64,000 bases of DNA, taken from positions 16,803,366 to 16,867,365 of the forward strand of contig CM037587.1 in NCBI GenBank assembly GCA_021018995.1, read 5' to 3'. This DNA is from Chloranthus sessilifolius (Eukaryota > Streptophyta > Magnoliopsida > Chloranthales > Chloranthaceae). Both the position numbers and the translations under genes were made by a program. The notes under the pieces were generated by a model. The model worked only from the letters and a program-made list of their open reading frames with translations. It made no database searches and was not told the DNA's origin. Below are positions 1 to 64,000 of the stretch, piece by piece. Each line of letters opens with the position of its first letter. Position 1 is the first letter of the stretch.

Positions 1-2319
1 TCAATTCGGTTCGGTTGGGTTAACCAAAGCTGCACCCTATCTTCATACAACCCCTTCCTTGGCGAATCCACAAGGATCGACATGATGAGATTAAGATCCA
101 AAAGCAACGACCGATCCACAAGCCATAGGCGGCAATGAGAAGGATACAATGAGCACCCATTAAAGGGGACGGGTTAATAGTGAACCTCATTCGAACCCAC
201 TGTAATCTCAATGGTAAGAAGATAACATTAAGCCCCATTAACCCACTGCATTCTCCATTAAACTACTTAAAATCTCTGCAATATAGTGAACCCCCATTAA
301 AACCCACTGCAATCTCTTCACCATGATCAAGATTGCTTGTCTGGTTATGGTGATAGGCAAGAACACGGTAGTGCTAATTGGTGGCGTTGCTTTTAAATAG
401 CACCATTTGTAACTCGCTTGATGTGTTAATGGGCAAGAATACAATGATTAGAGTGGGTGAAAATTTAAAGAAAGACTTGGTATTTTAGGGACATGTGATA
501 TGTAAAAATGTAATATGGGCCGTCTGATTTGAAGATCATGATCAATAAAGATCTGGTACATAAACTTGGAAGAAAACATGATACATGTCATATGATTTAT
601 TGTAGTCAACTGATGAATTATATAATAGCCTTTGACTCCATTTAATCAAATGATGAAAATTATATTTTGTTCTAATCTTTTATAATTGATATCTTTAAAT
701 CATGGCCTTCAAATCAAACGGCTTAGATGGTGTTTTTATATAGTAGAGGTCACCAAACTTACAAATCTTTCTTTTAAATTCGGTGGTGCAATCATTTGAA
801 AAGCGAGTGCAAGTAACGGCTCCCTTATTCTTTTAAAATAATTAAAGATTCTGTATCGATCAACGATTGCCTTGTAATGATCCATCATTGGAGGGTGTTA
901 TGCGTACAAGAAAGACAAAAGCAAGGGCCGCAGTGCAAATAGGTAAAACACGGGGGGTGGAGTGCAAATACGACATAGCTCGACGGGTATATGCAAAAAT
1001 CCATTTTTTTGTTTAATCTTTTTTAAAAGTAATAAAATAAATAATAAAGAAAGGATGTCAGGCTGTACAAGTTTTTAAAGGTGCAGCTATACCTATTCGT
1101 ATCGGTATCAGCCGATAGATATCGGTCTTCCATGAACCGATATCCGATACCGATACACAATTTGACTCATTGCCTAATACACGTTTTGGTACTATGTGGA
1201 GGTTGGATGCATTGTATGGATCAATTCTATAAAATAAAATGAAAAAATAATTGTTTGAGGCAAAAGTCAAATATTGACCGATCTAAATGGTCTGAATTTT
1301 AAGAAATAAAAAAACAGTGTAGGTAAATTTTTGAATTTTTTTTTTATTTGAAAGATGATCTAAATGAAACACTCCTGCTCCATGTGACACCAAAATAGTA
1401 TTTTGGGTGCCACATAGTTTGTTTTTTTTTTTCTTGATTTTTTTAGAACTTTCCAAAGTTTCACCGAATTTTTCTGAATTTCTCTTTTGCCGACTTATTG
1501 CCAAACCCAGATTCGGTGACAATGATGAGGTCAACTCATACCGTTGATAGCCCTAGACCTAACATTTTGCATTAGATACATGAGCTGTGTACTGCTGATG
1601 GTGCTTGAACCGATCTCAGTTCATCGTGTGGTCAACAATGTACTTACACAAATTTCAAGGGTATCTGAAATATGTGCACATCTGAAAGTTTATTTGTGCA
1701 AGCTGAATAAGATTGGCCCGTGTACCTAATACAAACTCGATGACTCGAACACAATCATCGGTGATCGAGCCTTACTACCTACTACCAAATGAGATGCATC
1801 TTTTTACCTGATGACTTGGTTTCTCCTTTGGAGAGAAAGAAGGCTTATTGTTGTCAGATGGTAGGGCTGTGGAAGAGCTTGACCTTGATATGCTACCTTC
1901 TTCCATCTCCGTACTTAGCTGATAAAACAAAATGGAGAATTGATCATTTCATATCACACATGGAGTTAAAACTATGGTGCAGACCCGTCGGGTTTTGGGC
2001 CGGGTCAGGGTCACCCTTGATCCTCAACCTGAGTCCAATCCGACCCGGTTATTGACACTCTCAACCTAAACCCGACCAGACCCACTTAGTAAGAATTTGG
2101 ATCGGGTCACATCTGGCAAACAAGGTTGAACTATAAGGGAGGGTGCCAGATTTGGATCAAGAAACCTTAATCTGATCTAAGCCGTTTACTAAATGGATGA
2201 AAATTATCAGCCCGAAAGAGCAACAGGTTAAAAATCTGAACCCAAACCCAACCCATGTTGAGTCGGGTCACTTGACCCAGTGACCCGCCAAGTTAACCCC
2301 ACCCATCTTCATCCCTGGT
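1..2319. other. Intergenic spacer without a recognised gene
   Basis: No reading frame here has a recognisable domain or splice context. Seen: AT-rich spacer; a short stretch near 1090-1150 with palindromic ATCGGTATC/GATACCGAT words; and a 1980-2310 block rich in GACCCG and CGGGTC words of the kind common in degenerate plant MITEs. Nothing can be assigned a function. Confidence 0.6.
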
Positions 2320-2328
2320 TAAAATATA

Positions 2329-3223
2329 GGGTTTTTTGCAAATACCCTCCTATGTTATGCTAAAATTGCATAACCCTCTAAGTTATGCCTATTTACCTTA
2401 CACTCTCTACTATTATGTTTCCTTTACAAATACCCCTGCCGTTAAATGACAGTTAACTAGGCGTCATTTCTTCAATTAAATGACATATTTGCCCTTACTT
2501 AATATTATATACAAAATGGTAATTGTATTTTTTCCAACTTTGACCGCATTTTAAACGGTGGATAAGCATTGAATCCTGTCCAAATTTTTTGGGTGGAACA
2601 TGATTGATCTCTTATAAGTTGCTTTGTTATCTGATTTTCAATTTCGGTGTCCATGACGCCAAGTATCAAAATTTTGATTTCGGGTATGACCAAAACCAAA
2701 AATTTGGATCAAAATTTCGGCCGAAAATTGAAATTTTTATCGAAATTTCGGCTGAAAAGTTGAGTCCAATACATTTTATGACTGAAATTTTGATCCTTGC
2801 ATGACGCTCACTTGACTCGTGGGTAGCGTTAAAATGTTATCCCCGTTGGTACCATCCCAACCCCTACCATCGGTACGAACCAACTGAGCATCATGGATAC
2901 TCAAATTGAAAATTTGGTAACACGAAAATTTAGAGGAGATCAATCATGTTCCACCCAAAAATTTTGGGCAGGATCCAATGCTTATTCACCTCTTAAAATG
3001 TGGTCAAAGTTTATAAAAAATACAATAGCCATTTTGTATATAATATTAAGTAAGGGCAAATATGTCATTTAATTGAAGAAATGACGCCTAATTAACTCTC
3101 ATTTAACAACATAGGTATTTGTAAAGAAAACATAAAAATAGGGGGTGTAAGATAAATAGATATAATTTAGAAAGTTTTATGCAATTTTAGCATAACATAA
3201 GAGGGTATTTGCAAAAAAAGCCC
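2329..3223. mobile_element. Foldback (long-TIR) MULE-type non-autonomous element
   Basis: An 895-bp element whose two ends are inverted copies of each other over roughly 290 bp (about 2329-2620 against 2935-3223). The ends begin GGGTTTTTTGCAAATACC and, on the other strand, GGGCTTTTTTTGCAAATACC. It is flanked by an exact 9-bp direct repeat, TAAAATATA, at 2320-2328 and 3224-3232. A 9-bp duplication with long inverted termini is typical of Mutator-like elements. The centre (about 2630-2930) has no coding potential and is full of AAATTTCGGCCGAAATTT-like inverted words. Confidence 0.85.
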
Positions 3224-3232
3224 TAAAATATA

Positions 3233-4061
3233 TAGGTAATAGTCATTTCATTTTACAAGGTAAAATAACATAATACAATAGTGGTATAATGGAAGAGGAA
3301 TGAGAAAATACATCCTATGTGCATCTCAAAAACATTGCACACGGATGTTAGATCACAATGTGGCATCACATCTGATCACGAGTTGCATTACATTCTTTAA
3401 AGATTCACCACTCCGTGTACGGTTTAGAAAATAAACTATAATAAAACCTTTTTGCCCTTCTTTTCATGAGTCAAAAATACTTGTTTTTAATTCAAAATTT
3501 TGCTATTGAAAATTTTTATATTTGACCACAAAATTAATTTTTTTTGAGATATAAAAAAAATATTTATAGATAAAGCATGAGAAGCACTCACTTTAGGCCA
3601 CATGTTCATATTTAAATGTTTTGATTGGATGGTTTCAGTGATACCAAAATAAGTGCTTCTCATGGAACACATTGTACACTTGGCCACAATATCAGAGTCA
3701 GTCTCTAATTTGGTTCGCTCGGCCATCATGAGATTAAACAATTTCTACCATCTGATTAAGAGCCTACAAAAGGACAACTAAACTACAAAAAGAGACAGTG
3801 GTCCAAATTAGATAAGCAAGAGTGCTCTTATTATGTGATTTTGAGTTCAAATTCCTACCCACCGGCCTCATGGAAGTTCTTTCGACATTAAAGGAAATTA
3901 AATCAAATAAGATGATCTGGATCAGCTAAGGTTGACTTCGGTGAAGCGGCTGCTTTAGCGGCAAAAATTGGGTCACAAATTTTGAGAGACCTAAACTTTC
4001 TTTAACTCAGCTTTCCTTCACTGACTTCACTTAAAATAACTAGCCACAAATAGGGGTGGCA
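3233..4061. other. Intergenic spacer, nothing recognised
   Basis: AT-rich sequence with short open frames only. The minus-strand frame at 3487-3741 has no motif, no splice context and no coding bias that I can see. Confidence 0.5.
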
Positions 4062-4520
4062 ATGGGCGGGGCTTGGGCTGGGCTTGGGCTGGGCTAGAGT
4101 AAGCCCAAGCCCGACCTGACAAATTTAAACTCGGCCCTAGCCTGATTTGGGCCTATGACAGGCATATGGCACCAAGCCTAAGCCCAACCTCAATTAAAGT
4201 TTCAAAGCTCAAGCCTCCCCAGCCCTAGTGACCTACCCATTTATTTATAAATCTATTTTCAAAAAAGTTACGAGTCTAAAAATATAAAATATATAGTTCT
4301 TTATGTTTTTTTCTTTTTCAAAATATTACAAGTGAAACTTAATACTCATATTGCATATGAGAGCCCAGCGGGCCTAAAAGATTAAGCCCGAGTCTATATA
4401 TATTTTGGACTGAAAATGCTAGACCAAGCCCAGCCCGTGAGCTTTATGTCTAGCCCAAACCCTCCTTATATCGGGCTGACCTAAATGTTCGGTCAGGCTA
4501 CCCAGCCCATTGCCCCGTAC
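4062..4520. mobile_element. MITE-like repeat with GGGTGGCAATGGGC termini
   Basis: The left end reads TAGGGGTGGCAATGGGC. The right end on the minus strand reads GGGGCAATGGGCTGGG, so the ends are imperfect inverted repeats, and the interior is rich in GGCTTGGGCTGGGC and AAGCCCAAGCCC words. Such GGGTGGCAA-ended repeats are common in plant genomes and usually treated as hAT-like MITEs. I could not identify a clean target duplication, so both the boundary and the superfamily are tentative. Confidence 0.4.
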
Positions 4521-4835
4521 CCACAATCATATTTGATGCTGAAATTAGGGCAAAAATTGGAAGCCGCCCAAATCGGCTTCGGGCTTTGGCATTTGTTGAA
4601 ATTTATTATAAAGTCTAGAAGTTGGAGCCACGCCAAACAGGGCCTAAGGGATGTTCCAACTGAATGAAGCTGACGAAAGTCTAAAGTAATACCCAAATAA
4701 AATCATTGTTTAGCCCCATCAACAATAATTTGTAAGAACATCAGGAAAAGTCTAAAGTAATACCCTAATAAAATCATTGTTTAGCCCCATCAACAATAAT
4801 TTGTAAAAGTATCAGTAAAAATAAAAAATTTCGGC

Positions 4836-5045
4836 TATGAATATCCGATGTGAGACTAAACTTCAACATGCCCTCACATGTGTTGGCCAGATTGAACCAA
4901 ATCAAGAATTGAACTGGTCTGGTCTGATACCAAGAAATATTTGGGCATCCATCTCAAATCCAATTGACTATGAGTGGAGGGGCCCAGGATCTTATAAGAG
5001 GAAAGACAAGACTATGAATGCTCGATGTGAGACTAAACTTCAACA
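4836..5045 (-). mobile_element. TRIM (miniature LTR element), second LTR truncated
   Basis: On the minus strand an approximately 113-bp LTR (5045 to 4933) starts TGTTGAAGTTTAGTCTCACA. It is followed immediately by TGGTATCAGA (4932-4923), a match to the initiator-methionine tRNA primer-binding site, and a very short internal region of about 55 bp. The LTR start then recurs at 4868, so the second LTR survives for only about 33 bp before unrelated sequence. Two related LTR copies occur in this window at 27527-27640 and 38060-38166. Confidence 0.75.
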
Positions 5046-5160
5046 CCGGTCAGCTACCTAATGTCAAGTAGAAGAATACAAAAAAGAGGGGTGCTAGTTA
5101 TGGATCCAAAATAGTTTTGAATGGTCTTAGATGAATAGACATGGATTTAAATGTGTTTAC

Positions 5161-5337
5161 CTTTAGCACTCGAATCTCGATCATTGCAACACGCTCCATT
5201 AGTGTACCTTTGAAATGAACCTCCTCAAGTGCAGATGACAAGGGCTTGCATTGCTTCCCCACTTCTTCTTCATTCTCTTCCTCTGTTGCAACTGAAGGCA
5301 TTTCTAATGGACTCCTTCTCCCTTCCATAGAATTCAA
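5161..5337 (-). CDS. Possible first exon of an unidentified coiled-coil protein
   Basis: A 59-codon minus-strand frame starts at 5337 (alternative ATG at 5328) and ends at a good donor, AAG|GTAAAC, at 5161/5160. The predicted peptide is acidic in the middle (TEEENEEEVGK) and ends in a heptad-like stretch, HFKGTLMERVAMIEIRVLK, consistent with the start of a coiled coil. Small plant proteins of unknown function have this layout, but I do not recognise a family with certainty. I found no second exon downstream: the TRIM at 4836-5045 lies directly there. It may be a gene broken by rearrangement, a gene with a distant next exon, or chance. Confidence 0.35.
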
Positions 5338-5345
5338 CTGCAGGG

Positions 5346-7284
5346 TTACCTGAGGTTCAAATCATTTAAGCTGCCCTTGAAACATGCCACTTTTTTAGAT
5401 GTGTGCCATGTGGAGTCATTATGTGTACTGTTTAATGTATGCCAATTTATGGTGTTGAAGATTCGGACAGAAAAACTATGTCTATCATGTAATTCAAAGC
5501 ACTTAATGCCCTTTAAAATCAAGGTTTAAACTAATTTTGCAGATTTACAAAGTATCCCTTTATTTTATAAGGCTTTGACCGTTCTGAATCACATGATAGA
5601 CATTTTTTTTTCGTTCCAATTTTCGACACCGTAGGTCTTCAGATTATGGGTATACCATCAAACAACACAGGTTGTCAGTGAGTGCCTGACCAAATTGAAT
5701 GGGGCACCCACCCCAATAGCCAAAGCATTTGTCTGACATGACCCAACCAGAATAAAAGGTTGGGTCAGACTGACCCGCCTACTTTGACCCGACAGTACAA
5801 GTTTATATGCCTGACTTAGTTTTAGGCAGGATGGGTAATGGGCCCCATGAAAGCTTTAGATAGAGGTGCTAGGTAGGGGTATCAGTGGGCCGGGCTTGAG
5901 ATCCCCCAGCCCACAATGGGCTGGGTATTGGCTAAGGTAAGTAAGCCCGATATATAAATGGGCCGGCAGCCTCACCTTAGCCTAATATAGGATAAGGTAA
6001 GTAGACCCGATTCATAATGAGCTGGCCCAATCCAACCAGATTAATGATCGGACAAGAAATGGGCTAGCTCCTAGAGGCCTAATTATATCGACCGATTTAC
6101 GGCCTGGCCCGAATCCGGCCCAGACCAGCCCATTGAGATCCCTAGATATAGGGTAATGAACCCGGCCCATTCAGTCTTTAGAGTTAATGGGCCACCAGTT
6201 CAGTTCTGTGAACTTGGCACCATTTTTCTAGAATGGGCTCATGACATCAATTCTGTGAACCACGCAAATGCGCAAGGGTATATTCCGGATCCAACACAAA
6301 AGACCCGACGCCCTACCCAAAAACTGACCCGACCCAATTTTTTCCCAACCCGAGTCTGGTCGGGTCATATTCTTCATGCCCGACCACCCACCCTGACAGG
6401 TCAAGTTTATGTGCTCAACTCAGGAAAAGAAAGTTCAGGTTGGGTGGGTCGGACTTCGGGTCGACCCGATATCCCTAGCCGATAAAACAAGAAATCATTG
6501 GCAACTGAAGACCCATTACCAAACGTTCGACTCGCTCCAATCTCGATAGAACAGGCAACGTCGGTGATGGCGACGATTGTTGACCCAGATCTCGTTCCAT
6601 AGCCAATATTTCCTTTATCTGATAAAAGTAACGCACCACCAGATCCAGTCAAAAGCTGACTTTTATATATTTTGATGGTTCATAATCCTTTATATGTAGT
6701 CAACTTTCACGGGATTCAGGTGTCTCAAAAGGCGTACCGCTAGAAGATATAGGATTCAATGGGTTTGGAACTCTGAACTCCCCAAGTTACAAACTGAAAT
6801 GGTAGACTGTGAAACACAAAATTCAGAAGCCAAAGCAGTGAATCTGGTGAACCAAAGAAATGGGTTTTAATAGGAAGGTGAAGGAGAAGCTGTTGAGGTC
6901 ATTGAATGAGTCCCATACTGCAAGTTTTATCTTATCTCTTCACATCATTATTTTGTTTTATGGTATATATTTTTTTGTCAATAATGAGGGATGGGATTAA
7001 AATATGGGTACCTTTTTGTTAGTAGTTGGGATTTATCAGATTTGGGTTGTCTTCTTTAGCATATGCTATATTATGGGATAGGCAAATCTGGATCGCCCAC
7101 TTGGAAAGTCAACACAAACAATAGTCAAAAGGGTATTGGATTATCTTTTCTTTACAATCTTCATTGAATAATTCCTAGTTTCTTTTTTTTTGTAATTAAT
7201 TCATTGAATAATTCAGAGTTATATTCTCCTCCTATTATTGTTATAAGTATTTTCATTTTGGCAGCCATTACGCTCAGATGACTT
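5346..7284. other. Intergenic spacer with MITE-like debris
   Basis: Contains a second TAGGGGTATCAGTGGGC-ended repeat at about 5876-6143, whose right end on the minus strand reads TAGGGATCTCAATGGGCTGG. It also has more GACCCGACC/GGGTCGGG words at 5740-5830 and 6290-6480. Frames at 6156-6485 and 6407-6652 overlap these repeats on opposite strands and have no recognisable domain. No host gene is seen. Confidence 0.45.
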
Positions 7285-8945
7285 TTTTTTTTTTTTTCAG
7301 TTGTTTTATTAAAATGTATTATTGAACTGTGTAAAAGCTCGTCTAGTGGTCAAAGAAATACACTAGGAAGCACCCAAGCATTGTAACCTGGAAATCGGAC
7401 TTCCCGGAGTAAACCAGAATAGGTACTTGGGTGGCTTAGGAAACCCGAGAGAAATGGGAAAAAACTAACACCCGGGAGAAACTAGAATATCCAGGAAAAA
7501 ACTTCCAAAAAACAAAGAAAAGAGACCCCCGCTACAAAGAGTGAAGAAAAGATAACAGTTGCTCCACTTTGAAGCTTCTAATATTGAATAGAAAAGAGTC
7601 GCATTTGTCATCCGCAATCGCCCAATTGCAAACGGTGATGAAACTATCTTGAATGAGCCTCTTAGCACTGAACGAAGAGTTGTTCCATTTGATGTTGTTC
7701 TGAGATATCCAAATGTGCTAAAGAGTGAAAATATGGAGATGGTCCCATATCCATTTCTTGATACCCGTAGCATCGCATTGATCCCAGCTAGAAAGAAATA
7801 TGACAATGTTCTTGTGAATGCAAGATGAGATACTAAGGGTTGTAAAGAGAACCCCCCATATAGGCCAAATTTTCTCACAAGTAAGGAGAAGGTGCTCGAT
7901 GTCTTCTTCCGCGCAATCACAAAAGAAACACTTTTGATCAATTTGTATGCCTCTTCTAATGAGATTAGAGATAGTAGGAAGTTTGTTCCAGCAGACCGTC
8001 CACAAGAAGAAACTTATTTTTGTTGGGATATAGTAATCCCAAATAAAAGCCCAATCCAAGATTTGATGCTATGGCTACAGGCATTTGAAAGTTGATTTAA
8101 CAAAAAAGCTTCTTTAATTGTCGTAATTTCAAACTTTGCGATCGTCGTCATCCAGTTCTAACTTAGCATTATCCATAACGTCAGATAACAAGGAGTACTC
8201 AGTTATATCAACATCGGTAAGTCTTCGTCTGAAACTGATATGCCACTAGGTGGGATTATCAAAACTAAAGGTATCGCTTAGTTTGATTTTGGGATCAACG
8301 ACGATATTGAATAAGTTTGAAAACTTTGAATTCAGCTTCGATTCTCCTTCAAGCCATCTATCGGACCATAAATGAATGTTGTCCCTCTTACAACAAATAA
8401 AAAGAATATTTTTTAGGAAGTCTTCTCTCACCTGTAGAACACTTCTCTACCACCAGCAAAAGGTTCTATATTTTTTGTCGCTAATTTCTCAACCTTTTTG
8501 GCACATACGGTATTTGCTAATGACAATTTCTTTTCACCAATGGTCAGAACCGTCTCCCAAGCGCCACCACCATTTCATAAGAAGGGCTTTATTCATATCC
8601 TCAATTGAACAGATACTATGGCCTCCTGAGCTTTTGGGTTTCGAGACCCTATCCCAACTTATGAAATTGAGTTTATTTTTTCCTCTGAGATTATCCCAAA
8701 GGAAATTCCTTTCAAGCCTCTTAATTTCATTACAAACTGTGGGGGGGCACTTGTAAAGGAAGAGAAAATAAGTAGGAATAGCAATAATAACCGATTGAAT
8801 CAGAATAAGTCTCCCTCCTTTGGAGATTAACTTACTTTTCCATCCACTCAATCTATTCTTAACCTTAGAAACTATCGGGTCCCATTTGGAGCTTCGTAAT
8901 TATTAGTGCCAATAGGGTTGCCCAAGTATTTAAAAGGGAATTTAG
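7285..8945 (-). mobile_element. 5'-truncated LINE (non-LTR retrotransposon), decayed
   Basis: Read on the minus strand, the remnant begins in the segment after the reverse-transcriptase palm: LSGWKSKLISKGGRLILIQS is recognisable at about 8855-8795, followed by RNFLWDN and MNKALLMKWWWRLGDGSDHW to 8534. A degenerate middle follows. Then comes the zinc-binding reverse-transcriptase domain (zf-RVT) at 8059-7718, with IPTKISFFLWTVCWNKLPT and the Cys/His cluster CFFCDCAEEDIEHLLLTCE. A run of T at 7286-7301 is the poly(A) tail on the minus strand. Endonuclease and catalytic palm are missing and there are stops and frameshifts, so it is a dead 3' fragment. The other frames over 7465-7941 are shadows. 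Confidence 0.85.
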
Positions 8946-9265
8946 CCTTTGACAGTATCTAAAAAATTAATAAAAACTCGTAAAAAACTACCCCTAAATT
9001 CAAGACAGTGGGTACCGAGTACCCACAGCCAGTTGTAAAAAATTGGTAGTAAGCACCGACTATAAGTATTTTATATCTGATAGTGGGTACCGTCATATTA
9101 TAACATCTAATGGTGGGTGCCTACTATTACGAATTCACGATTCGTTTTTTAGGTTTTAGGGATTTTTTTTCTTCTATGATTAGTTTCTTTTTTCAATTTT
9201 CATCAGAGTTTAGGAAGAACAAGAAGATGGTGCTTCATTAATGCTGGCGTCGCCATTGCGACTTG

Positions 9266-9461
9266 CTAGAGTTGTAGAAGAACATTAAAAAAAAAAAAAA
9301 AAAAGCAAAAGAGGGTGTTCTGTGATGTCAACATCATCATTGCGATTGATTGGAGTTGAGAAGAAGAGGTTGATTCAGTGACAGTGTGTCGTTGCTGCTT
9401 CCAAAGTTGACGAAGAAAAATAAGAAAACCAAAAAGAGGAAAAATGAAAACAAAAAAATCA

Positions 9462-9496
<35 letters not shown>

Positions 9497-9600
9497 AGAA
9501 GAAGAGGTTGATTCAGTGATGCCTGTGTCGTCATTGCGGTTGTCGATATTGACCAAGAAAGATAAGGATAAAAGAGAGGAAAATGAAAAAAACAATCATT
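9266..9600. repeat. Simple-sequence and short direct-repeat block
   Basis: Poly-A (about 9287-9304), TA and GA runs (9461-9495), and two or three imperfect copies of a segment containing GAAGAGGTTGATTCAGTGA (near 9365 and 9503). Open frames here come from the simple repeats. Confidence 0.6.
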
Positions 9601-9612
9601 ATATATATATAT

Positions 9613-9991
9613 GGGAGCCGGTTAGGTCCTCCAATGCAGGATGGTGACCGTCCTCCAAGATTCACGTGGAGCTCCACGTGGCACCTAAAACACTTTTTGA
9701 GTGCCACGTGGAGCACAGGTGGACAATTTAGATCAATATTAAAAAAAATATATATAATTTTTTTTTTTTAACCCACAAGTCAAAGTTTGACGATTTTCAT
9801 TGGTCCACATTTCATGGTTTAAAAAATACACTGTAGAGATGAGTTTTAAATTATTTTTTTTCAAAGATGATCTAAGCAATGCACCCAAGGTCCACATGGC
9901 ATCGAAACAATATTTTGGGTGCCACGTGGAGCTTCACATGAAAGGTTGGAGGATGGTGACTGTCCTCCCATGGAGGATGGACCCCTTTTCC
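9613..9991 (-). mobile_element. TA-embedded MITE, copy A (inverted)
   Basis: Begins GGGAGCCGGTTAGGTCCTCC immediately after a (TA)n run and ends ACCCCTTTTCC directly before another TA run. It shares its interior with copies B-D in the opposite orientation, including the CACGTGGAGCTCCACGTGG palindrome and the AAGTCAAAGTTTGACG segment. No coding capacity. Insertion in TA microsatellites resembles the behaviour of rice Micron-type MITEs; family membership is inference. Confidence 0.75.
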
Positions 9992-10146
9992 TATATATAT
10001 ACTTATAGAAAAGGCCTCCATCCTCCATGGGAGGACGGTCACCGTCCTCCAACCCTCCACGTGGCACCCAAAACACTTTTTGGGTGTCACGTGGACCTTG
10101 CGTGCATTGCTTAGATCATTTTTGAAAAAAATAAATTTTAAAACTT

Positions 10147-12698
10147 TGTGATAGCTCGGATTTCGACACCCCAAAATCCGCACCATCAGTGGGCTAGCGC
10201 TAAGGTCGAACCCGAACGCATTACATAGCCTCACGTTGCACAGCGGAAATAAAGTAGAACCATGCTAACTAACCATCATAACGACATAATGGAACCAGTA
10301 CTATTCCACAAAAGCTCAAAACGACAGTTCTAATTCCATATGAATACCTATGGAAAGAGAACCGATGAGGACCACTAGTAAGGACTATTCCTTACTGAAA
10401 CTTGGTTCACCAAAAAAAATTAATTTACAATTATTGTCTAAAACAAGTATGCTTCACATCGTATTAAAATACTACTCTCTCAACCTAAGGCCAGCTATGT
10501 TTGGCATCGCACAAAGAAAACAGCACTCAGGCGGAAGTTCTTCTAGATCCTCACCAGGTGATGACTTAGGATCCTCCCTTTCCAAGATCTCTGTTCCAAT
10601 CCCTTCACCTGAACCTGTGACATGTAGTCGAAGTATGAGCTTCATCTAAGCTCAGTAGGGAAAAACTTATAGCATGTTTATATAACATCAACATATATCT
10701 TATGACATAATGAAGCAAAGTTTTTCAGAATATATGCACAATGTGATTATCATGACATGAAATGCACATACAATGCTTGTTTGAAATTCAAACACATGCT
10801 CTCATTTCATTCCAATATATGAAAAAAAAAAAATTAAAATGTTTTACTTAAAATATTAGAATGAGGAACTATAGCCTCAAGCCCCCGATGGAATACCCAC
10901 CATCGTCGCTTATATAAATCCTTTTTCACATATATTCAAGTCTCAAAAAGGTGGACACTTGGCTGAACATAATTACCGTTATACGGTAAGAGTCACAAAC
11001 CACATAGCACAAAAGTGTACAGATTGTCCGTCATACCGATTGAGTATTCACATAAACTTAAACTGATGTGCATACATATAGTTTATCGCCGTGTAAAGTG
11101 ATAATTATAGTTCATATCAAAGGTCAGAACGAAATGCAAACATCACACCCACATACATAAATCAGAATTAATCTCGAAAGATTCCATAACACTTGCACAA
11201 TTCGGAAACATAAGGATGCACATGCCTTTTTAATTTGAAGTTATAAACGAAATTCACAAGATTGAATCCATTTTTTGCATCATGACATAACACACATGCT
11301 AATTTCGTAAATGCACATGATATCAAGTGTTCCCTACCTCAAAATCTTAACCCGCACGCGCTCAATCCATCGTTTGGGCTTGTCCTTCGTCACACAATGT
11401 CAGGTCACTTAAACATATAAAATCCATGGTTCACACATTAGAACTATACTAAACATACTCTGACAACTTCCCTCAAAATCTCACAATCCAAACTTGACAA
11501 AATTCAAAATCTGGCAATTTCGATCGATTGAATCCCTATCGAAACCCGTTTTCGATCGATCGAAACCTATTTTCGATCGATCAAAACCTGTTTTCGATCG
11601 ATCGAATCTCGTTTCGATCGGTCGAACTCCCCAAAGCATATTTCACCTCTCAATTTGATTGAACGATTCTGCCATTTTGATCGAACGAATCACAAATTCT
11701 ATCGATCGAAAATAATTTCGATTAGTTGAATCCTCTCAGAGACAAATGATTATTACGCTTTTCGATCGAACAAATCCCAATTCGGTCGATCGAAATCACA
11801 TAATTCGATCAATCGAAACTGTTTCGATCGGTCAAATTCCTCAGGAGCTAAATGACAACTAACACAGTTCGATCGAACGAATTTTAATTCGATCAATCGA
11901 AGATATTTTGATCGGTCGAATTCTCACAATAGACTTTTCCAAAATCTTTATTCTATGCATTTCGATCGATCGAGTGTTGAATTCGATCAATTGAAACACA
12001 CTTCGTTCGATCGAAATTCATTTCGATCGAACGAATTCTTTCAGACTTCGAATTCTTCCTTCTTAAGTGCATTTTGATCGATCGAACTATATTTCAATCG
12101 GTCAAAATAAACCTATTCTCTATTCTTTAGTTTTTTCGTATTCTTTCTCTTCTCTTTCTCAAATCAAATCATTTTCTTATGATTCTTTGATTTCAAATTA
12201 AATAAAAATCATAACTAAAGCATATTTCAAAATCTATCCCTAATTTCGCGCCTTGATCCCATCCGAATCCTCGCTCCTTGTTTCTTGGTCGGATTAGGAT
12301 TCCACCATGCGAACAACGGTTGTTCGTCACTCAAAGCCCTCAACTACTAGCTTCGAGGATGGATCGATCACCCATTTAATTCACAGTCGACGCCTGATTC
12401 ACCCTCTCTCCTCTTAACTTCAAATCATAAGCAGTAAAAGAGGGCATTGAATGCAAACCGTTTAGTGGTATTTATTTCCCTTTATAACCAAGCCCTAGGC
12501 TTTGGTACAAAGCGGTTACACCAAGGTTGGGTGTACGCGGTTTAATAGCTCATAACCTAACCTATCTATACGAAATCCGACCCGTTGGATTTGATCTATA
12601 GACATCACATAGTCTATCGATACAGTCATCAACGTACGGATCGTCAGGCACGCATATCGAGGCGTACAATTCATAGGTCAAAACTCAAGGATGTTACA
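10147..12698 (-). mobile_element. Solo LTR, Ty3/gypsy family 1, copy 1
   Basis: The plus strand runs from TGTGATAGCTCGGATTTCG to GGATGTTACA, giving TG...CA termini. It is collinear with the copies at 22359 and 60114 along its whole length: shared blocks include GTGACATGTAGTCGAAG, a CCCGATGGAATACCCACCATCG segment, TTCACCGTG, and CTACCTCA just before the palindrome array. No internal region or second LTR is adjacent, so it is solo. I found no intact 5-bp target duplication. By analogy with Del/Tekay-type LTRs, whose R region has a stretch like CCCTACTGAGCTTAGCTCA, the transcribed strand is probably minus; that is inference. Confidence 0.8.
11518..12108. repeat. Palindrome array, core TTCGATCGATCGAA
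   Basis: Repeats of TCGA-TCGA-TCGA and close variants (TCGATCGGTCGA, TCGATCGAACGA, TCGATCAATCGA) separated by short unrelated spacers. Successive starts near the left edge are at 11552, 11573, 11594 and 11614, a pitch of 20-21 bp. The array sits at the same point of the LTR as the different arrays in the copies at 23894 and 61625, just upstream (minus sense) of the presumed transcribed part. Confidence 0.9.
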
Positions 12699-12941
12699 CA
12701 TCTCCACCGTGTATATTTTGAACCGTGAAATGTGAACCAATGAAAACCGTCAAACTTTGACTTGTGATTTTTTTTTTTAAATCAAAATTTTTTTTTTTAA
12801 TATTAATCTAAACTGCCCACCTGTGCTCCACGTGGCACTCAAAAAGTGTTTTGGGTATCACGTGGAGCTCCACGTGGATCTATGAGGACGGTCACTGTCC
12901 TCCATTGGAGGACCTAACTCCCTATATATATATATATATAT

Positions 12942-13270
12942 GGAAAAGGCCTCCGTCCTCCAAACTTCCACGTAGAGCTCCACGTGGCACCCAAAACACT
13001 TTTTGGGTGCCACGTGGACCTTGGGTGTATTGCTTAGATCATCTTTAAAAAAAAAAATTAAAAACTCATCTCCACTATGTATATTTTGAACCGTGAAATG
13101 TGGACCGATGAAAATCATCAAACTTTGACTTGTGGGTTTAAAAATTTTTTTTCGAATTTTTTTTTTAATATTGATCTAAACTGTCCACCTGTGCTCCACG
13201 TGACACCCAAAAAGTGTTTTGGAAGCTACATGGAGTTCCACGTGGATCTTGGAGGACCTAACCGGCTCCC
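12942..13270 (+). mobile_element. TA-embedded MITE, copy C
   Basis: Starts GGAAAAGGCCTCCGTCCTCC after (TA)n at 12923-12941 and ends GGACCTAACCGGCTCCC before the next TA run. It shares the CCACGTGGCACCCAAAACAC and TGAACCGTGAAATGTGGACC segments with copies B and D. Confidence 0.75.
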
Positions 13271-13287
13271 TATATATATATATATAT

Positions 13288-13602
13288 GGAAAAGGCCTCC
13301 GTCCTCCAACCTTCCACGTAGCACCTAAAACACTTTTTGGGTACCATATAGACCTTGGGTGCATTGCTTAGATCATCTTTGAAAAAAAAAAAAATTAACT
13401 CATCTCCAACGTGTATATTTTGAACCGTGAAATGTGGACCAATGAAAACCCTCAAACTTTGACTTGTGGATTTAAAATTTTTTTTTTTTAATATTGATCT
13501 AAACTGTCCACATATGCTCCACATGACACCCCAAAAGTGTTTTGGGTGTCACGTGGAACTTGGAGGACGGTCACCGTCCGTCATTGGAGGACCTAACCGG
13601 CT

Positions 13603-13605
<3 letters not shown>
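13288..13605 (+). mobile_element. TA-embedded MITE, copy D
   Basis: Same termini as copy C (GGAAAAGGCC and AACCGGCTCCC), separated from it by (TA)n at 13271-13287 and followed by the long (TA)n at 13606. Non-coding. Confidence 0.75.

Positions 13606-13647
<42 letters not shown>
13606..13647. repeat. (TA)n microsatellite
   Basis: About 20 TA dinucleotides directly following MITE copy D. Part of the chain of TA runs that separates the MITE copies. Confidence 0.9.
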
Positions 13648-13650
<3 letters not shown>

Positions 13651-15363
13651 GTGGGTACCCCCAATAATAAAATGATGGCGGGTGCCCTCTTTTATAAAAG
13701 GTGCCAAAATTTCTTTTTTGTTTCTTTTTCTCAAAGTGATTTCCATGGGTGCTTTCATATTGGCACGAATAGAGGTTTCAACTTGATTTTAGGGCAATTT
13801 TTTAAAAATTTGTTTCGCATAGAATTAAAATCTGGTCATCTGACGATCTTATTGTGGTCTCGAGCTTCATTGTGTGAAAAACAATTTCCACCATCTGATT
13901 TCAAGCAGTTAGTGGGCTTCAGATATAGGCGCCCTCAGATATCCACTAAGCACTTGTGACAAAGAAAGGATTCTAACTAATGTTTGCTAGGCTCACAACT
14001 ACCAGCCTAACAAACAAATATTTATCAATCATGAGGAAAGATTATTTCAAGCCTCCAGATTTTGGGGCATGGCCAATATAGTTATATGGCATATGCAGTC
14101 CTATGCAATGGCATAATCTTATTGCATATGCAGGCTTTATATTCGATTGTGCTATAGCATACAAAAAAATTATTTTTTAAAAAAATCTCAATAAATTTTT
14201 AAAGTTTCTCATATTGAAAAGTAATATATTTGTGTTAATTTTATGCTCTATTAATTTTATAGTGCCCAGAATGATAAATAAAAATACATAATATAAGTAT
14301 ATAGCCCATAAGTGTAAGACCTAAAAGAGAGAGAAAATGAGCACTAAAAACTCAAAAAAGATATCAATGAGACACAAATTAAACCTTGGATGAATGTGAT
14401 ATGGATTAGGAAGAGAAACCTCTAATTTATAAGCTTTGGGAAGGCCTAAAAACAAAAAATAAATTAAAAAAGCTCCAACGATCATAAATATGACCATTGG
14501 AGTCATCATATAAAGTATGTGTGATGGCATATTATCTCTATCGCATATGTCATATGTGACAGGATGAGTTGGGTTGGCATATGCGATCAGATATGACAAC
14601 AGTGGGCATCATGGTTCAAAATTTTAGCCGATAACTCAAGTTATCAGCCGAATTGTTTCGGTCCCACCGAATCGATAACTTGAACCAAAATTTTGGTTCA
14701 AATATATGGAGGGGAAATTATCAGCCGAAATTTCGGTTCAAATTTTTTGTTTCAGTCATGCACTATGCATAATACAAAGCTTGCGCTCACTCTTGGCCTT
14801 GAACAAGGGATCAGACGTAGCTCAAAACCCATGATCCCATATGTTCCACCCACATATGCCTACTCTTGGATAGGGATGCAAGTTTTAACTCGAAATCCAT
14901 ATTCGAACGAAAAACTGGTCAAATTGAACCGATCACCTACTCTGTTTCAGTTCAGTTTCAATTTTGAGTGGCAAAAATCGAAAATCAATTTGGTAGGATT
15001 AGAAAACGGGAAGACTTGTCTTTAAAAAAAAAGGCACTGTAATCAAACACAACCGAGCCAGTTTTTTCCAGTTTATATTTGGGAAATTGAACAAAAAAAT
15101 ATTTTAAATAAATAAATACTGAACCATACCGAAATCCAAAATTTTTTATAACGGTTCAATTAGGTAAATCGAATCTACATCGCTACTCTAGGGCACGCTT
15201 AAGAATCAGTTGTGGAACAATCCATAAAATGTCTGTCATTTCCTACTTTTTCTTTTTCTTAATGTCAATAACAAAAATTCATGATCACAAAATTATTGCC
15301 GAGTGCCACCAGCAGCACTCAAGTCAATCCCAAAAAGAGTGTTATATGGCAAGCTTGTTTTGT
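13648..15363. other. Intergenic spacer, possible MITE debris
   Basis: No gene recognised. The stretch 14609-14763 has CATGGTTCAAAATTTT at the left and, on the minus strand, CATGACTGAAACAAAAAATT at the right, with GCCGAAATTTCGG inverted words between. This resembles the hAT-type MITE at 56781, but I see no target duplication. Similar words occur at 39650-39850. Confidence 0.4.
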
Positions 15364-15480
15364 GCAAGGTGCAGGCAGCTGAAGTGGCACGATGCAATTG
15401 GCTGCAAGTGTAGTAGGGCCTAAGCAATGCAGGTGGGGGTAGCTAGTCAAGTCGCACAACATCAGCTGCCTGCACTTTGC
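15364..15480 (+). other. Imperfect hairpin (29-nt arms, 59-nt loop)
   Basis: The arm 15364-15392 (GCAAGGTGCAGGCAGCTGAA onward) pairs with 15452-15480 (ending TCAGCTGCCTGCACTTTGC). The core GTGCAGGCAGCTGA is perfectly complementary, with a G:U on one side and a few mismatches on the other. The geometry allows a short regulatory-RNA precursor, but I recognise no known plant miRNA sequence in either arm. It could also be a decayed inverted-repeat transposon. Confidence 0.35.
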
Positions 15481-16076
15481 CTGATAAACCTGCCTGCCAT
15501 TTGAAATTTTCCTTTTTTTAAGCACCAAATCACTGAACATGTCAAAAGTGTTGCATGCTCATACAAAGTAATTTTTGGTTCAATTTTGTTCCATATATGA
15601 ACTCCCATATTGATGACTTCAATTGCTCAAATCCAGGTTCCACTTGGCCTTAGAAGTAGACGGTCATGGCATGATCCGTTTAAAGGCAGTTGTCTGCCAT
15701 TTTCCCTAATTTGAATGTCTTCTACTCCCTTCAGAGTGTGTTGTGTACAAATAAAAAGATTTAGAGTTTGACCGATGATCACAAACTTTCTTCCATTAAT
15801 CAGACGGTGAAGAATATTTGAATGGTGAAACTTTTATCACCCGATATATAGCATTCCCAATTGGAAGGTTCAGATCGATGAGTACAAGAAAGAAGCTACA
15901 GAGTTTATCAAATTGAAACCATTTAAAATGTGACTGTCTAATTGCCAACCAATATTCAAGAATAATACAACAATTGGAAAGTAATTCAAAAAACAGAGAC
16001 AGCAGGACATGAAATGTAGTTAGACAAGCTCATCCACAACCATATATATATATATGACATGTTTATTGGCTGATGA

Positions 16077-16230
16077 TTATCTGGGAAGACTGTTTAGAGG
16101 AAAATTGCGTAACGGGTTTTCTTTCAACAGCTCTGTTTCCCTGCTCAATGCAAGAAGTAACGGTCAATCAGGTTACTGATCAGCATCCCAATATGAGAGA
16201 GAGAGAGAGAGGGAGGGAGGGAGGGAGGGA

Positions 16231-16272
<42 letters not shown>

Positions 16273-17165
16273 TCTATGTTGCATACTTTGTAAAGTCTCG
16301 ACTGTCCCCTCGTCGAAGTTGTAGCAATGACAGCTTTGTGCATTCAGTAACATTATCCGTTGATCGTACTCTGATAATTAAAAAAAAATGTAGAAGGAAG
16401 CGTGATGAATACTCCTAAGTAAATATATTAAGAGAAAGTAATTACATTCTGAATTACAAAATCTTGCATTGATGAGGAGAAAAAATATAAAAAGAAGAAA
16501 AAAAATAGGACATCATGGTGATAAACTTGTATATATGATAAATATAAGAGATGTTTGAGAATAAGGAATGTTATTATATTAATTGAAATATTCACATAAA
16601 TTTGAAAATAAGTGATTGACTCTCCTTAGATGCATCATGAGGTTAATAAGGTTCTTCAATATCTTTAATCATCAGATTCCAAAACTCTGATCGTTATGGA
16701 TTTGGGGATCCTAAAATCTGTGTCAGTCAGCTTTCGATAGGATTTGGTGACTAAGAAGTCACTTCAAGTTGATTCCTCTGAAAACCAGTGATCCTAAAAT
16801 TAACCTCATTGGATATAGAATCTAGGTTGAAATAAATATTTTCGATTAAATTTATTGTTATAACAAAGTTCTGCAGAAGGTTTTGAATATATGAAATCAG
16901 ACAAAAGGGCCAACCCCTGAGACAAGGTGATAATGGAGAAAGAAGGGGGGGAATAACTTTTACCAATACGACTAAATCAAGACAATTAAAAACTACAAAA
17001 TAGCATTCTCACCATCCACATCAAATGATATATACTAGTTAAATCCATCGATGATACCAGATTACTTACTCTCCACATTCATCATCAACAAAAACCTCAA
17101 TGCAAGTGCTGGGAGTTGCTGCTCCTGTTCTGACCTGACCCCTTGGAGGAATCTGCTCAAAAAAA

Positions 17166-17198
<33 letters not shown>

Positions 17199-20100
17199 TG
17201 GTCCTGTTCTTGCCATTGTTACAAATGGAAGCAACATTGGAGCAAAATAAATTATGAACCTTATAAGATGTCCACTTGGTAGGGATGGCAGCATTTTCTT
17301 TGTTTCTTTCCACTCGTGTTCCAAGTGTACGCCATGATTTCACTGCACTTTCGAAGGATTTCTGATCAGATTGATGCTTCTTCGTACTTCCCAAGTCTGT
17401 ATCTTTATACACTGAGAGTGGAGCCCTACGAAAATGAAGTCCACACGAACAATTAAATAAGGGAGTATCGTAACATAATTCAAGCTTGGGAAACAGGAAG
17501 TCAGGCAGTAAGACTCATGAGAGCCCATAGGGGTGAAATATTTGTGCACCAAAGATTGCTGGAAATTTGTGAAAGTGTGTCAATAGTACAACAATCAAGT
17601 ATGGCTTTCCTATTTCTCAACACAACAATGTTGCATGGTGAAAACTGTTATATTTATATTTTATACATCTAAATATAGTTATTTTATTTTTAATAAATAA
17701 AAAATGAAAATTTTTTACGCGGGACAACGACCCCAAAATAACTATGAGATGATAATTGGCAAAATTAAACTAATTAATTGAACAATTAATCACAAATTAA
17801 AGAGATACCTTAGGGTTTCGTGGATTTCCGCTTAAGTAACCATGTTTGGTTCAGCTAGGGTCCAATCCAGCGAGCTAGATCCGTTTAGACTTGCGGGAGG
17901 GGCGATCCTAGAGATAATACTCTAGCATCCTCTAGATTGGGGCGTTCGCTCATTGATCGATGTGGTTTCTCATAGTCCTTTGAAGAGAACGATTAATCAG
18001 CACAATTGGAGTAATCTCGAGCCCAATAACGGTTGTTGATCGTTGGGTATCGAAGGGAATCACTCCACAAGGATGGGCATCAAGATAACTCAAGAGTTTG
18101 GGTTTTTGGGGTGTTAGACACTCAAATAGATGGAAATAAAAGCAAGAAAATAGGGAAAGAGGTGAGGAGAAGATCAAGAACTTAAATGGGCGTCTCGCCC
18201 TTGGCCTCTCACCAAACCCACTTGAGGAAAGAAGAATCACTCTTCACAAGCTCATCTCAAAGTCAATGCAACGCATTTTCATTCATTTATAAGCAATACC
18301 CAAGATAGCTTACATAAAGATGTTTTATAGTAGCTACAAGTGAGAATAAACCTTAAAATAGAAAAGTCCAATGTTACCATAAAAGGTAACTTACATTTGA
18401 CACAAAGAAAGGAAAAAAAAAAAAACTAAAAGGACAAAAAGGATAATGTCATCACTTGACTCGCTCGAGCGGGCTTGGTGGCGGACCTCGTCTTCGTTTA
18501 CCCAGGTGTTCTCAGATTCCGGCTTACCCACCCACTTTACTAAATATTTTTGAAACCCGTCGCCATGGGTGGAAACCACAAGATCTCGATTACCTCTCTT
18601 CTCGGCTTGCTTAGAGGAGGAAGCGATGTAGGCTTGATTGTGTTGGAATCAGGAATAGAATACGTTTGAAAAGGATTGCAAGGAGGTGGGTTGAGCCTAG
18701 ATAAGGAACTAGGTCCTTCACATTGAACATTGAGCTAACCCCCGTATCTTGAGGAAGCTCAAAAACATAAGCATTACGACCACTCCTTGCCGCAATCCTA
18801 AATAGTCTGACACTGCGGGCTTGGAGCTTCTTCGAGATTCCCGATGGAAATCGTTTTGATCTAACCAGAACCATCACATGATCACCAACTTGAAATTCTT
18901 TGAAGCACTTATGCAAATTCGCAAATAATTTATAGTTATCATTGCTCAAATTAATTTTACATCTAATTTCGGCATGCAAATTATGAATATGTTGTGCAAA
19001 TGCATCTGCGGACTCTGATGTAGGATGTGATGCAGACATAGGGATCAAATCTAGGGGTGTTCTTGGCCTATGACCATGCACCACCTCAAATAGACTCATA
19101 CCTATGGACCTATTGACGGAATTGTTATATGCAACCTCGGCCATGGGCAAGATAGAATCCCAAGTCCTAATGCGATCACCGACAAGACATAAAAGGAGAT
19201 TACCTAAACTCCTATTGGTAGCTTCGGTTTGGTCATTGGTTTGAGGATAATATGCCATGAGAATCAGAGCATAGTACCCATCATGTGCCATAGGGTCTTT
19301 CAAAAGTAACTAGTGAATTCAACATCCATATCCGACAAAATGGTCTTGGGTAACCTGTGAAGATGCACCACCTCTCCAAAAAATAATTTCACAATATGGG
19401 TTGCATTAGAGGTTTTAGAGCACGGTATGAAGTAGGTCATCTTCGAGAAGCAGTCCACTATAACAAAAATTGAGTTATGCTTTCTCATTGTCATGGGAAG
19501 CCCAAGCATGTAGTCCATCGAGATGTCTTGCCACTGTGTGTGAGGCACCGGCAAAGGAGTGTACAAGCTCGTGTTTTGCTTCCTTTGTTTAGAAATTTGG
19601 CAGGTACGACATTGCCGCACAATCCGGGGGACATCTTGCATGACACTAGGCCAAAAAAATCTATCTTCGACGAGCACAATGGTCTTGTTGAGCCCAAAAT
19701 GACCGGCAATTCTTCCGACATGTAACTCCCAAATGAGAAAGTCATGTAATGAAGTGCGAGAGATGCATAAGCAATTGCCCATGAACAAATACCTAGTACT
19801 TGCCAGGCCACTAAGGAGGGTGGTGTGGTCTTTCCTAAAAACTGCGCACTTGGGATACTCTACCTTCAACCGCTCAAATTCGATGACCTCGGTGTTCATG
19901 GATTGCAAAGTCGCCACCCGACGGCTAAGCGCATCTGCGGCTTTGTGCTTCAACACAAATGTGAACCCTTTGAGGTATTTGACCCATGTCGTGTGCCTCA
20001 GGTTTAGCTTCTTTTGGGAAGCAAGTATAAAGCTTCGTGATCAGAAAAGAGGAAAACTCGTGCAGTCTAAGGTAGTGTTTCCAATACCAAAGGGATCAGA

Positions 20101-23100
20101 CTACCGCATAAAACTCATTATCATAGGTGGAGTGCTTTTGCTTCGCCTCATTTAATTTCTCACTAAAGTAGGCCACCGAGTGGCCTTCTTGGCTAAGTAC
20201 TCATCCCTACACCCGATGCATCACATGCAACCTCAAAGTCATTCTTTCCTTAATCTCGGCAAAGGCCTTCATCGCGGCTTTGCTCCATTGAAACTCTCCT
20301 TTTCTTATACAATAGGTGATGGGAGCCATAATGGCGTTAAAGCTTCGAATGAAGCGACAATAGAATGTAGCCAACCCATGGAAGCTACGGACATCGTGAA
20401 TACTCTTAGGCTCGGGACACTCCACAATATCCTTTACTTTTTTCGGGTCCGCAGCCATGCCATCGGCCAAGACGATGAACCCCAAAAAGACAGCGGATCG
20501 TTGCATAAACGAGTACTTCTTGAAGTTCGCTTATAACCTTTCACCCCTTAAAGTCTCGCAAACCAGCCAAAGGTGGGTCAAGTGTTGCTCCTTCTCACAA
20601 CTATAGATCAAGATATCATCAAAATACACCAAAAAGAACTTGTCTAGAAACGACTACAGCTCGGTGCATTAGAAAACCCAAAAGGCATGACCATCCATTC
20701 ATAAAGACCATCTTTGGTCTTGAAGGCAATTTCTCATTCATCATCGGGGCAGATTCGGATTTGATGGTAACCACTCTTGAGGTCTATCTTAGAGAAGATA
20801 GTGGCACCAACCATCATACCCAGCAAGTCGTTGAGCCTCGGAATAAGAAACCGATACTTGACTGTAATCTTGTTAATGGCCCGACTATCCACACTCATTC
20901 GCCAAGTACCCCATCTTTCTTGGGTGTGAGTAGTGTAGGTGCGGCACAAGGGCTTAAGCTCTCTTGAATAAACTCCTTCCGAAGAAGCTCATCAACCTGC
21001 CACATTAACTCGACATGTTCAACCGGATTCATCATATAATGTGGTAAGTTTGGTAGAGTGGATCCAGGAACTAAGTCTATTGCTTGTTGAATATGACGCA
21101 TCGGAGGGAGTTCATCGAGTAAGTCTTCCTGGAAGACATCCACAAATTCTCTCAAAATCGGCTCAACCTCATTAGGGTGTTCCCCCATAGACTCGTCGAA
21201 AGCACGCTCGACGATGATGATAACGTACACCACATTCTCATCCAAAGAAGCTTTCTCAAGCTCCGAAGGGCTCACAATATTGATGGTCTTCAATTGGCCA
21301 TCCTTCTTCTCAACTCTCTTGCCTGATGGTGTTTTGGGAGGCAAGGGGTTTAATTTGATTTTTTTTACCCTCATGCATGAACGTGCACACATTAGACCAT
21401 TCGATGAGGGTCACGTCCATGTCATGGAGCCAAGGCCTACCCAAGATAATGTGGCCCACATTCATCGGCACCACATTGCACCACAAGGTGTCCGAATAAG
21501 AGGCTGATTGTATCGGTACAAGACATATTTGGGATACGAGAATAGATGAGGAGTCGACCCATGCGACTTTGTACGATCTCGAGTGGGCTTCAAGTGTAAC
21601 CCCTAAATGGGTGATGGTGTGTGTCGACAGACTCGACACCACATTGGTGCAACTCCCACTATCCATGATAACCTTACAACTTTTATTACCACACTTGGCA
21701 TAAGTATAGAAAATGTTATCTCTAAGCCAATCATCTCTCTGATTTCATTGAGGTTGTGCAAGGGCGCACCTCACAACCAAAGCACGACCACCGTCATCAC
21801 CGTCCTCATCACTAGGTGTGACATCCGGCTCATATACTTCTTCAACATCTCCTTCTCCCTCGTCAACCTCTCCTTCAACCAAGAGATATCTTTGGAGGTC
21901 TCTCATAAGGCATTGGGCGATAAAGTGGCCAAACTCATGGCACTTACAACACTTGGTTTAAGAACCACCCTTTGAGGATTCACCAACCACACATTCATAG
22001 GAGTGGGTTGTGTAGGCTTAGGAGATGGGTTCTCGACACTAGGCCTCACCTCTCCGGCTCGATGGCCACCAGTATGTGGTTCAAATTGTCTCGCCACCAT
22101 CATTTTCAAGCACTGTTCAAGGTTTTGCACAACGGCGTAGCACTCTTCAAGAGTGTGAATGGGGTGAGAGACCAACTCTTTTTGCAATTTCAATAGCAAT
22201 CCGATGAGGAATCTAGAGAATGTGACTTGAGGATCTTTTGACACATTGGATCTCATCATGAACTCCCCAAATTTGCCAATGTATTCAGTCACGGGCATAC
22301 TACCTTAGAGTAAATTTTGACATTGGCCAAGTAAGCGATGGTAGTATGACAAAGGAACTGTGACAGCCCGGATTTCGGCACCCCGAAACCAGTGCCATCA
22401 GCACGATCCTCTAGGCCGTGCCCCAAGACTATGTACGAAACATTGGTATAACAAGCCATATTAAGACAAAATGGAACAAATACTATACGATGCGGAAGTA
22501 AATTTCTATTCTAAGTATAAACCCAAAAGACGGTTCTACTTTCATGCCACTGCATGAACAGAGAACCGATCCGAACCATCGGTGATAAACAGATCACCCC
22601 AGATGGTTCGCCAAAAAGAATATATCAAAAAATTACATTGTTTATCAAAATAACGACTTGACATACCAAGCCGTACAATGAGTTCTCAAAACTACTCTCT
22701 CAAAGTACTCAGCGGAGTCTCCTAGAATAAGTCCTCAGGAAGGGACTCCAACTCGTCCCCAGGCACGTAATCCAAGTCACCCGGATCCACGTCTCCCGAA
22801 GCCTCGGCCGCTACTAATAAGGGACCTGTGACGTATAGTCTAAAGGGTGAGCTATATCCTAGCTCAATAGGGAACAACACAATGAACATATAAGTCAAAA
22901 ACTCACATATATTCCATGATATTCTAAGCATGATGTGTCTATGCATTTGCTAAAAAACAATTTAAAAGATGGTAATTTGCATTCAAATTTACTGGTAGTT
23001 TGCATGTCTCACTTTACTGTTAATTTATCATGAATGACACTGAACAGGCCTAAAGCAAAACTTAAATCTTCAACTTAAGTAATCCCCGAGCAATATAGCA

Positions 23101-26100
23101 TCGAGCCCCGATGGGATACCCTCCATCGTCGTCTAAATAGACAGTTGTTAATGTATTCCCTAAGAATACGACCCAAGCCCCTTTCTCAATAGGCGACGGG
23201 GTTAAATCTCATCTCAACATCCTTAGGATGTAAATACTGTGTACTTATAGACCTCCTCACTAGTATACGGATTGGCCGCCGTACCGGTCACGGATATCCT
23301 GCAGAGTCAATCATGAGTATCCCGCCACGTCGGTGGGGTATCCTAATCAAACCTCAAATAACAAAAATAGCATGTGCTTTACATATAGTTGTTCACCGTG
23401 TAAATGTGCTATCTTATATTAGTTAGGCCTTAACAGTAGTTATTCAATCTTACTTACATCCCTGGGATGTCTAAATTACTCGCATCACACTGATGCCTTT
23501 ATCACTTCCTCATCCCCTGGGGATGCCTCATTTTCATTAACTTGCTTGGTCTCAGTTATTCGCATCACACTGATGCCTTTATCACTTTCTTGGTGTCACA
23601 CACACACACACCTATTTTTACAAAGATTTACACAGTTAAAACATTTTCAATTTGATCTCTATATCACTACATACATGCTCTTGCAATTAAAGTACATGTT
23701 CAAGGTGTTCCCTACCTCAAGTCTCTGAAGGTCCAAGCATCAAGGTTCCACACGGCTCCTTATGCTTGCTTTCACGCGTACCACCTATGGTACACCATAA
23801 CACATGCAACATATCATTAAAGATGTCATGGAGAAGGTCCTAGACCCTCCATGAACCTCAAGGTCAAATTAGAAAGTCAAGTGAAACTGCCGAAATCGAT
23901 TAATGGATTCCCAAAATCGATTAATCGACCCTAAATCGATTAATCGATTCCCAAAATCGATTAATCGAAATCCAAAATCGATTAATCGATCCCAAATCGA
24001 TTAATCGAAATCCCCAAAATGGTAAAGTCGATTCTCAAATCGAGTAGTCGAAAGTCCGAAATCGATTAGTCGATCCCAAATCGATTAATCGAAATCCAAA
24101 ATCGAATAATCGATTTCCCAATCGATTAGTCGATTTCCCCAAGTCCTTTCTCTCCAGTCACTGGAGGTACCCAGTCGATTAGTCGATTTCCAAATCGATT
24201 AATCGAATTTCAAAATCGATTAATCGATTTCCAGATCGATTAATCGAAATCGGGCATCCTTGCTTTTTCAACTTCTAGACCAAAATCGATTAATCGATTC
24301 TCAAAATCGATTAATCGATTTGGCCAGATTCAGCCCCTTTTCGGGCTGTTCTTCCAAATCTTTTTCCTTATCAATTTTCTTTCTTTTCTAGGTCCTTAAT
24401 CTATCATTCTAACAATACTTGACTGAATTAAACTCATCAATTCTTTATGTATTGAAATCTAATAAAACTTACCTCAATAAATCCCTTAAAGGATTTATTT
24501 GTTGGGTTTGATGGCTAGGGTTCCAGCTTTTCGCTTCAACGGCTCCTCATGCGTTGAATCCAACATTCAATGCTCTAATCTTCTCTTGATTTGCATTAAC
24601 TCCTAGCTCAATAACTCCTCTTGGTTTCTCTCTCTCTCTTCTTAACTCTCTTTCACCAACCAAATTAAGGCAACTAGGCTTATTAAAATCCTTATATCCT
24701 CTCTCCTTAGCTTGTGTGTTAAACACATACACCAGAGATATGTGTACATGACCACTACCAATTTAGACTATACACTACACTCAGGTCATATTGGCATCAC
24801 GTCAGTTCATCCCTTCATGAGTCCACTGTTTGGCCATCACTTGGTCAACCCTACGACTAGTCGGGCACGGATCTCTAGGTCTCTGTTTAACTCTCAAATT
24901 TTCAGGATATTACAAGAACATACCTCTCCGTTAGTCGCTCCTCCATGTCCTCCCAATGGGTAATGGGAGCACGACCCGCATTCGCTCTTATGTGCTCGAC
25001 ATTGATCCAAAAGAGCCGAACTTGACAGTTGAGCTTCATCTTGGCGATTCTAACACATCGCTTATTGTTCATGCTTATACCAATTAAAATGGTGATCCAT
25101 ATGGGAGACCCAATCGAGAAAGGACGTAGGGTTCATTCGTCTATCGAAGGTCGGAAACTCAACTCTAACATTTTTGAGGAGTTTCTCATTCGGATCATAG
25201 TCATCTCCGCGATGAACTACTTCCCTACGATTCTGATTCTGATCATCATGTCGACCATCGTGCTCAAAGCGCAGATCTTCACACCCACAGCGTTGGTCAT
25301 GGTGCTCATCAACCCCTTCCAACCGATCTAATCGGTCGTGCAATCGTTCATTGGTGACACCTAAGGTCGTTTGGATTTGCTCCATGGCACTCATTCTCTC
25401 ATTCATCGTGGCTTGGATGCTCCTAAGAGATCGACAATATCACTCGTGTCCATGGTGATCACGACTCACTAATGCAGGTTCTAAAATGAACAAGCAACTA
25501 TGAACCAAAAGTGATTGAATAATTTTATCAAACACAAGATGTGCACACAAATGAACACACAAATGCCCTAACCTAGAACCTAGGCTCTGATACCAAAACT
25601 AACGCGGGACAACGACCCTAAAATGACTGTGAGATGATAATTGTCAAAATTAAACTAATTAATTGAACGATTAATCACAAATTAAAGCGATTCCTTAGGG
25701 TTTCATGGATATCGGCTTAAGTGACCATGCTTGGTTCGGCTAGGGTCCAATCCGGCACGCTAGATCCGTTAGACTTTCGGGAGGGGCGATCCTAGAGATA
25801 GAACACTAGCATCCTCTAGGTTGGGGCGTTCACTCGTTGATCGATGTGGTTTCTCATAGTCCTTTGCTAGGGTTTTAAAGGGAACGATTAATCGACACAA
25901 TTGGAGTGATCTCGAGCCCAACAACAGTTGTGGATCGATGGGTATGGAAGAGAATCAATCCACAAGGATGGACATTAAGATAGCTCAAGAATTTGGGTTT
26001 TAAGGGTTTTAGGCACTCAAGTAGATGGAAATAACAGCAAGAAAATAGCAAGCAAAATAGGGAAAGAAGGTGAGGAGAAGATCAAGAGCTTAAATGGGCA

Positions 26101-29100
26101 TCTCACCCTTGGCCTCTCACCAAACCCACATGGGGAAAGAAGATGCACTCTTCACAAGCTCATCTCAAGCTCAATGCAAGGCATTTTCATTCATTCATAA
26201 GTAATGCCCAAAATAGCTTACATAAAAATGTTTTATAGTAGCTACAAGTGAGAATAAGCCCAAACATAGAAAAGTATAATGTTACCCTAAAAGGTAACTT
26301 ACATTTGACACAAAGAGAGGAAAAAAAAAAAGAAACTAAAAGAAGGACAAAAGGATAATGTCGTCACTTCACTCGCTCAAGCGGGTTTGGTTCTCGCTCA
26401 AGCGAGAATCTTAAAGGGGGTAGCTCGAGCGACAACCAGGGGTCGCTCGAGCAAAGTTTGGCCCTGTTTTCCTTATGCGTTCTCGCTAGAGCGACAAATG
26501 GCCGAAAGCTTTGGCCTTCAAACTCGCTCGAGCGATAGGTAGGGTCGCTCGAGCGACTCTGGGTAGTGAGGTGTCCTCTTGTCACTCCTCTAGACTCCCC
26601 TCCCGAATGATGTCGATACTTCATGGTTCCTTCGTTGCTTCTTCTTGCATCGATACACACGATACGACCCAAAACCTATATCCACGGCGTCAATGTCCCC
26701 TCCAATTTTGCTTGTTTTCTTTGGTTCCACATGGATATTTGTGTCTTTTTGTGCAAAAAGAAAATAGTAACTATTTTAGTTTTTAAGTATCCTCACACTG
26801 GCCAACTATAGGAGAAGTTAGAGCATGTAAAGATCCACTTACAACTCACATTTGGCTATATAGGAAAGGAGATTTATAAATGTTATGCACGGCTTTGAAC
26901 TTCCATGTTGATGCTCGTGCATGTGTGCAAAAGTGCGCATGAGGGATAAAAATGCACTTTACATATGTGTGTCATCGCAAGGAGTTGAGGACATCCTTCT
27001 GATATGTAAAGGGTCGTTCCTGTGTTTGAATTGTTGAGCATTCATTCCTTGAGAAAATTGTTCAAGCTTCACAGCCTAGTTTGTCTGCATGAACTAGTAT
27101 GGCACTGTTTTGATATCATCGTTTAGCATTTGGTTGAATCATATATTGACCATTTGTTGGGTGTGCTTGTAATGCAAAATCAAGATCTAAGCATTACAAT
27201 CATGGCCTGATAGAAAAAAGGAAATTGAAGAAAAAGTGTACTCAAAAGTGGGTCTTTAAAGTTATGGAGTCTTAACGGATCATAAAGTCAAGTTGACGGA
27301 CATCTGTGAAATTCATCACGAACGATCATGTTCCAACCGTCGAGAAGGATGACCATACTGAAGGTCATGGATGTATGTGAACCACCTTAGGGACGACCGT
27401 CACTTACGTCCCTCGAATCTAATTGCAAAATTTTCTTTTTTTAGTTAGTTTCGTGTTAAGTTTTAAGGGCATTTTGGTCCATTAAAAATAAAGTCAATTT
27501 TAGGGCTTGATGTTAGTGCTACAAATTGTTGAAGTTTAGTCTCACATTGGGTAAATTATAGCCTTGTCTCTCCCCTTATAATATCCTCGGCCGCTCCGCT
27601 CATTACCAATTGGTTTTGAGTTGGATGCGCAATTTTATCATTGTATCAAAGCAGGCCTTTCTCCACTCCACGTCACCCAATTTAATTGTCCACGTGAATT
27701 GGCTCAGTCCCACCAAAGCCCAAATGTCATCAATCTCTCACAAACAACTCAAATAGTTGAGAGTTTATTTTTTACACAAAGAAGTTGATGAACGAATGAA
27801 TATTGAGAACTTGTGATAAGTCTTTAATTGAAGAGTGATTCTTCTTGTTCCCAAGAAGGGTTTAGAGTGAGTCCAAGGGGTGAACCATAATTTTATTTGT
27901 TTTCTTTCTTCTTCTTTATTCTTTTTGTTTTACTTTAATTTATTCCATGATTATCATGCATCAATCGAGGAGTCGAAACCCTAAAGATCGTGTGCCGGAT
28001 TGAAACACTATTTTAGGGTTTTAGTGTGTTGGTCTTGCATCAGCTTGGTCCTTCTAGGTGTTGTCATTTTGTTGGGCATTCAGTAAACTAGCTATTTGAC
28101 TAAGTTAATACACTTGTTTGAGTCGTTCCGCTATGAAGCGGTGCGACAGTTTGAATAGGTGGAGTTATTGAAGAAAAATAACAGTCAAAATTAGAGGACA
28201 TGTGGCTAGAGGGCCTGGCTGTTCATCTAGATCCTTAGATTTGAGGTAATCATTAACTAGATCCCTTTGGATTGTAAGTCTTACTGTTGGTCTGATTGTC
28301 TAAGAGTCCATCTTGGTATTTGAATTAGCAACATGAGGCATCCAAAATATGAGTTGTAAATAACTATCACGGTGATTGTACTACAGATCTATAAAAGATC
28401 TTTGGTTTCTAAACAATATACCATTGGCACATAAATAAGGCCTTATTGGATACAAACTTCTATTTTCCTTCAGTACTAAAAAGAATTGAGTTACTTAGAA
28501 GATACTTCGTCTTTGCAAGCCTCGGATCATGATCATGGATTGGGCTCGTTATATCCTAGAGATTATTTGTATGATATTGTGCAACCGTGAACCTTGCGGG
28601 TCTGTCACGACAATGCGCACTCTCTAAAAAATGATGGAATCGCCACCCGGGGATTTTGGTGACCCGGGATACCTCAAAAATCAATACGTAAGCACCGAAG
28701 TGCAAAAATATGACTCCGATTTACCGGTCTTTGCCAAAGGCTCTTGGGTAGGGGCTTCGGTTATTGATCTGGAAGGTGTTAAGCACTCGATCAACCAGCT
28801 CGTAACCAGTCTTTACTTATGGCCAAATGATTAAAATATATATATATATATGAAGGGCACTCCTCCTTGCCCGAAGGCACCACGATCTTATTTGAGCCCC
28901 CTGCAATCACCGGAATTTCGGTAGCGTAATGGCTCAAATTCTAGGATGGAAGGAAAGCAAAAGAATGTAGAGGAATTGAGGAGAGAGTCGGAGCTCTCGG
29001 GCACTTGTAACACCACTGTGAACCTTCGCGTTAATGCGCTTCCGATGAGCTTCCGATAGCAAATGAATTGAGGAATGGTTTGAACCTCCAAGGCTTGGAA

Positions 29101-32100
29101 GCTAGAAGGTAGGAGAAGAAGGCTAAGGCCTAGTTCTAGCCAAATCTAAGGGTTTGGTAATGGAAAATGGGATCTAGAAGGGTGAACTTAGTTCTAGAAT
29201 TTTGGAGGTTTAGTGCTCAAGAGGGAACTCTCTAGAATTTTCTCCCTTTTAGAAATTTTTCAAGCCCTTAAGCAAGGGGGGGTGACTCTATTTATAGAGT
29301 TGGATGGGATTAGTGAAGGGTTAAAGGGCTAATTGGGTTAGCAATTAGGTAATAGGGATCTAAGGTTTTTGGGAGCTTAGATAGGTGGGAAATGGGTTTA
29401 ATGGTAGATGATACGGTGGGGCTTTAAATGGCTAAAGGGTTGCAAATAGAACTAATGGGAGTGCAAAAGTCCTAAAGAAACCCACCCGAGACTTTGGGGT
29501 AGTCAACCAGTTAAACCCCAAATTCAAAATCTGGACATTTTCCCAAAAAACACTATTCCTAAGCTTAGCGTATATATTATACACGCTAAGCTTGGGAACA
29601 GTGTTCCTTGAGAAAATAGGGAAGTCTAGGGCCCGCTCCGGAGCTCAATTCTGGAGGAAGAAGCCAATTTTGCCTAGCGTGTATAATATACACGCTAGTG
29701 TAGTTTCCTACATTTCTACACAATTTTCAAATTGTCATAACTTTTGATATACGACTCGGATTGAGGTGATTCTGGGCTTGTTGGAAAGCTGGGAACATTC
29801 CCTTTCCAATGGTATAGGCCTCAACTCCAGCAGATGTCTATGTAAACTTTGGTACTCTTTCTATCCACTGCTCAGGAGGGTTCGAGCCGGGCCTGGGAAG
29901 GTTTCTAATGGGTCGAGGAAGGCTAGGGTTGATTCCTAAGGGTTCGGAATGATTCCTAAGGGTTTTGGGATGATTTCTAAGGGTTTGGGAGATGCTTTCA
30001 GAAGCTCGGGGGTACGCCTTGCTCGAAGTATGTGTCGATCGAGCCTTGGGCCAAATTTGGGTGTCTATAGATACACAATAGCAATATTAAGTTGAGGCAA
30101 ATAACATCTTAAAGATAGTGTCTAAAAACATGACTTAAGTCCAAGATGAAGTGGTTTGTACAAGTGGTTGGTCTAATTGTTTAACCTTACCAATGCCTTG
30201 TGCATTTTTAGGAGGCAAATACTGTAGAAGAAAATGGAAGCAGGTCAAATAAATGGACTGGACACTAAGTTGACTCGAATTCAGAGGTTCAAGACCAAAG
30301 GTTCAAGCCAATACCTAACAGTTCAACTCAATTCCAACTCAATTTATAAAAGCGTTAGGCTAAACCAAGAGTGACAACATTAACTATTTACGCTTGTCCT
30401 CAACCTAGTCTAACGCATTGAAGTATAAAAAGATCGAACATGGAGTTTTAAGGTCTAATTAGGAAACTGGCTAGGGTCAAACTTATACTTTGGACTATCC
30501 AAAAATGGTATCACTCAAGGCTCGTCCAGGCTCATTTAGCCCCTAGATTTAAGAAATAAGTTCATCTACTAATCTAACGATCGCTTATCACTTCAATCCT
30601 TAAAGTTAAGTAAAAAATTAAAGAACATGTATATGGTAACAGCCCATTCCCAAGTAAGATTGAGGGCCTTGGATACTGGCACTATTTTTCCAAAGTGTCA
30701 TGTGATGTGAAGGCCAATATATTCACCAATCACATTTGGGAAGTTCAAAGGCAAGTCCAATAGAAGATGTGTAAAAGTAACATGAAGCATCAACAAGTCA
30801 CACCTATGAAAGAGGATGAGAAATAATCTACAACTCTTAAGGGCAACCACCCTCAAATTGATAGAAAGAACAAGGTGGTTAATCATTGCATGCGAGAAAT
30901 CTTAGCAAGGGATCATAGTGATGGGGGCATCCAACAAAACAAGGCAGATGAAAGCATAAAGAGGAAACCAAAGGAGAAGGCAGAAAATAAGACAAGTCGT
31001 CTTGAACAGTGCTGTGAATAGTATCACAACACGCATGGTATGAATAGTACCACAGCGCGTCATGGACGACTCCGCCCCAACGACGGAAATTTTTTTAATT
31101 GTCATTTTAGTCTTTTATTATTTTAGGACTCTTTTATTGCGAGTTTTAGGTTGTTTAGGGTTTTCTTAGCCTATATAAAGGCATTGTAAACACTTTATTA
31201 GTTAATTGATTGATTATTGAATGAAATGAGAGTTGCTTTTGTGCAAAACATAGAAAGCTTGTGAAGAGTTTTCAACCGAGGGAGTGAATCCTTCAAACCT
31301 TGAGGAGTGAGCAATCGTTTCTCGTGCGACTTGGGGCAAAGCCAACGTACAGCCGTGGTGTGAAGCTTCGGAAAACCCTTGGTGTGAAGCCTTGGAATCT
31401 ATCCCTTTATTTTGTCTTTTCTCTAATTGTTGTCAGGTATTATCTTTCTTTAATTCTGTTGATAAAAATCAAAATCCCAAATTGTTCCCCTGTTATTGAA
31501 TTATTTTAAGCCTTATTTCAATTAAAATCCTCGAGGAGTCAAGAGACGATATTGCGATCGTCGATTGATGCCCTAAACTAGAGCGAAACTCGAGTTCCCT
31601 CATCGGAGCCGTTTTTCTAGATCGGGAAATTCTCACGCATGCGAACGCTAAAATGGATTAATCTAATTGTTTTATTAATTTCATTGAATTAATTTTATAT
31701 GTTGCATGATTTTGAATATTTCCGCTATTCAATGCATTCTAAAGTTAATCCCAAATTCACATGAGGGTTTTAGCGTGTTGTCCCGCGTCACATAGACATT
31801 GCGTAAGCCTAACTTATATAAAATAATTCAAATATTTGGACCACAAGCACGAAATTGTTTTGAGATTGCTTCCAAATGTACCACTATTTATGTCCTTTGT
31901 GTTTCCATTGTCAAAAGTTAATACAAACCGACGTTAGCAATAAAGTCAATATGTTCACTAAGCACATTTGGGAAGTTCAAAGGCTTAGAAGATATGTAGA
32001 AGTAATGAAGCATCAAGAGGTCAAGTCTATGAAAGAGGATGAGAAACATCTACATCTCTCGAGGGCATACCACCCTCAACAAGGTGATTAACCACAGTCC

Positions 32101-35100
32101 TAGTAACCTTTAAAGCATTGCATGAGAGAAAATCTATCAAGGGGGCATACAAATAGCGTAAGCGAAATTTATATACAACAATCCAATTAATTGGACTACA
32201 AGCAAATTGTTATTTTGAAATTGTTTCCAAATGTGCCACTAATTATTTGTTGTGTTTCCATTGTAAAAAATTAATAGAAACCAACGTCAGCAATAAAGTC
32301 AATACGTTCACCAAGCACATTTGAGAAGCTCAAAGCCAAGTCTAATGGAAGATCTATAAAAGGAACATGAAGCATCAACAGGTCACTAACAAACACCGAC
32401 GAGGAAACGTATACGAGGAGAAGAGCCTTATTATAGTTTACCAACTATAAAGCAGTTTCCCACTAGAACAAGTTAAATTGTTAAAGCATAAAAGTTAGAC
32501 TTACAAAAATCGTCAAAAAAAATCAATGGCAATGCATACCAAGAAATTTTTCTTCATAATTTGGACATTGCACTGGTGTTAAATGTGATGTTATATTTGA
32601 ACACAACAAAGACAATACCGAGAACCTTCCTAACAACCTCACCATTACAAAGAAAGTGTTGACATAAAAGGAAGACTTGGATGTCCGGATAAAAAATATG
32701 GGTTCTTGGATGGTATATAGTGTAAAGGACGACCTGAAAGGGATGGCATATAGACTTCAAAGGAAGAGTTGAAAGTGTTGTGTCAATCTATAGATAGTGT
32801 TACCTCGACACGTGTCAAGTGTCAAGGTGTTATATGTGTCTGGCACGACAATTTCCGTAAATTTCAGTACGACGGCAAGGTCTTCCAAAAATAAAAATAT
32901 ATAGTAAAATAAAATGGAAGGGAATCCTAGAGAGCTAATATAGAAACCTACTGATAAATAAATGAAAAATATAAATAATGTATGTCATAAATTTAACTTA
33001 ATATATTTTACATTATATAAATGATTTTCAAGAATTGAAGTCTTTTCATGTAAATTCTAATCTGACATATTATATAAATGGTTTTCAAACACCCAAGCCT
33101 TTTCATTTAGAATTTACTAACTTTATACAGTTTCCCTAAAATGGCAACTCCTTTTGCCATGTTGGAACTAGGCACACTTTAATGATATCAAGTAGTATTT
33201 TTTTGTACATTTCTAGAAGTGTCATGTCGTGTTGAGGTGTGTCCAAGTGTCAGGACGGCAAAATTCCAAAAAGTAGAAGAGCCTAGGTAACACTGTTTAT
33301 AGCACATATATGTTGTTCATAAGTCACCAACATCAAGTTCCTCTAAAGTCAGAGAGGATGATGCTCATGTGCATGGTCTATAATTCAAAAGATAGGCAGC
33401 CAAAGAAGCCAAAGGAGAGAAGGATCCTAATGCAGAACTTAGATCCGCATGTTGGAATCGTGGCCAGATCAAGAAGAGAAAATAAAAAAGGTGGACCCAT
33501 AAATGGATTTTTAATGACCTTTTAAAGACCCATGAAGCCCATGTGTATGTGCGCAACAAGCTCGAAACCTCACGATGGAAGATGTTCACATGGAAAAGAG
33601 AAGGAAACAAAATTCGTCAGCACAAGACAGGTGTTCGTGAAGACAAGGATGTTCTAGAAAAATATAACAAGGACATCCGTACCCAAGTAAGGACATCTAT
33701 GCTCGAGCATGGACATCCGTGAATTGAACCCATTCTAGTTTAGTGAACACCGTCGATGACAGATATCCGTGGCTTCAGGATGGGCGTCCTTGATTTAGCG
33801 GCAACACGGAATTTTGACACAAAAAAAATTGTTAATTTGAATTTTAGTTGTTTTAGGACTTCCCATTTTCGATTTTATTGCTTAATTAGGGTAGCCTATA
33901 TAAAGGCATGTCAAGAACAATTTAAGATAGTTGATTGATTATGAATTGAAAGCTTGCTTTGTGCAAACCCTAGAGAACTTGCGAAGTTTTCACCTGAAAG
34001 AGAGATTCTTTCAAACTCGGAGAGCGGATCTTCGTTCTATTGTACAGATTGGTGTGAAGCCGGCGCACCTCCTTGGTGTGAAGCCTTGGAACCCCTATCT
34101 TTCTTATTCTATTTTCTTAATTATTGTCAGGTAAATTATTCCTTTTATTTCTTTTGAAAAAAATCCACAATCCATAATTGGTTAATTGCTAGAATATTTG
34201 AACTTATCTTCTTGTTTGATGCATCCTTTGATTTTCCCTTGAACAATTTAAACCTTTTGGGCTTTAAATCCTTCAAACCCTAGAGGAGTCAAGAAATGAA
34301 ACTGAACATGTCGCTTGGTGCCCTAGACTAGATCGAAACTCGAGTTCCCTCATCGGAGCCGTTTTTCTAGATCAGGAAACTTCAAGTGCAAGCGAACGCT
34401 AAAATTGAATTCACCTAATTACCCTAAATGAATTTTTTGAGTAATGTTATGTGGTTGGATGATTTTGAATATTTCCGCTATTCAATTAAATCCCAAATCA
34501 CCTACTTAGGTTTTAGTGTGTTTGTCCTGCATCAGATCCACAGCTTAATAAATCAAAAAAGGGAATCAAGCAGGGAAAACACAGAGGCGGAAGATCCCCC
34601 CTAAAAGTGATGTCATCCCATTAATTCCAAGGGCACGAGTGATGTGGTGTCCTTTTGGATGCATTAAATAATTTTTATAATTTATTTAGTTGCTTTAGGG
34701 GAACTGTTATATTTTATTTAGTTGCTTTAGGTTGGCTTCATTAAGAGAATTTTTTTACACTTTATTTTAGTTGATTCTTATTAAGAAGTAGGTTGTGTTT
34801 TAAACTAGGAGGATTTTAGAAGCTATAAATGTGAGATTTATCAGGGCTGACGCTATATGTGCTAAGCTTTATGATTGAAAATTTCAGATTTGAGAAAGAA
34901 GTTCTTTTATATTCTACTTCTAAAGTCACTCTTTCTCCTTTGCTGATTCTTCAACTCTTGATTGTTTCTTCAATTGCAAGTAGTTTACATCACTATTAAT
35001 TCTTAAAATGATAATGTATAAACTCCCTTTCTATAGGACCAAGAGTAACCTGAAGAATAATCTGCTAGGTAAATAATTAGTGATTGCTTCCTCAAAAAAG

Positions 35101-38100
35101 ACACAAATGCTCACCTCTGTAGCTTTGCCTTCTTTTTAGCAATATCAGATTTCTCAGTAGTTTGTCTTCCTGCCACATTAAAAGTAACATAAGTACTAAA
35201 GCAATTTTTAAAACGAAAACTACAGAAAAAATTACGAGTACCCGATGCAGCCAAAACAGTTCCAAAGCTTCGAACTGGTTGGTGGTCATCTATTGGTTCT
35301 TCCTGTAGATACAAAAGATGTAAAAATGTGAACTCCTCCTTCATACTGTGAAAGAGAGAGAGAGAGAGGGAGAGATAGAGAGAGAGAGAGAGAAAGAGGA
35401 AGTTCTATAGCATTCAGTGGCTTACTTCAACAGCTTTCTGTCTTCGCATCGAGCGTACGAGAAATTTCTTGTATGCACTTTCTAACTTGTGAACGGGCCG
35501 TGCCTTCCTAGTACATTTAATAGTCAAACGAAATAAATAATTAGTCAACTGAAAAAATAGCTTAAGTTTCTTGCATATACAACAGCATCACAAAGAAAAA
35601 AGATCAAAACCGAAGCTTTTTGCGACATTGCAAGAAGAGTTTAAAAGAAAAATAGTATTTATGACACTGAATGATAATATAAGAAATATATAAGTAAAAA
35701 ATCGATATTCTCTAGTTCCTGAACAGTATTTCAAGGAACCGGCTAAAGGATAAGTTGCATCATATGATAACATAGTTTAAAGTACCAGCATGAACCTATA
35801 CTACTGAAATTTGTGAATCGACTTCATGACTGAGCAAGTTCCATAAGTTTTGAGAGGAACTAATTAAAAACTTTTAAAGACAGGAAAATACAGTGACGTA
35901 GAAATTTTTGTACAAAATTGTTGGTTTAGAACTACATGCAAAAAGAAAGAATAGAAATTTTTACTATACTCCGAAAAATAAAACAAGACCCAATATTTAA
36001 ATGCTATTTGAAAAACGTGATACAATTGCAATAATGAAATGTAAGGTTTATATTGCGTGTCGCTTAGTGACATCACAGATAGAGGGTGGTGCCCCTACCT
36101 CTATCCAATAGTGGATCTATAGTGGATCTATATTGATCTAAACTATCTGATCCATAAATGTAGACAAGAAATTTCATAAAATAGAAACCAATAATGCCAT
36201 AAGCATTTTTCAATAATTTTAATTGTATATTATCGTAGGTTATTTTACAACCCGTCTGAACCCAAGTAATAAACGGGTTTAAGATTGAAGATTGGTCAAG
36301 ATTTAAAATCGTGGAACCAGAGCTCATAACATTCGGCTCCAATGTCGAGACGAAACATAATGGTTTCATCTAATAGAAACTTGTATCAGTGACAAGCTTC
36401 GGAATAAACCCATATTGTCTTGTATCGTCCGATAAAAACCAATATGGCATGCATTGTTGGGCTCTAATCCCAAGACGCATAGCCCAATATTTCTCAGTAT
36501 CATCCAAGATTTTAAAATATGCGATCAGATCATCCCAATACAAACCAACAGGGGCATGCATTGTTGGAATCTAATACTGAGACGTATTGCTCGATATTTT
36601 TCAGTATCATCCAAGATTTTAAACATGATCGGCACGATTTTTTTTTTATGGCAATCCAACACATGAATCCCTGACCATGAATCTCACCTCACTATCCCAA
36701 GATTGAAAATATCATCTGCCTTCCTCAACTTATTCTTTGATTCCAAATGCAAAGCATATGATCTGTAATAGAGAGAATGTGTTTGCCCAATTTGGTTTGA
36801 ATCTAGAAAACCATAGATCACTTCAGCATCAGCGCAATTCTCTGCCTACAAAGCAATTAAGAACAAATGATAATTTCAAAATTAAATTTAATGATCATAA
36901 TAGTAAAATCTCATAATCAAATGAATGATAAGAGAACCCACATATTCCAACCAAACTTTTAGATAACGAAGATCATCCTTGTAACGCTCTGTATGCCAAA
37001 ACGTTCGCACACATTGTTCATAAATCACGATCAATCCCGAGCTTTCACCACCAGAAGGAAAAGACTCTTGAACCCATTTAATGCACCTTCACAAAAGGAA
37101 AGCGGAAAGACTTGAATCTAGATATCTTAGTAAAATATCAGTATAGCAATGTGGTATTAAAATGAATTATAAAATACGTGTGATGTATGTTGTAAGAAGA
37201 AATGCCTAATTTGAACTAAATGCTAGCCATTACCAAATGAACAGAACAAAATCTAGGTCCACGCATGCAAAATAGAAAAAGAACATATAAAAATATGAAT
37301 GAATATAGAATCCATTGGTCAACATTTCACAAGAATGATTAGTGATTAAACGAAAGTTCAATACTTAAATCAGAAATAAACAGGCATAGTAAGATTCGAG
37401 CATGTCAAGGGTCGCAACTCGCAAGTATTTTGACTTGTAATTGGCTTTGTTACACCCTGTTGTAAAAATAATTTGATTTTATTTCTATTATGCCTCGAAA
37501 ACTAGAAGCAGGGTTTAAATAACTAGGACCTTAACCTGACTCGTTTATTAAAAAGGTCAGGATTTTCAACCCAACCCAACGGGTAAAAAATCTAACCCAA
37601 CCCATTTGCAGGCCTAATTCATTTATGCATAGAATACACATATCTTGTTTGGGTTCTTGAGTTTGTGATTGAGTATTGTGTCCCAAGGATCCAGCAGTGA
37701 GTTTAAAATAAATAATATACAACAGAAACCTTAACTTCCTGGCCATAGAATCAATAGGAAAAAAAAAACAAATAAATAAAACAGTAAGAACTCACTCAAG
37801 CCATGGTTGGAGAGGATCTTCTCCTTTATACTCATCTATAGCTTCAATCAACCTCCTACACAGAAAGTATAAATAAATAAACAAACATGAAACGACATAC
37901 AAAGAGGCGCTTTCGAGTGCTATTCTGCTATATTGCCAAAAATCCAAGTCCACCAGATTAATTTAATAAATGTACAAATACAAAATTGAGTAAAGAAATG
38001 CAAAATTTAATCAACCAAGCCCTAACGCCACCAATATGAAATTGGAAAGAGAATAATATTGTTGAAGTTTAGTCCCACATTGGGTAAATTGTAGCCTTGT

Positions 38101-38876
38101 CTCTCCCCTTATAATATCCTGGCCCCCCCCCCAATTGGTTTTGAGTTGGATGCACAGATTTATCAATGTCAAATTTCAAACCATCAAACCATGGATCAAC
38201 CAAATGAAACCAAGAAAATCGCTTGTTATCGGTTAACAACATTCACTCTCAATAGTGAAAGGGTACTTCGCCCCTTACGCTAACACGGTCAAATCTGTAT
38301 GTTCACATATTTGCATGCTCATAAATAGCTGTGCACTTTGCTAAGTTCGCCCATTTTATCATGAGGAGATTCACCCGTTCAAACGTGAGATTGAAAGGGT
38401 TTATTACCCTATACCATCTCCAAAATCAAATGGTTTTATAAACCAAACATTTGATCAACCAGCTGAAAACAGAAAAAAATGAGAGATTTCAATCAACCAA
38501 ATCGAAATCGGGAAAAAAAAAAAAAAGTTATTAAGATTCTGTTCCACGAAACCCTAGATCCACCAAATGAAATCTACAAAATTGCAAGATATTAAACTTC
38601 CATAACCCTAGATCTCAAGATTCCAGAACCCACTAGATGAGGATGTTCAATCTAGAAAAAAAAGTGAAAATTTGACCTTCTATTCTCGAGTAGAGATTTA
38701 GCGTGTCCATTTCCTGAGTGAGATTTAAGAGCTTCATTGAGGAGATTAACGTTTCGACCTCTCTTCAATGGCCGCACGTTCTCTTTATACATCTCCCATT
38801 CGTTTCCTGTCTCCTTTTTCGACGCTAAAAACTCTGTTTCTTTATCTACTCTGCTCGACAAATCTTCCATCTCCAT
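16077..38876 (-). CDS. BUBR1: BUBR1/MAD3-type spindle assembly checkpoint protein, 11 exons, apparently intact
   Basis: Exons (minus): 38876-38677, 37855-37796, 37086-36942, 36845-36688, 35507-35426, 35302-35242, 35169-35115, 17425-17260, 17152-17070, 16370-16287, 16140-16077 (stop TAA). All introns are GT-AG, all phases join, total 1158 nt = 385 residues. Residues ~13-210 form the Mad3/BUB1 homology (TPR-like) region, with [12 protein letters not shown] (31-42) and [13 protein letters not shown] (121-133). KEN boxes are at 31-33 and 296-298 (ERNKEN) and a third at 371-373. KKKAKLQR near 248 may be a nuclear signal. There is no kinase domain, as in plant BUBR1 and unlike BUB1 kinases. Known family role: within the mitotic checkpoint complex it binds CDC20 and BUB3 and inhibits APC/C through its KEN boxes. 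Intron 7 is ~17.7 kb of nested elements, so correct splicing there is inferred from exon phases, not shown. The start is the first of two ATGs (MEMEDL). Confidence 0.93.
16187..16269. repeat. (GA)n/(GGGA)n microsatellite in BUBR1 intron 10
   Basis: A purine-rich GAGAGA/GGGAGG tract fills most of the 146-bp intron between exons 10 and 11. On the transcribed strand it is a TC-rich tract upstream of the exon 11 acceptor, so it may double as the polypyrimidine region. Confidence 0.85.
17715..18479 (-). repeat. Chromovirus 3' LTR, U3 start deleted
   Basis: Collinear with 25600-26391 of the 5' LTR (for example TAGCTACTATAAAACAT, a TATA-like site, and CTCTAGGATCGCCCCTCCCG in both). At 18479 homology stops and chromodomain coding sequence begins directly, so the first ~313 bp of this LTR and the end of pol/polypurine tract are missing. 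One palindrome (CGCTCGAGCG) remains at the junction. Confidence 0.85.
18430..21900 (-). pseudogene. pol: Chromovirus pol: protease, RT, RNase H, integrase, chromodomain
   Basis: Minus-strand order: protease active-site motif MDSGSCTN near 21666; reverse transcriptase from about 21050, with [11 protein letters not shown] and [16 protein letters not shown] at 20900-20770 and the catalytic box [10 protein letters not shown] near 20630-20600; RNase H about 20500-19960; integrase zinc finger with the HHCC pattern [10 protein letters not shown]...CRTCQISK at 19720-19600; catalytic residues in [18 protein letters not shown] and [14 protein letters not shown] (D, D, E). Then the GPY/F-like segment near 18850 and the chromodomain [20 protein letters not shown] at about 18560-18500. 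The frame is broken at least near 20535, 20710-20730, 19300 and 18600. The protein would have copied and integrated the element; the chromodomain would target chromatin. It is not functional now. Confidence 0.9.
22359..24914 (-). mobile_element. Solo LTR, Ty3/gypsy family 1, copy 2, inside chromovirus gag
   Basis: 2556 bp, TGTGACAGCCCGGATTTCGG ... GGATATTACA. Target repeat GGAAC (22354-22358) versus AGAAC (24915-24919), one mismatch. It is collinear with the copies at 10147 and 60114. It inserted after the host chromovirus, which itself sits in the BUBR1 intron, so the order is gene, chromovirus, this LTR. The presumed transcribed strand is minus, because TTCCCTATTGAGCTAGGATA and TAGCTCACC on that strand resemble Del/Tekay R-region sequence. 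No internal region is present. Confidence 0.88.
23894..24320. repeat. Palindrome array, core ATCGATTAATCGAT
   Basis: At least eleven exact copies of ATCGATTAATCGA plus variants (ATCGATTAGTCGAT, ATCGAATAATCGAT). The core is TCGA-TTAA-TCGA. The first starts are 23896, 23917, 23936, 23957, 23978 and 23997, a pitch of 19-21 bp. Spacers are mostly runs like TTCCCAAA or AATCCAAA. Confidence 0.93.
25583..25595 (-). other. Primer-binding site of the chromovirus
   Basis: On the minus strand TGGTATCAGAGCC, complementary to the 3' end of initiator methionine tRNA, four bases after the end of the 5' LTR. Confidence 0.85.
25600..26704 (-). repeat. Chromovirus 5' LTR (1105 bp)
   Basis: In minus sense it starts TGGAGGGGACATTGACG at 26704 and ends CCCGCGTTA at 25600. 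The TATA-like TACTATAAAACA lies near 26244-26231. Upstream of it in U3 is a palindrome array (26373-26556) that the 3' LTR lacks. The right border is supported by the ATTTT repeat at 26705-26709. Confidence 0.8.
26373..26556. repeat. Palindrome array in chromovirus U3, core TCGCTCGAGCGA
   Basis: Copies and variants: TCGCTCAAGCGG, TCGCTCAAGCGA, GCTCGAGCGA, TCGCTCGAGCA, TCGCTAGAGCGA, TCGCTCGAGCGA twice. They are arranged in close pairs with a 21-22 bp pitch and intervals of 50-60 bp between pairs. The core is TCGC-TCGA-GCGA. Confidence 0.88.
27170..28042 (+). mobile_element. Solo LTR, Ty3/gypsy family 2, copy 1 (contains a TRIM fragment)
   Basis: Starts TAATGCAAAATC and ends GTTGGTCTTGCATCA, flanked by an exact GCTTG repeat (27165-27169, 28043-28047). 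It shares the end segment TTTTAGTGTGTTGGTC with the LTRs ending at 31790 and 34534 and, more distantly, with the chromovirus LTRs. A TRIM LTR with primer site interrupts it at 27527. Confidence 0.8.
27527..27640 (+). mobile_element. TRIM LTR plus primer-binding site (fragment)
   Basis: TGTTGAAGTTTAGTCTCACA at the start and ATGCGCAATTTTATCA at the end (114 bp), followed by TTGTATCAAAGCAGG at 27641, a degenerate initiator-tRNA primer site. It matches the TRIM at 4836-5045. No second LTR was found, so the 3' part is lost or ends within 27640-27760. Confidence 0.65.
28578..30069 (+). mobile_element. Probable solo LTR, family 3
   Basis: A distinct unit with GATGGAATCGCCACCCGGGG near its start and GGGTGTCTATA at its end, features of one common plant LTR class. 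Flanks GATAT (28573-28577) and GATAC (30070-30074) differ by one base and are only weak support. No coding region. The frame 28631-28834 lies within this LTR and is not a gene. Confidence 0.55.
29560..29700. repeat. Two long hairpin palindromes within the family-3 LTR
   Basis: Around 29562-29593 AAGCTTAGCG and CGCTAAGCTT flank TATATATTATACA, and around 29674-29700 CTAGCGTGTA and TACACGCTAG flank TAATA. Both share the AGCGTRTA arm, so one is probably a duplicate of the other. Confidence 0.8.
30660..30900. repeat. Dispersed repeat, copy 1 of 3
   Basis: The segment with CACATTTGGGAAGTTCAAAGG and ATGAAGCATCAACAAGTCAC recurs in direct orientation at about 31800-32100 and 32150-32365. Frames are short and broken; I cannot assign it to an element class. 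Confidence 0.6.
30919..31790 (+). mobile_element. Solo LTR, Ty3/gypsy family 2, copy 2
   Basis: 872 bp, TGATGGGGGCATCCAAC ... TTGTCCCGCGTCA, flanked by an exact CATAG repeat (30914-30918, 31791-31795). A TATA box (GCCTATATAAAGGCA) lies at about 31170-31184. Upstream of it is a short repeated motif TGAATAGTAYCACARC (31013-31060). The open frame 31300-31509 is LTR sequence, not a gene. Confidence 0.88.
31800..32365. repeat. Dispersed repeat, copies 2 and 3 (tandem)
   Basis: Two diverged direct copies (about 31800-32100 and 32150-32365) sharing GCGTAAGC, TTGCTTCCAAATGTRCCACT, GCAATAAAGTCAATA and CACATTTG. They are related to 30660-30900. Confidence 0.65.
33428..34534 (+). mobile_element. Solo LTR, Ty3/gypsy family 2, copy 3
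   Basis: 1107 bp, TAATGCAGAACTTAG ... TTTGTCCTGCATCA, flanked by an exact GATCC repeat (33423-33427, 34535-34539). TATA box AGCCTATATAAAGGCAT near 33893. The U3 carries repeats of AAGGACATCCGT/GGACATCTAT around 33650-33735. The overlapping frames near 33931-34157 are LTR sequence. Confidence 0.82.
36450..36625. repeat. Imperfect tandem duplication in BUBR1 intron 4
   Basis: A segment containing GCATGCATTGTTGG and CTCAGTATCATCCAAGATTT occurs near 36451-36518 and again near 36555-36623. Non-coding; probably a degraded element. Confidence 0.6.
38060..38166 (+). mobile_element. Solo TRIM LTR in BUBR1 intron 1
   Basis: About 107 bp, TGTTGAAGTTTAGTCCCACA ... GATGCACAGATTTATCA, matching the TRIM LTRs at 27527 and 5045. 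Orientation is antisense to BUBR1. No clear target duplication. Confidence 0.7.
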
Positions 38877-39000
38877 CTATCTATCTACAGAAACCAAAAA
38901 GAAGAAGAAGAGAGAGAGAGAGAGTGTGTGTGTGTGTGTGTAAAATCCCGCTCTGGTTTTAAATTTGAATTGGTATTAGCTAATTAGCCCGAGTGCCAGG
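38877..39000 (-). promoter_or_regulatory. BUBR1 5' UTR/proximal promoter region with GA and TG microsatellites
   Basis: Immediately upstream of the start codon: a GAAGAAGAAG/(AG)n/(TG)n tract at 38901-38940, which on the gene's strand is a CA- and CT-rich leader, a common feature of plant 5' UTRs. No convincing TATA box; the location of the promoter is inferred only from the coding start. Confidence 0.4.
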
Positions 39001-42000
39001 TAACTTAGTACTCGGGTCACATTTTGGTATTATGATGCCTGATCATGTGCGGTCTGATAGGTATGAGCCATGCTCTAAAGATAGTTGGTGCAAAAGGTTA
39101 GTATAAAAGTAGGATCTCCAATTCTATCATTTAAGTCAAAACAATGAAATGCATAAAATTTTAAACGATGGAGATCACATTTCTAATTGTTTTAACTATA
39201 GATCTTGAGATCATGCTTGTCAAATCACACATATCACATGGTCAATTTTTACATAATATGCATCCTGAAAAGTGATCTTAATGCCAAAAGCATCATCTTT
39301 AGTTGTTGTAGAAAACTAAGACATCAAAAAGATGTGCATTTCTATCATCTGTGTTAAAGAAATCAAATATCTAAAAGTTTAGATGATAATTACTTTGAAT
39401 CATATAGAGATTATATTTCGACTTTTTTAACCGTAGAGCTTGAGATCATGGTGTTATATGACGCTAAAATCATATGGCACAAATTATAAAAAGTGGCCCT
39501 AAAATCTTATGGTACCATCGCACTCAAATGTAACTTTAGGGCCAATTTGTTTTTGTGTCATGTTGTATGAAAAAGTGACTGTTTGAACATACGCCCATGA
39601 ACTCAAGATCCATCACATGAAAGATTAGAGTGAAAAAATGGTCATGCAAAGTATGGTTCAAAATTTTGGCTAAAAATTTAGATTATTGGCTGAATTATAT
39701 TTGTTTCAATCGGGCTAAAATATTGGAAGTTCAAATTATTAGCCAATAATTTGAAAACCATTTTTTGAGTCTTTTGAAAATGATAATAACTTGGCAGTGA
39801 AATTTCTGCCAAAATGTCGGTCAAATTTTCGGTTTCAGTCATGCCCAAAACCGATACTAAACCGATATTTTGGTCATTGATTCAAAGCAGTCAATGAGTT
39901 TTGAGTGTTGGTGCTCACGGGTGGCAATCGGCTAGACTGGAACTTGGATTTTTGCATTTTTTATTAAGGCCAAGTCTGAGCTTGACCCCAACCCGTTTAT
40001 AGTAGAATTTTAGGCCCAAGCCCAGCCCATTGCAACCCTCTTGGTTCCCCAGTTATCTGGTTGGCGCACAAAGGTATTGATCCAAAAAGGTCTCTTCTCC
40101 ATTGCCCACCGATAAGAAAGAAGTCGAGGAACGGCTGAATTTAGAAACAGCCTACCACAGTCAACAACACAAGAAATGTACGGCCGATTTCTTTTAACTA
40201 TCGGCCCATATGTATCGGATTAGGACCCATCCGATACAGATATACACCCTCGATTCTATATGGAGTCAATTATCAGACGATATCGGGTATGACTCGAATA
40301 AAGTACCAAAAATTCCCCTTTTGTAATATTTTTATATATGTATACCTTTTTGTTATTATTATTATTTTAGACACATAAAAAAGTGCTTATATATCGACCG
40401 ATTTGGCTGATATGATCGACCTGGGACCCAGCCGATATATATCGGACATTAAATCCCTAATTCCAAATAGTAATACTCTTATTAATATATGAGCAAAGGT
40501 AGTTTCACAATATGGACCGAGTAACTTATCTTGTCCCACAACTAATTTGGAGCCATGTGACACTCAATCAAATGATTGGATGTCATAGATAGGAGTGGCT
40601 CCATGATCACAATCATTTTATAAAAAAAATAAAAAATCATGTGGTCAAAAGATTCAATTGCACATAAAATGAACGGCAAAATCACATTTGGCTTTACCGT
40701 ATTCCTCACTACGATTGACGTTATTGACTATGCAATTTTATATTTTTTAATTTCAATTTTTTTTTCATAAAATAATTATGATCATCGAGCCGCTCCCTTC
40801 CATATATGACACTTGATCATGAGATTAAGTGCCACGTGGTTGCAAATAAGTGTGGGACTATAAGTTACCTCGTCCAAGGTACCAGGCTGCTATTAACCCC
40901 AACCAAATTTGAATGCTCCGCCTTAAGTACAACAACAAATCAGTGACTGCTTCAAATCGGACAAGGGAGATAGTTTTTTATTCCAATCTTGTTCCCAACT
41001 GATTTTCAGATTATGAGCATATTATCGGAAGGTCAGATTTTTATTCCATGTGACCCACATCCAAAAAAGTTACACGTGAGCATTATATATGCCATGTGGC
41101 TATTGGATTACTTTCTTGGAATGTGTGTAGCATGAAATTAAAAATTGATCATTTGATGATATTTTTATGATCTCAAAAACAGTTCTGTGAAAGATTGGGA
41201 CGAAAAATACCCTCTATTATCCGATCCAAAGCACTCAATGAGTTTGAGTCGTAGAGAGTATTTGGTGGTGGGGGATGGAAGTCGCCCCGATATATTGTTT
41301 AACTCGTTTCTCATTATACACACACTTTTCTTGGCATTATGCTACAGAATGAGAGGCTATGGATGTGCCATATGCCAACCACTAACATTAAAGTGCTCAT
41401 AGTCAAACCGAGCATCATCCCTCAAACAATTTCCTTCTCTTTACACTCCAAAATAATGGCATTAATTAGAAAAAGAGAAATTAGTAGGCTACTTTTGGGT
41501 TAGGTTTTTCGGGGCAAATAACAACTCTTGTGACTGCGCCTTAACACAACTCCGCACTCTTTCTACTTTGACGGAGATTTGTTTTAAAGATATAAAATTG
41601 CAAACGAAGATTGGGGCACCGCAACTAATGGTTCCATCGTTAAAGTGGATCTCCTTAAATCAAATGATGGAGATCTTTTTTCGTCCATTTCTTCCACATA
41701 ATAGATCTTGATGTCATAATACACCTATCAAAGGCATAGATTTTGATTCCATAGAAAGCCATAAAGTGACCCTAAAACCCTTCTCTGGGTATGCCACGAT
41801 CACATTAACTGTCGAGGATATGTATCATGTGGAATCAATATATGATCATTTATTAGGTGAGTCATGATCTCAAAATTTATTGTGTGAAAGACTGGAAGGA
41901 GAAACGGTTTCCATCATCTGACTTAAGATAGAGTTAACGGCGGAATCATCAATTAGGGATATCAAATCTTCGATTGTAAATACCCGCACCCAAAAATCTA

Positions 42001-42399
42001 TTTCGATCAATTATCTTTCAAAATAGAATCGAGTAGGAAATCAAACGGATAGGAAATCAAAAATTAATTCAATAGATAGCCGTCTGTAAAAGTTTTGTCA
42101 AATCCTTATCACGGGATAAATCATATCGCCTCCAATAAATTGGACAAGGAGAACCCCACATTTCCTAATACCAGATTAAGGAGAACCCCACATATGCTTA
42201 GGAAGAGCACCCAACATATGCTATAATGCTAAAGCGATAGGGAAAAGAACTGCACAAGCTAGGCTCAAATCTCAATCCATCTATGCTTAACTCATCGCCG
42301 AACACTTCCCATGAGAGAGCAACTTTGGTTGGGGTTACGGCCCTAAACGGATCAATTCAACCTGCTACCCTACCCAACTGACCCAAGTGTTTAACCGAG
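38941..42399. other. Intergenic spacer upstream of BUBR1
   Basis: No gene found. It holds MITE-like debris: CAAAATTTTGGC/GCCGATAATTT words at 39655-39850, a GGGTGGCAATCGG...CCCATTGCAACCC repeat at 39915-40045, and ATCGGCC/GGCCGAT words at 40180-40440. The frame 41187-41402 has no recognisable motif. Confidence 0.45.
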
Positions 42400-43640
42400 T
42401 TGAGCACAAACATATGACCATTGGGTCAGTTTGGATTGACTTCGATGCATGCGCTGTTGCGCCCCGATAATCCAACCTGGCTCGCCCTTTCGATCCGATC
42501 CGATGACCACCTAAATGGAGTTGGACACGGAGGGATAATACTTGTATTTCGTATGGTAAAACTACACTCATCCCATAGGTGAGGAGATAAGGAGTCTGAT
42601 CAATGGTCGTGCGAATAGAAGTTTTGTAAGCCCAGAATGCTTCAGGTAGTCGATCGGGTCAGTTGGCTCCATTACTTGTCTCCACTATTCATTTTAGAAT
42701 CCAAATCAGCATTTTGTTTGTAGCCTCTGCTTACCTATTTCCTTGGGGATAGAATGGTGATGAATGGTATAAGTCAATGTCGTATTTCTTGCACAATTTC
42801 TTCATCTTTTTTGTGATGAATTGTGGTCTATTGTCTATGACGAATATTCTTGAGACTCCAAACTTTGTGATAATGTTCCAAATAATAAACTTTATGAGCG
42901 TTGAAGCTATGATTCTGACATATGACTCGGCTTCTACCCACTTGGTATAGTATTTGGTCGCAGTAAGAATGAACGTATGCTTATGAGTGTTTCCTACTGT
43001 GTCTGTGAAGGGTCTGATGATGTCAAAGGCCCACATTGAGAATGGTCATGGCGCGATTATGGGGTTCAATGCGACTGATGGGGCTTTAATGAGTGCGGTG
43101 TGCTCTTGACACTGCTTGCAGCATTGAACATATAGGTGGCAATCTCTTGTCAACATTGGCCAGTAGTAGCATTGTCGTATGATTTGGTCTGCAAGTCTCT
43201 GTCTATCAGTGTGGGCACCGCAGGCACTGGCGTGTGCTTCCCAGATGATGTACTGTCCTTCGGCTGTCGTAACATATCGTAGCAATACTCCTTTGGTGAA
43301 GGATTATTTGTATAGTATCTCGCCCAGGATGTAGAACCTGACGCATCGATTTCTTATGGTCTTGCATTCAATCTTTGTAACGTAAGAAGGGACGTGTCGG
43401 TATTTCAGGAAGTTTCATATGTTGAAGTATCAGGACTGTCTATCGTCAGTAGGTGACTTCTCGAACCTGAAGGTAGCTACGATGGCTGCTTCCTTCTTAG
43501 GATTTTTCGTGGTGGACATTTCTTCTTGATTTATAGTCTTTGGGAGGAAGGGTAATTCTAATTTTTCTCTTCATGTCACTTCGTGTGCTGACATGATCAA
43601 TTTCTCGATGAAGGACTTGGTACTTTGTTCGATTGGTATA
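42400..43640 (-). pseudogene. Ty3/gypsy integrase remnant
   Basis: Minus strand from about 43290: LLRYVTTAEGQ, then the zinc-finger region HTDRQRLADQIIRQCYYWPM and CCKQCQEH (HHCC type), the core MWAFDIIRPFTD (first Asp), FVIDNRPQF (second Asp), YHSSPFYPQGN followed by a stop and AEATNK (Glu), then FWAYKTSIRTTI and GMSVVLPYEIQ near 42560. Degenerate RNase H-side sequence extends to about 43640. It is a different lineage from the chromovirus in BUBR1 and lacks a visible chromodomain. The Athila-like LTR at 43655 cuts it off. Confidence 0.85.
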
Positions 43641-43893
43641 TGTATGTGATAAGGTGTGAAATATGATATTTCACACCCTAAAATCTATATTTAGTCACCC
43701 GATGAAGGCAATATGACAACTATTATATAGTTTTTATGATTTCAGGTGTTCGTGATTGTTAGATCTTACAGAAGCATAATTAAAGGCTACATGAGAGCAT
43801 TGAACCATGAAACCAACGAAAGTACCAAAAATCGTGAAGGAACTGATTGATTCAGTCGAAGATAAAGAGAACTATAATTGTCACATATCAAAA

Positions 43894-44079
43894 TCAATCG
43901 ATTGAGATTCATAATTCAATCGATTGAGTCTTTGACAATTGTTTGTCGCTCAAGAATTGAATTTAAACTCAATCGATTGAAATCTGAAAATCAATCGATT
44001 GATTTTTTGAGTTCAAATGAAGCTGCCATTTTTAAAATTTGAATTCAATCGATTGAATCTTTTAATTCAATCGATTGAC
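43894..44079. repeat. Palindrome array in Athila-like LTR 1, core TCAATCGATTGA
   Basis: Six exact TCAATCGATTGA copies start at 43894, 43916, 43969, 43991, 44045 and 44067: three pairs, each with a 22-bp pitch. The core reads TCAA-TCGA-TTGA. Confidence 0.93.
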
Positions 44080-44208
44080 CTATATTTGATAAAGGGAAAT
44101 TTGCACTTTCGGCCCTATATGTTTGCGTATTTGCAGAAACGGCCCTATAGTTTCAATCCTTGCATAAATGGCCAGCTCCAAGCCTAGCCGCCTGCACGTC
44201 AAATATAT

Positions 44209-44211
<3 letters not shown>

Positions 44212-44266
<55 letters not shown>
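44212..44266. repeat. (TA)n microsatellite near the MULE left end
   Basis: An uninterrupted TA run directly inside the left TIR. Open frames over it are artefacts. Confidence 0.9.
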
Positions 44267-44268
<2 letters not shown>

Positions 44269-44734
44269 TTCTCTATGCAAGCATTGAATCTAGAATTTCT
44301 GTATCATTTTTTAACAATTTCTATCTCTCTTGGAAAGCGATTTCGAGATTCCACTAAAGGTCGTATAACATAGAGAATACAACAGGCTAGGTAAGATATC
44401 GAGTACAATATCTTTTTAAGTTATTGTTTTCCCAATTTTTCAAAACATTGTAGGTAGTCCAAGATATATAAGTTATCGACCGATATCTTAAAAGAGGGGT
44501 TTTTTTTAAGTTTTTGGATTATGGTTTACGTTAAAAGTCCATCGGCTATATATCTTAGGATATAGGCCCAATATCTTAGGATATCGAGCAATATCCTATG
44601 ATTGATAAAAACGCTAAAGTTTTCATTCCTTTAATTTTTTAATAATATTTTTAAATAATTGTAGCGCTAAGTCAAGTATAACTCTTTATAAACAACTAAT
44701 TTTAATTTTAATTTTGTAAATATTGTAGGTTGAA

Positions 44735-47308
44735 ATGGATGTTCCCCTTCTTTGCCATTTTGATTTCGTACGCGTGAGAGATAATACTTACAACGGAGGA
44801 CATCGGAGGATTGTCACTGTCACGGAGAATATATCATTTGATGAGTTTATAGAGAAAATGTACAAAGTCAGTCGGACACGACCGGAAGAACATTCTATTA
44901 CACTTATTGTTTCATTACGCATAAGGAATGAGGTTGTATTTGCGTTAATTGTCGACTCGACAAACTTATTTAGAGCATATCGTATCGGTGATGGTGTTAT
45001 AAATATTTATATCGAAAAATCATTAGTCACTACTGTAGCAGAAATTTTGCCGTCTTTAGAAACATTTCAACCGTTTAAGGAAACAAACGAAGATGATCAT
45101 GGTGTGGGAACAGAACATTTGATTGAAAATCAAGGAATACGGTATGAAGAGGAGAACATTGTTGCACCGATAATAGCCGACGATGATAGAAATATGAATA
45201 TAGGATTTCGCCCCTACAGTAAACTTTCAGAGCAACCCTATTCAGACATTCCGATGAGTGAAGGCGATGAAGATCAAGGATATTCTCATCAAATGAATCC
45301 GATGCATGATACATCTCAGTTCAACTTCGATTCGGTAAATCAGTGGGAAACGTTTTTAGTCGGCCTTAGTCCATATCAATGGCCTTCCGAACAAATAGCT
45401 TCGGAGCCAACGATAATCGAGCCTTCAACAGAACAGCCTCTCATACATCAAACATTTCCGCATCGGCTAACATTAATCCAAACAACTGCACATCGACGGG
45501 CTCAATCCCAATCACGTAATAACCATCCAGTCGATGATGGTGATAGTGATCCTGAAAATAATGAAGTTCCGCCGTCTCCCACTTCGCGTGTTTATACTAA
45601 TAGGGGAATTGATCAACCTCTGGTGGACGAAGACTATCAACTTAATGACTCGGAAGGAGAGTATATGGATTCAGACGATGAGAAACTGTATGAAGGGGGA
45701 ACGATTACCATTGGTCAGGCGTTTAGAAATAAGAAATCATTTCAAAAAGTTCTTAAAGAATTTGCAATGACAAATAATTTTTAGATTAAACCAATAAAAA
45801 CCAGTCCTCTTCGAATTACTGCGAGGTGTGTTGAAGTAGGATGTGCTTGGCGAATACATGCATCGAAATTAGTAGGCGTAGACACGTTTGCTGTGAAAAC
45901 TTTCCACCCGGAACACACGTGCGGAATGCCAGCTTTTGAAAGCGGACATCGCCAATGTACGACATCGTGGATAGCTTCATTCGTTAGAGATAAACTATTA
46001 AAGGGTTTTGACGAGACTCCTGCTTCAATAATTTTTGATATTGAAAAAAAATACGGTATAACAGTAGGTTACTGGAAAGCATGGAGAGGAAAAGAAATGG
46101 CGTTGAATGACATCCAAGGTAGCTGGAAGGAGCAATTTAAGATGTTACCGTCATATGTTACCGAATTACAGCGGGTCGATCCAGACATACAGACCGAATT
46201 GTATCTCGAGCCTGATAATGCATTTCAGAGATTCTTCGTGGCATTCGGACCTTGCATTCGAAGCTTTCGTAATACTTTACGAAGAATAATTGCGGTAGAT
46301 GGAACGCATTTATGACGATACAAGGAGTGTTGTTAATAGCTACGAGGATGACGGAATAGACATTTTTCCTATAGCGTTGCGTTGTTGTAGAAGAAAAAAT
46401 GAAGACCATTGGACATGGTTTCTTGATCTATTAGGGAGACGTAATCGGTGAATTTGAAGAAATTTGTTTTGATATTAGATGAGAGAAGGTTTGATGGAAG
46501 CAAAGGAAAAGTTTTTCCTAATGCCTTTCACACATCGATGTGACACAGCTCTAAATCTGCTTTGATAAATATAAGGATACAATCTCTAGATCGCTTTTAC
46601 GGGTTGTCGCCGTGCATTTTCGTAAGCAAAATTTAAAAGAATTATGCGAAAAATAGAAGACGACGCCCCGCCGGAATGTACAAAATGGATTAAAGAAATT
46701 GGTGATCATTTCTGGGCACGTGCTTATTTCCAAGGGAGGCGTTATGATATCTTGACAACTAATATAGCTGAAAGCATAAATAGTGTGTTGAAAATAGCCA
46801 GGGAGGAACCGATTGTGAGCATGTTAGAAACTATTCGCACAAAAGTAGCCGAATTTTATCTTCATCGTCAGGAGGAAGGAAATAAAATGACACATGTGTT
46901 AACACCGATGGCAGAAAAACACATAAAAAGAAATTCAGGATGGGCCCGTCGAAAAACGCTATACCATATGGTCGTGATATATTTCAAGTTAAACGTGGTG
47001 ATTACACTCACAGTGTCGATCTAGAATCGCGAACATGTACATGTAGACGTTGGGCTATTCTTGGATTACCATGTTCACATGCGATCGCCGCATTATCCCG
47101 CCGAAACAGAGAAAGAGAGATACCCCAATTTTGTGAACACTGGTTTACCAGTGACTTATTTAGGGAAACTTATAAAGAACACTTTGTCCCGACCGTTGAC
47201 AAGCGCCAATGGACTTCGCAAATAAAAGACATTCAAGTTTTGCCTCCCCACAAAATACGTCAAGCCGTCTCCAAGAAAAGGAGAACAATATCTAAAGGCG
47301 AAGTTCGA
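44735..47308 (+). pseudogene. MuDR-type MULE transposase, broken
   Basis: The N-terminal 349 codons (44735-45781) end at a TAG that interrupts otherwise continuous homology: TNNF-stop-IKPIKTSPLRITARCV continues in frame. The MuDR zinc/DNA-binding part (CAWRIHASK, FHPEHTC) follows to about 45935, then RRIIAVDGTHL with the first catalytic Asp near 46300. Frameshifts follow, with DIFPIAL and NEDHWTWFLD readable to 46425 and VFPNAFHT-like sequence near 46520. From 46644, TTNIAESINSVLK contains the catalytic Glu region. The SWIM zinc finger CTCRRWAILGLPCSHAIAAL lies at 47034-47093, in a frame shifted from the preceding one. The family role is cut-and-paste transposition of the MULE. The conserved order is complete but at least one stop and two frameshifts disable it. 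Confidence 0.88.
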
Positions 47309-47743
47309 TAACAACTACAATGTAAAAATTGTAACAAATAAATTACGTGTAAATTTGTTAATATTTAAAATTAACTTATATTACTTCAAAGTTTGAGATT
47401 GAAAACAGATTGAGATTAGATTAGACCTAGTGGCAATCGAGCTTCCAAATGATCTCATTATAGAAGAGTATTTTTTTTTTTCTCTTTTTCTTTCCTTCAA
47501 CATAAACAGATTAGACCTCAATAAAAGAGCGATCAACATCCGCCAATTAATTAATATATTTTTTTGGACTAATAATTAAGTTTTGCAATTGTGATTGAAA
47601 TATATTGCTGTGCTTCATAATAAATCATTCATTCAAACAGGATTTGAAGTTGCCAAATTCACCCCTAATCTACTAGTGATTGGCATAGAGCCGGACCAAA
47701 GATATCTAGCTTCACAATTCCAAAAGGTAGATGACTTAAAATC

Positions 47744-48016
47744 ATCGGCCGATATCTTAAATCATCGTTCGATATTTTAAGATATCGTCCGATATTTTAA
47801 GTCATCGGCCGATATTTTAAGTAATCGGACGATGATTTAAGATATCGGCCGATGATTTAAGATATCGGCCGATGACTTAAAATATCGGCCGATGACTTAA
47901 AATATCGTTCGATTACTTAAAATATCGTCCGATGATTTAAGCTATCGGCCGATGACTTAAAATATCGGACGATAATTTAAGAAATCGGCCGATGGCTTAA
48001 GTCATCCGCCGATTGG
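47744..48016. repeat. Tandem array, exact 20-bp period, between the two MULE genes
   Basis: Thirteen full units and a partial one. Each unit is ATCGnnCGAT followed by a 10-bp half centred on TTAA (e.g. ATCTTAAATC, GACTTAAAAT). The centre dinucleotide of the first half is mostly GC, also TC, GA and TT. The register is strict: unit starts are 47744, 47764 and so on to 48004. It sits at the shared 3' side of the convergent transposase and protease genes. Confidence 0.95.
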
Positions 48017-48229
48017 AATTGCTTCAAGAGAGGAAGGCTCCGTTGATAAATCAGGCAAGGTGAAATCTAAACATTAGATAAGTAATTGTTAGACAAATAA
48101 TATAAATTGATAACAACGAAAATGAAAATTATACAAGTTAATAAAAATTAATAAAATTAATTATTTACAATTTTATCAAAAAACATCTTTACAAAAGTCT
48201 AAAAAATTTTACAGATATATTTAACTCTT

Positions 48230-51200
48230 CTTCCCAAACGTGCACATTAGATGTCCGATTTCGGCTCTAAATTGTTGCATATGTTTATTGTCGAAATCAA
48301 TAGGCCGCTGTTGGGAGAAGTATTCTATATACTTCAAAATGTATACACCGCAATCCCAACCATTTTCTTGGATCGGGAGAACGACACTGTTGAACGCCGA
48401 TACCTTCCACCTTGATCGAAGTCGACTTCAAACCGATAGCGTAAAGAAGGCGCGGAAGGTGATTCAATAGACATTCTTTATGCGCTTCAAACCTTTTTGA
48501 GCACTCTCGGTCTGCTGGATCTATTAACTTAATTTCTCGATCAACTAATGAAATTATAGCCAACGCCTAGTGGCTATGTTTTTGGCTATACATCGGAAGA
48601 TAAATCTACACATAAACGGAACCGAAATTTTAAATAATAAATTTTATTTAAAAGCCGTTAACGTTAAATAAAGCGAAGTTTAGTATTCAAAAACATACCG
48701 TTCCACAGTCGATCGCGTGAATTCAGCGGATATTATTTGTCAATAGTGGTTCCATCGGCTTTGAATTGTTACGAACATTCCATTCGTCACAATAGGCTCA
48801 CGCCACCTATCGAGGTCATTTGGCGCAATTTATACCTTCATTATCGATATATTTTTTAAATTTTTTCTCGTCTGCCATAAACAAAGTCTGAAACAGGATA
48901 ATATAGTAAGTAAATAAATTAGAAGAAGTTAATCAAGAGTAGTGATTGAAAAGACAAATAAAAGAAACAAAAGAGCTTCCAATAAATATTTGAAACCTTA
49001 CCAGGGCAGACACAGAAGCGAACCAGCTTTTTTCGGCATTGGCCGTAAACATTGAATCGTTTATAACTTCAAGGACTCTCGAGTACGCGTCGATGACTTC
49101 ATTGTCGAGCCACGAGCGTCCTTTGAGAACCTTCAAAAGAGCAACTGTGATCTCAACACCCCTGATAGTATTGACGATCACATTGTCTTCGTTCTCCGGC
49201 CGATTCCAAAAACTAAGCATAGACTTTTGCTCCATTGATTTTGCCCCATCCTCCTCCTCCTCTACAACCAATCTTGGTTTGTTTGTTAATGCTTTAGTGG
49301 TCGGAGACTTTCTCTTCTTACGAGCACTCAAGTCATAACCTTCGGCTTCATTTTTTGCAGATGATAGTTTCACTATAATTATTTTTAATGATGCCGGCTG
49401 TGACTCACGAGAAGGCTGCGTAAGAGGAGCACCATCATCACCCACATCAACCAAGAGTTGTTTAGTAGGTTGAGGAGCAGTAGGTTTTGGGGCAGCAGGT
49501 TTAGTGGCAGTAGATTTATGGGTAAGTTGAGGAGCGGCGGGTTTTGGTTCAGTTGATTGTTGTCTAGGTTGAGCAGTGGGTTTTGGGGCACTTGACTGAT
49601 GGCTTGGTTGAGGAGTAGTTGGTTTTGGGGCACTGGACTGATGGCTTTGTTGAGGAGCAGTGGGTTTTGGGGCAGTAGACTGATGACTTTGTTGATGAGT
49701 GGTGGGTTGAGGGACAGTTGATTGAGGGTAAGTGGGTGAAGGAACGAAGGTGTCAAAGAGAACAGAGGTTAAAATATTATCCTGCATAATAAAAAAAAAA
49801 AATACATTACAAAAAATAAAAAATAAAAAAAACCGCATTATCGACCGACGATGTAACTTATCGGACGATAATTTAAATAGTCGATCGATAATGTACATTA
49901 GCGGACGATAATTTAAATTATCGATCGATAAGTTACATTATCTACCGATAATATAAATTATCGGTCGATAATGTAAATTATCGATTGATAATTTAAATTA
50001 GCGACCGATAATGTAACTTATCGGTTGATAATTTAAATTATCGTCCGCTAATGTACATTATCGATCGACTATTTAAATTATCGTCCGATAAGTTACATCG
50101 TCGGACGATAAGTTCCATCGTCGGACGACAAGCTAATTTTGCATTAATTTATAAAGAATTAATTTTGTTCTAAATTTGAAAAGTCTTGGTTTGATACCTT
50201 TCTTAAATGAGAGATGACCGCATCAAGATCCTTCCGTATTGCTTTATTTTCTTCTTGTAAGGCCTTCTTATCTCTCCCTAGTTGTTCAATGGTGAGTGCT
50301 TGCCCTTTGAGCAGCGTAAATGCACGCCGAAATTCTTTTTTCATTTCTTTCACAGCTATGCGGAGTGTCTTGCATTCTTTTCTTAGTTTTGTCACTTCTT
50401 TGGTTAGGTGCGGTTGCCTAACTGGCTGCTCTCTTATTAGCTGGGGCCTAATATCCGGTTTGCCCTTTGGTTGACGTACAACGACCTCAAAATCATCGTT
50501 TTTGTCGCTGTAATCTTCGTCATCCTTATTGTCGTCATCTCGGCTAATCGACTCTTCGGCTCTTTCTTCCGGACGTGTCGCATGACTTGGGATATCATCA
50601 TATTCATCTATATTTTCTTCGGAGTAAGGCTCTTCTCTTTCCTCGGTCTCTTCCTTCTTATTTTCCATTTCTCTTCGAATAAAAAAGTATCGATCCCATT
50701 TATACTGTAATTCGTGCTTCTCAACTTCAAGCTCTAAAATCACTTTAGACTTAAGAAAATTTTCTCTATATAAATTAGGATTACGGCTGAATTTCGGGCC
50801 TTCCCATTTCATTAGCCTTGGAAATGGTTCTTTAAGTCCAATAGGAGCGGTGGCGACAGCAGGAAAGTGCTCAAACGCTCAAATCTGTAAGGCGATAGTG
50901 CATCCGTAGATGTTGTATTGCCCCTTTTCTAACCTTTTCGCCATTTCCCTTCTGCCACTCACTTTTGATACACTATCTAATAAATTATTGTAAACTATCA
51001 GGCCCCACGGTAACTTGTTAAACTCTTCAATGTTATCTACTAATTCTAAGTACCGTGTGTCTACTTCTTGGTATGTGTCCGGAAGTAAAAAAGAATATAC
51101 GAAAAATAATAATGATAGTTTCAAAAAATCATCGTTGGATAAATCAGCACTGTCAATAATTTCTTCAATACGAGATCTTTTCGCCGGCTTCCCCCGAAAG

Positions 51201-51532
51201 AATTTGTATCGAATAGTTGTTTCCTCTTTTACGGCCACCTTCTCTGACTCAGGTTCCGTCAACATGTTGAGGCCTAAAATCAAGGTTATATCGATCTGTT
51301 GCAGGAGTACATTGGTGTTCTTGACCTTGAAAATATTATCTTCAACCCAAAAACTTAAAATAGCGTCAACCAAGTCTCCAACGAATCCTAATTTCTCATT
51401 CATCCTAAATAGATGACCGAATACTGAATCATCTAATATTTTCTTTCTCTCTTCGTTACAGTGCATGTAAAATTTCCTAACATCAACTCCAGAACATTTT
51501 CCGATGGGCTTTAGAGTCATGGTCATTTTCAA
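48230..51532 (-). pseudogene. Ulp1-like cysteine protease gene of the MULE, with DUF1985-like N-terminal part
   Basis: Minus strand. Exon 1 (51532-50198) encodes a DUF1985-like region (SLLFFVYSFLL, VDNIEEFNKLPWGLIVY), one in-frame TGA at about 50879 where Trp is expected before AFEHFPAV, then an acidic segment and a coiled coil. The donor AAG|GTATC at 50198 and the acceptor TGCAG|GATAAT at 49781 bracket an intron filled by a 20-bp array. Exon 2 (49781-49002) is Pro/Thr/Gln-rich with repeats like APKPTAPQQSHQSS and then GRSWLDNEVIDAYSRVLE, the usual start of plant Ulp1 domains. Later exons reach the catalytic part: His at 48570-48572 followed by TAG instead of Trp, then VDREIKLIDP, a frameshift near 48370, and QENGWDCGVYILKYIEYF with Cys at 48350-48352. 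The family removes SUMO-like modifiers; its role in MULEs is not settled. Two stops and one frameshift. Confidence 0.85.
49838..50137. repeat. Tandem array, exact 20-bp period, in an intron of the Ulp1-like gene
   Basis: Fifteen consecutive 20-bp units (300 bp) of the form TTATCGnnCGATAA plus a 6-7 base linker. Linkers largely alternate between TTTAAA and TGTACA/GTTACA, making a 40-bp dimer. Example unit: TTATCGGACGATAATTTAAA. Same architecture as 47744-48016 but with different flanks. Confidence 0.95.
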
Positions 51533-51611
51533 TCACTTAGTAGGAACTGCAATATAAATAAAAAGCAATTAATAAACAAAAGAAGTGATTTTGAAAAAAC
51601 TACTAATCCCC

Positions 51612-51705
51612 TAACTTACCGATAATTTAAGTTATCGATCGATAATTTAAGTTATCGATCGATAACTTAAATTATCGATCGATAACTTAAATTATCGGTA
51701 AGTTA
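51612..51705. repeat. Perfect 94-bp palindrome upstream of the Ulp1-like gene
   Basis: The sequence is its own reverse complement from TAACTTACCGATAA to TTATCGGTAAGTTA. It consists of 20-bp units ATCGATCGATAATTTAAG/CTTAAATTATCGATCGAT that invert about the centre at 51658/51659. An imperfect extension (CTAATCC on each side) follows. It lies about 80 bp 5' of the Ulp1-like start codon. Confidence 0.93.
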
Positions 51706-53174
51706 TCGGATTAGGTGGGAAACATTGGGGATTACTAAATGTGCTGAAATGTAAAAAAAATAAATTACCTGAAAATGTAATGTGACCTTTGTGACCTTTT
51801 ACCGCTAAGTCGCCGCTCTCTTGTTTTTTTCAGAAAAGTTAAACTTAAAAAGTAACAGTAACTAATGATATGTAAAAGTAGCTTTTATACTCTCTTTTAA
51901 AGGGCGGTGGAAATTTTTTTTTTATATTATTTAAAATAGGTTCTTGCTGACGTGGAGCAGGCGGAGGCGGTTAGGCTTGGAGCTGGTCATTAATGCAATG
52001 GTTGAAACTATAGGGCCGTTTCTGCAAATACGTAAATATATAGGGCCGAAAGTGCAAATTTTCCTTTGATAAATTTTATGTTCGAACCCTATTTAAATAA
52101 AGCAGTGTTTAGGGGTCAGGGGTCTTCTTTTTTAGGGTCTCTTCCTTTGGGGAGCCCTTTGATTTTTCTTAGCATTTTTAGTTTCTCTCAGTTTTTTCCT
52201 TTTATTTTTAAGTATTGTTCTTTCCATTTCTTAATTTTTAGGTCTTAGATTAGTTTAATTTCTGTTTTTGAAGAAGGATTGTACCAATTAGATTAAAGTT
52301 TTCGTAGATTTTGTTAGAGCATATTTATGATATTTTAATTGTATTTTTATTTTATTTTTCAATTATGTCATTCATTTCTAGTGTGTGTGGCTAAATCTCT
52401 TTGAGGATGGGGATCTAATGAACCTCATCCGAGGTATTCATTTATAAAATATAGATCGATGGTTAGGATGTATTATGTATTGGATGTTTGAGGTTTTAAT
52501 GTTTAATTGCTCTCACCGAATTAGTAAATTTCTGATTGCCATCTAAGATAGGGATGCTAGTCCCACTCCCTTGACCTTGGATCTGCAATAGGGAATCTAC
52601 TTCGGGTTCTTTGTTGATAATATTTACGGCATTAATTCATCGTCATTAGGTGTTTCTCTTTTACGGTAAATGTTTTGCCCTATTTTACGGTATTAATTTA
52701 TCATTATTAAAAGTCCCTTTTTCGGTGAATGTTTTGCTTCATTTCCTCTTCAACAGTAGGAAGAGCATACTTTAGATCTGATTTTGTGGATTTAATTATT
52801 TATTTTTCGTAAAAATTTGATTAAGTTCAATATTTATGTATTTTGCATCTTGTGATGATATTGTATCTTAATCATTAGATCTGTATCTTGTAAATGATAA
52901 ATCAAAGATGGGAAGAGTTAGTATCCCTATCCTCTCTTTCATTCCTAGTCAATTTAATTTTATTGCTTAGTCCTTATTTCATCCATCACTCTGCCCACAA
53001 GTATTAACTAGTGTAGTATTGCCTTAGATCTGTAATTTTTTCTTGTGATTAATTATTATTTCCTCTTTTAAATTTTATGGCTAATCCTCGTGGGAACGAT
53101 CTCATACTTTGCACCCACTAACCACAATTCGATTCGTGCGCTTGCAAGTTTAAAACAAATTTAAAATCACAACA

Positions 53175-53215
53175 AGTTTTTTTTTTTTTTTATAACTTGG
53201 GTATCCGGGCCCACC
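53175..53215 (-). mobile_element. 3' fragment of a SINE
   Basis: Poly-T followed by ATAACTTGGGTATCCGGGCC. The same sequence with its poly-T/TA tail begins the full SINE at 57213. Only the last ~25 bp plus tail are present, located exactly at the end of LTR 1. Confidence 0.65.
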
Positions 53216-56200
53216 CCCAAGTCTACATTTTGCTAGTCCTTGAGCAAAGAAGAAGATAAACAAAACTGAAAAATAAACTAACAACCTAAGAAAAATAATG
53301 AATGCCACTTTCGTAGGGAGTACGATTATATTTAGCGTATGCAACAAACCTTTAAACCGCTAGGTGATCCCTAGTGAAGGAGTTTTGTCTCTTGAGAGTT
53401 TTCAGTGAAGTTACCCATAAACTTCAACACATTTTTGAAACTATCGATAAAATTGAGTTTTTAAAACATGATTTTTATATATCTAACTTCAAAGCACAAC
53501 ACTATTAATCAATTCAGCATGCGAATTCTCAATTTCTAATATCAATCCCATACCAATCATACTAGTATCTATTCAAATTAGTCTAGTGCTCCAATTTTTA
53601 GATAACTTATTCAATCCTGCTTAAACATAAAGTGCATGTACACCAATGCTAATATCTATCTATCTCGGAACCAGTCCAAATAGTAAATCATTAGATCTCA
53701 TGTCTTGACTCAATCCTCACTTTGAGTATACTCTCGAAATAGGATCACTCCGATGATGGGTTCATTTTTGCTCATATGTGAGAGATCAATACAAAACAGG
53801 CAAAAAGGTCTCACATGATAGAAGAAATGCGACGTAATCAATGACTAAAAGAAAATCTCATAGAAAGATACTTGTATATCTTATGCATGTCATATCAAGC
53901 ACCATAGGTATTGTATATTCACTCTCTACAAGGCAGTTATCAATGCAAGATTGGTTCATGAAGGTCTTATTAAGGTTGTAATGGGGCTCAGGTAAGGGTA
54001 AGAAAGAAAGGGAAGTTGAGATTCAAAATTTCTGAGAAATTGGAAAATGAACTAACTTTTGATTTTTCTATTTCTCTTCTTTTTCTTTCCTAATCTCTCT
54101 CTATTTTTCTCAATATTTTTCTATTTTTCTCAACTATTTTTTTCTTTTCTCTCTCATTTTTCTTCTTTTGAATTTCATTTTCTTGAAGCACCTCATATTT
54201 TCATTCTTTTTCAATTTTTTTTTTTCTTTTTCTTCCTTTTTTTTTTCATATTTCTGCCATACACTCTTAGTAAACACCACTACTTGATATCTCTCCACTT
54301 ACTCTTTTTTCGTTCATTCTCATATCTCTTTCCTAATTTCTCATAAATAAGAAAGGTAAGGCTGAATTTTCATAAATGGTGAAAGAGTAAAGATTAACGT
54401 GATTTATCAAAGAATATATAAAGACAAAATTTTTAATAAGCTCAAAGGGGTACTAGAAGGATAAATTTACATGAGATGGAATATTTGAAATACAAATGAG
54501 TTAAAGATGACCTTCAATCATGTCCTCAAAAGATGGTAACCTTACCTATTTGTCTTGAGCAAACATATGATATGTTCTAGCATAATAATATAAATTTAAT
54601 GTCATGCAAAGTTATAAGTCAAAGAAAAACACATGAGATTGTGCAAAACAATTTGTATTCAAAGAAAACTCCGAGTTTATGTAAGCACTCATCAAAGACC
54701 GGAAATTAACTCTAAAGCTCACCGAGTTTAGTCTCCACTAAGAATCTATGATTCAAAGTTCAAAATAGTTTCTCGATTTCTAGATCTTAAGTATGGTATA
54801 CATGCACAAAGTATTTAAGCATGAATTTAAGAGTCATCCTCAAATTATCACATTAAATTTCATCATCCTAGATACAGGTAATCAAAATATGACATCGATA
54901 TTCTCAAAATTAAATTCACATACATCATCAACTAAAGTTTGAATAATATGTGTGATGGTTCAAATTATTATTATTTTTTTTTATGGTTTTAGGGGAACTA
55001 AAATAATAAAATCACAGAAACTATACCCCCAAACCTGAATTGAACAATGTCCTCATTGTTGATAATAAAAAAAATATTATAGTAAGGTGAGAGAACATAT
55101 CTGGAATAATGATAAAAGCTCATGGTAGCACATAAAAAGGAAAGAGATAGGAAAAATTCTCTCCCAAACCTACATGAAAATATACCAGTATATCCAACCA
55201 TCCTTACCACACACAAAAAAATGTCAACAATAGTGAGGAGATTATTAAAACTAACAAAATGCTATTCGAATAACACTATCAAAACTATAATCACCCATAA
55301 AAACAAGTGTATCTAAGCATTATATATATAAAGAAAATTGCAAAATTAATCTATAAGGTGTAATCACATTCTAAGTTCACCAAAATCTCAAATTTTCATG
55401 AAAAATTTTCTAAGCAGGACTAATAATTTATTTAATAGTCCTTTCATTTCTGTTATCAGAGACTTGGCTACAGCCCCATGCTGTGCCCCAGTGTGACTAC
55501 TATGGTCTCTCTCTAACTAATCTTCCAATCTCTACCCTGTACTTTACATTCCCAAAATTGCACTCCAGATTCAAGCCTATTAATCTTTTTTTGGCATTTT
55601 TTTGATTATTTATGTATTTAATGAATTGGCAACATATTTGAAATTCCTCTTTCTCCCCAAACCGAATTCACACTCATTGAAAAAGGTTATGTCTCCCTTA
55701 TTAGGTGTTGTAAGGGTGTCATTTTCTTTCTCTCTCGTCTCAATTTGATTCTCAATTCCCTCCTCGACATCAGTATCGTTTCATTCAATTTCCTCTTCTC
55801 CTTGCACTACCTCAATGCTCGTTATGCCATTCTCAATCGTAATGACTAATTGGTCCGCCTCATATTTCTGAACAAAATTAGAGGGGTCCTTTTGAAGATG
55901 TTCTTCATTCCGATTGGTATCAACAAGGAACTCTTCTATTTCATCTTCAATTTACAACTGCTTGGCCACCTGACTAACTTGATATTGTAACTTAGAAATT
56001 CTTTTATTTATAGTGTGCACAAAACATTTTAAATATTATAAGGAGTAAGAAGAAATTTGGGTTGGTTCATAGGATTCTGTGTCTTAAAAGTATTGAGTTT
56101 GCTGTGAAAACTCATAAGGAAAGTTGTTGGGGTAGGAACTCTAATCAGAGTGAGGCATCATATCACACATTGGAGTTTGATTAAACTCCCGCATGCCATT

Positions 56201-56304
56201 GGGTTGACTCTGCCACTAACTTTGATAAGAATAAGACATCATATCACATATTGGAGGTTGATTAAACCCTCACATGTCATTGGGTTGACTCTGCCAGTCA
56301 TGGT
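53216..56304 (-). mobile_element. Inverted internal region of a pol-less Athila-like element (left arm)
   Basis: From 54355 to 56304 this is an inverted, diverged copy of the right arm (59540-64000 without the solo LTR). A gag-like stretch lies at about 56250-55680 (minus), with the same acidic sequence as at 59814 onward but more stops. It also has the polypurine-like GGTTTGGGGG near 55033. Toward 53230 there is GCTCAAGGACTAGCAAAATG then ACTTGGGGGTGG, typical of the end of Athila internal regions. No protease, RT or integrase is present. Frames at 54059-54346 and 55122-55316 are low-complexity. Confidence 0.7.
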
Positions 56305-56542
56305 TGATTTTACACTCTAAAACTTACCTTTAGCCATCCGATGAAGGCAATCTGACGGCTACTGTATAGTTTTTATGATTTCAGGTGTTTGTGATCGTTG
56401 GATCTTACAGGAGCATAATTGAGTATAATTAAAGGCTACATGGGAGCATTAAACTATGAAGCCAACGAAAGCACCAAAAATCGTGAAAGAACCGATTGAT
56501 TCAATCAAAGATAAAGAGAACTATAATTGTCACATGTCAAAA

Positions 56543-56725
56543 TCAATCGATTGAGATCCATAATTCAATCAATTAAGTCTTTGACAAATGTTTGCCCCTC
56601 AGGATTTGAATTTAAACTCAATCGATTGAAATATGAAAATCAATCAATTGATTATTGAATTCAAATGAAGCTGCCATTTTTAAAATTTGAATTCAATCGA
56701 TTAAATCTAGTAATTCAATCGATTG
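56543..56725. repeat. Palindrome array in Athila-like LTR 2, core TCAATCGATTGA
   Basis: The same paired array as LTR 1 (43894-44079), partly decayed: TCAATCGATTGA, TCAATCAATTAA, TCAATCGATTGA, TCAATCAATTGA, TCAATCGATTAA, TCAATCGATTGA. Confidence 0.9.
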
Positions 56726-56780
56726 ACTTATATTTGGAAAATTTTATGTCCAAGCCCTATTTAAACAATATTGTGTTTAG

Positions 56781-56996
56781 CAAGGATTACAATTTCAGAA
56801 TACCGATACGTATTGTCCAAGCCCAAAATCGATATGTATCGGTACCGGACGGTACCAGACGATACATTCAATGTATCGTCCGGTAAAATATATGTAAACC
56901 ACCGATATGGTACATTCAATGTACCATATCGGTGAGTGTCGATATCGATAAGTATCGTCCGATACGTATCGGTATCAGACGAAAATTTGATCCATG
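56781..56996. mobile_element. hAT-type MITE with internal palindromes
   Basis: 216 bp, absent from LTR 1. Exact 8-bp duplication GTGTTTAG (56773-56780, 56997-57004). Ends CAAGGATTACAATTTC and, on the minus strand, CATGGATCAAATTTTC, both continuing into ATACCGATACGTAT. The interior has nested hairpins with loop-like TTCA (ATACATTCAATGTAT, GGTACATTCAATGTACC). The 8-bp duplication and CA-GG ends fit hAT. Confidence 0.82.
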
Positions 56997-57212
56997 GTGT
57001 TTAGGGTTCAGTGGTCTCTCCCTTTGGGGAGCCTTTTATTTTTCTTAGCATTTTTAGTTTTTAGTTTTTCCCTTTTCTTTTTCAAGCATTGTTCCTTTAA
57101 TTTTTAGGTTTAGTTTTTATATTAGTTTATTTTTCTACATTCAAGAAAGGATTATACACATTAGATTACAGCTTCGTAGATTTTTGTGGACCATCTATTA
57201 CAGTATTTTAAT

Positions 57213-57406
57213 ATATATATATTTTTGATAACTTGGGTATTCGGGCCTCTTAGAGCACCCGCCTAATCCAAAGGGCACATGCGGACCCCAAATTCAGCAC
57301 ATGATATAAATCCCTAGGGTGGCCTTACGAGGGAGGGGATTCAAACTTAGATCTCCTACTTTTGGAAGTAGATATCTGGCCAGCTCGCCTAACCCCTTGA
57401 GGTTCG
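57213..57406 (-). mobile_element. tRNA-derived SINE
   Basis: Minus strand: the head at 57406 reads CCTCAAGGGGTTAGGCGAGC then TGGCC (A-box-like). AGTTTGAATCCCC (B-box-like) follows about 50 bp later, then a body ending ATACCCAAGTTATCAAAAAT with a TA-rich tail at 57213. Exact 10-bp target duplication GTATTTTAAT (57203-57212, 57407-57416). Absent from LTR 1. Confidence 0.85.
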
Positions 57407-57718
57407 GTATTTTAATGTTGTTCTCTATTTTCATTTTAACCATAATTTTAGTTAAGTTAATCATGCGTAGCTAAATCTTTTTGAGAATGAGGATCTAATG
57501 AACCCCATCTGAGGTATTCATTTATTATAATATAGATCTAAGGTTGAGATATTAGCTTGTCATGGGTGCCTTGTTTTTAATTGCCCTGATGTTATTGTGA
57601 TGTTATAAAATCTGATTGCTATCTACGATGTGAACATTAATCATGCTCCATGATCTTGGATCTGCAATGGTTATTTTACTCTAATCTTCTTTTATACTGC
57701 TCTTGCCCATCCTAGGGT

Positions 57719-58090
57719 AAATTCTGGTTGTCATCTAAGGTATGGATGTTAATCATATATTTATGGGGTGTTAATCACACATCTCCACGACCTCAGATTT
57801 GTAATGTGGAATTTACCCGAGGATCAAATTCTGGTTATCATCTAAGGTATGGGTGTTAATCATACATTCATGAGGTGTTAATCATACATCTCCACGATCT
57901 TAGTTCGGCAATGTGAGTTTACATGAATCTAAGGTATGAATGTTAATCATACATTTGTGGGGTGTTAATCATATATCTCCACGATCTTAGTTCGGCAAGG
58001 TGAGATTTACATGAATCTAAGGTATGTATGTTAATCATATATTCATGAGGTGCTAATCATGCACCCTCATGGTCTCAGATTTATGTATGA
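57719..58090. repeat. Four-copy tandem repeat (~90-106 bp) in LTR 2
   Basis: Units contain ATCTAAGGTATGNATGTTAA, a GTGTTAATCAT segment and CTCCACGATCTTAG; copies start near 57719, 57825, 57922 and 58013. LTR 1 has only one related unit near 52530, so this is an expansion in LTR 2. Confidence 0.8.
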
Positions 58091-58445
58091 TTGGGGTCAC
58101 TATTCATGTGTTTGTAATAATATTATATTTTAATAAATAGATCTGTATTCTGTAAATGATAAACCAACGATGGGAGGATTTGGTATCCTAATCCTCGTCT
58201 TTTGATATCTGTTTAAATTTTATTTTATTGCTTAGTTTTTATTTTATCCATCAAACTCTCAGAATCATAAACTAATTTAAATATTGTGTTAGATCTATGG
58301 TAGTTCTTTTAGTTAATTATTGTTTCCTTTTTAAAATTTTTTGGTCAATCCTCGTGAGAATGATCTCGTACTCTACACCCATTAACTACAATCTGATTCG
58401 TACGCTTGCGAGTTTAAAACACATTTAAAATCACAACAAGTTTTT

Positions 58446-58466
58446 TGCGCCACTGTCGAAGATTGG
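58446..58466 (+). other. Degenerate primer-binding site of the right Athila-like element
   Basis: TGCGCCACTGTCGAAGATTG, a few bases after the LTR 2 end, resembles the TGGCGCC-type site used by Athila/Tat elements, with several mutations. Confidence 0.6.
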
Positions 58467-58539
58467 GTGTAGAAAATTTGGAAACTTTAGGAAATAGGTA
58501 GTTAATTTTAGAAAAAATTTTAGATTTAAATCAGTATTT

Positions 58540-58547
58540 CTACTAGT

Positions 58548-58590
<43 letters not shown>

Positions 58591-59540
58591 TAAATTAAAT
58601 AAATTATAAATAAATTAAAATTTTGAAATTTGAATTGTGAAATTTGAAATTTGAATTTTGAATTGTTTTGAAAATTTGAAATTTTGGATTTGTAGGATTT
58701 TTTTTTTATAGGATTGGTAGGATTTTTAGGATTTCTAGTTTAGGATTTTTAAAGATTTTTTAGGATTTTTTTTTTAGGATCTTTAGGATTTATAAGATTT
58801 TCTTTTCTTCCTTTCTTTTCTTATATAGGATTTTTAGGATTTATATGTTTCTTTTAAATTATTTCCTTTTAGTTTATTTGTAGGATTTTTAGGTTTCTTT
58901 TAGTTTCTTGCTTTTTTAAAATTTAAATTTTTAATTTATTGCCTTTGTAGGATTTTTAGGATATTTAGGATTTGTAGGTTTCTTGTAGTTTATTCCTTTT
59001 TTAGGTTATTGCCTTTTTAGAATTTGAATTTTGAATTTAAATTTGAATTTAACTTTTAAATTTGAATTTGAATTTTGAATTTTAAATTTTGAATTTTGAA
59101 TTTGAATCTGAATTTTGATTTTGAATTTAAAATTTTGAATTTTGAATTTGAATTTGAATTTTTATTTTGAATTTTAAATTTTAAATTTGAATTTAAATTT
59201 AACTTTTGAATTTGAATTTGAATTTTTATTTTGAATTTTGAAAAGAAATAATAATAATAATTTAAATTTAAATATTAAAATTTTAAAAAAAAAATTTAAT
59301 TTTTTTTTTTTAAAGAAAAAAAAAAAGGAAATTTGAAAAAAATAAAAAATAAAATTAAAAATTTGAAATTTGAAAAAAAAAAAAAAATTAGTGTTATCGG
59401 TAAAATAATGTCAATGCATGGGTTCAATTTAGAATCATGTGCTATTTGTAGAAATTCAATGCACATTACACCTGTGTCCCTTGAATAACTCAAATTATTA
59501 ACTTAAACAAGTCCACCCTAATCCTGTTTGGAGCACCGAT
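58540..59540. repeat. AT-rich leader with (TA)n and GAATTTTGAATTT repeats
   Basis: (TA)n at 58549-58587, repeated TAGGATTTTTAGGATTT at 58690-58980, and tandem GAATTTGAATTTTGAATT words at 59020-59240. It is the untranslated leader of the right element; no gene. Confidence 0.7.
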
Positions 59541-60113
59541 ATGATGCCTTACTCTGATCAAAATTACTGACAAAGTCAACCTAATGGCACGTGTGGGTTT
59601 AATCAACCTCCAATGTGTGATATGATGCCTAACGATGATTAAAATTTTGACCCCAACAACTTTTCTTATGAGTTTTCACAGCAAACTCAATACTTTCAAG
59701 ATACAGAATCATATGAACCAACCCAAAATTCTTCTTACTCCTTCAAATATTTAAAAAGTTTAATGCACACCATAAATCAATCACTTTCTAAGATATAATC
59801 TCTAGTTAGTCAGATGACCGAATACTTACAAATTGAAGATAAAATAGAGGACTCCCTTATTGATACTAATCGGAATGAAGAACATCTTCAAGAGGACCCC
59901 TCTGATTTCGTTCAAAAATATAAGGAGGACCAATTGGTCACTATGCTTGAAAGTGGTATAACGAGTGTTAAGATAGTACGAGTGCGAGGAGAAGAGGAAA
60001 TGGAATGGAACGATACTTATGTCGAGGAGGAAATTGAGAAAAGAGAGGAAAAAAATGGCACCCTTAATGAACCGTTGAAAGCTAATCTACCCAGCTTGGC
60101 TGAAGAGTTCAAC
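59541..60113 (+). pseudogene. gag-like fragment of the right Athila-like element
   Basis: In-frame segments include NNFSYEFSQQTQYFQD near 59660 and, after a stop, MTEYLQIEDKIEDS from 59814 to NEPLKANLPSLAEEF at 60108. It is acidic with no zinc knuckle or protease. The continuing open frame to 60485 is a chimera whose last ~120 residues come from the solo LTR inserted at 60114, so it is not a single gene. The same stretch is present, inverted and more decayed, at 55680-56250. Confidence 0.6.
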
Positions 60114-62598
60114 TGTGACAACCCGAATTTCGACGCTCCAAAACTTGGGCCGTCGGCACGATTTTCAAGGCCGTGCCCCAAAAATCTTAATGCAGAACAC
60201 TTGGTACATCCTTTCACCATGCAGAGCAAAGCATACTATCTATATCATATAAAAAGAGATCATAACGGAGATCTCTTTAACCATCATAATACCTATAACA
60301 AAATGGCCCAAAAAGACAGTTCTAACTCCTATGCCAACTGCATGGGACAAAAGAACCGAACCGAACCATCGGTGACATCCACTAATCACCCTCAATGGTT
60401 CGCCAAAAGAATATCACATCTGTATATTACATCACTTTCAAAGTTTAAATGGTCGGACGTACCAAGTCTTACAAAATACTATTAGAATGGCGCAGAAGAA
60501 TCCACTAGAAGAAGTCCTCCGGAGGAGGCTCGTTCTCCTCAAGAGGCATGTAATCCGAATCTAATCTATCCTGGTTCTCTGCTGCAGTGTCTTCACCTAT
60601 ACCTGTGACGTATAGTCGGAAGAGTGAGCTACATCATAGCTCAATAAGGAAAAATGGATATAACATGCGTATTTTCAATATAAACATATATTTCATGAAA
60701 TTGCACATTACATATCTTGTTGTAAGGAAAACACATGATTCAAATGCAATGATAGATTTATGAAGACTGATAAAAGATGTACATTTCAGAATTTCGCTTA
60801 TCATTATTCAAAATGCTTTTATTAACTCACCCACTTAAAACATTCACTTAAATAACCCTCGAGCAATATAGGATCAAGCCCCGATAGAATACCCACCATC
60901 GTCATTCAATTGAACCATTTTTCACATAGTTACAAGTCGTCGAAATTAGAGTGACTTGTCGGATGAAATATAATCGAAGATCGGATATCTCACCGGACCG
61001 GAGCACAAGTTGTACGGATATCCCGCCGTACCAGTAACGAATATCCCGCCGCGTCGGTCATGATTATACCGTCGCGTCGGTCGGGTATTCATATAAAACC
61101 TTAAATCAATAGTGCAAAAACCTACATATAGTTATTCACCGTGAAAGTGTGACAAAAATAATAGTTTTGAAGTTTTTGAAGTTCACACCTACACATATTC
61201 TCACATCAACCTGATGTTACCCTCACATGCATATATCGAAGCTACTTGCAAAGAGCACAAACATGCTTATCAAAATCCGCAACTTACACACACATGATTT
61301 ATCTTAGTGGACACACATATACAACGGATCATTCGTACTCAAAATCATAGCAAGTTCATACTAACACATATTCATAAGTCACATGCACAACACATCCCTA
61401 CGCACGTGTTCACTGATTTCAATTACGCATGTTAAATAGTTTTCCTTACCTCGGCTAAGTCTTTAGGCTCACATAGCTCAAGCTTGCCTCCTGATCACAC
61501 AAAGCTCGGGTCACCTAATATACACAAGTTTATTATCAGAACGTTATAATTGACATAAAATAGAGAGATATTCCATATCCCCAACGTCCCTAACGTCAAA
61601 ACAGAAGACAACTCTAACTGTCAAGAATCGACCAGTCGAACCCCAAATCGACCGGTCGGTCTCCAAAATCGACCGGTCGAATTGAGAATTTGACCGGTCG
61701 GTTTCGCTTAGGAAACCCTGACCCTCATTTTACACCTAAACCGACCAGTCTATTTCCAAAATTGATTGGTCGGATTTCCAAAATCGACCGGTTGGTTTTG
61801 GTTCAACCGGTCGAGACCCAAAACTATAAAGTTTTAATCTCCTGTTTCGTGAAAATCGACCGGTCAATTCTACTTCGACTGGTCGATTTTTCGGGATCGA
61901 CCGATCAAATTTAATTCGACCGATCGAAATCGCTCTTGGGTCCAGCCACTTCATCTCATAACGAAATCGATCGGTTGGTTCAGGATTCGACCGGTCGATT
62001 TTCGCCAACCTTCACCCAGCTAGGGTCTGTTCTTCCCAAACCTATTTCCATAGATTTTTCTTTCATTTCCTTCTCATTTTCTTCTTTCACATACACAATT
62101 TAACTACAATTATACTATACATTTTTATTATAAAAATTCTCACAAATCATACCTTCGAATCGACCGATCCGTCGATCCAAGGCTACACACTCCAAGATAG
62201 GGTTTAACAGCTAGAGCTTCCTGATCTCGCGCGATCCAATGTCAAATTAAATGCTCAATTTCTAACTCTTTGCGCACATAGAATCACACACCCTTCATAA
62301 TTGCTTCTCTTCTTTACTTCTCTTCTCTCTCCTCATAAATCATTCACCAACTAAAATGAGAGAATTAACTTCTCTTTCCCCTTCTTATATTAGTCTTGTT
62401 TTAGGTGTAAGACACATACACCCATATTGGGTGTACTTAACCTACCCAAAACATATACTCATCCTTACACCCAACCCCCCTAGTTTCACTTACTCATAAC
62501 CTACTTGACTTGTCAACTTTTCACCGGTCAAGCACGTGCTCCGACCAGCACGCATCTTGAGGTACTATTTTAAAGGTCGAGATTTTCTGAGGCGTTAA
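60114..62598 (-). mobile_element. Solo LTR, Ty3/gypsy family 1, copy 3
   Basis: 2485 bp from TGTGACAACCCGAATTTCG to GAGGCGTTAA, with an exact 5-bp duplication TCAAC (60109-60113, 62599-62603). It is collinear with the copies at 10147 and 22359 (AGAACCGAACCGAACCATCG, CCTGTGACGTATAGTCG, CATATAGTTATTCACCGTG, ATAGTTTTCCTTACCTCG). The probable transcribed strand is minus. Confidence 0.88.
61625..62000. repeat. Palindrome array, core ATCGACCGGTCGAT
   Basis: Copies and variants of TCGA-CCGG-TCGA; the first starts are 61628, 61648, 61669 and 61690 (pitch 20-21). Variants include TCGACCAGTCGA, TCGACTGGTCGA and TCGACCGATCGA. It occupies the same LTR position as the TTAA- and TCGA-centred arrays of copies 1 and 2. 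Confidence 0.93.
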
Positions 62599-62603
62599 TC
62601 AAC

Positions 62604-64000
62604 AAGTGGATATTAGTCGAATATCCACTCTTAGAATGCCGTGATAAGGGAGACATAAAATTTTCTAATTAATGTGAATTTAGTTTAGGGGAGAAAAATG
62701 AATTTCTAAGCTGTTACCTATTTGTTGAATACAAACAATCAACAAAAGGCCTAAAAGAAGCTAATGAGTTTGAATCAGGAGTGCGGTTTTGGGAATGTCA
62801 AGTACAGGGTAGGGATTGGAAGGTTAGAGAAGGACTATAGTGGCGAAAGGTGGGCACAACATGGGGCTGTAGCCAAGTCCTTAATAAGAGAAATATATGG
62901 ACTATTAAATAAATCAATGGCCATTCTTAGAAAAAATTTCATGAAGATTTGGGATCCTGGTGGACTCAGAATGAGTTTACACCTTGTAGATTAATTTCGT
63001 AATTTTTCTTTCAAAAAAAAATTAATTAATTAATTAATTTTTTTTTTTAAAAATAATGGCTAGATACACTTGTTTTCATGATTGATTATGATAGTGTTAT
63101 GCTAGTAGTGAAAAAATTTCCTCTCTACTGTTGACATTTTTTTTTGTATAATAAGGATGCTTGGATAGATTGGTATATTTTTATACAGGTTTGGGAGAGA
63201 TTTTCCTATTTCTCCCTTTTTCATATGCTATCAAATCATTACTCTAGGCATGTTCTCTCACCTTACTCTAATATTTTATTTATTGTCAATAATGAGGACA
63301 TTGTTCAATTCAGGTTTGGGGGTGTAGTTTCTGTGATACTATTATTTTGATACCCTTAAAACCAAATTTACAAAAAAAAAAAAAATTTGGAGCTATCACA
63401 CATGTTATTTTGCTATAGTTTTCAAACTTTAGTTAATGATGCATGTGAATTTAATTTTGAGAATATCGATGTCATATTTTGATTACTTGTATCTAAGATG
63501 ATGAAATTTAAGGTAATAATTTGAGGATGAATATGAAATTCATGCCTAGATACTTTTTGCACTTATACCATTCTAGGATCTAGAAATCAAGGAACCAGTT
63601 TGAACTTTGAATCTTAGGTTCTTAGTGGAGACTAAACCCGGTAAGCTTTAGAGCTAATTTCCCGTCTTTGATGAGTGCTTATATAAACTCGGAGCTATCT
63701 TTGAATATGAATATTTTTATATAATCTCATACATTTTACTTTGACTTGTAACTTTACATGCCATTAAATTTATAACATTGAGCTATAATATATCATATGT
63801 TTGCTTAAGGCAAATAGGCAAGGTTAGAGGACATGATTGAAGGTCATCTTTGACTCGTTTGTGCTTAAAATACCCCATCTCATTAAAAAATTTCCTTCTA
63901 GTATCCCTTTGAGCTTATTGAAAAATTTGCCTTTATACATTCTTTGATAAGTCACGTTAACTTTTACTCCTTCACCATTTCTAAAAATTTAGCCTTACCC
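62604..64000 (+). mobile_element. 3' internal region of the right Athila-like element
   Basis: Matches the left arm in inverted orientation down to 54355. It contains CAGGTTTGGGGGTGTAG at 63312-63327, a polypurine-like tract, and long non-coding sequence. No pol domain. It continues beyond the window, so its 3' LTR is not seen. Confidence 0.65.

What the first reader, a model, noticed from the sequence alone, without database searches (positions are those of the whole stretch)
11518..62000. Three homologous solo LTRs carry arrays of TCGA-NNNN-TCGA with a different central tetramer in each copy
At the same point of one LTR family, copy 1 (11518-12108) repeats TCGA-TCGA-TCGA, copy 2 (23894-24320) TCGA-TTAA-TCGA and copy 3 (61625-62000) TCGA-CCGG-TCGA. 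The outer TCGA arms, the 12-bp palindrome length and the 19-22 bp pitch are kept, while the central palindromic tetramer has switched and become homogeneous within each copy. The surrounding LTR is collinear, so the array position is inherited but the word is not. This looks like a fast-evolving recognition code: array-wide conversion under selection to stay palindromic, as expected for sites of a homodimeric DNA-binding protein or a self-pairing transcript. I know of no named element feature that covers this.
Basis: partly seen in the sequence, partly recalled or inferred. Interest (0 to 1): 0.9.

Follow-up and report, generated by a model that had tools for sequence, protein, structure and literature searches.

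The report
Helix-phased palindrome arrays in plant LTRs
Three related, very old pieces of a plant jumping gene each carry rows of a short mirror-symmetric DNA word at nearly the same positions, but with a different middle in each piece, which suggests that a protein sits there in a fixed lattice while the word it reads changes from family to family.

Summary
The arrays are real. Three ~2.5-kb solo-LTR-like copies carry 22, 17 and 14 called sites of TCGA-YYRR-TCGA type; the commonest centres are TCGA (13 of 22), TTAA (12 of 17) and CCGG (7 of 14). (1) Sites fall in blocks, with 19-23 bp steps inside and 41-54 bp gaps between (7 of 11 gaps are 50-54). In the first ~250 bp, 9-10 sites lie at positions equal within 2 bp in the copies, although spacers there are no more alike than shuffled ones in two of three comparisons. 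(2) Centre differences are nearly all transitions (63 of 65, against 42-49% in the LTRs), so the centre is held to YYRR. (3) Another LTR family (X) has TCAATCGATTGA at 22-bp steps with 53-54 bp gaps just upstream of a TATA-like site, and a MULE with a VANC-like DUF1985 ORF has ATCGNNCGAT at exactly 20 bp. Best reading: helix-phased platforms for a dimeric DNA-binding protein acting on LTR promoter or silencing. Precedents: Sirevirus repeated motifs, VANC targets. The genome-wide test could not be run: the genome search did not complete (15 tries).

The parts
10147..12698 (-). copy 1: solo-LTR-like element (inferred sense = minus strand), no clear TSD
   Evidence: alignment; flanks; ends and TATA-like site at sense 213
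11520..12105 (.). copy 1 array: 22 called sites, modal word TCGATCGATCGA
22359..24914 (-). copy 2: solo LTR nested in a minus-strand gypsy element, flanks GGAAC/AGAAC
23896..24318 (.). copy 2 array: 17 called sites, modal word TCGATTAATCGA
60114..62598 (-). copy 3: solo LTR, flanks TCAAC/TCAAC, one end TTAA instead of a TG/CA end
61628..61998 (.). copy 3 array: 14 called sites, modal word TCGACCGGTCGA
43668..44093 (+). X1: 5' part of another LTR (continues at 52074 to 53174, split by the MULE) with six perfect TCAATCGATTGA sites at 43894, 43916, 43969, 43991, 44045, 44067; three 4-mismatch matches left out
56307..58438 (+). X2: second copy of that LTR, six sites at 56543, 56565, 56618, 56640, 56693, 56715 (three exact; one 3-mismatch match at 56488 left out), 31 bases before TATTTAAA at 56758; LTR end followed by a PBS-like GCGCCACTGTCG
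44094..52064 (.). MULE with ~100-bp TIRs, 9-bp TSD TTTGATAAA, MuDR DNA-binding domain, SWIM finger and a DUF1985 (VANC-like) ORF on the minus strand (50879-51532)
47744..48013 (.). MULE array M1: 14 sites of ATCGNNCGAT type, 14 of 14 in one exact 20-bp register
49840..50126 (.). MULE array M2: 15 sites (up to 2 arm mismatches), 14 of 15 in one exact 20-bp register
51634..51683 (.). MULE array M3: 3 sites ATCGATCGAT at 20 bp, just upstream of the DUF1985 ORF, inside a perfect 94-bp palindrome (51612-51705)

Best explanation
Each array is a rigid platform for a homodimeric, sequence-specific DNA-binding protein. One dimer reads one 12-14 bp palindrome: the two outer half-sites directly, the central tetramer as a pyrimidine-pyrimidine-purine-purine step (shape or partial contact). 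Dimers sit every two helical turns, and blocks are about four or five turns apart, so they face one side of the helix and can act together. Bound, the platform controls the LTR promoter, most likely by keeping this stretch active and free of silencing. When the protein's preference shifts in a retrotransposon lineage, the sites of that lineage's array follow one by one, keeping their places. Shown: sites, blocks, register over the first ~250 bp, YYRR constraint. Inferred: a protein, its dimeric state, its effect on promoter or silencing, coevolution. The confidence is for a DNA-level dimer platform; for anti-silencing in particular I would give about 0.3.
For: Counted back from the sense-first site, positions are 0,20,71,91,111,132,186,205,225 (copy 1), 0,21,71,91,112,132,185,205,226,245 (copy 2), 0,20,71,90,112,131,184,203,225,246 (copy 3); shuffling the step order gives P 0.001-0.004 per comparison. 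With positions predicted from copy 2 alone and no site calling, the true register scores best of all shifts of 3-60 bp either way: 69 of 80 arm bases in copy 3 (next 62), 68 in copy 1 (next 65). Spacers are 0.45, 0.45 and 0.52 identical against 0.47, 0.46 and 0.44 for shuffled ones (copies 1-2, 1-3, 2-3), while arms match 64/72, 55/72 and 69/80. Centre differences are 18:1, 16:0 and 29:1 transitions to transversions, Fisher P 7e-6 to 2e-8 against the LTR; a caller that ignores the centre finds YYRR in 42 of 44 sites inside the arrays, 2 of 20 outside. Gaps are in helical phase (R 0.60, P 0.013 for the three copies; 0.68, P 0.0006 with X). In copy 2, 33 of 34 arms are intact while no centre holds a CpG, so the word is not deamination decay. 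Family X repeats a 22/53 grammar 31 bases before a TATA-like site. A MULE in the window has similar arrays around a VANC-like gene.
Against: No protein, binding, methylation or expression data. Only three copies of the family; genome-wide copies could not be reached. Copies 1 and 3 have many imperfect sites, and arm identity is partly built in because sites were called by likeness to the consensus. For copy 1 the true register beats a one-site shift only narrowly (68 against 65). Of copy 2's and copy 3's nine later sites within 250 bp, only eight have a partner in copy 1, and beyond ~250 bp register is not kept. A test that offsets stay bounded is not significant (P 0.06, 0.09, 0.12). The phase test is not independent, as copies share ancestry. 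In a de novo scan for perfect palindromes copy 1 is not above the densest Markov control and copy 3 forms no cluster. The family's coding part is unknown. In L the array lies about 380-390 bp downstream of the predicted TATA, where an RNA role stays possible.
Confidence: 0.6

Rival explanations
1. RNA-level function: transcribed palindromes pair with neighbours into hairpins that feed small-RNA production, stall reverse transcription or serve packaging or splicing.
For: Very strong predicted folds; the array lies in the predicted transcribed leader of L; LTR palindromes of maize Sireviruses attract small RNAs (passages of PMC10760457, citing Bousios 2016, which is not held).
Against: Any palindrome array folds well. 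Sense-strand deviations are not wobble-friendly (A>G 1, T>C 15). At deviating bases, RNA pairing with the neighbouring site is kept in 16 of 40, 0 of 9 and 13 of 32 checks (copies 1, 2, 3; 0.40, 0.00, 0.41), close to shuffled site order (means 0.34, 0.00, 0.43; sd 0.05, 0.00, 0.06, which corrects an index slip). Family X has its array upstream of a TATA-like site.
Confidence: 0.18
2. Array turnover: slippage, unequal exchange, block duplication or conversion homogenises a degenerate repeat by chance in each lineage; the word has no meaning.
For: Copy 1 has extra blocks with repeating site types (block-ending sites TCGG or TTAG in 5 of 6 blocks), which look duplicated. Block numbers differ (6, 4, 4), and register is lost beyond ~250 bp.
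Against: 9-10 sites keep register over 225-246 bp; YYRR and arms outlast saturated spacers.
Confidence: 0.13
3. CpG decay: all arrays began as one CpG-rich word and methylated CpGs decayed differently.
For: Deviations within copies 1 and 3 are largely C>T and G>A in equal number (16 and 17 of 60 over all copies).
Against: Copy 2 would need both bases of the central CpG changed at every site while 33 of 34 arms stay intact; getting from TCGA to CCGG needs the reverse direction.
Confidence: 0.04

Closest known systems
Sirevirus repeated motifs (RM boxes), Ty1/copia (PMC2829016: section 9 and passages read)
   Same: High-copy palindromic CpG-containing boxes in LTRs, a different word per family with a shared core (e.g. 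CGGTCTGACCG, CGGTCGACCG, CGGACCGTCCG). Family X's word shares the core CAATCGATTG with Tnd-1's ACAATCGATTGT and ends 31 bases before a TATA-like site; [quoted passage not shown]
   Different: Core there is CGG-CCG; here TCGA-YYRR-TCGA. In L the array is downstream of the predicted TATA. I saw no mention there of block register or helical phase (section and passages only). The L lineage is not identified; X has a PBS-like site of Athila/Tat type (recalled).
VANC target arrays of Arabidopsis VANDAL MULEs (PMC5735166, PMC10398659: abstracts and passages seen)
   Same: Short family-specific motifs in tandem repeats in noncoding parts of TEs, changing between related TEs and evolving synchronously; [quoted passage not shown]
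   Different: VANC motifs (YAGTATTAY, AGTTGTCC/AC) are not these words and not palindromic; in the window the first has no match and the second two single matches, at 61008 and 3772. L is an LTR element, not a MULE. The window's own MULE fits better.
Papillomavirus E2 binding sites (recalled, no call)
   Same: 12-bp palindrome, fixed 4-bp arms, variable 4-bp centre read through DNA shape by a homodimer.
   Different: Analogy of format only; no relation.

Membership tests
Sirevirus RM boxes | many palindromic boxes clustered in the LTR | tested here: met
   22, 17 and 14 sites in L; 6 and 6 in X
Sirevirus RM boxes | CGG-CCG core signature | tested here: not met
   words are TCGA-YYRR-TCGA and TCAATCGATTGA; the Tnd-1 box also lacks it
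Sirevirus RM boxes | cluster shortly upstream of TATA | tested here: inconclusive
   met in X (31 bases, both copies); in L the array starts 378-391 bp downstream of a predicted TATA, itself unproven
Sirevirus RM boxes | Ty1/copia Sirevirus coding region | not testable with these tools
   L copies are solo LTRs; no internal region seen in the window
VANC target arrays | located in a VANDAL-type MULE with a VANC (DUF1985) gene | tested here: not met
   for L and X: LTR elements. For arrays M1-M3 it is met in outline: DUF1985 E=1.7e-9, MuDR domain 1.8e-6, SWIM 1.3e-10
VANC target arrays | tandem short motif in noncoding regions, differing between related TEs | tested here: met
VANC target arrays | bound by VANC and hypomethylated | not testable with these tools
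   no functional data
Solo LTR | 5-bp TSD and TG...CA ends | tested here: inconclusive
   copy 3 TSD exact but one end TTAA; copy 2 TSD with one mismatch and TG..CA ends; copy 1 TG..CA ends, no clear TSD

The most novel reading that the evidence does not exclude
Several different plant transposon groups in one genome (two LTR families and a VANC-bearing MULE) carry helix-phased lattices of near-palindromic words of one kind, a shared grammar with private words: a sequence code by which LTR elements, like VANDALs, recruit lineage-specific dimeric anti-silencing proteins, with each word changing in place at all sites.
Probability: 0.22. Interest if true: 0.87.

Novelty: new variant of a known kind. 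Interest (0 to 1): 0.6.

Why it matters
If it holds, LTR retrotransposons keep a rigid lattice of binding sites through near-total sequence turnover while the word changes. That gives a direct, countable test of cis-trans coevolution between transposons and DNA-binding proteins, extends the VANC idea to LTR elements, and offers short arrays as baits for the unknown binder.

Tried and rejected
Whole-genome collection of LTR copies: the genome search 'own' did not complete. Pattern scans of viral (2 stretches) and prokaryote contigs (12 stretches) served only as a background count. A literal search for the words found 25 papers, 20 listed; none of the listed titles is about LTRs, one is on tandem repeats of Capsicum (PMC10211496), and I opened none. 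Simple CpG decay, array turnover and strict RNA pairing were considered and set lower. My neighbour-pairing count skipped late sites through an index slip; one search replaces it. LTR ends used were off by 1-9 bases; one search gives the corrected geometry. I lowered my main confidence from a draft 0.62 to 0.60 (and raised two rivals by 0.01 each) after the control showed how narrowly copy 1's register beats a one-site shift.
Full report
What is there. The window looks like plant DNA full of nested transposons; the species is not known to me. Three regions of about 2.5 kb align end to end: copy 1 (10147-12698), copy 2 (22359-24914) and copy 3 (60114-62598). Copy 2 lies inside a minus-strand gypsy element (integrase domains), between ORFs I take for gag pieces, with flanks GGAAC/AGAAC; copy 3 has flanks TCAAC/TCAAC; copy 1 shows no clear target duplication. 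They are 46-56% identical over aligned columns, so they are distinct old families of one lineage (called L here). I read them on the minus strand: a TATA-like site at sense position 213, 219 and 210, the array starting at 594, 597 and 601, a donor-like AGGTAWG at 441 and 445 in copies 2 and 3 (none in copy 1), and CACAGGT at 2080, 2085 and 1992. TATA-like strings occur elsewhere in the copies too, so the orientation is an inference.

The sites. Allowing up to two or three mismatches to TCGAYYRRTCGA I called 22, 17 and 14 sites. Modal centres, read on the sense strand, are TCGA 13 of 22, TTAA 12 of 17 and CCGG 7 of 14. Perfect TCGA arms are 25 of 44, 33 of 34 and 16 of 28. Centres agree more within than between copies (3.18 against 1.58 of 4; 0 of 2000 permutations reach the difference). 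A caller that ignores the centre gives 44 sites, 42 with a YYRR centre, against 2 of 20 matches outside the arrays, so YYRR is not a product of the consensus. The strict paired pattern occurs 10 times in the window, 9 of them in copy 2, and never in 100 shuffles.

Grammar. Sites come in blocks, counted from the sense-first end: 2-4-3-4-4-5 (copy 1; its last block includes one 32-bp step), 2-4-5-6 (copy 2), 2-4-4-4 (copy 3). From the sense-first site, within 250 bp, 8 of 8 later sites of copy 1 have a partner within 2 bp in copy 2 and in copy 3, and 9 of 9 of copy 2 in copy 3; seen from the other side, 8 of 9 sites of copies 2 and 3 have a partner in copy 1. Shuffled step orders give P 0.001-0.004. 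Beyond 250 bp the copies go apart. A control that needs no site calling, placing copy 2's positions on the others, scores highest at shift 0 in both (copy 3: 69 of 80, next best 62; copy 1: 68, next best 65, a one-site shift). The spacers between matched sites are not more alike than shuffled spacers for copies 1-2 and 1-3, and only marginally for 2-3 (0.52 against 0.44, maximum of 200 shuffles 0.53), while arms match 89%, 76% and 86% (partly built in by the site call). So the site positions seem to outlive what lies between them. The gaps fit whole helical turns (R 0.60, P 0.013; with family X R 0.68, P 0.0006), with the caution that the copies are related. A test that the small offsets compensate each other is only suggestive (P 0.06-0.12).

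Word change. At matching sites the centres differ by 63 transitions and 2 transversions, against 42-49% transitions in the LTRs. The three words therefore are variants of one YYRR centre. Deviations inside a copy are C>T 16, G>A 17, T>C 15, A>G 1 and 11 transversions, of 60: largely the mark of CpG decay on both strands in copies 1 and 3. Decay cannot make copy 2's word: 33 of 34 arms are intact while no centre holds a CpG.

Other arrays in the window. A de novo scan for perfect palindromes of 10 bp or more (128, against a mean of 64 in 20 Markov sequences) showed two further kinds; in that scan copy 1 gave 5, no more than the densest control, and copy 3 no cluster, because their sites are imperfect, and three other clusters of 3-4 I took for chance. 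Family X, two LTR copies 87% identical over their first 475 bp, carries TCAATCGATTGA in pairs at 22 bp, pairs 53-54 bp apart, at the same positions within 1 bp in both copies (six exact sites in X1; three exact and three with 1-2 mismatches in X2; four weaker matches left out), 31 bases before TATTTAAA in both. X2's end is followed by GCGCCACTGTCG, like the primer site of Athila/Tat elements (recalled). A MULE (44094-52064, 9-bp duplication TTTGATAAA) holds three arrays of ATCGNNCGAT type at exactly 20 bp (14 of 14 sites, 14 of 15, 3 of 3 in register), around a DUF1985 ORF (E 1.7e-9). DUF1985 is a domain of VANC proteins (passage of PMC5735166).

Interpretation. A DNA-bound dimer on a helix-phased lattice explains palindromy, YYRR constraint, register and phase, and the promoter-side position in X. 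RNA folding is strong, but deviations do not lean to wobble pairs, neighbour pairing is close to that of shuffled site order, and X's array lies upstream of its TATA-like site. Pure array turnover does not keep register, though block duplication seems to have added blocks in copy 1. The in-place change of word suggests coevolution with a binder; this step is inferred.

Known work. Sirevirus LTRs carry palindromic repeated motifs that differ by family around a shared core; family X's word shares CAATCGATTG with the Tnd-1 motif (PMC2829016 section 9). VANC targets are tandem motifs that vary between related TEs (PMC5735166 and PMC10398659 passages). Maize Sirevirus palindromes attract small RNAs (passages of PMC10760457). 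In the listings of my eight literature searches (at most 20 papers shown per search) I saw no title on register-conserved, phase-locked palindromes with switched centres; most subscription papers are not in that library.

Limits. Three copies, no genome-wide set, no functional data.

Noticed in passing
window 44094-52064: VANDAL-like MULE with 9-bp TSD, DUF1985 (VANC-like) ORF and three exact 20-bp arrays of ATCGNNCGAT type with differing central dinucleotides; palindromic, unlike the Arabidopsis VANC motifs.
   Followed up: partly
window 43668-44093, 52074-53174 and 56307-58438: Second LTR family (X) with TCAATCGATTGA pairs at 22/53 bp upstream of TATTTAAA, and a PBS-like site after X2.
   Followed up: partly
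window 22725-22949 (minus): Possible short acidic peptide (ending [16 protein letters not shown]) inside the LTR after a CACAG/GT splice-acceptor-like site, with look-alikes by eye in copies 1 and 3; a donor-like site at sense 441-445 in copies 2 and 3 hints that the array may lie in a leader intron. No database relative.
   Followed up: partly
window 51612-51705: Array M3 lies in a perfect 94-bp palindrome just upstream of the DUF1985 ORF.
   Followed up: no
window 54355-56245 and 59538-63999: Large inverted duplication (79-82%) that frames copy 3.
   Followed up: no
window 11552-12105: In copy 1 the block-ending sites share a G at the last centre position (TCGG or TTAG) in 5 of 6 blocks, a sign of block-wise duplication.
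   Followed up: no
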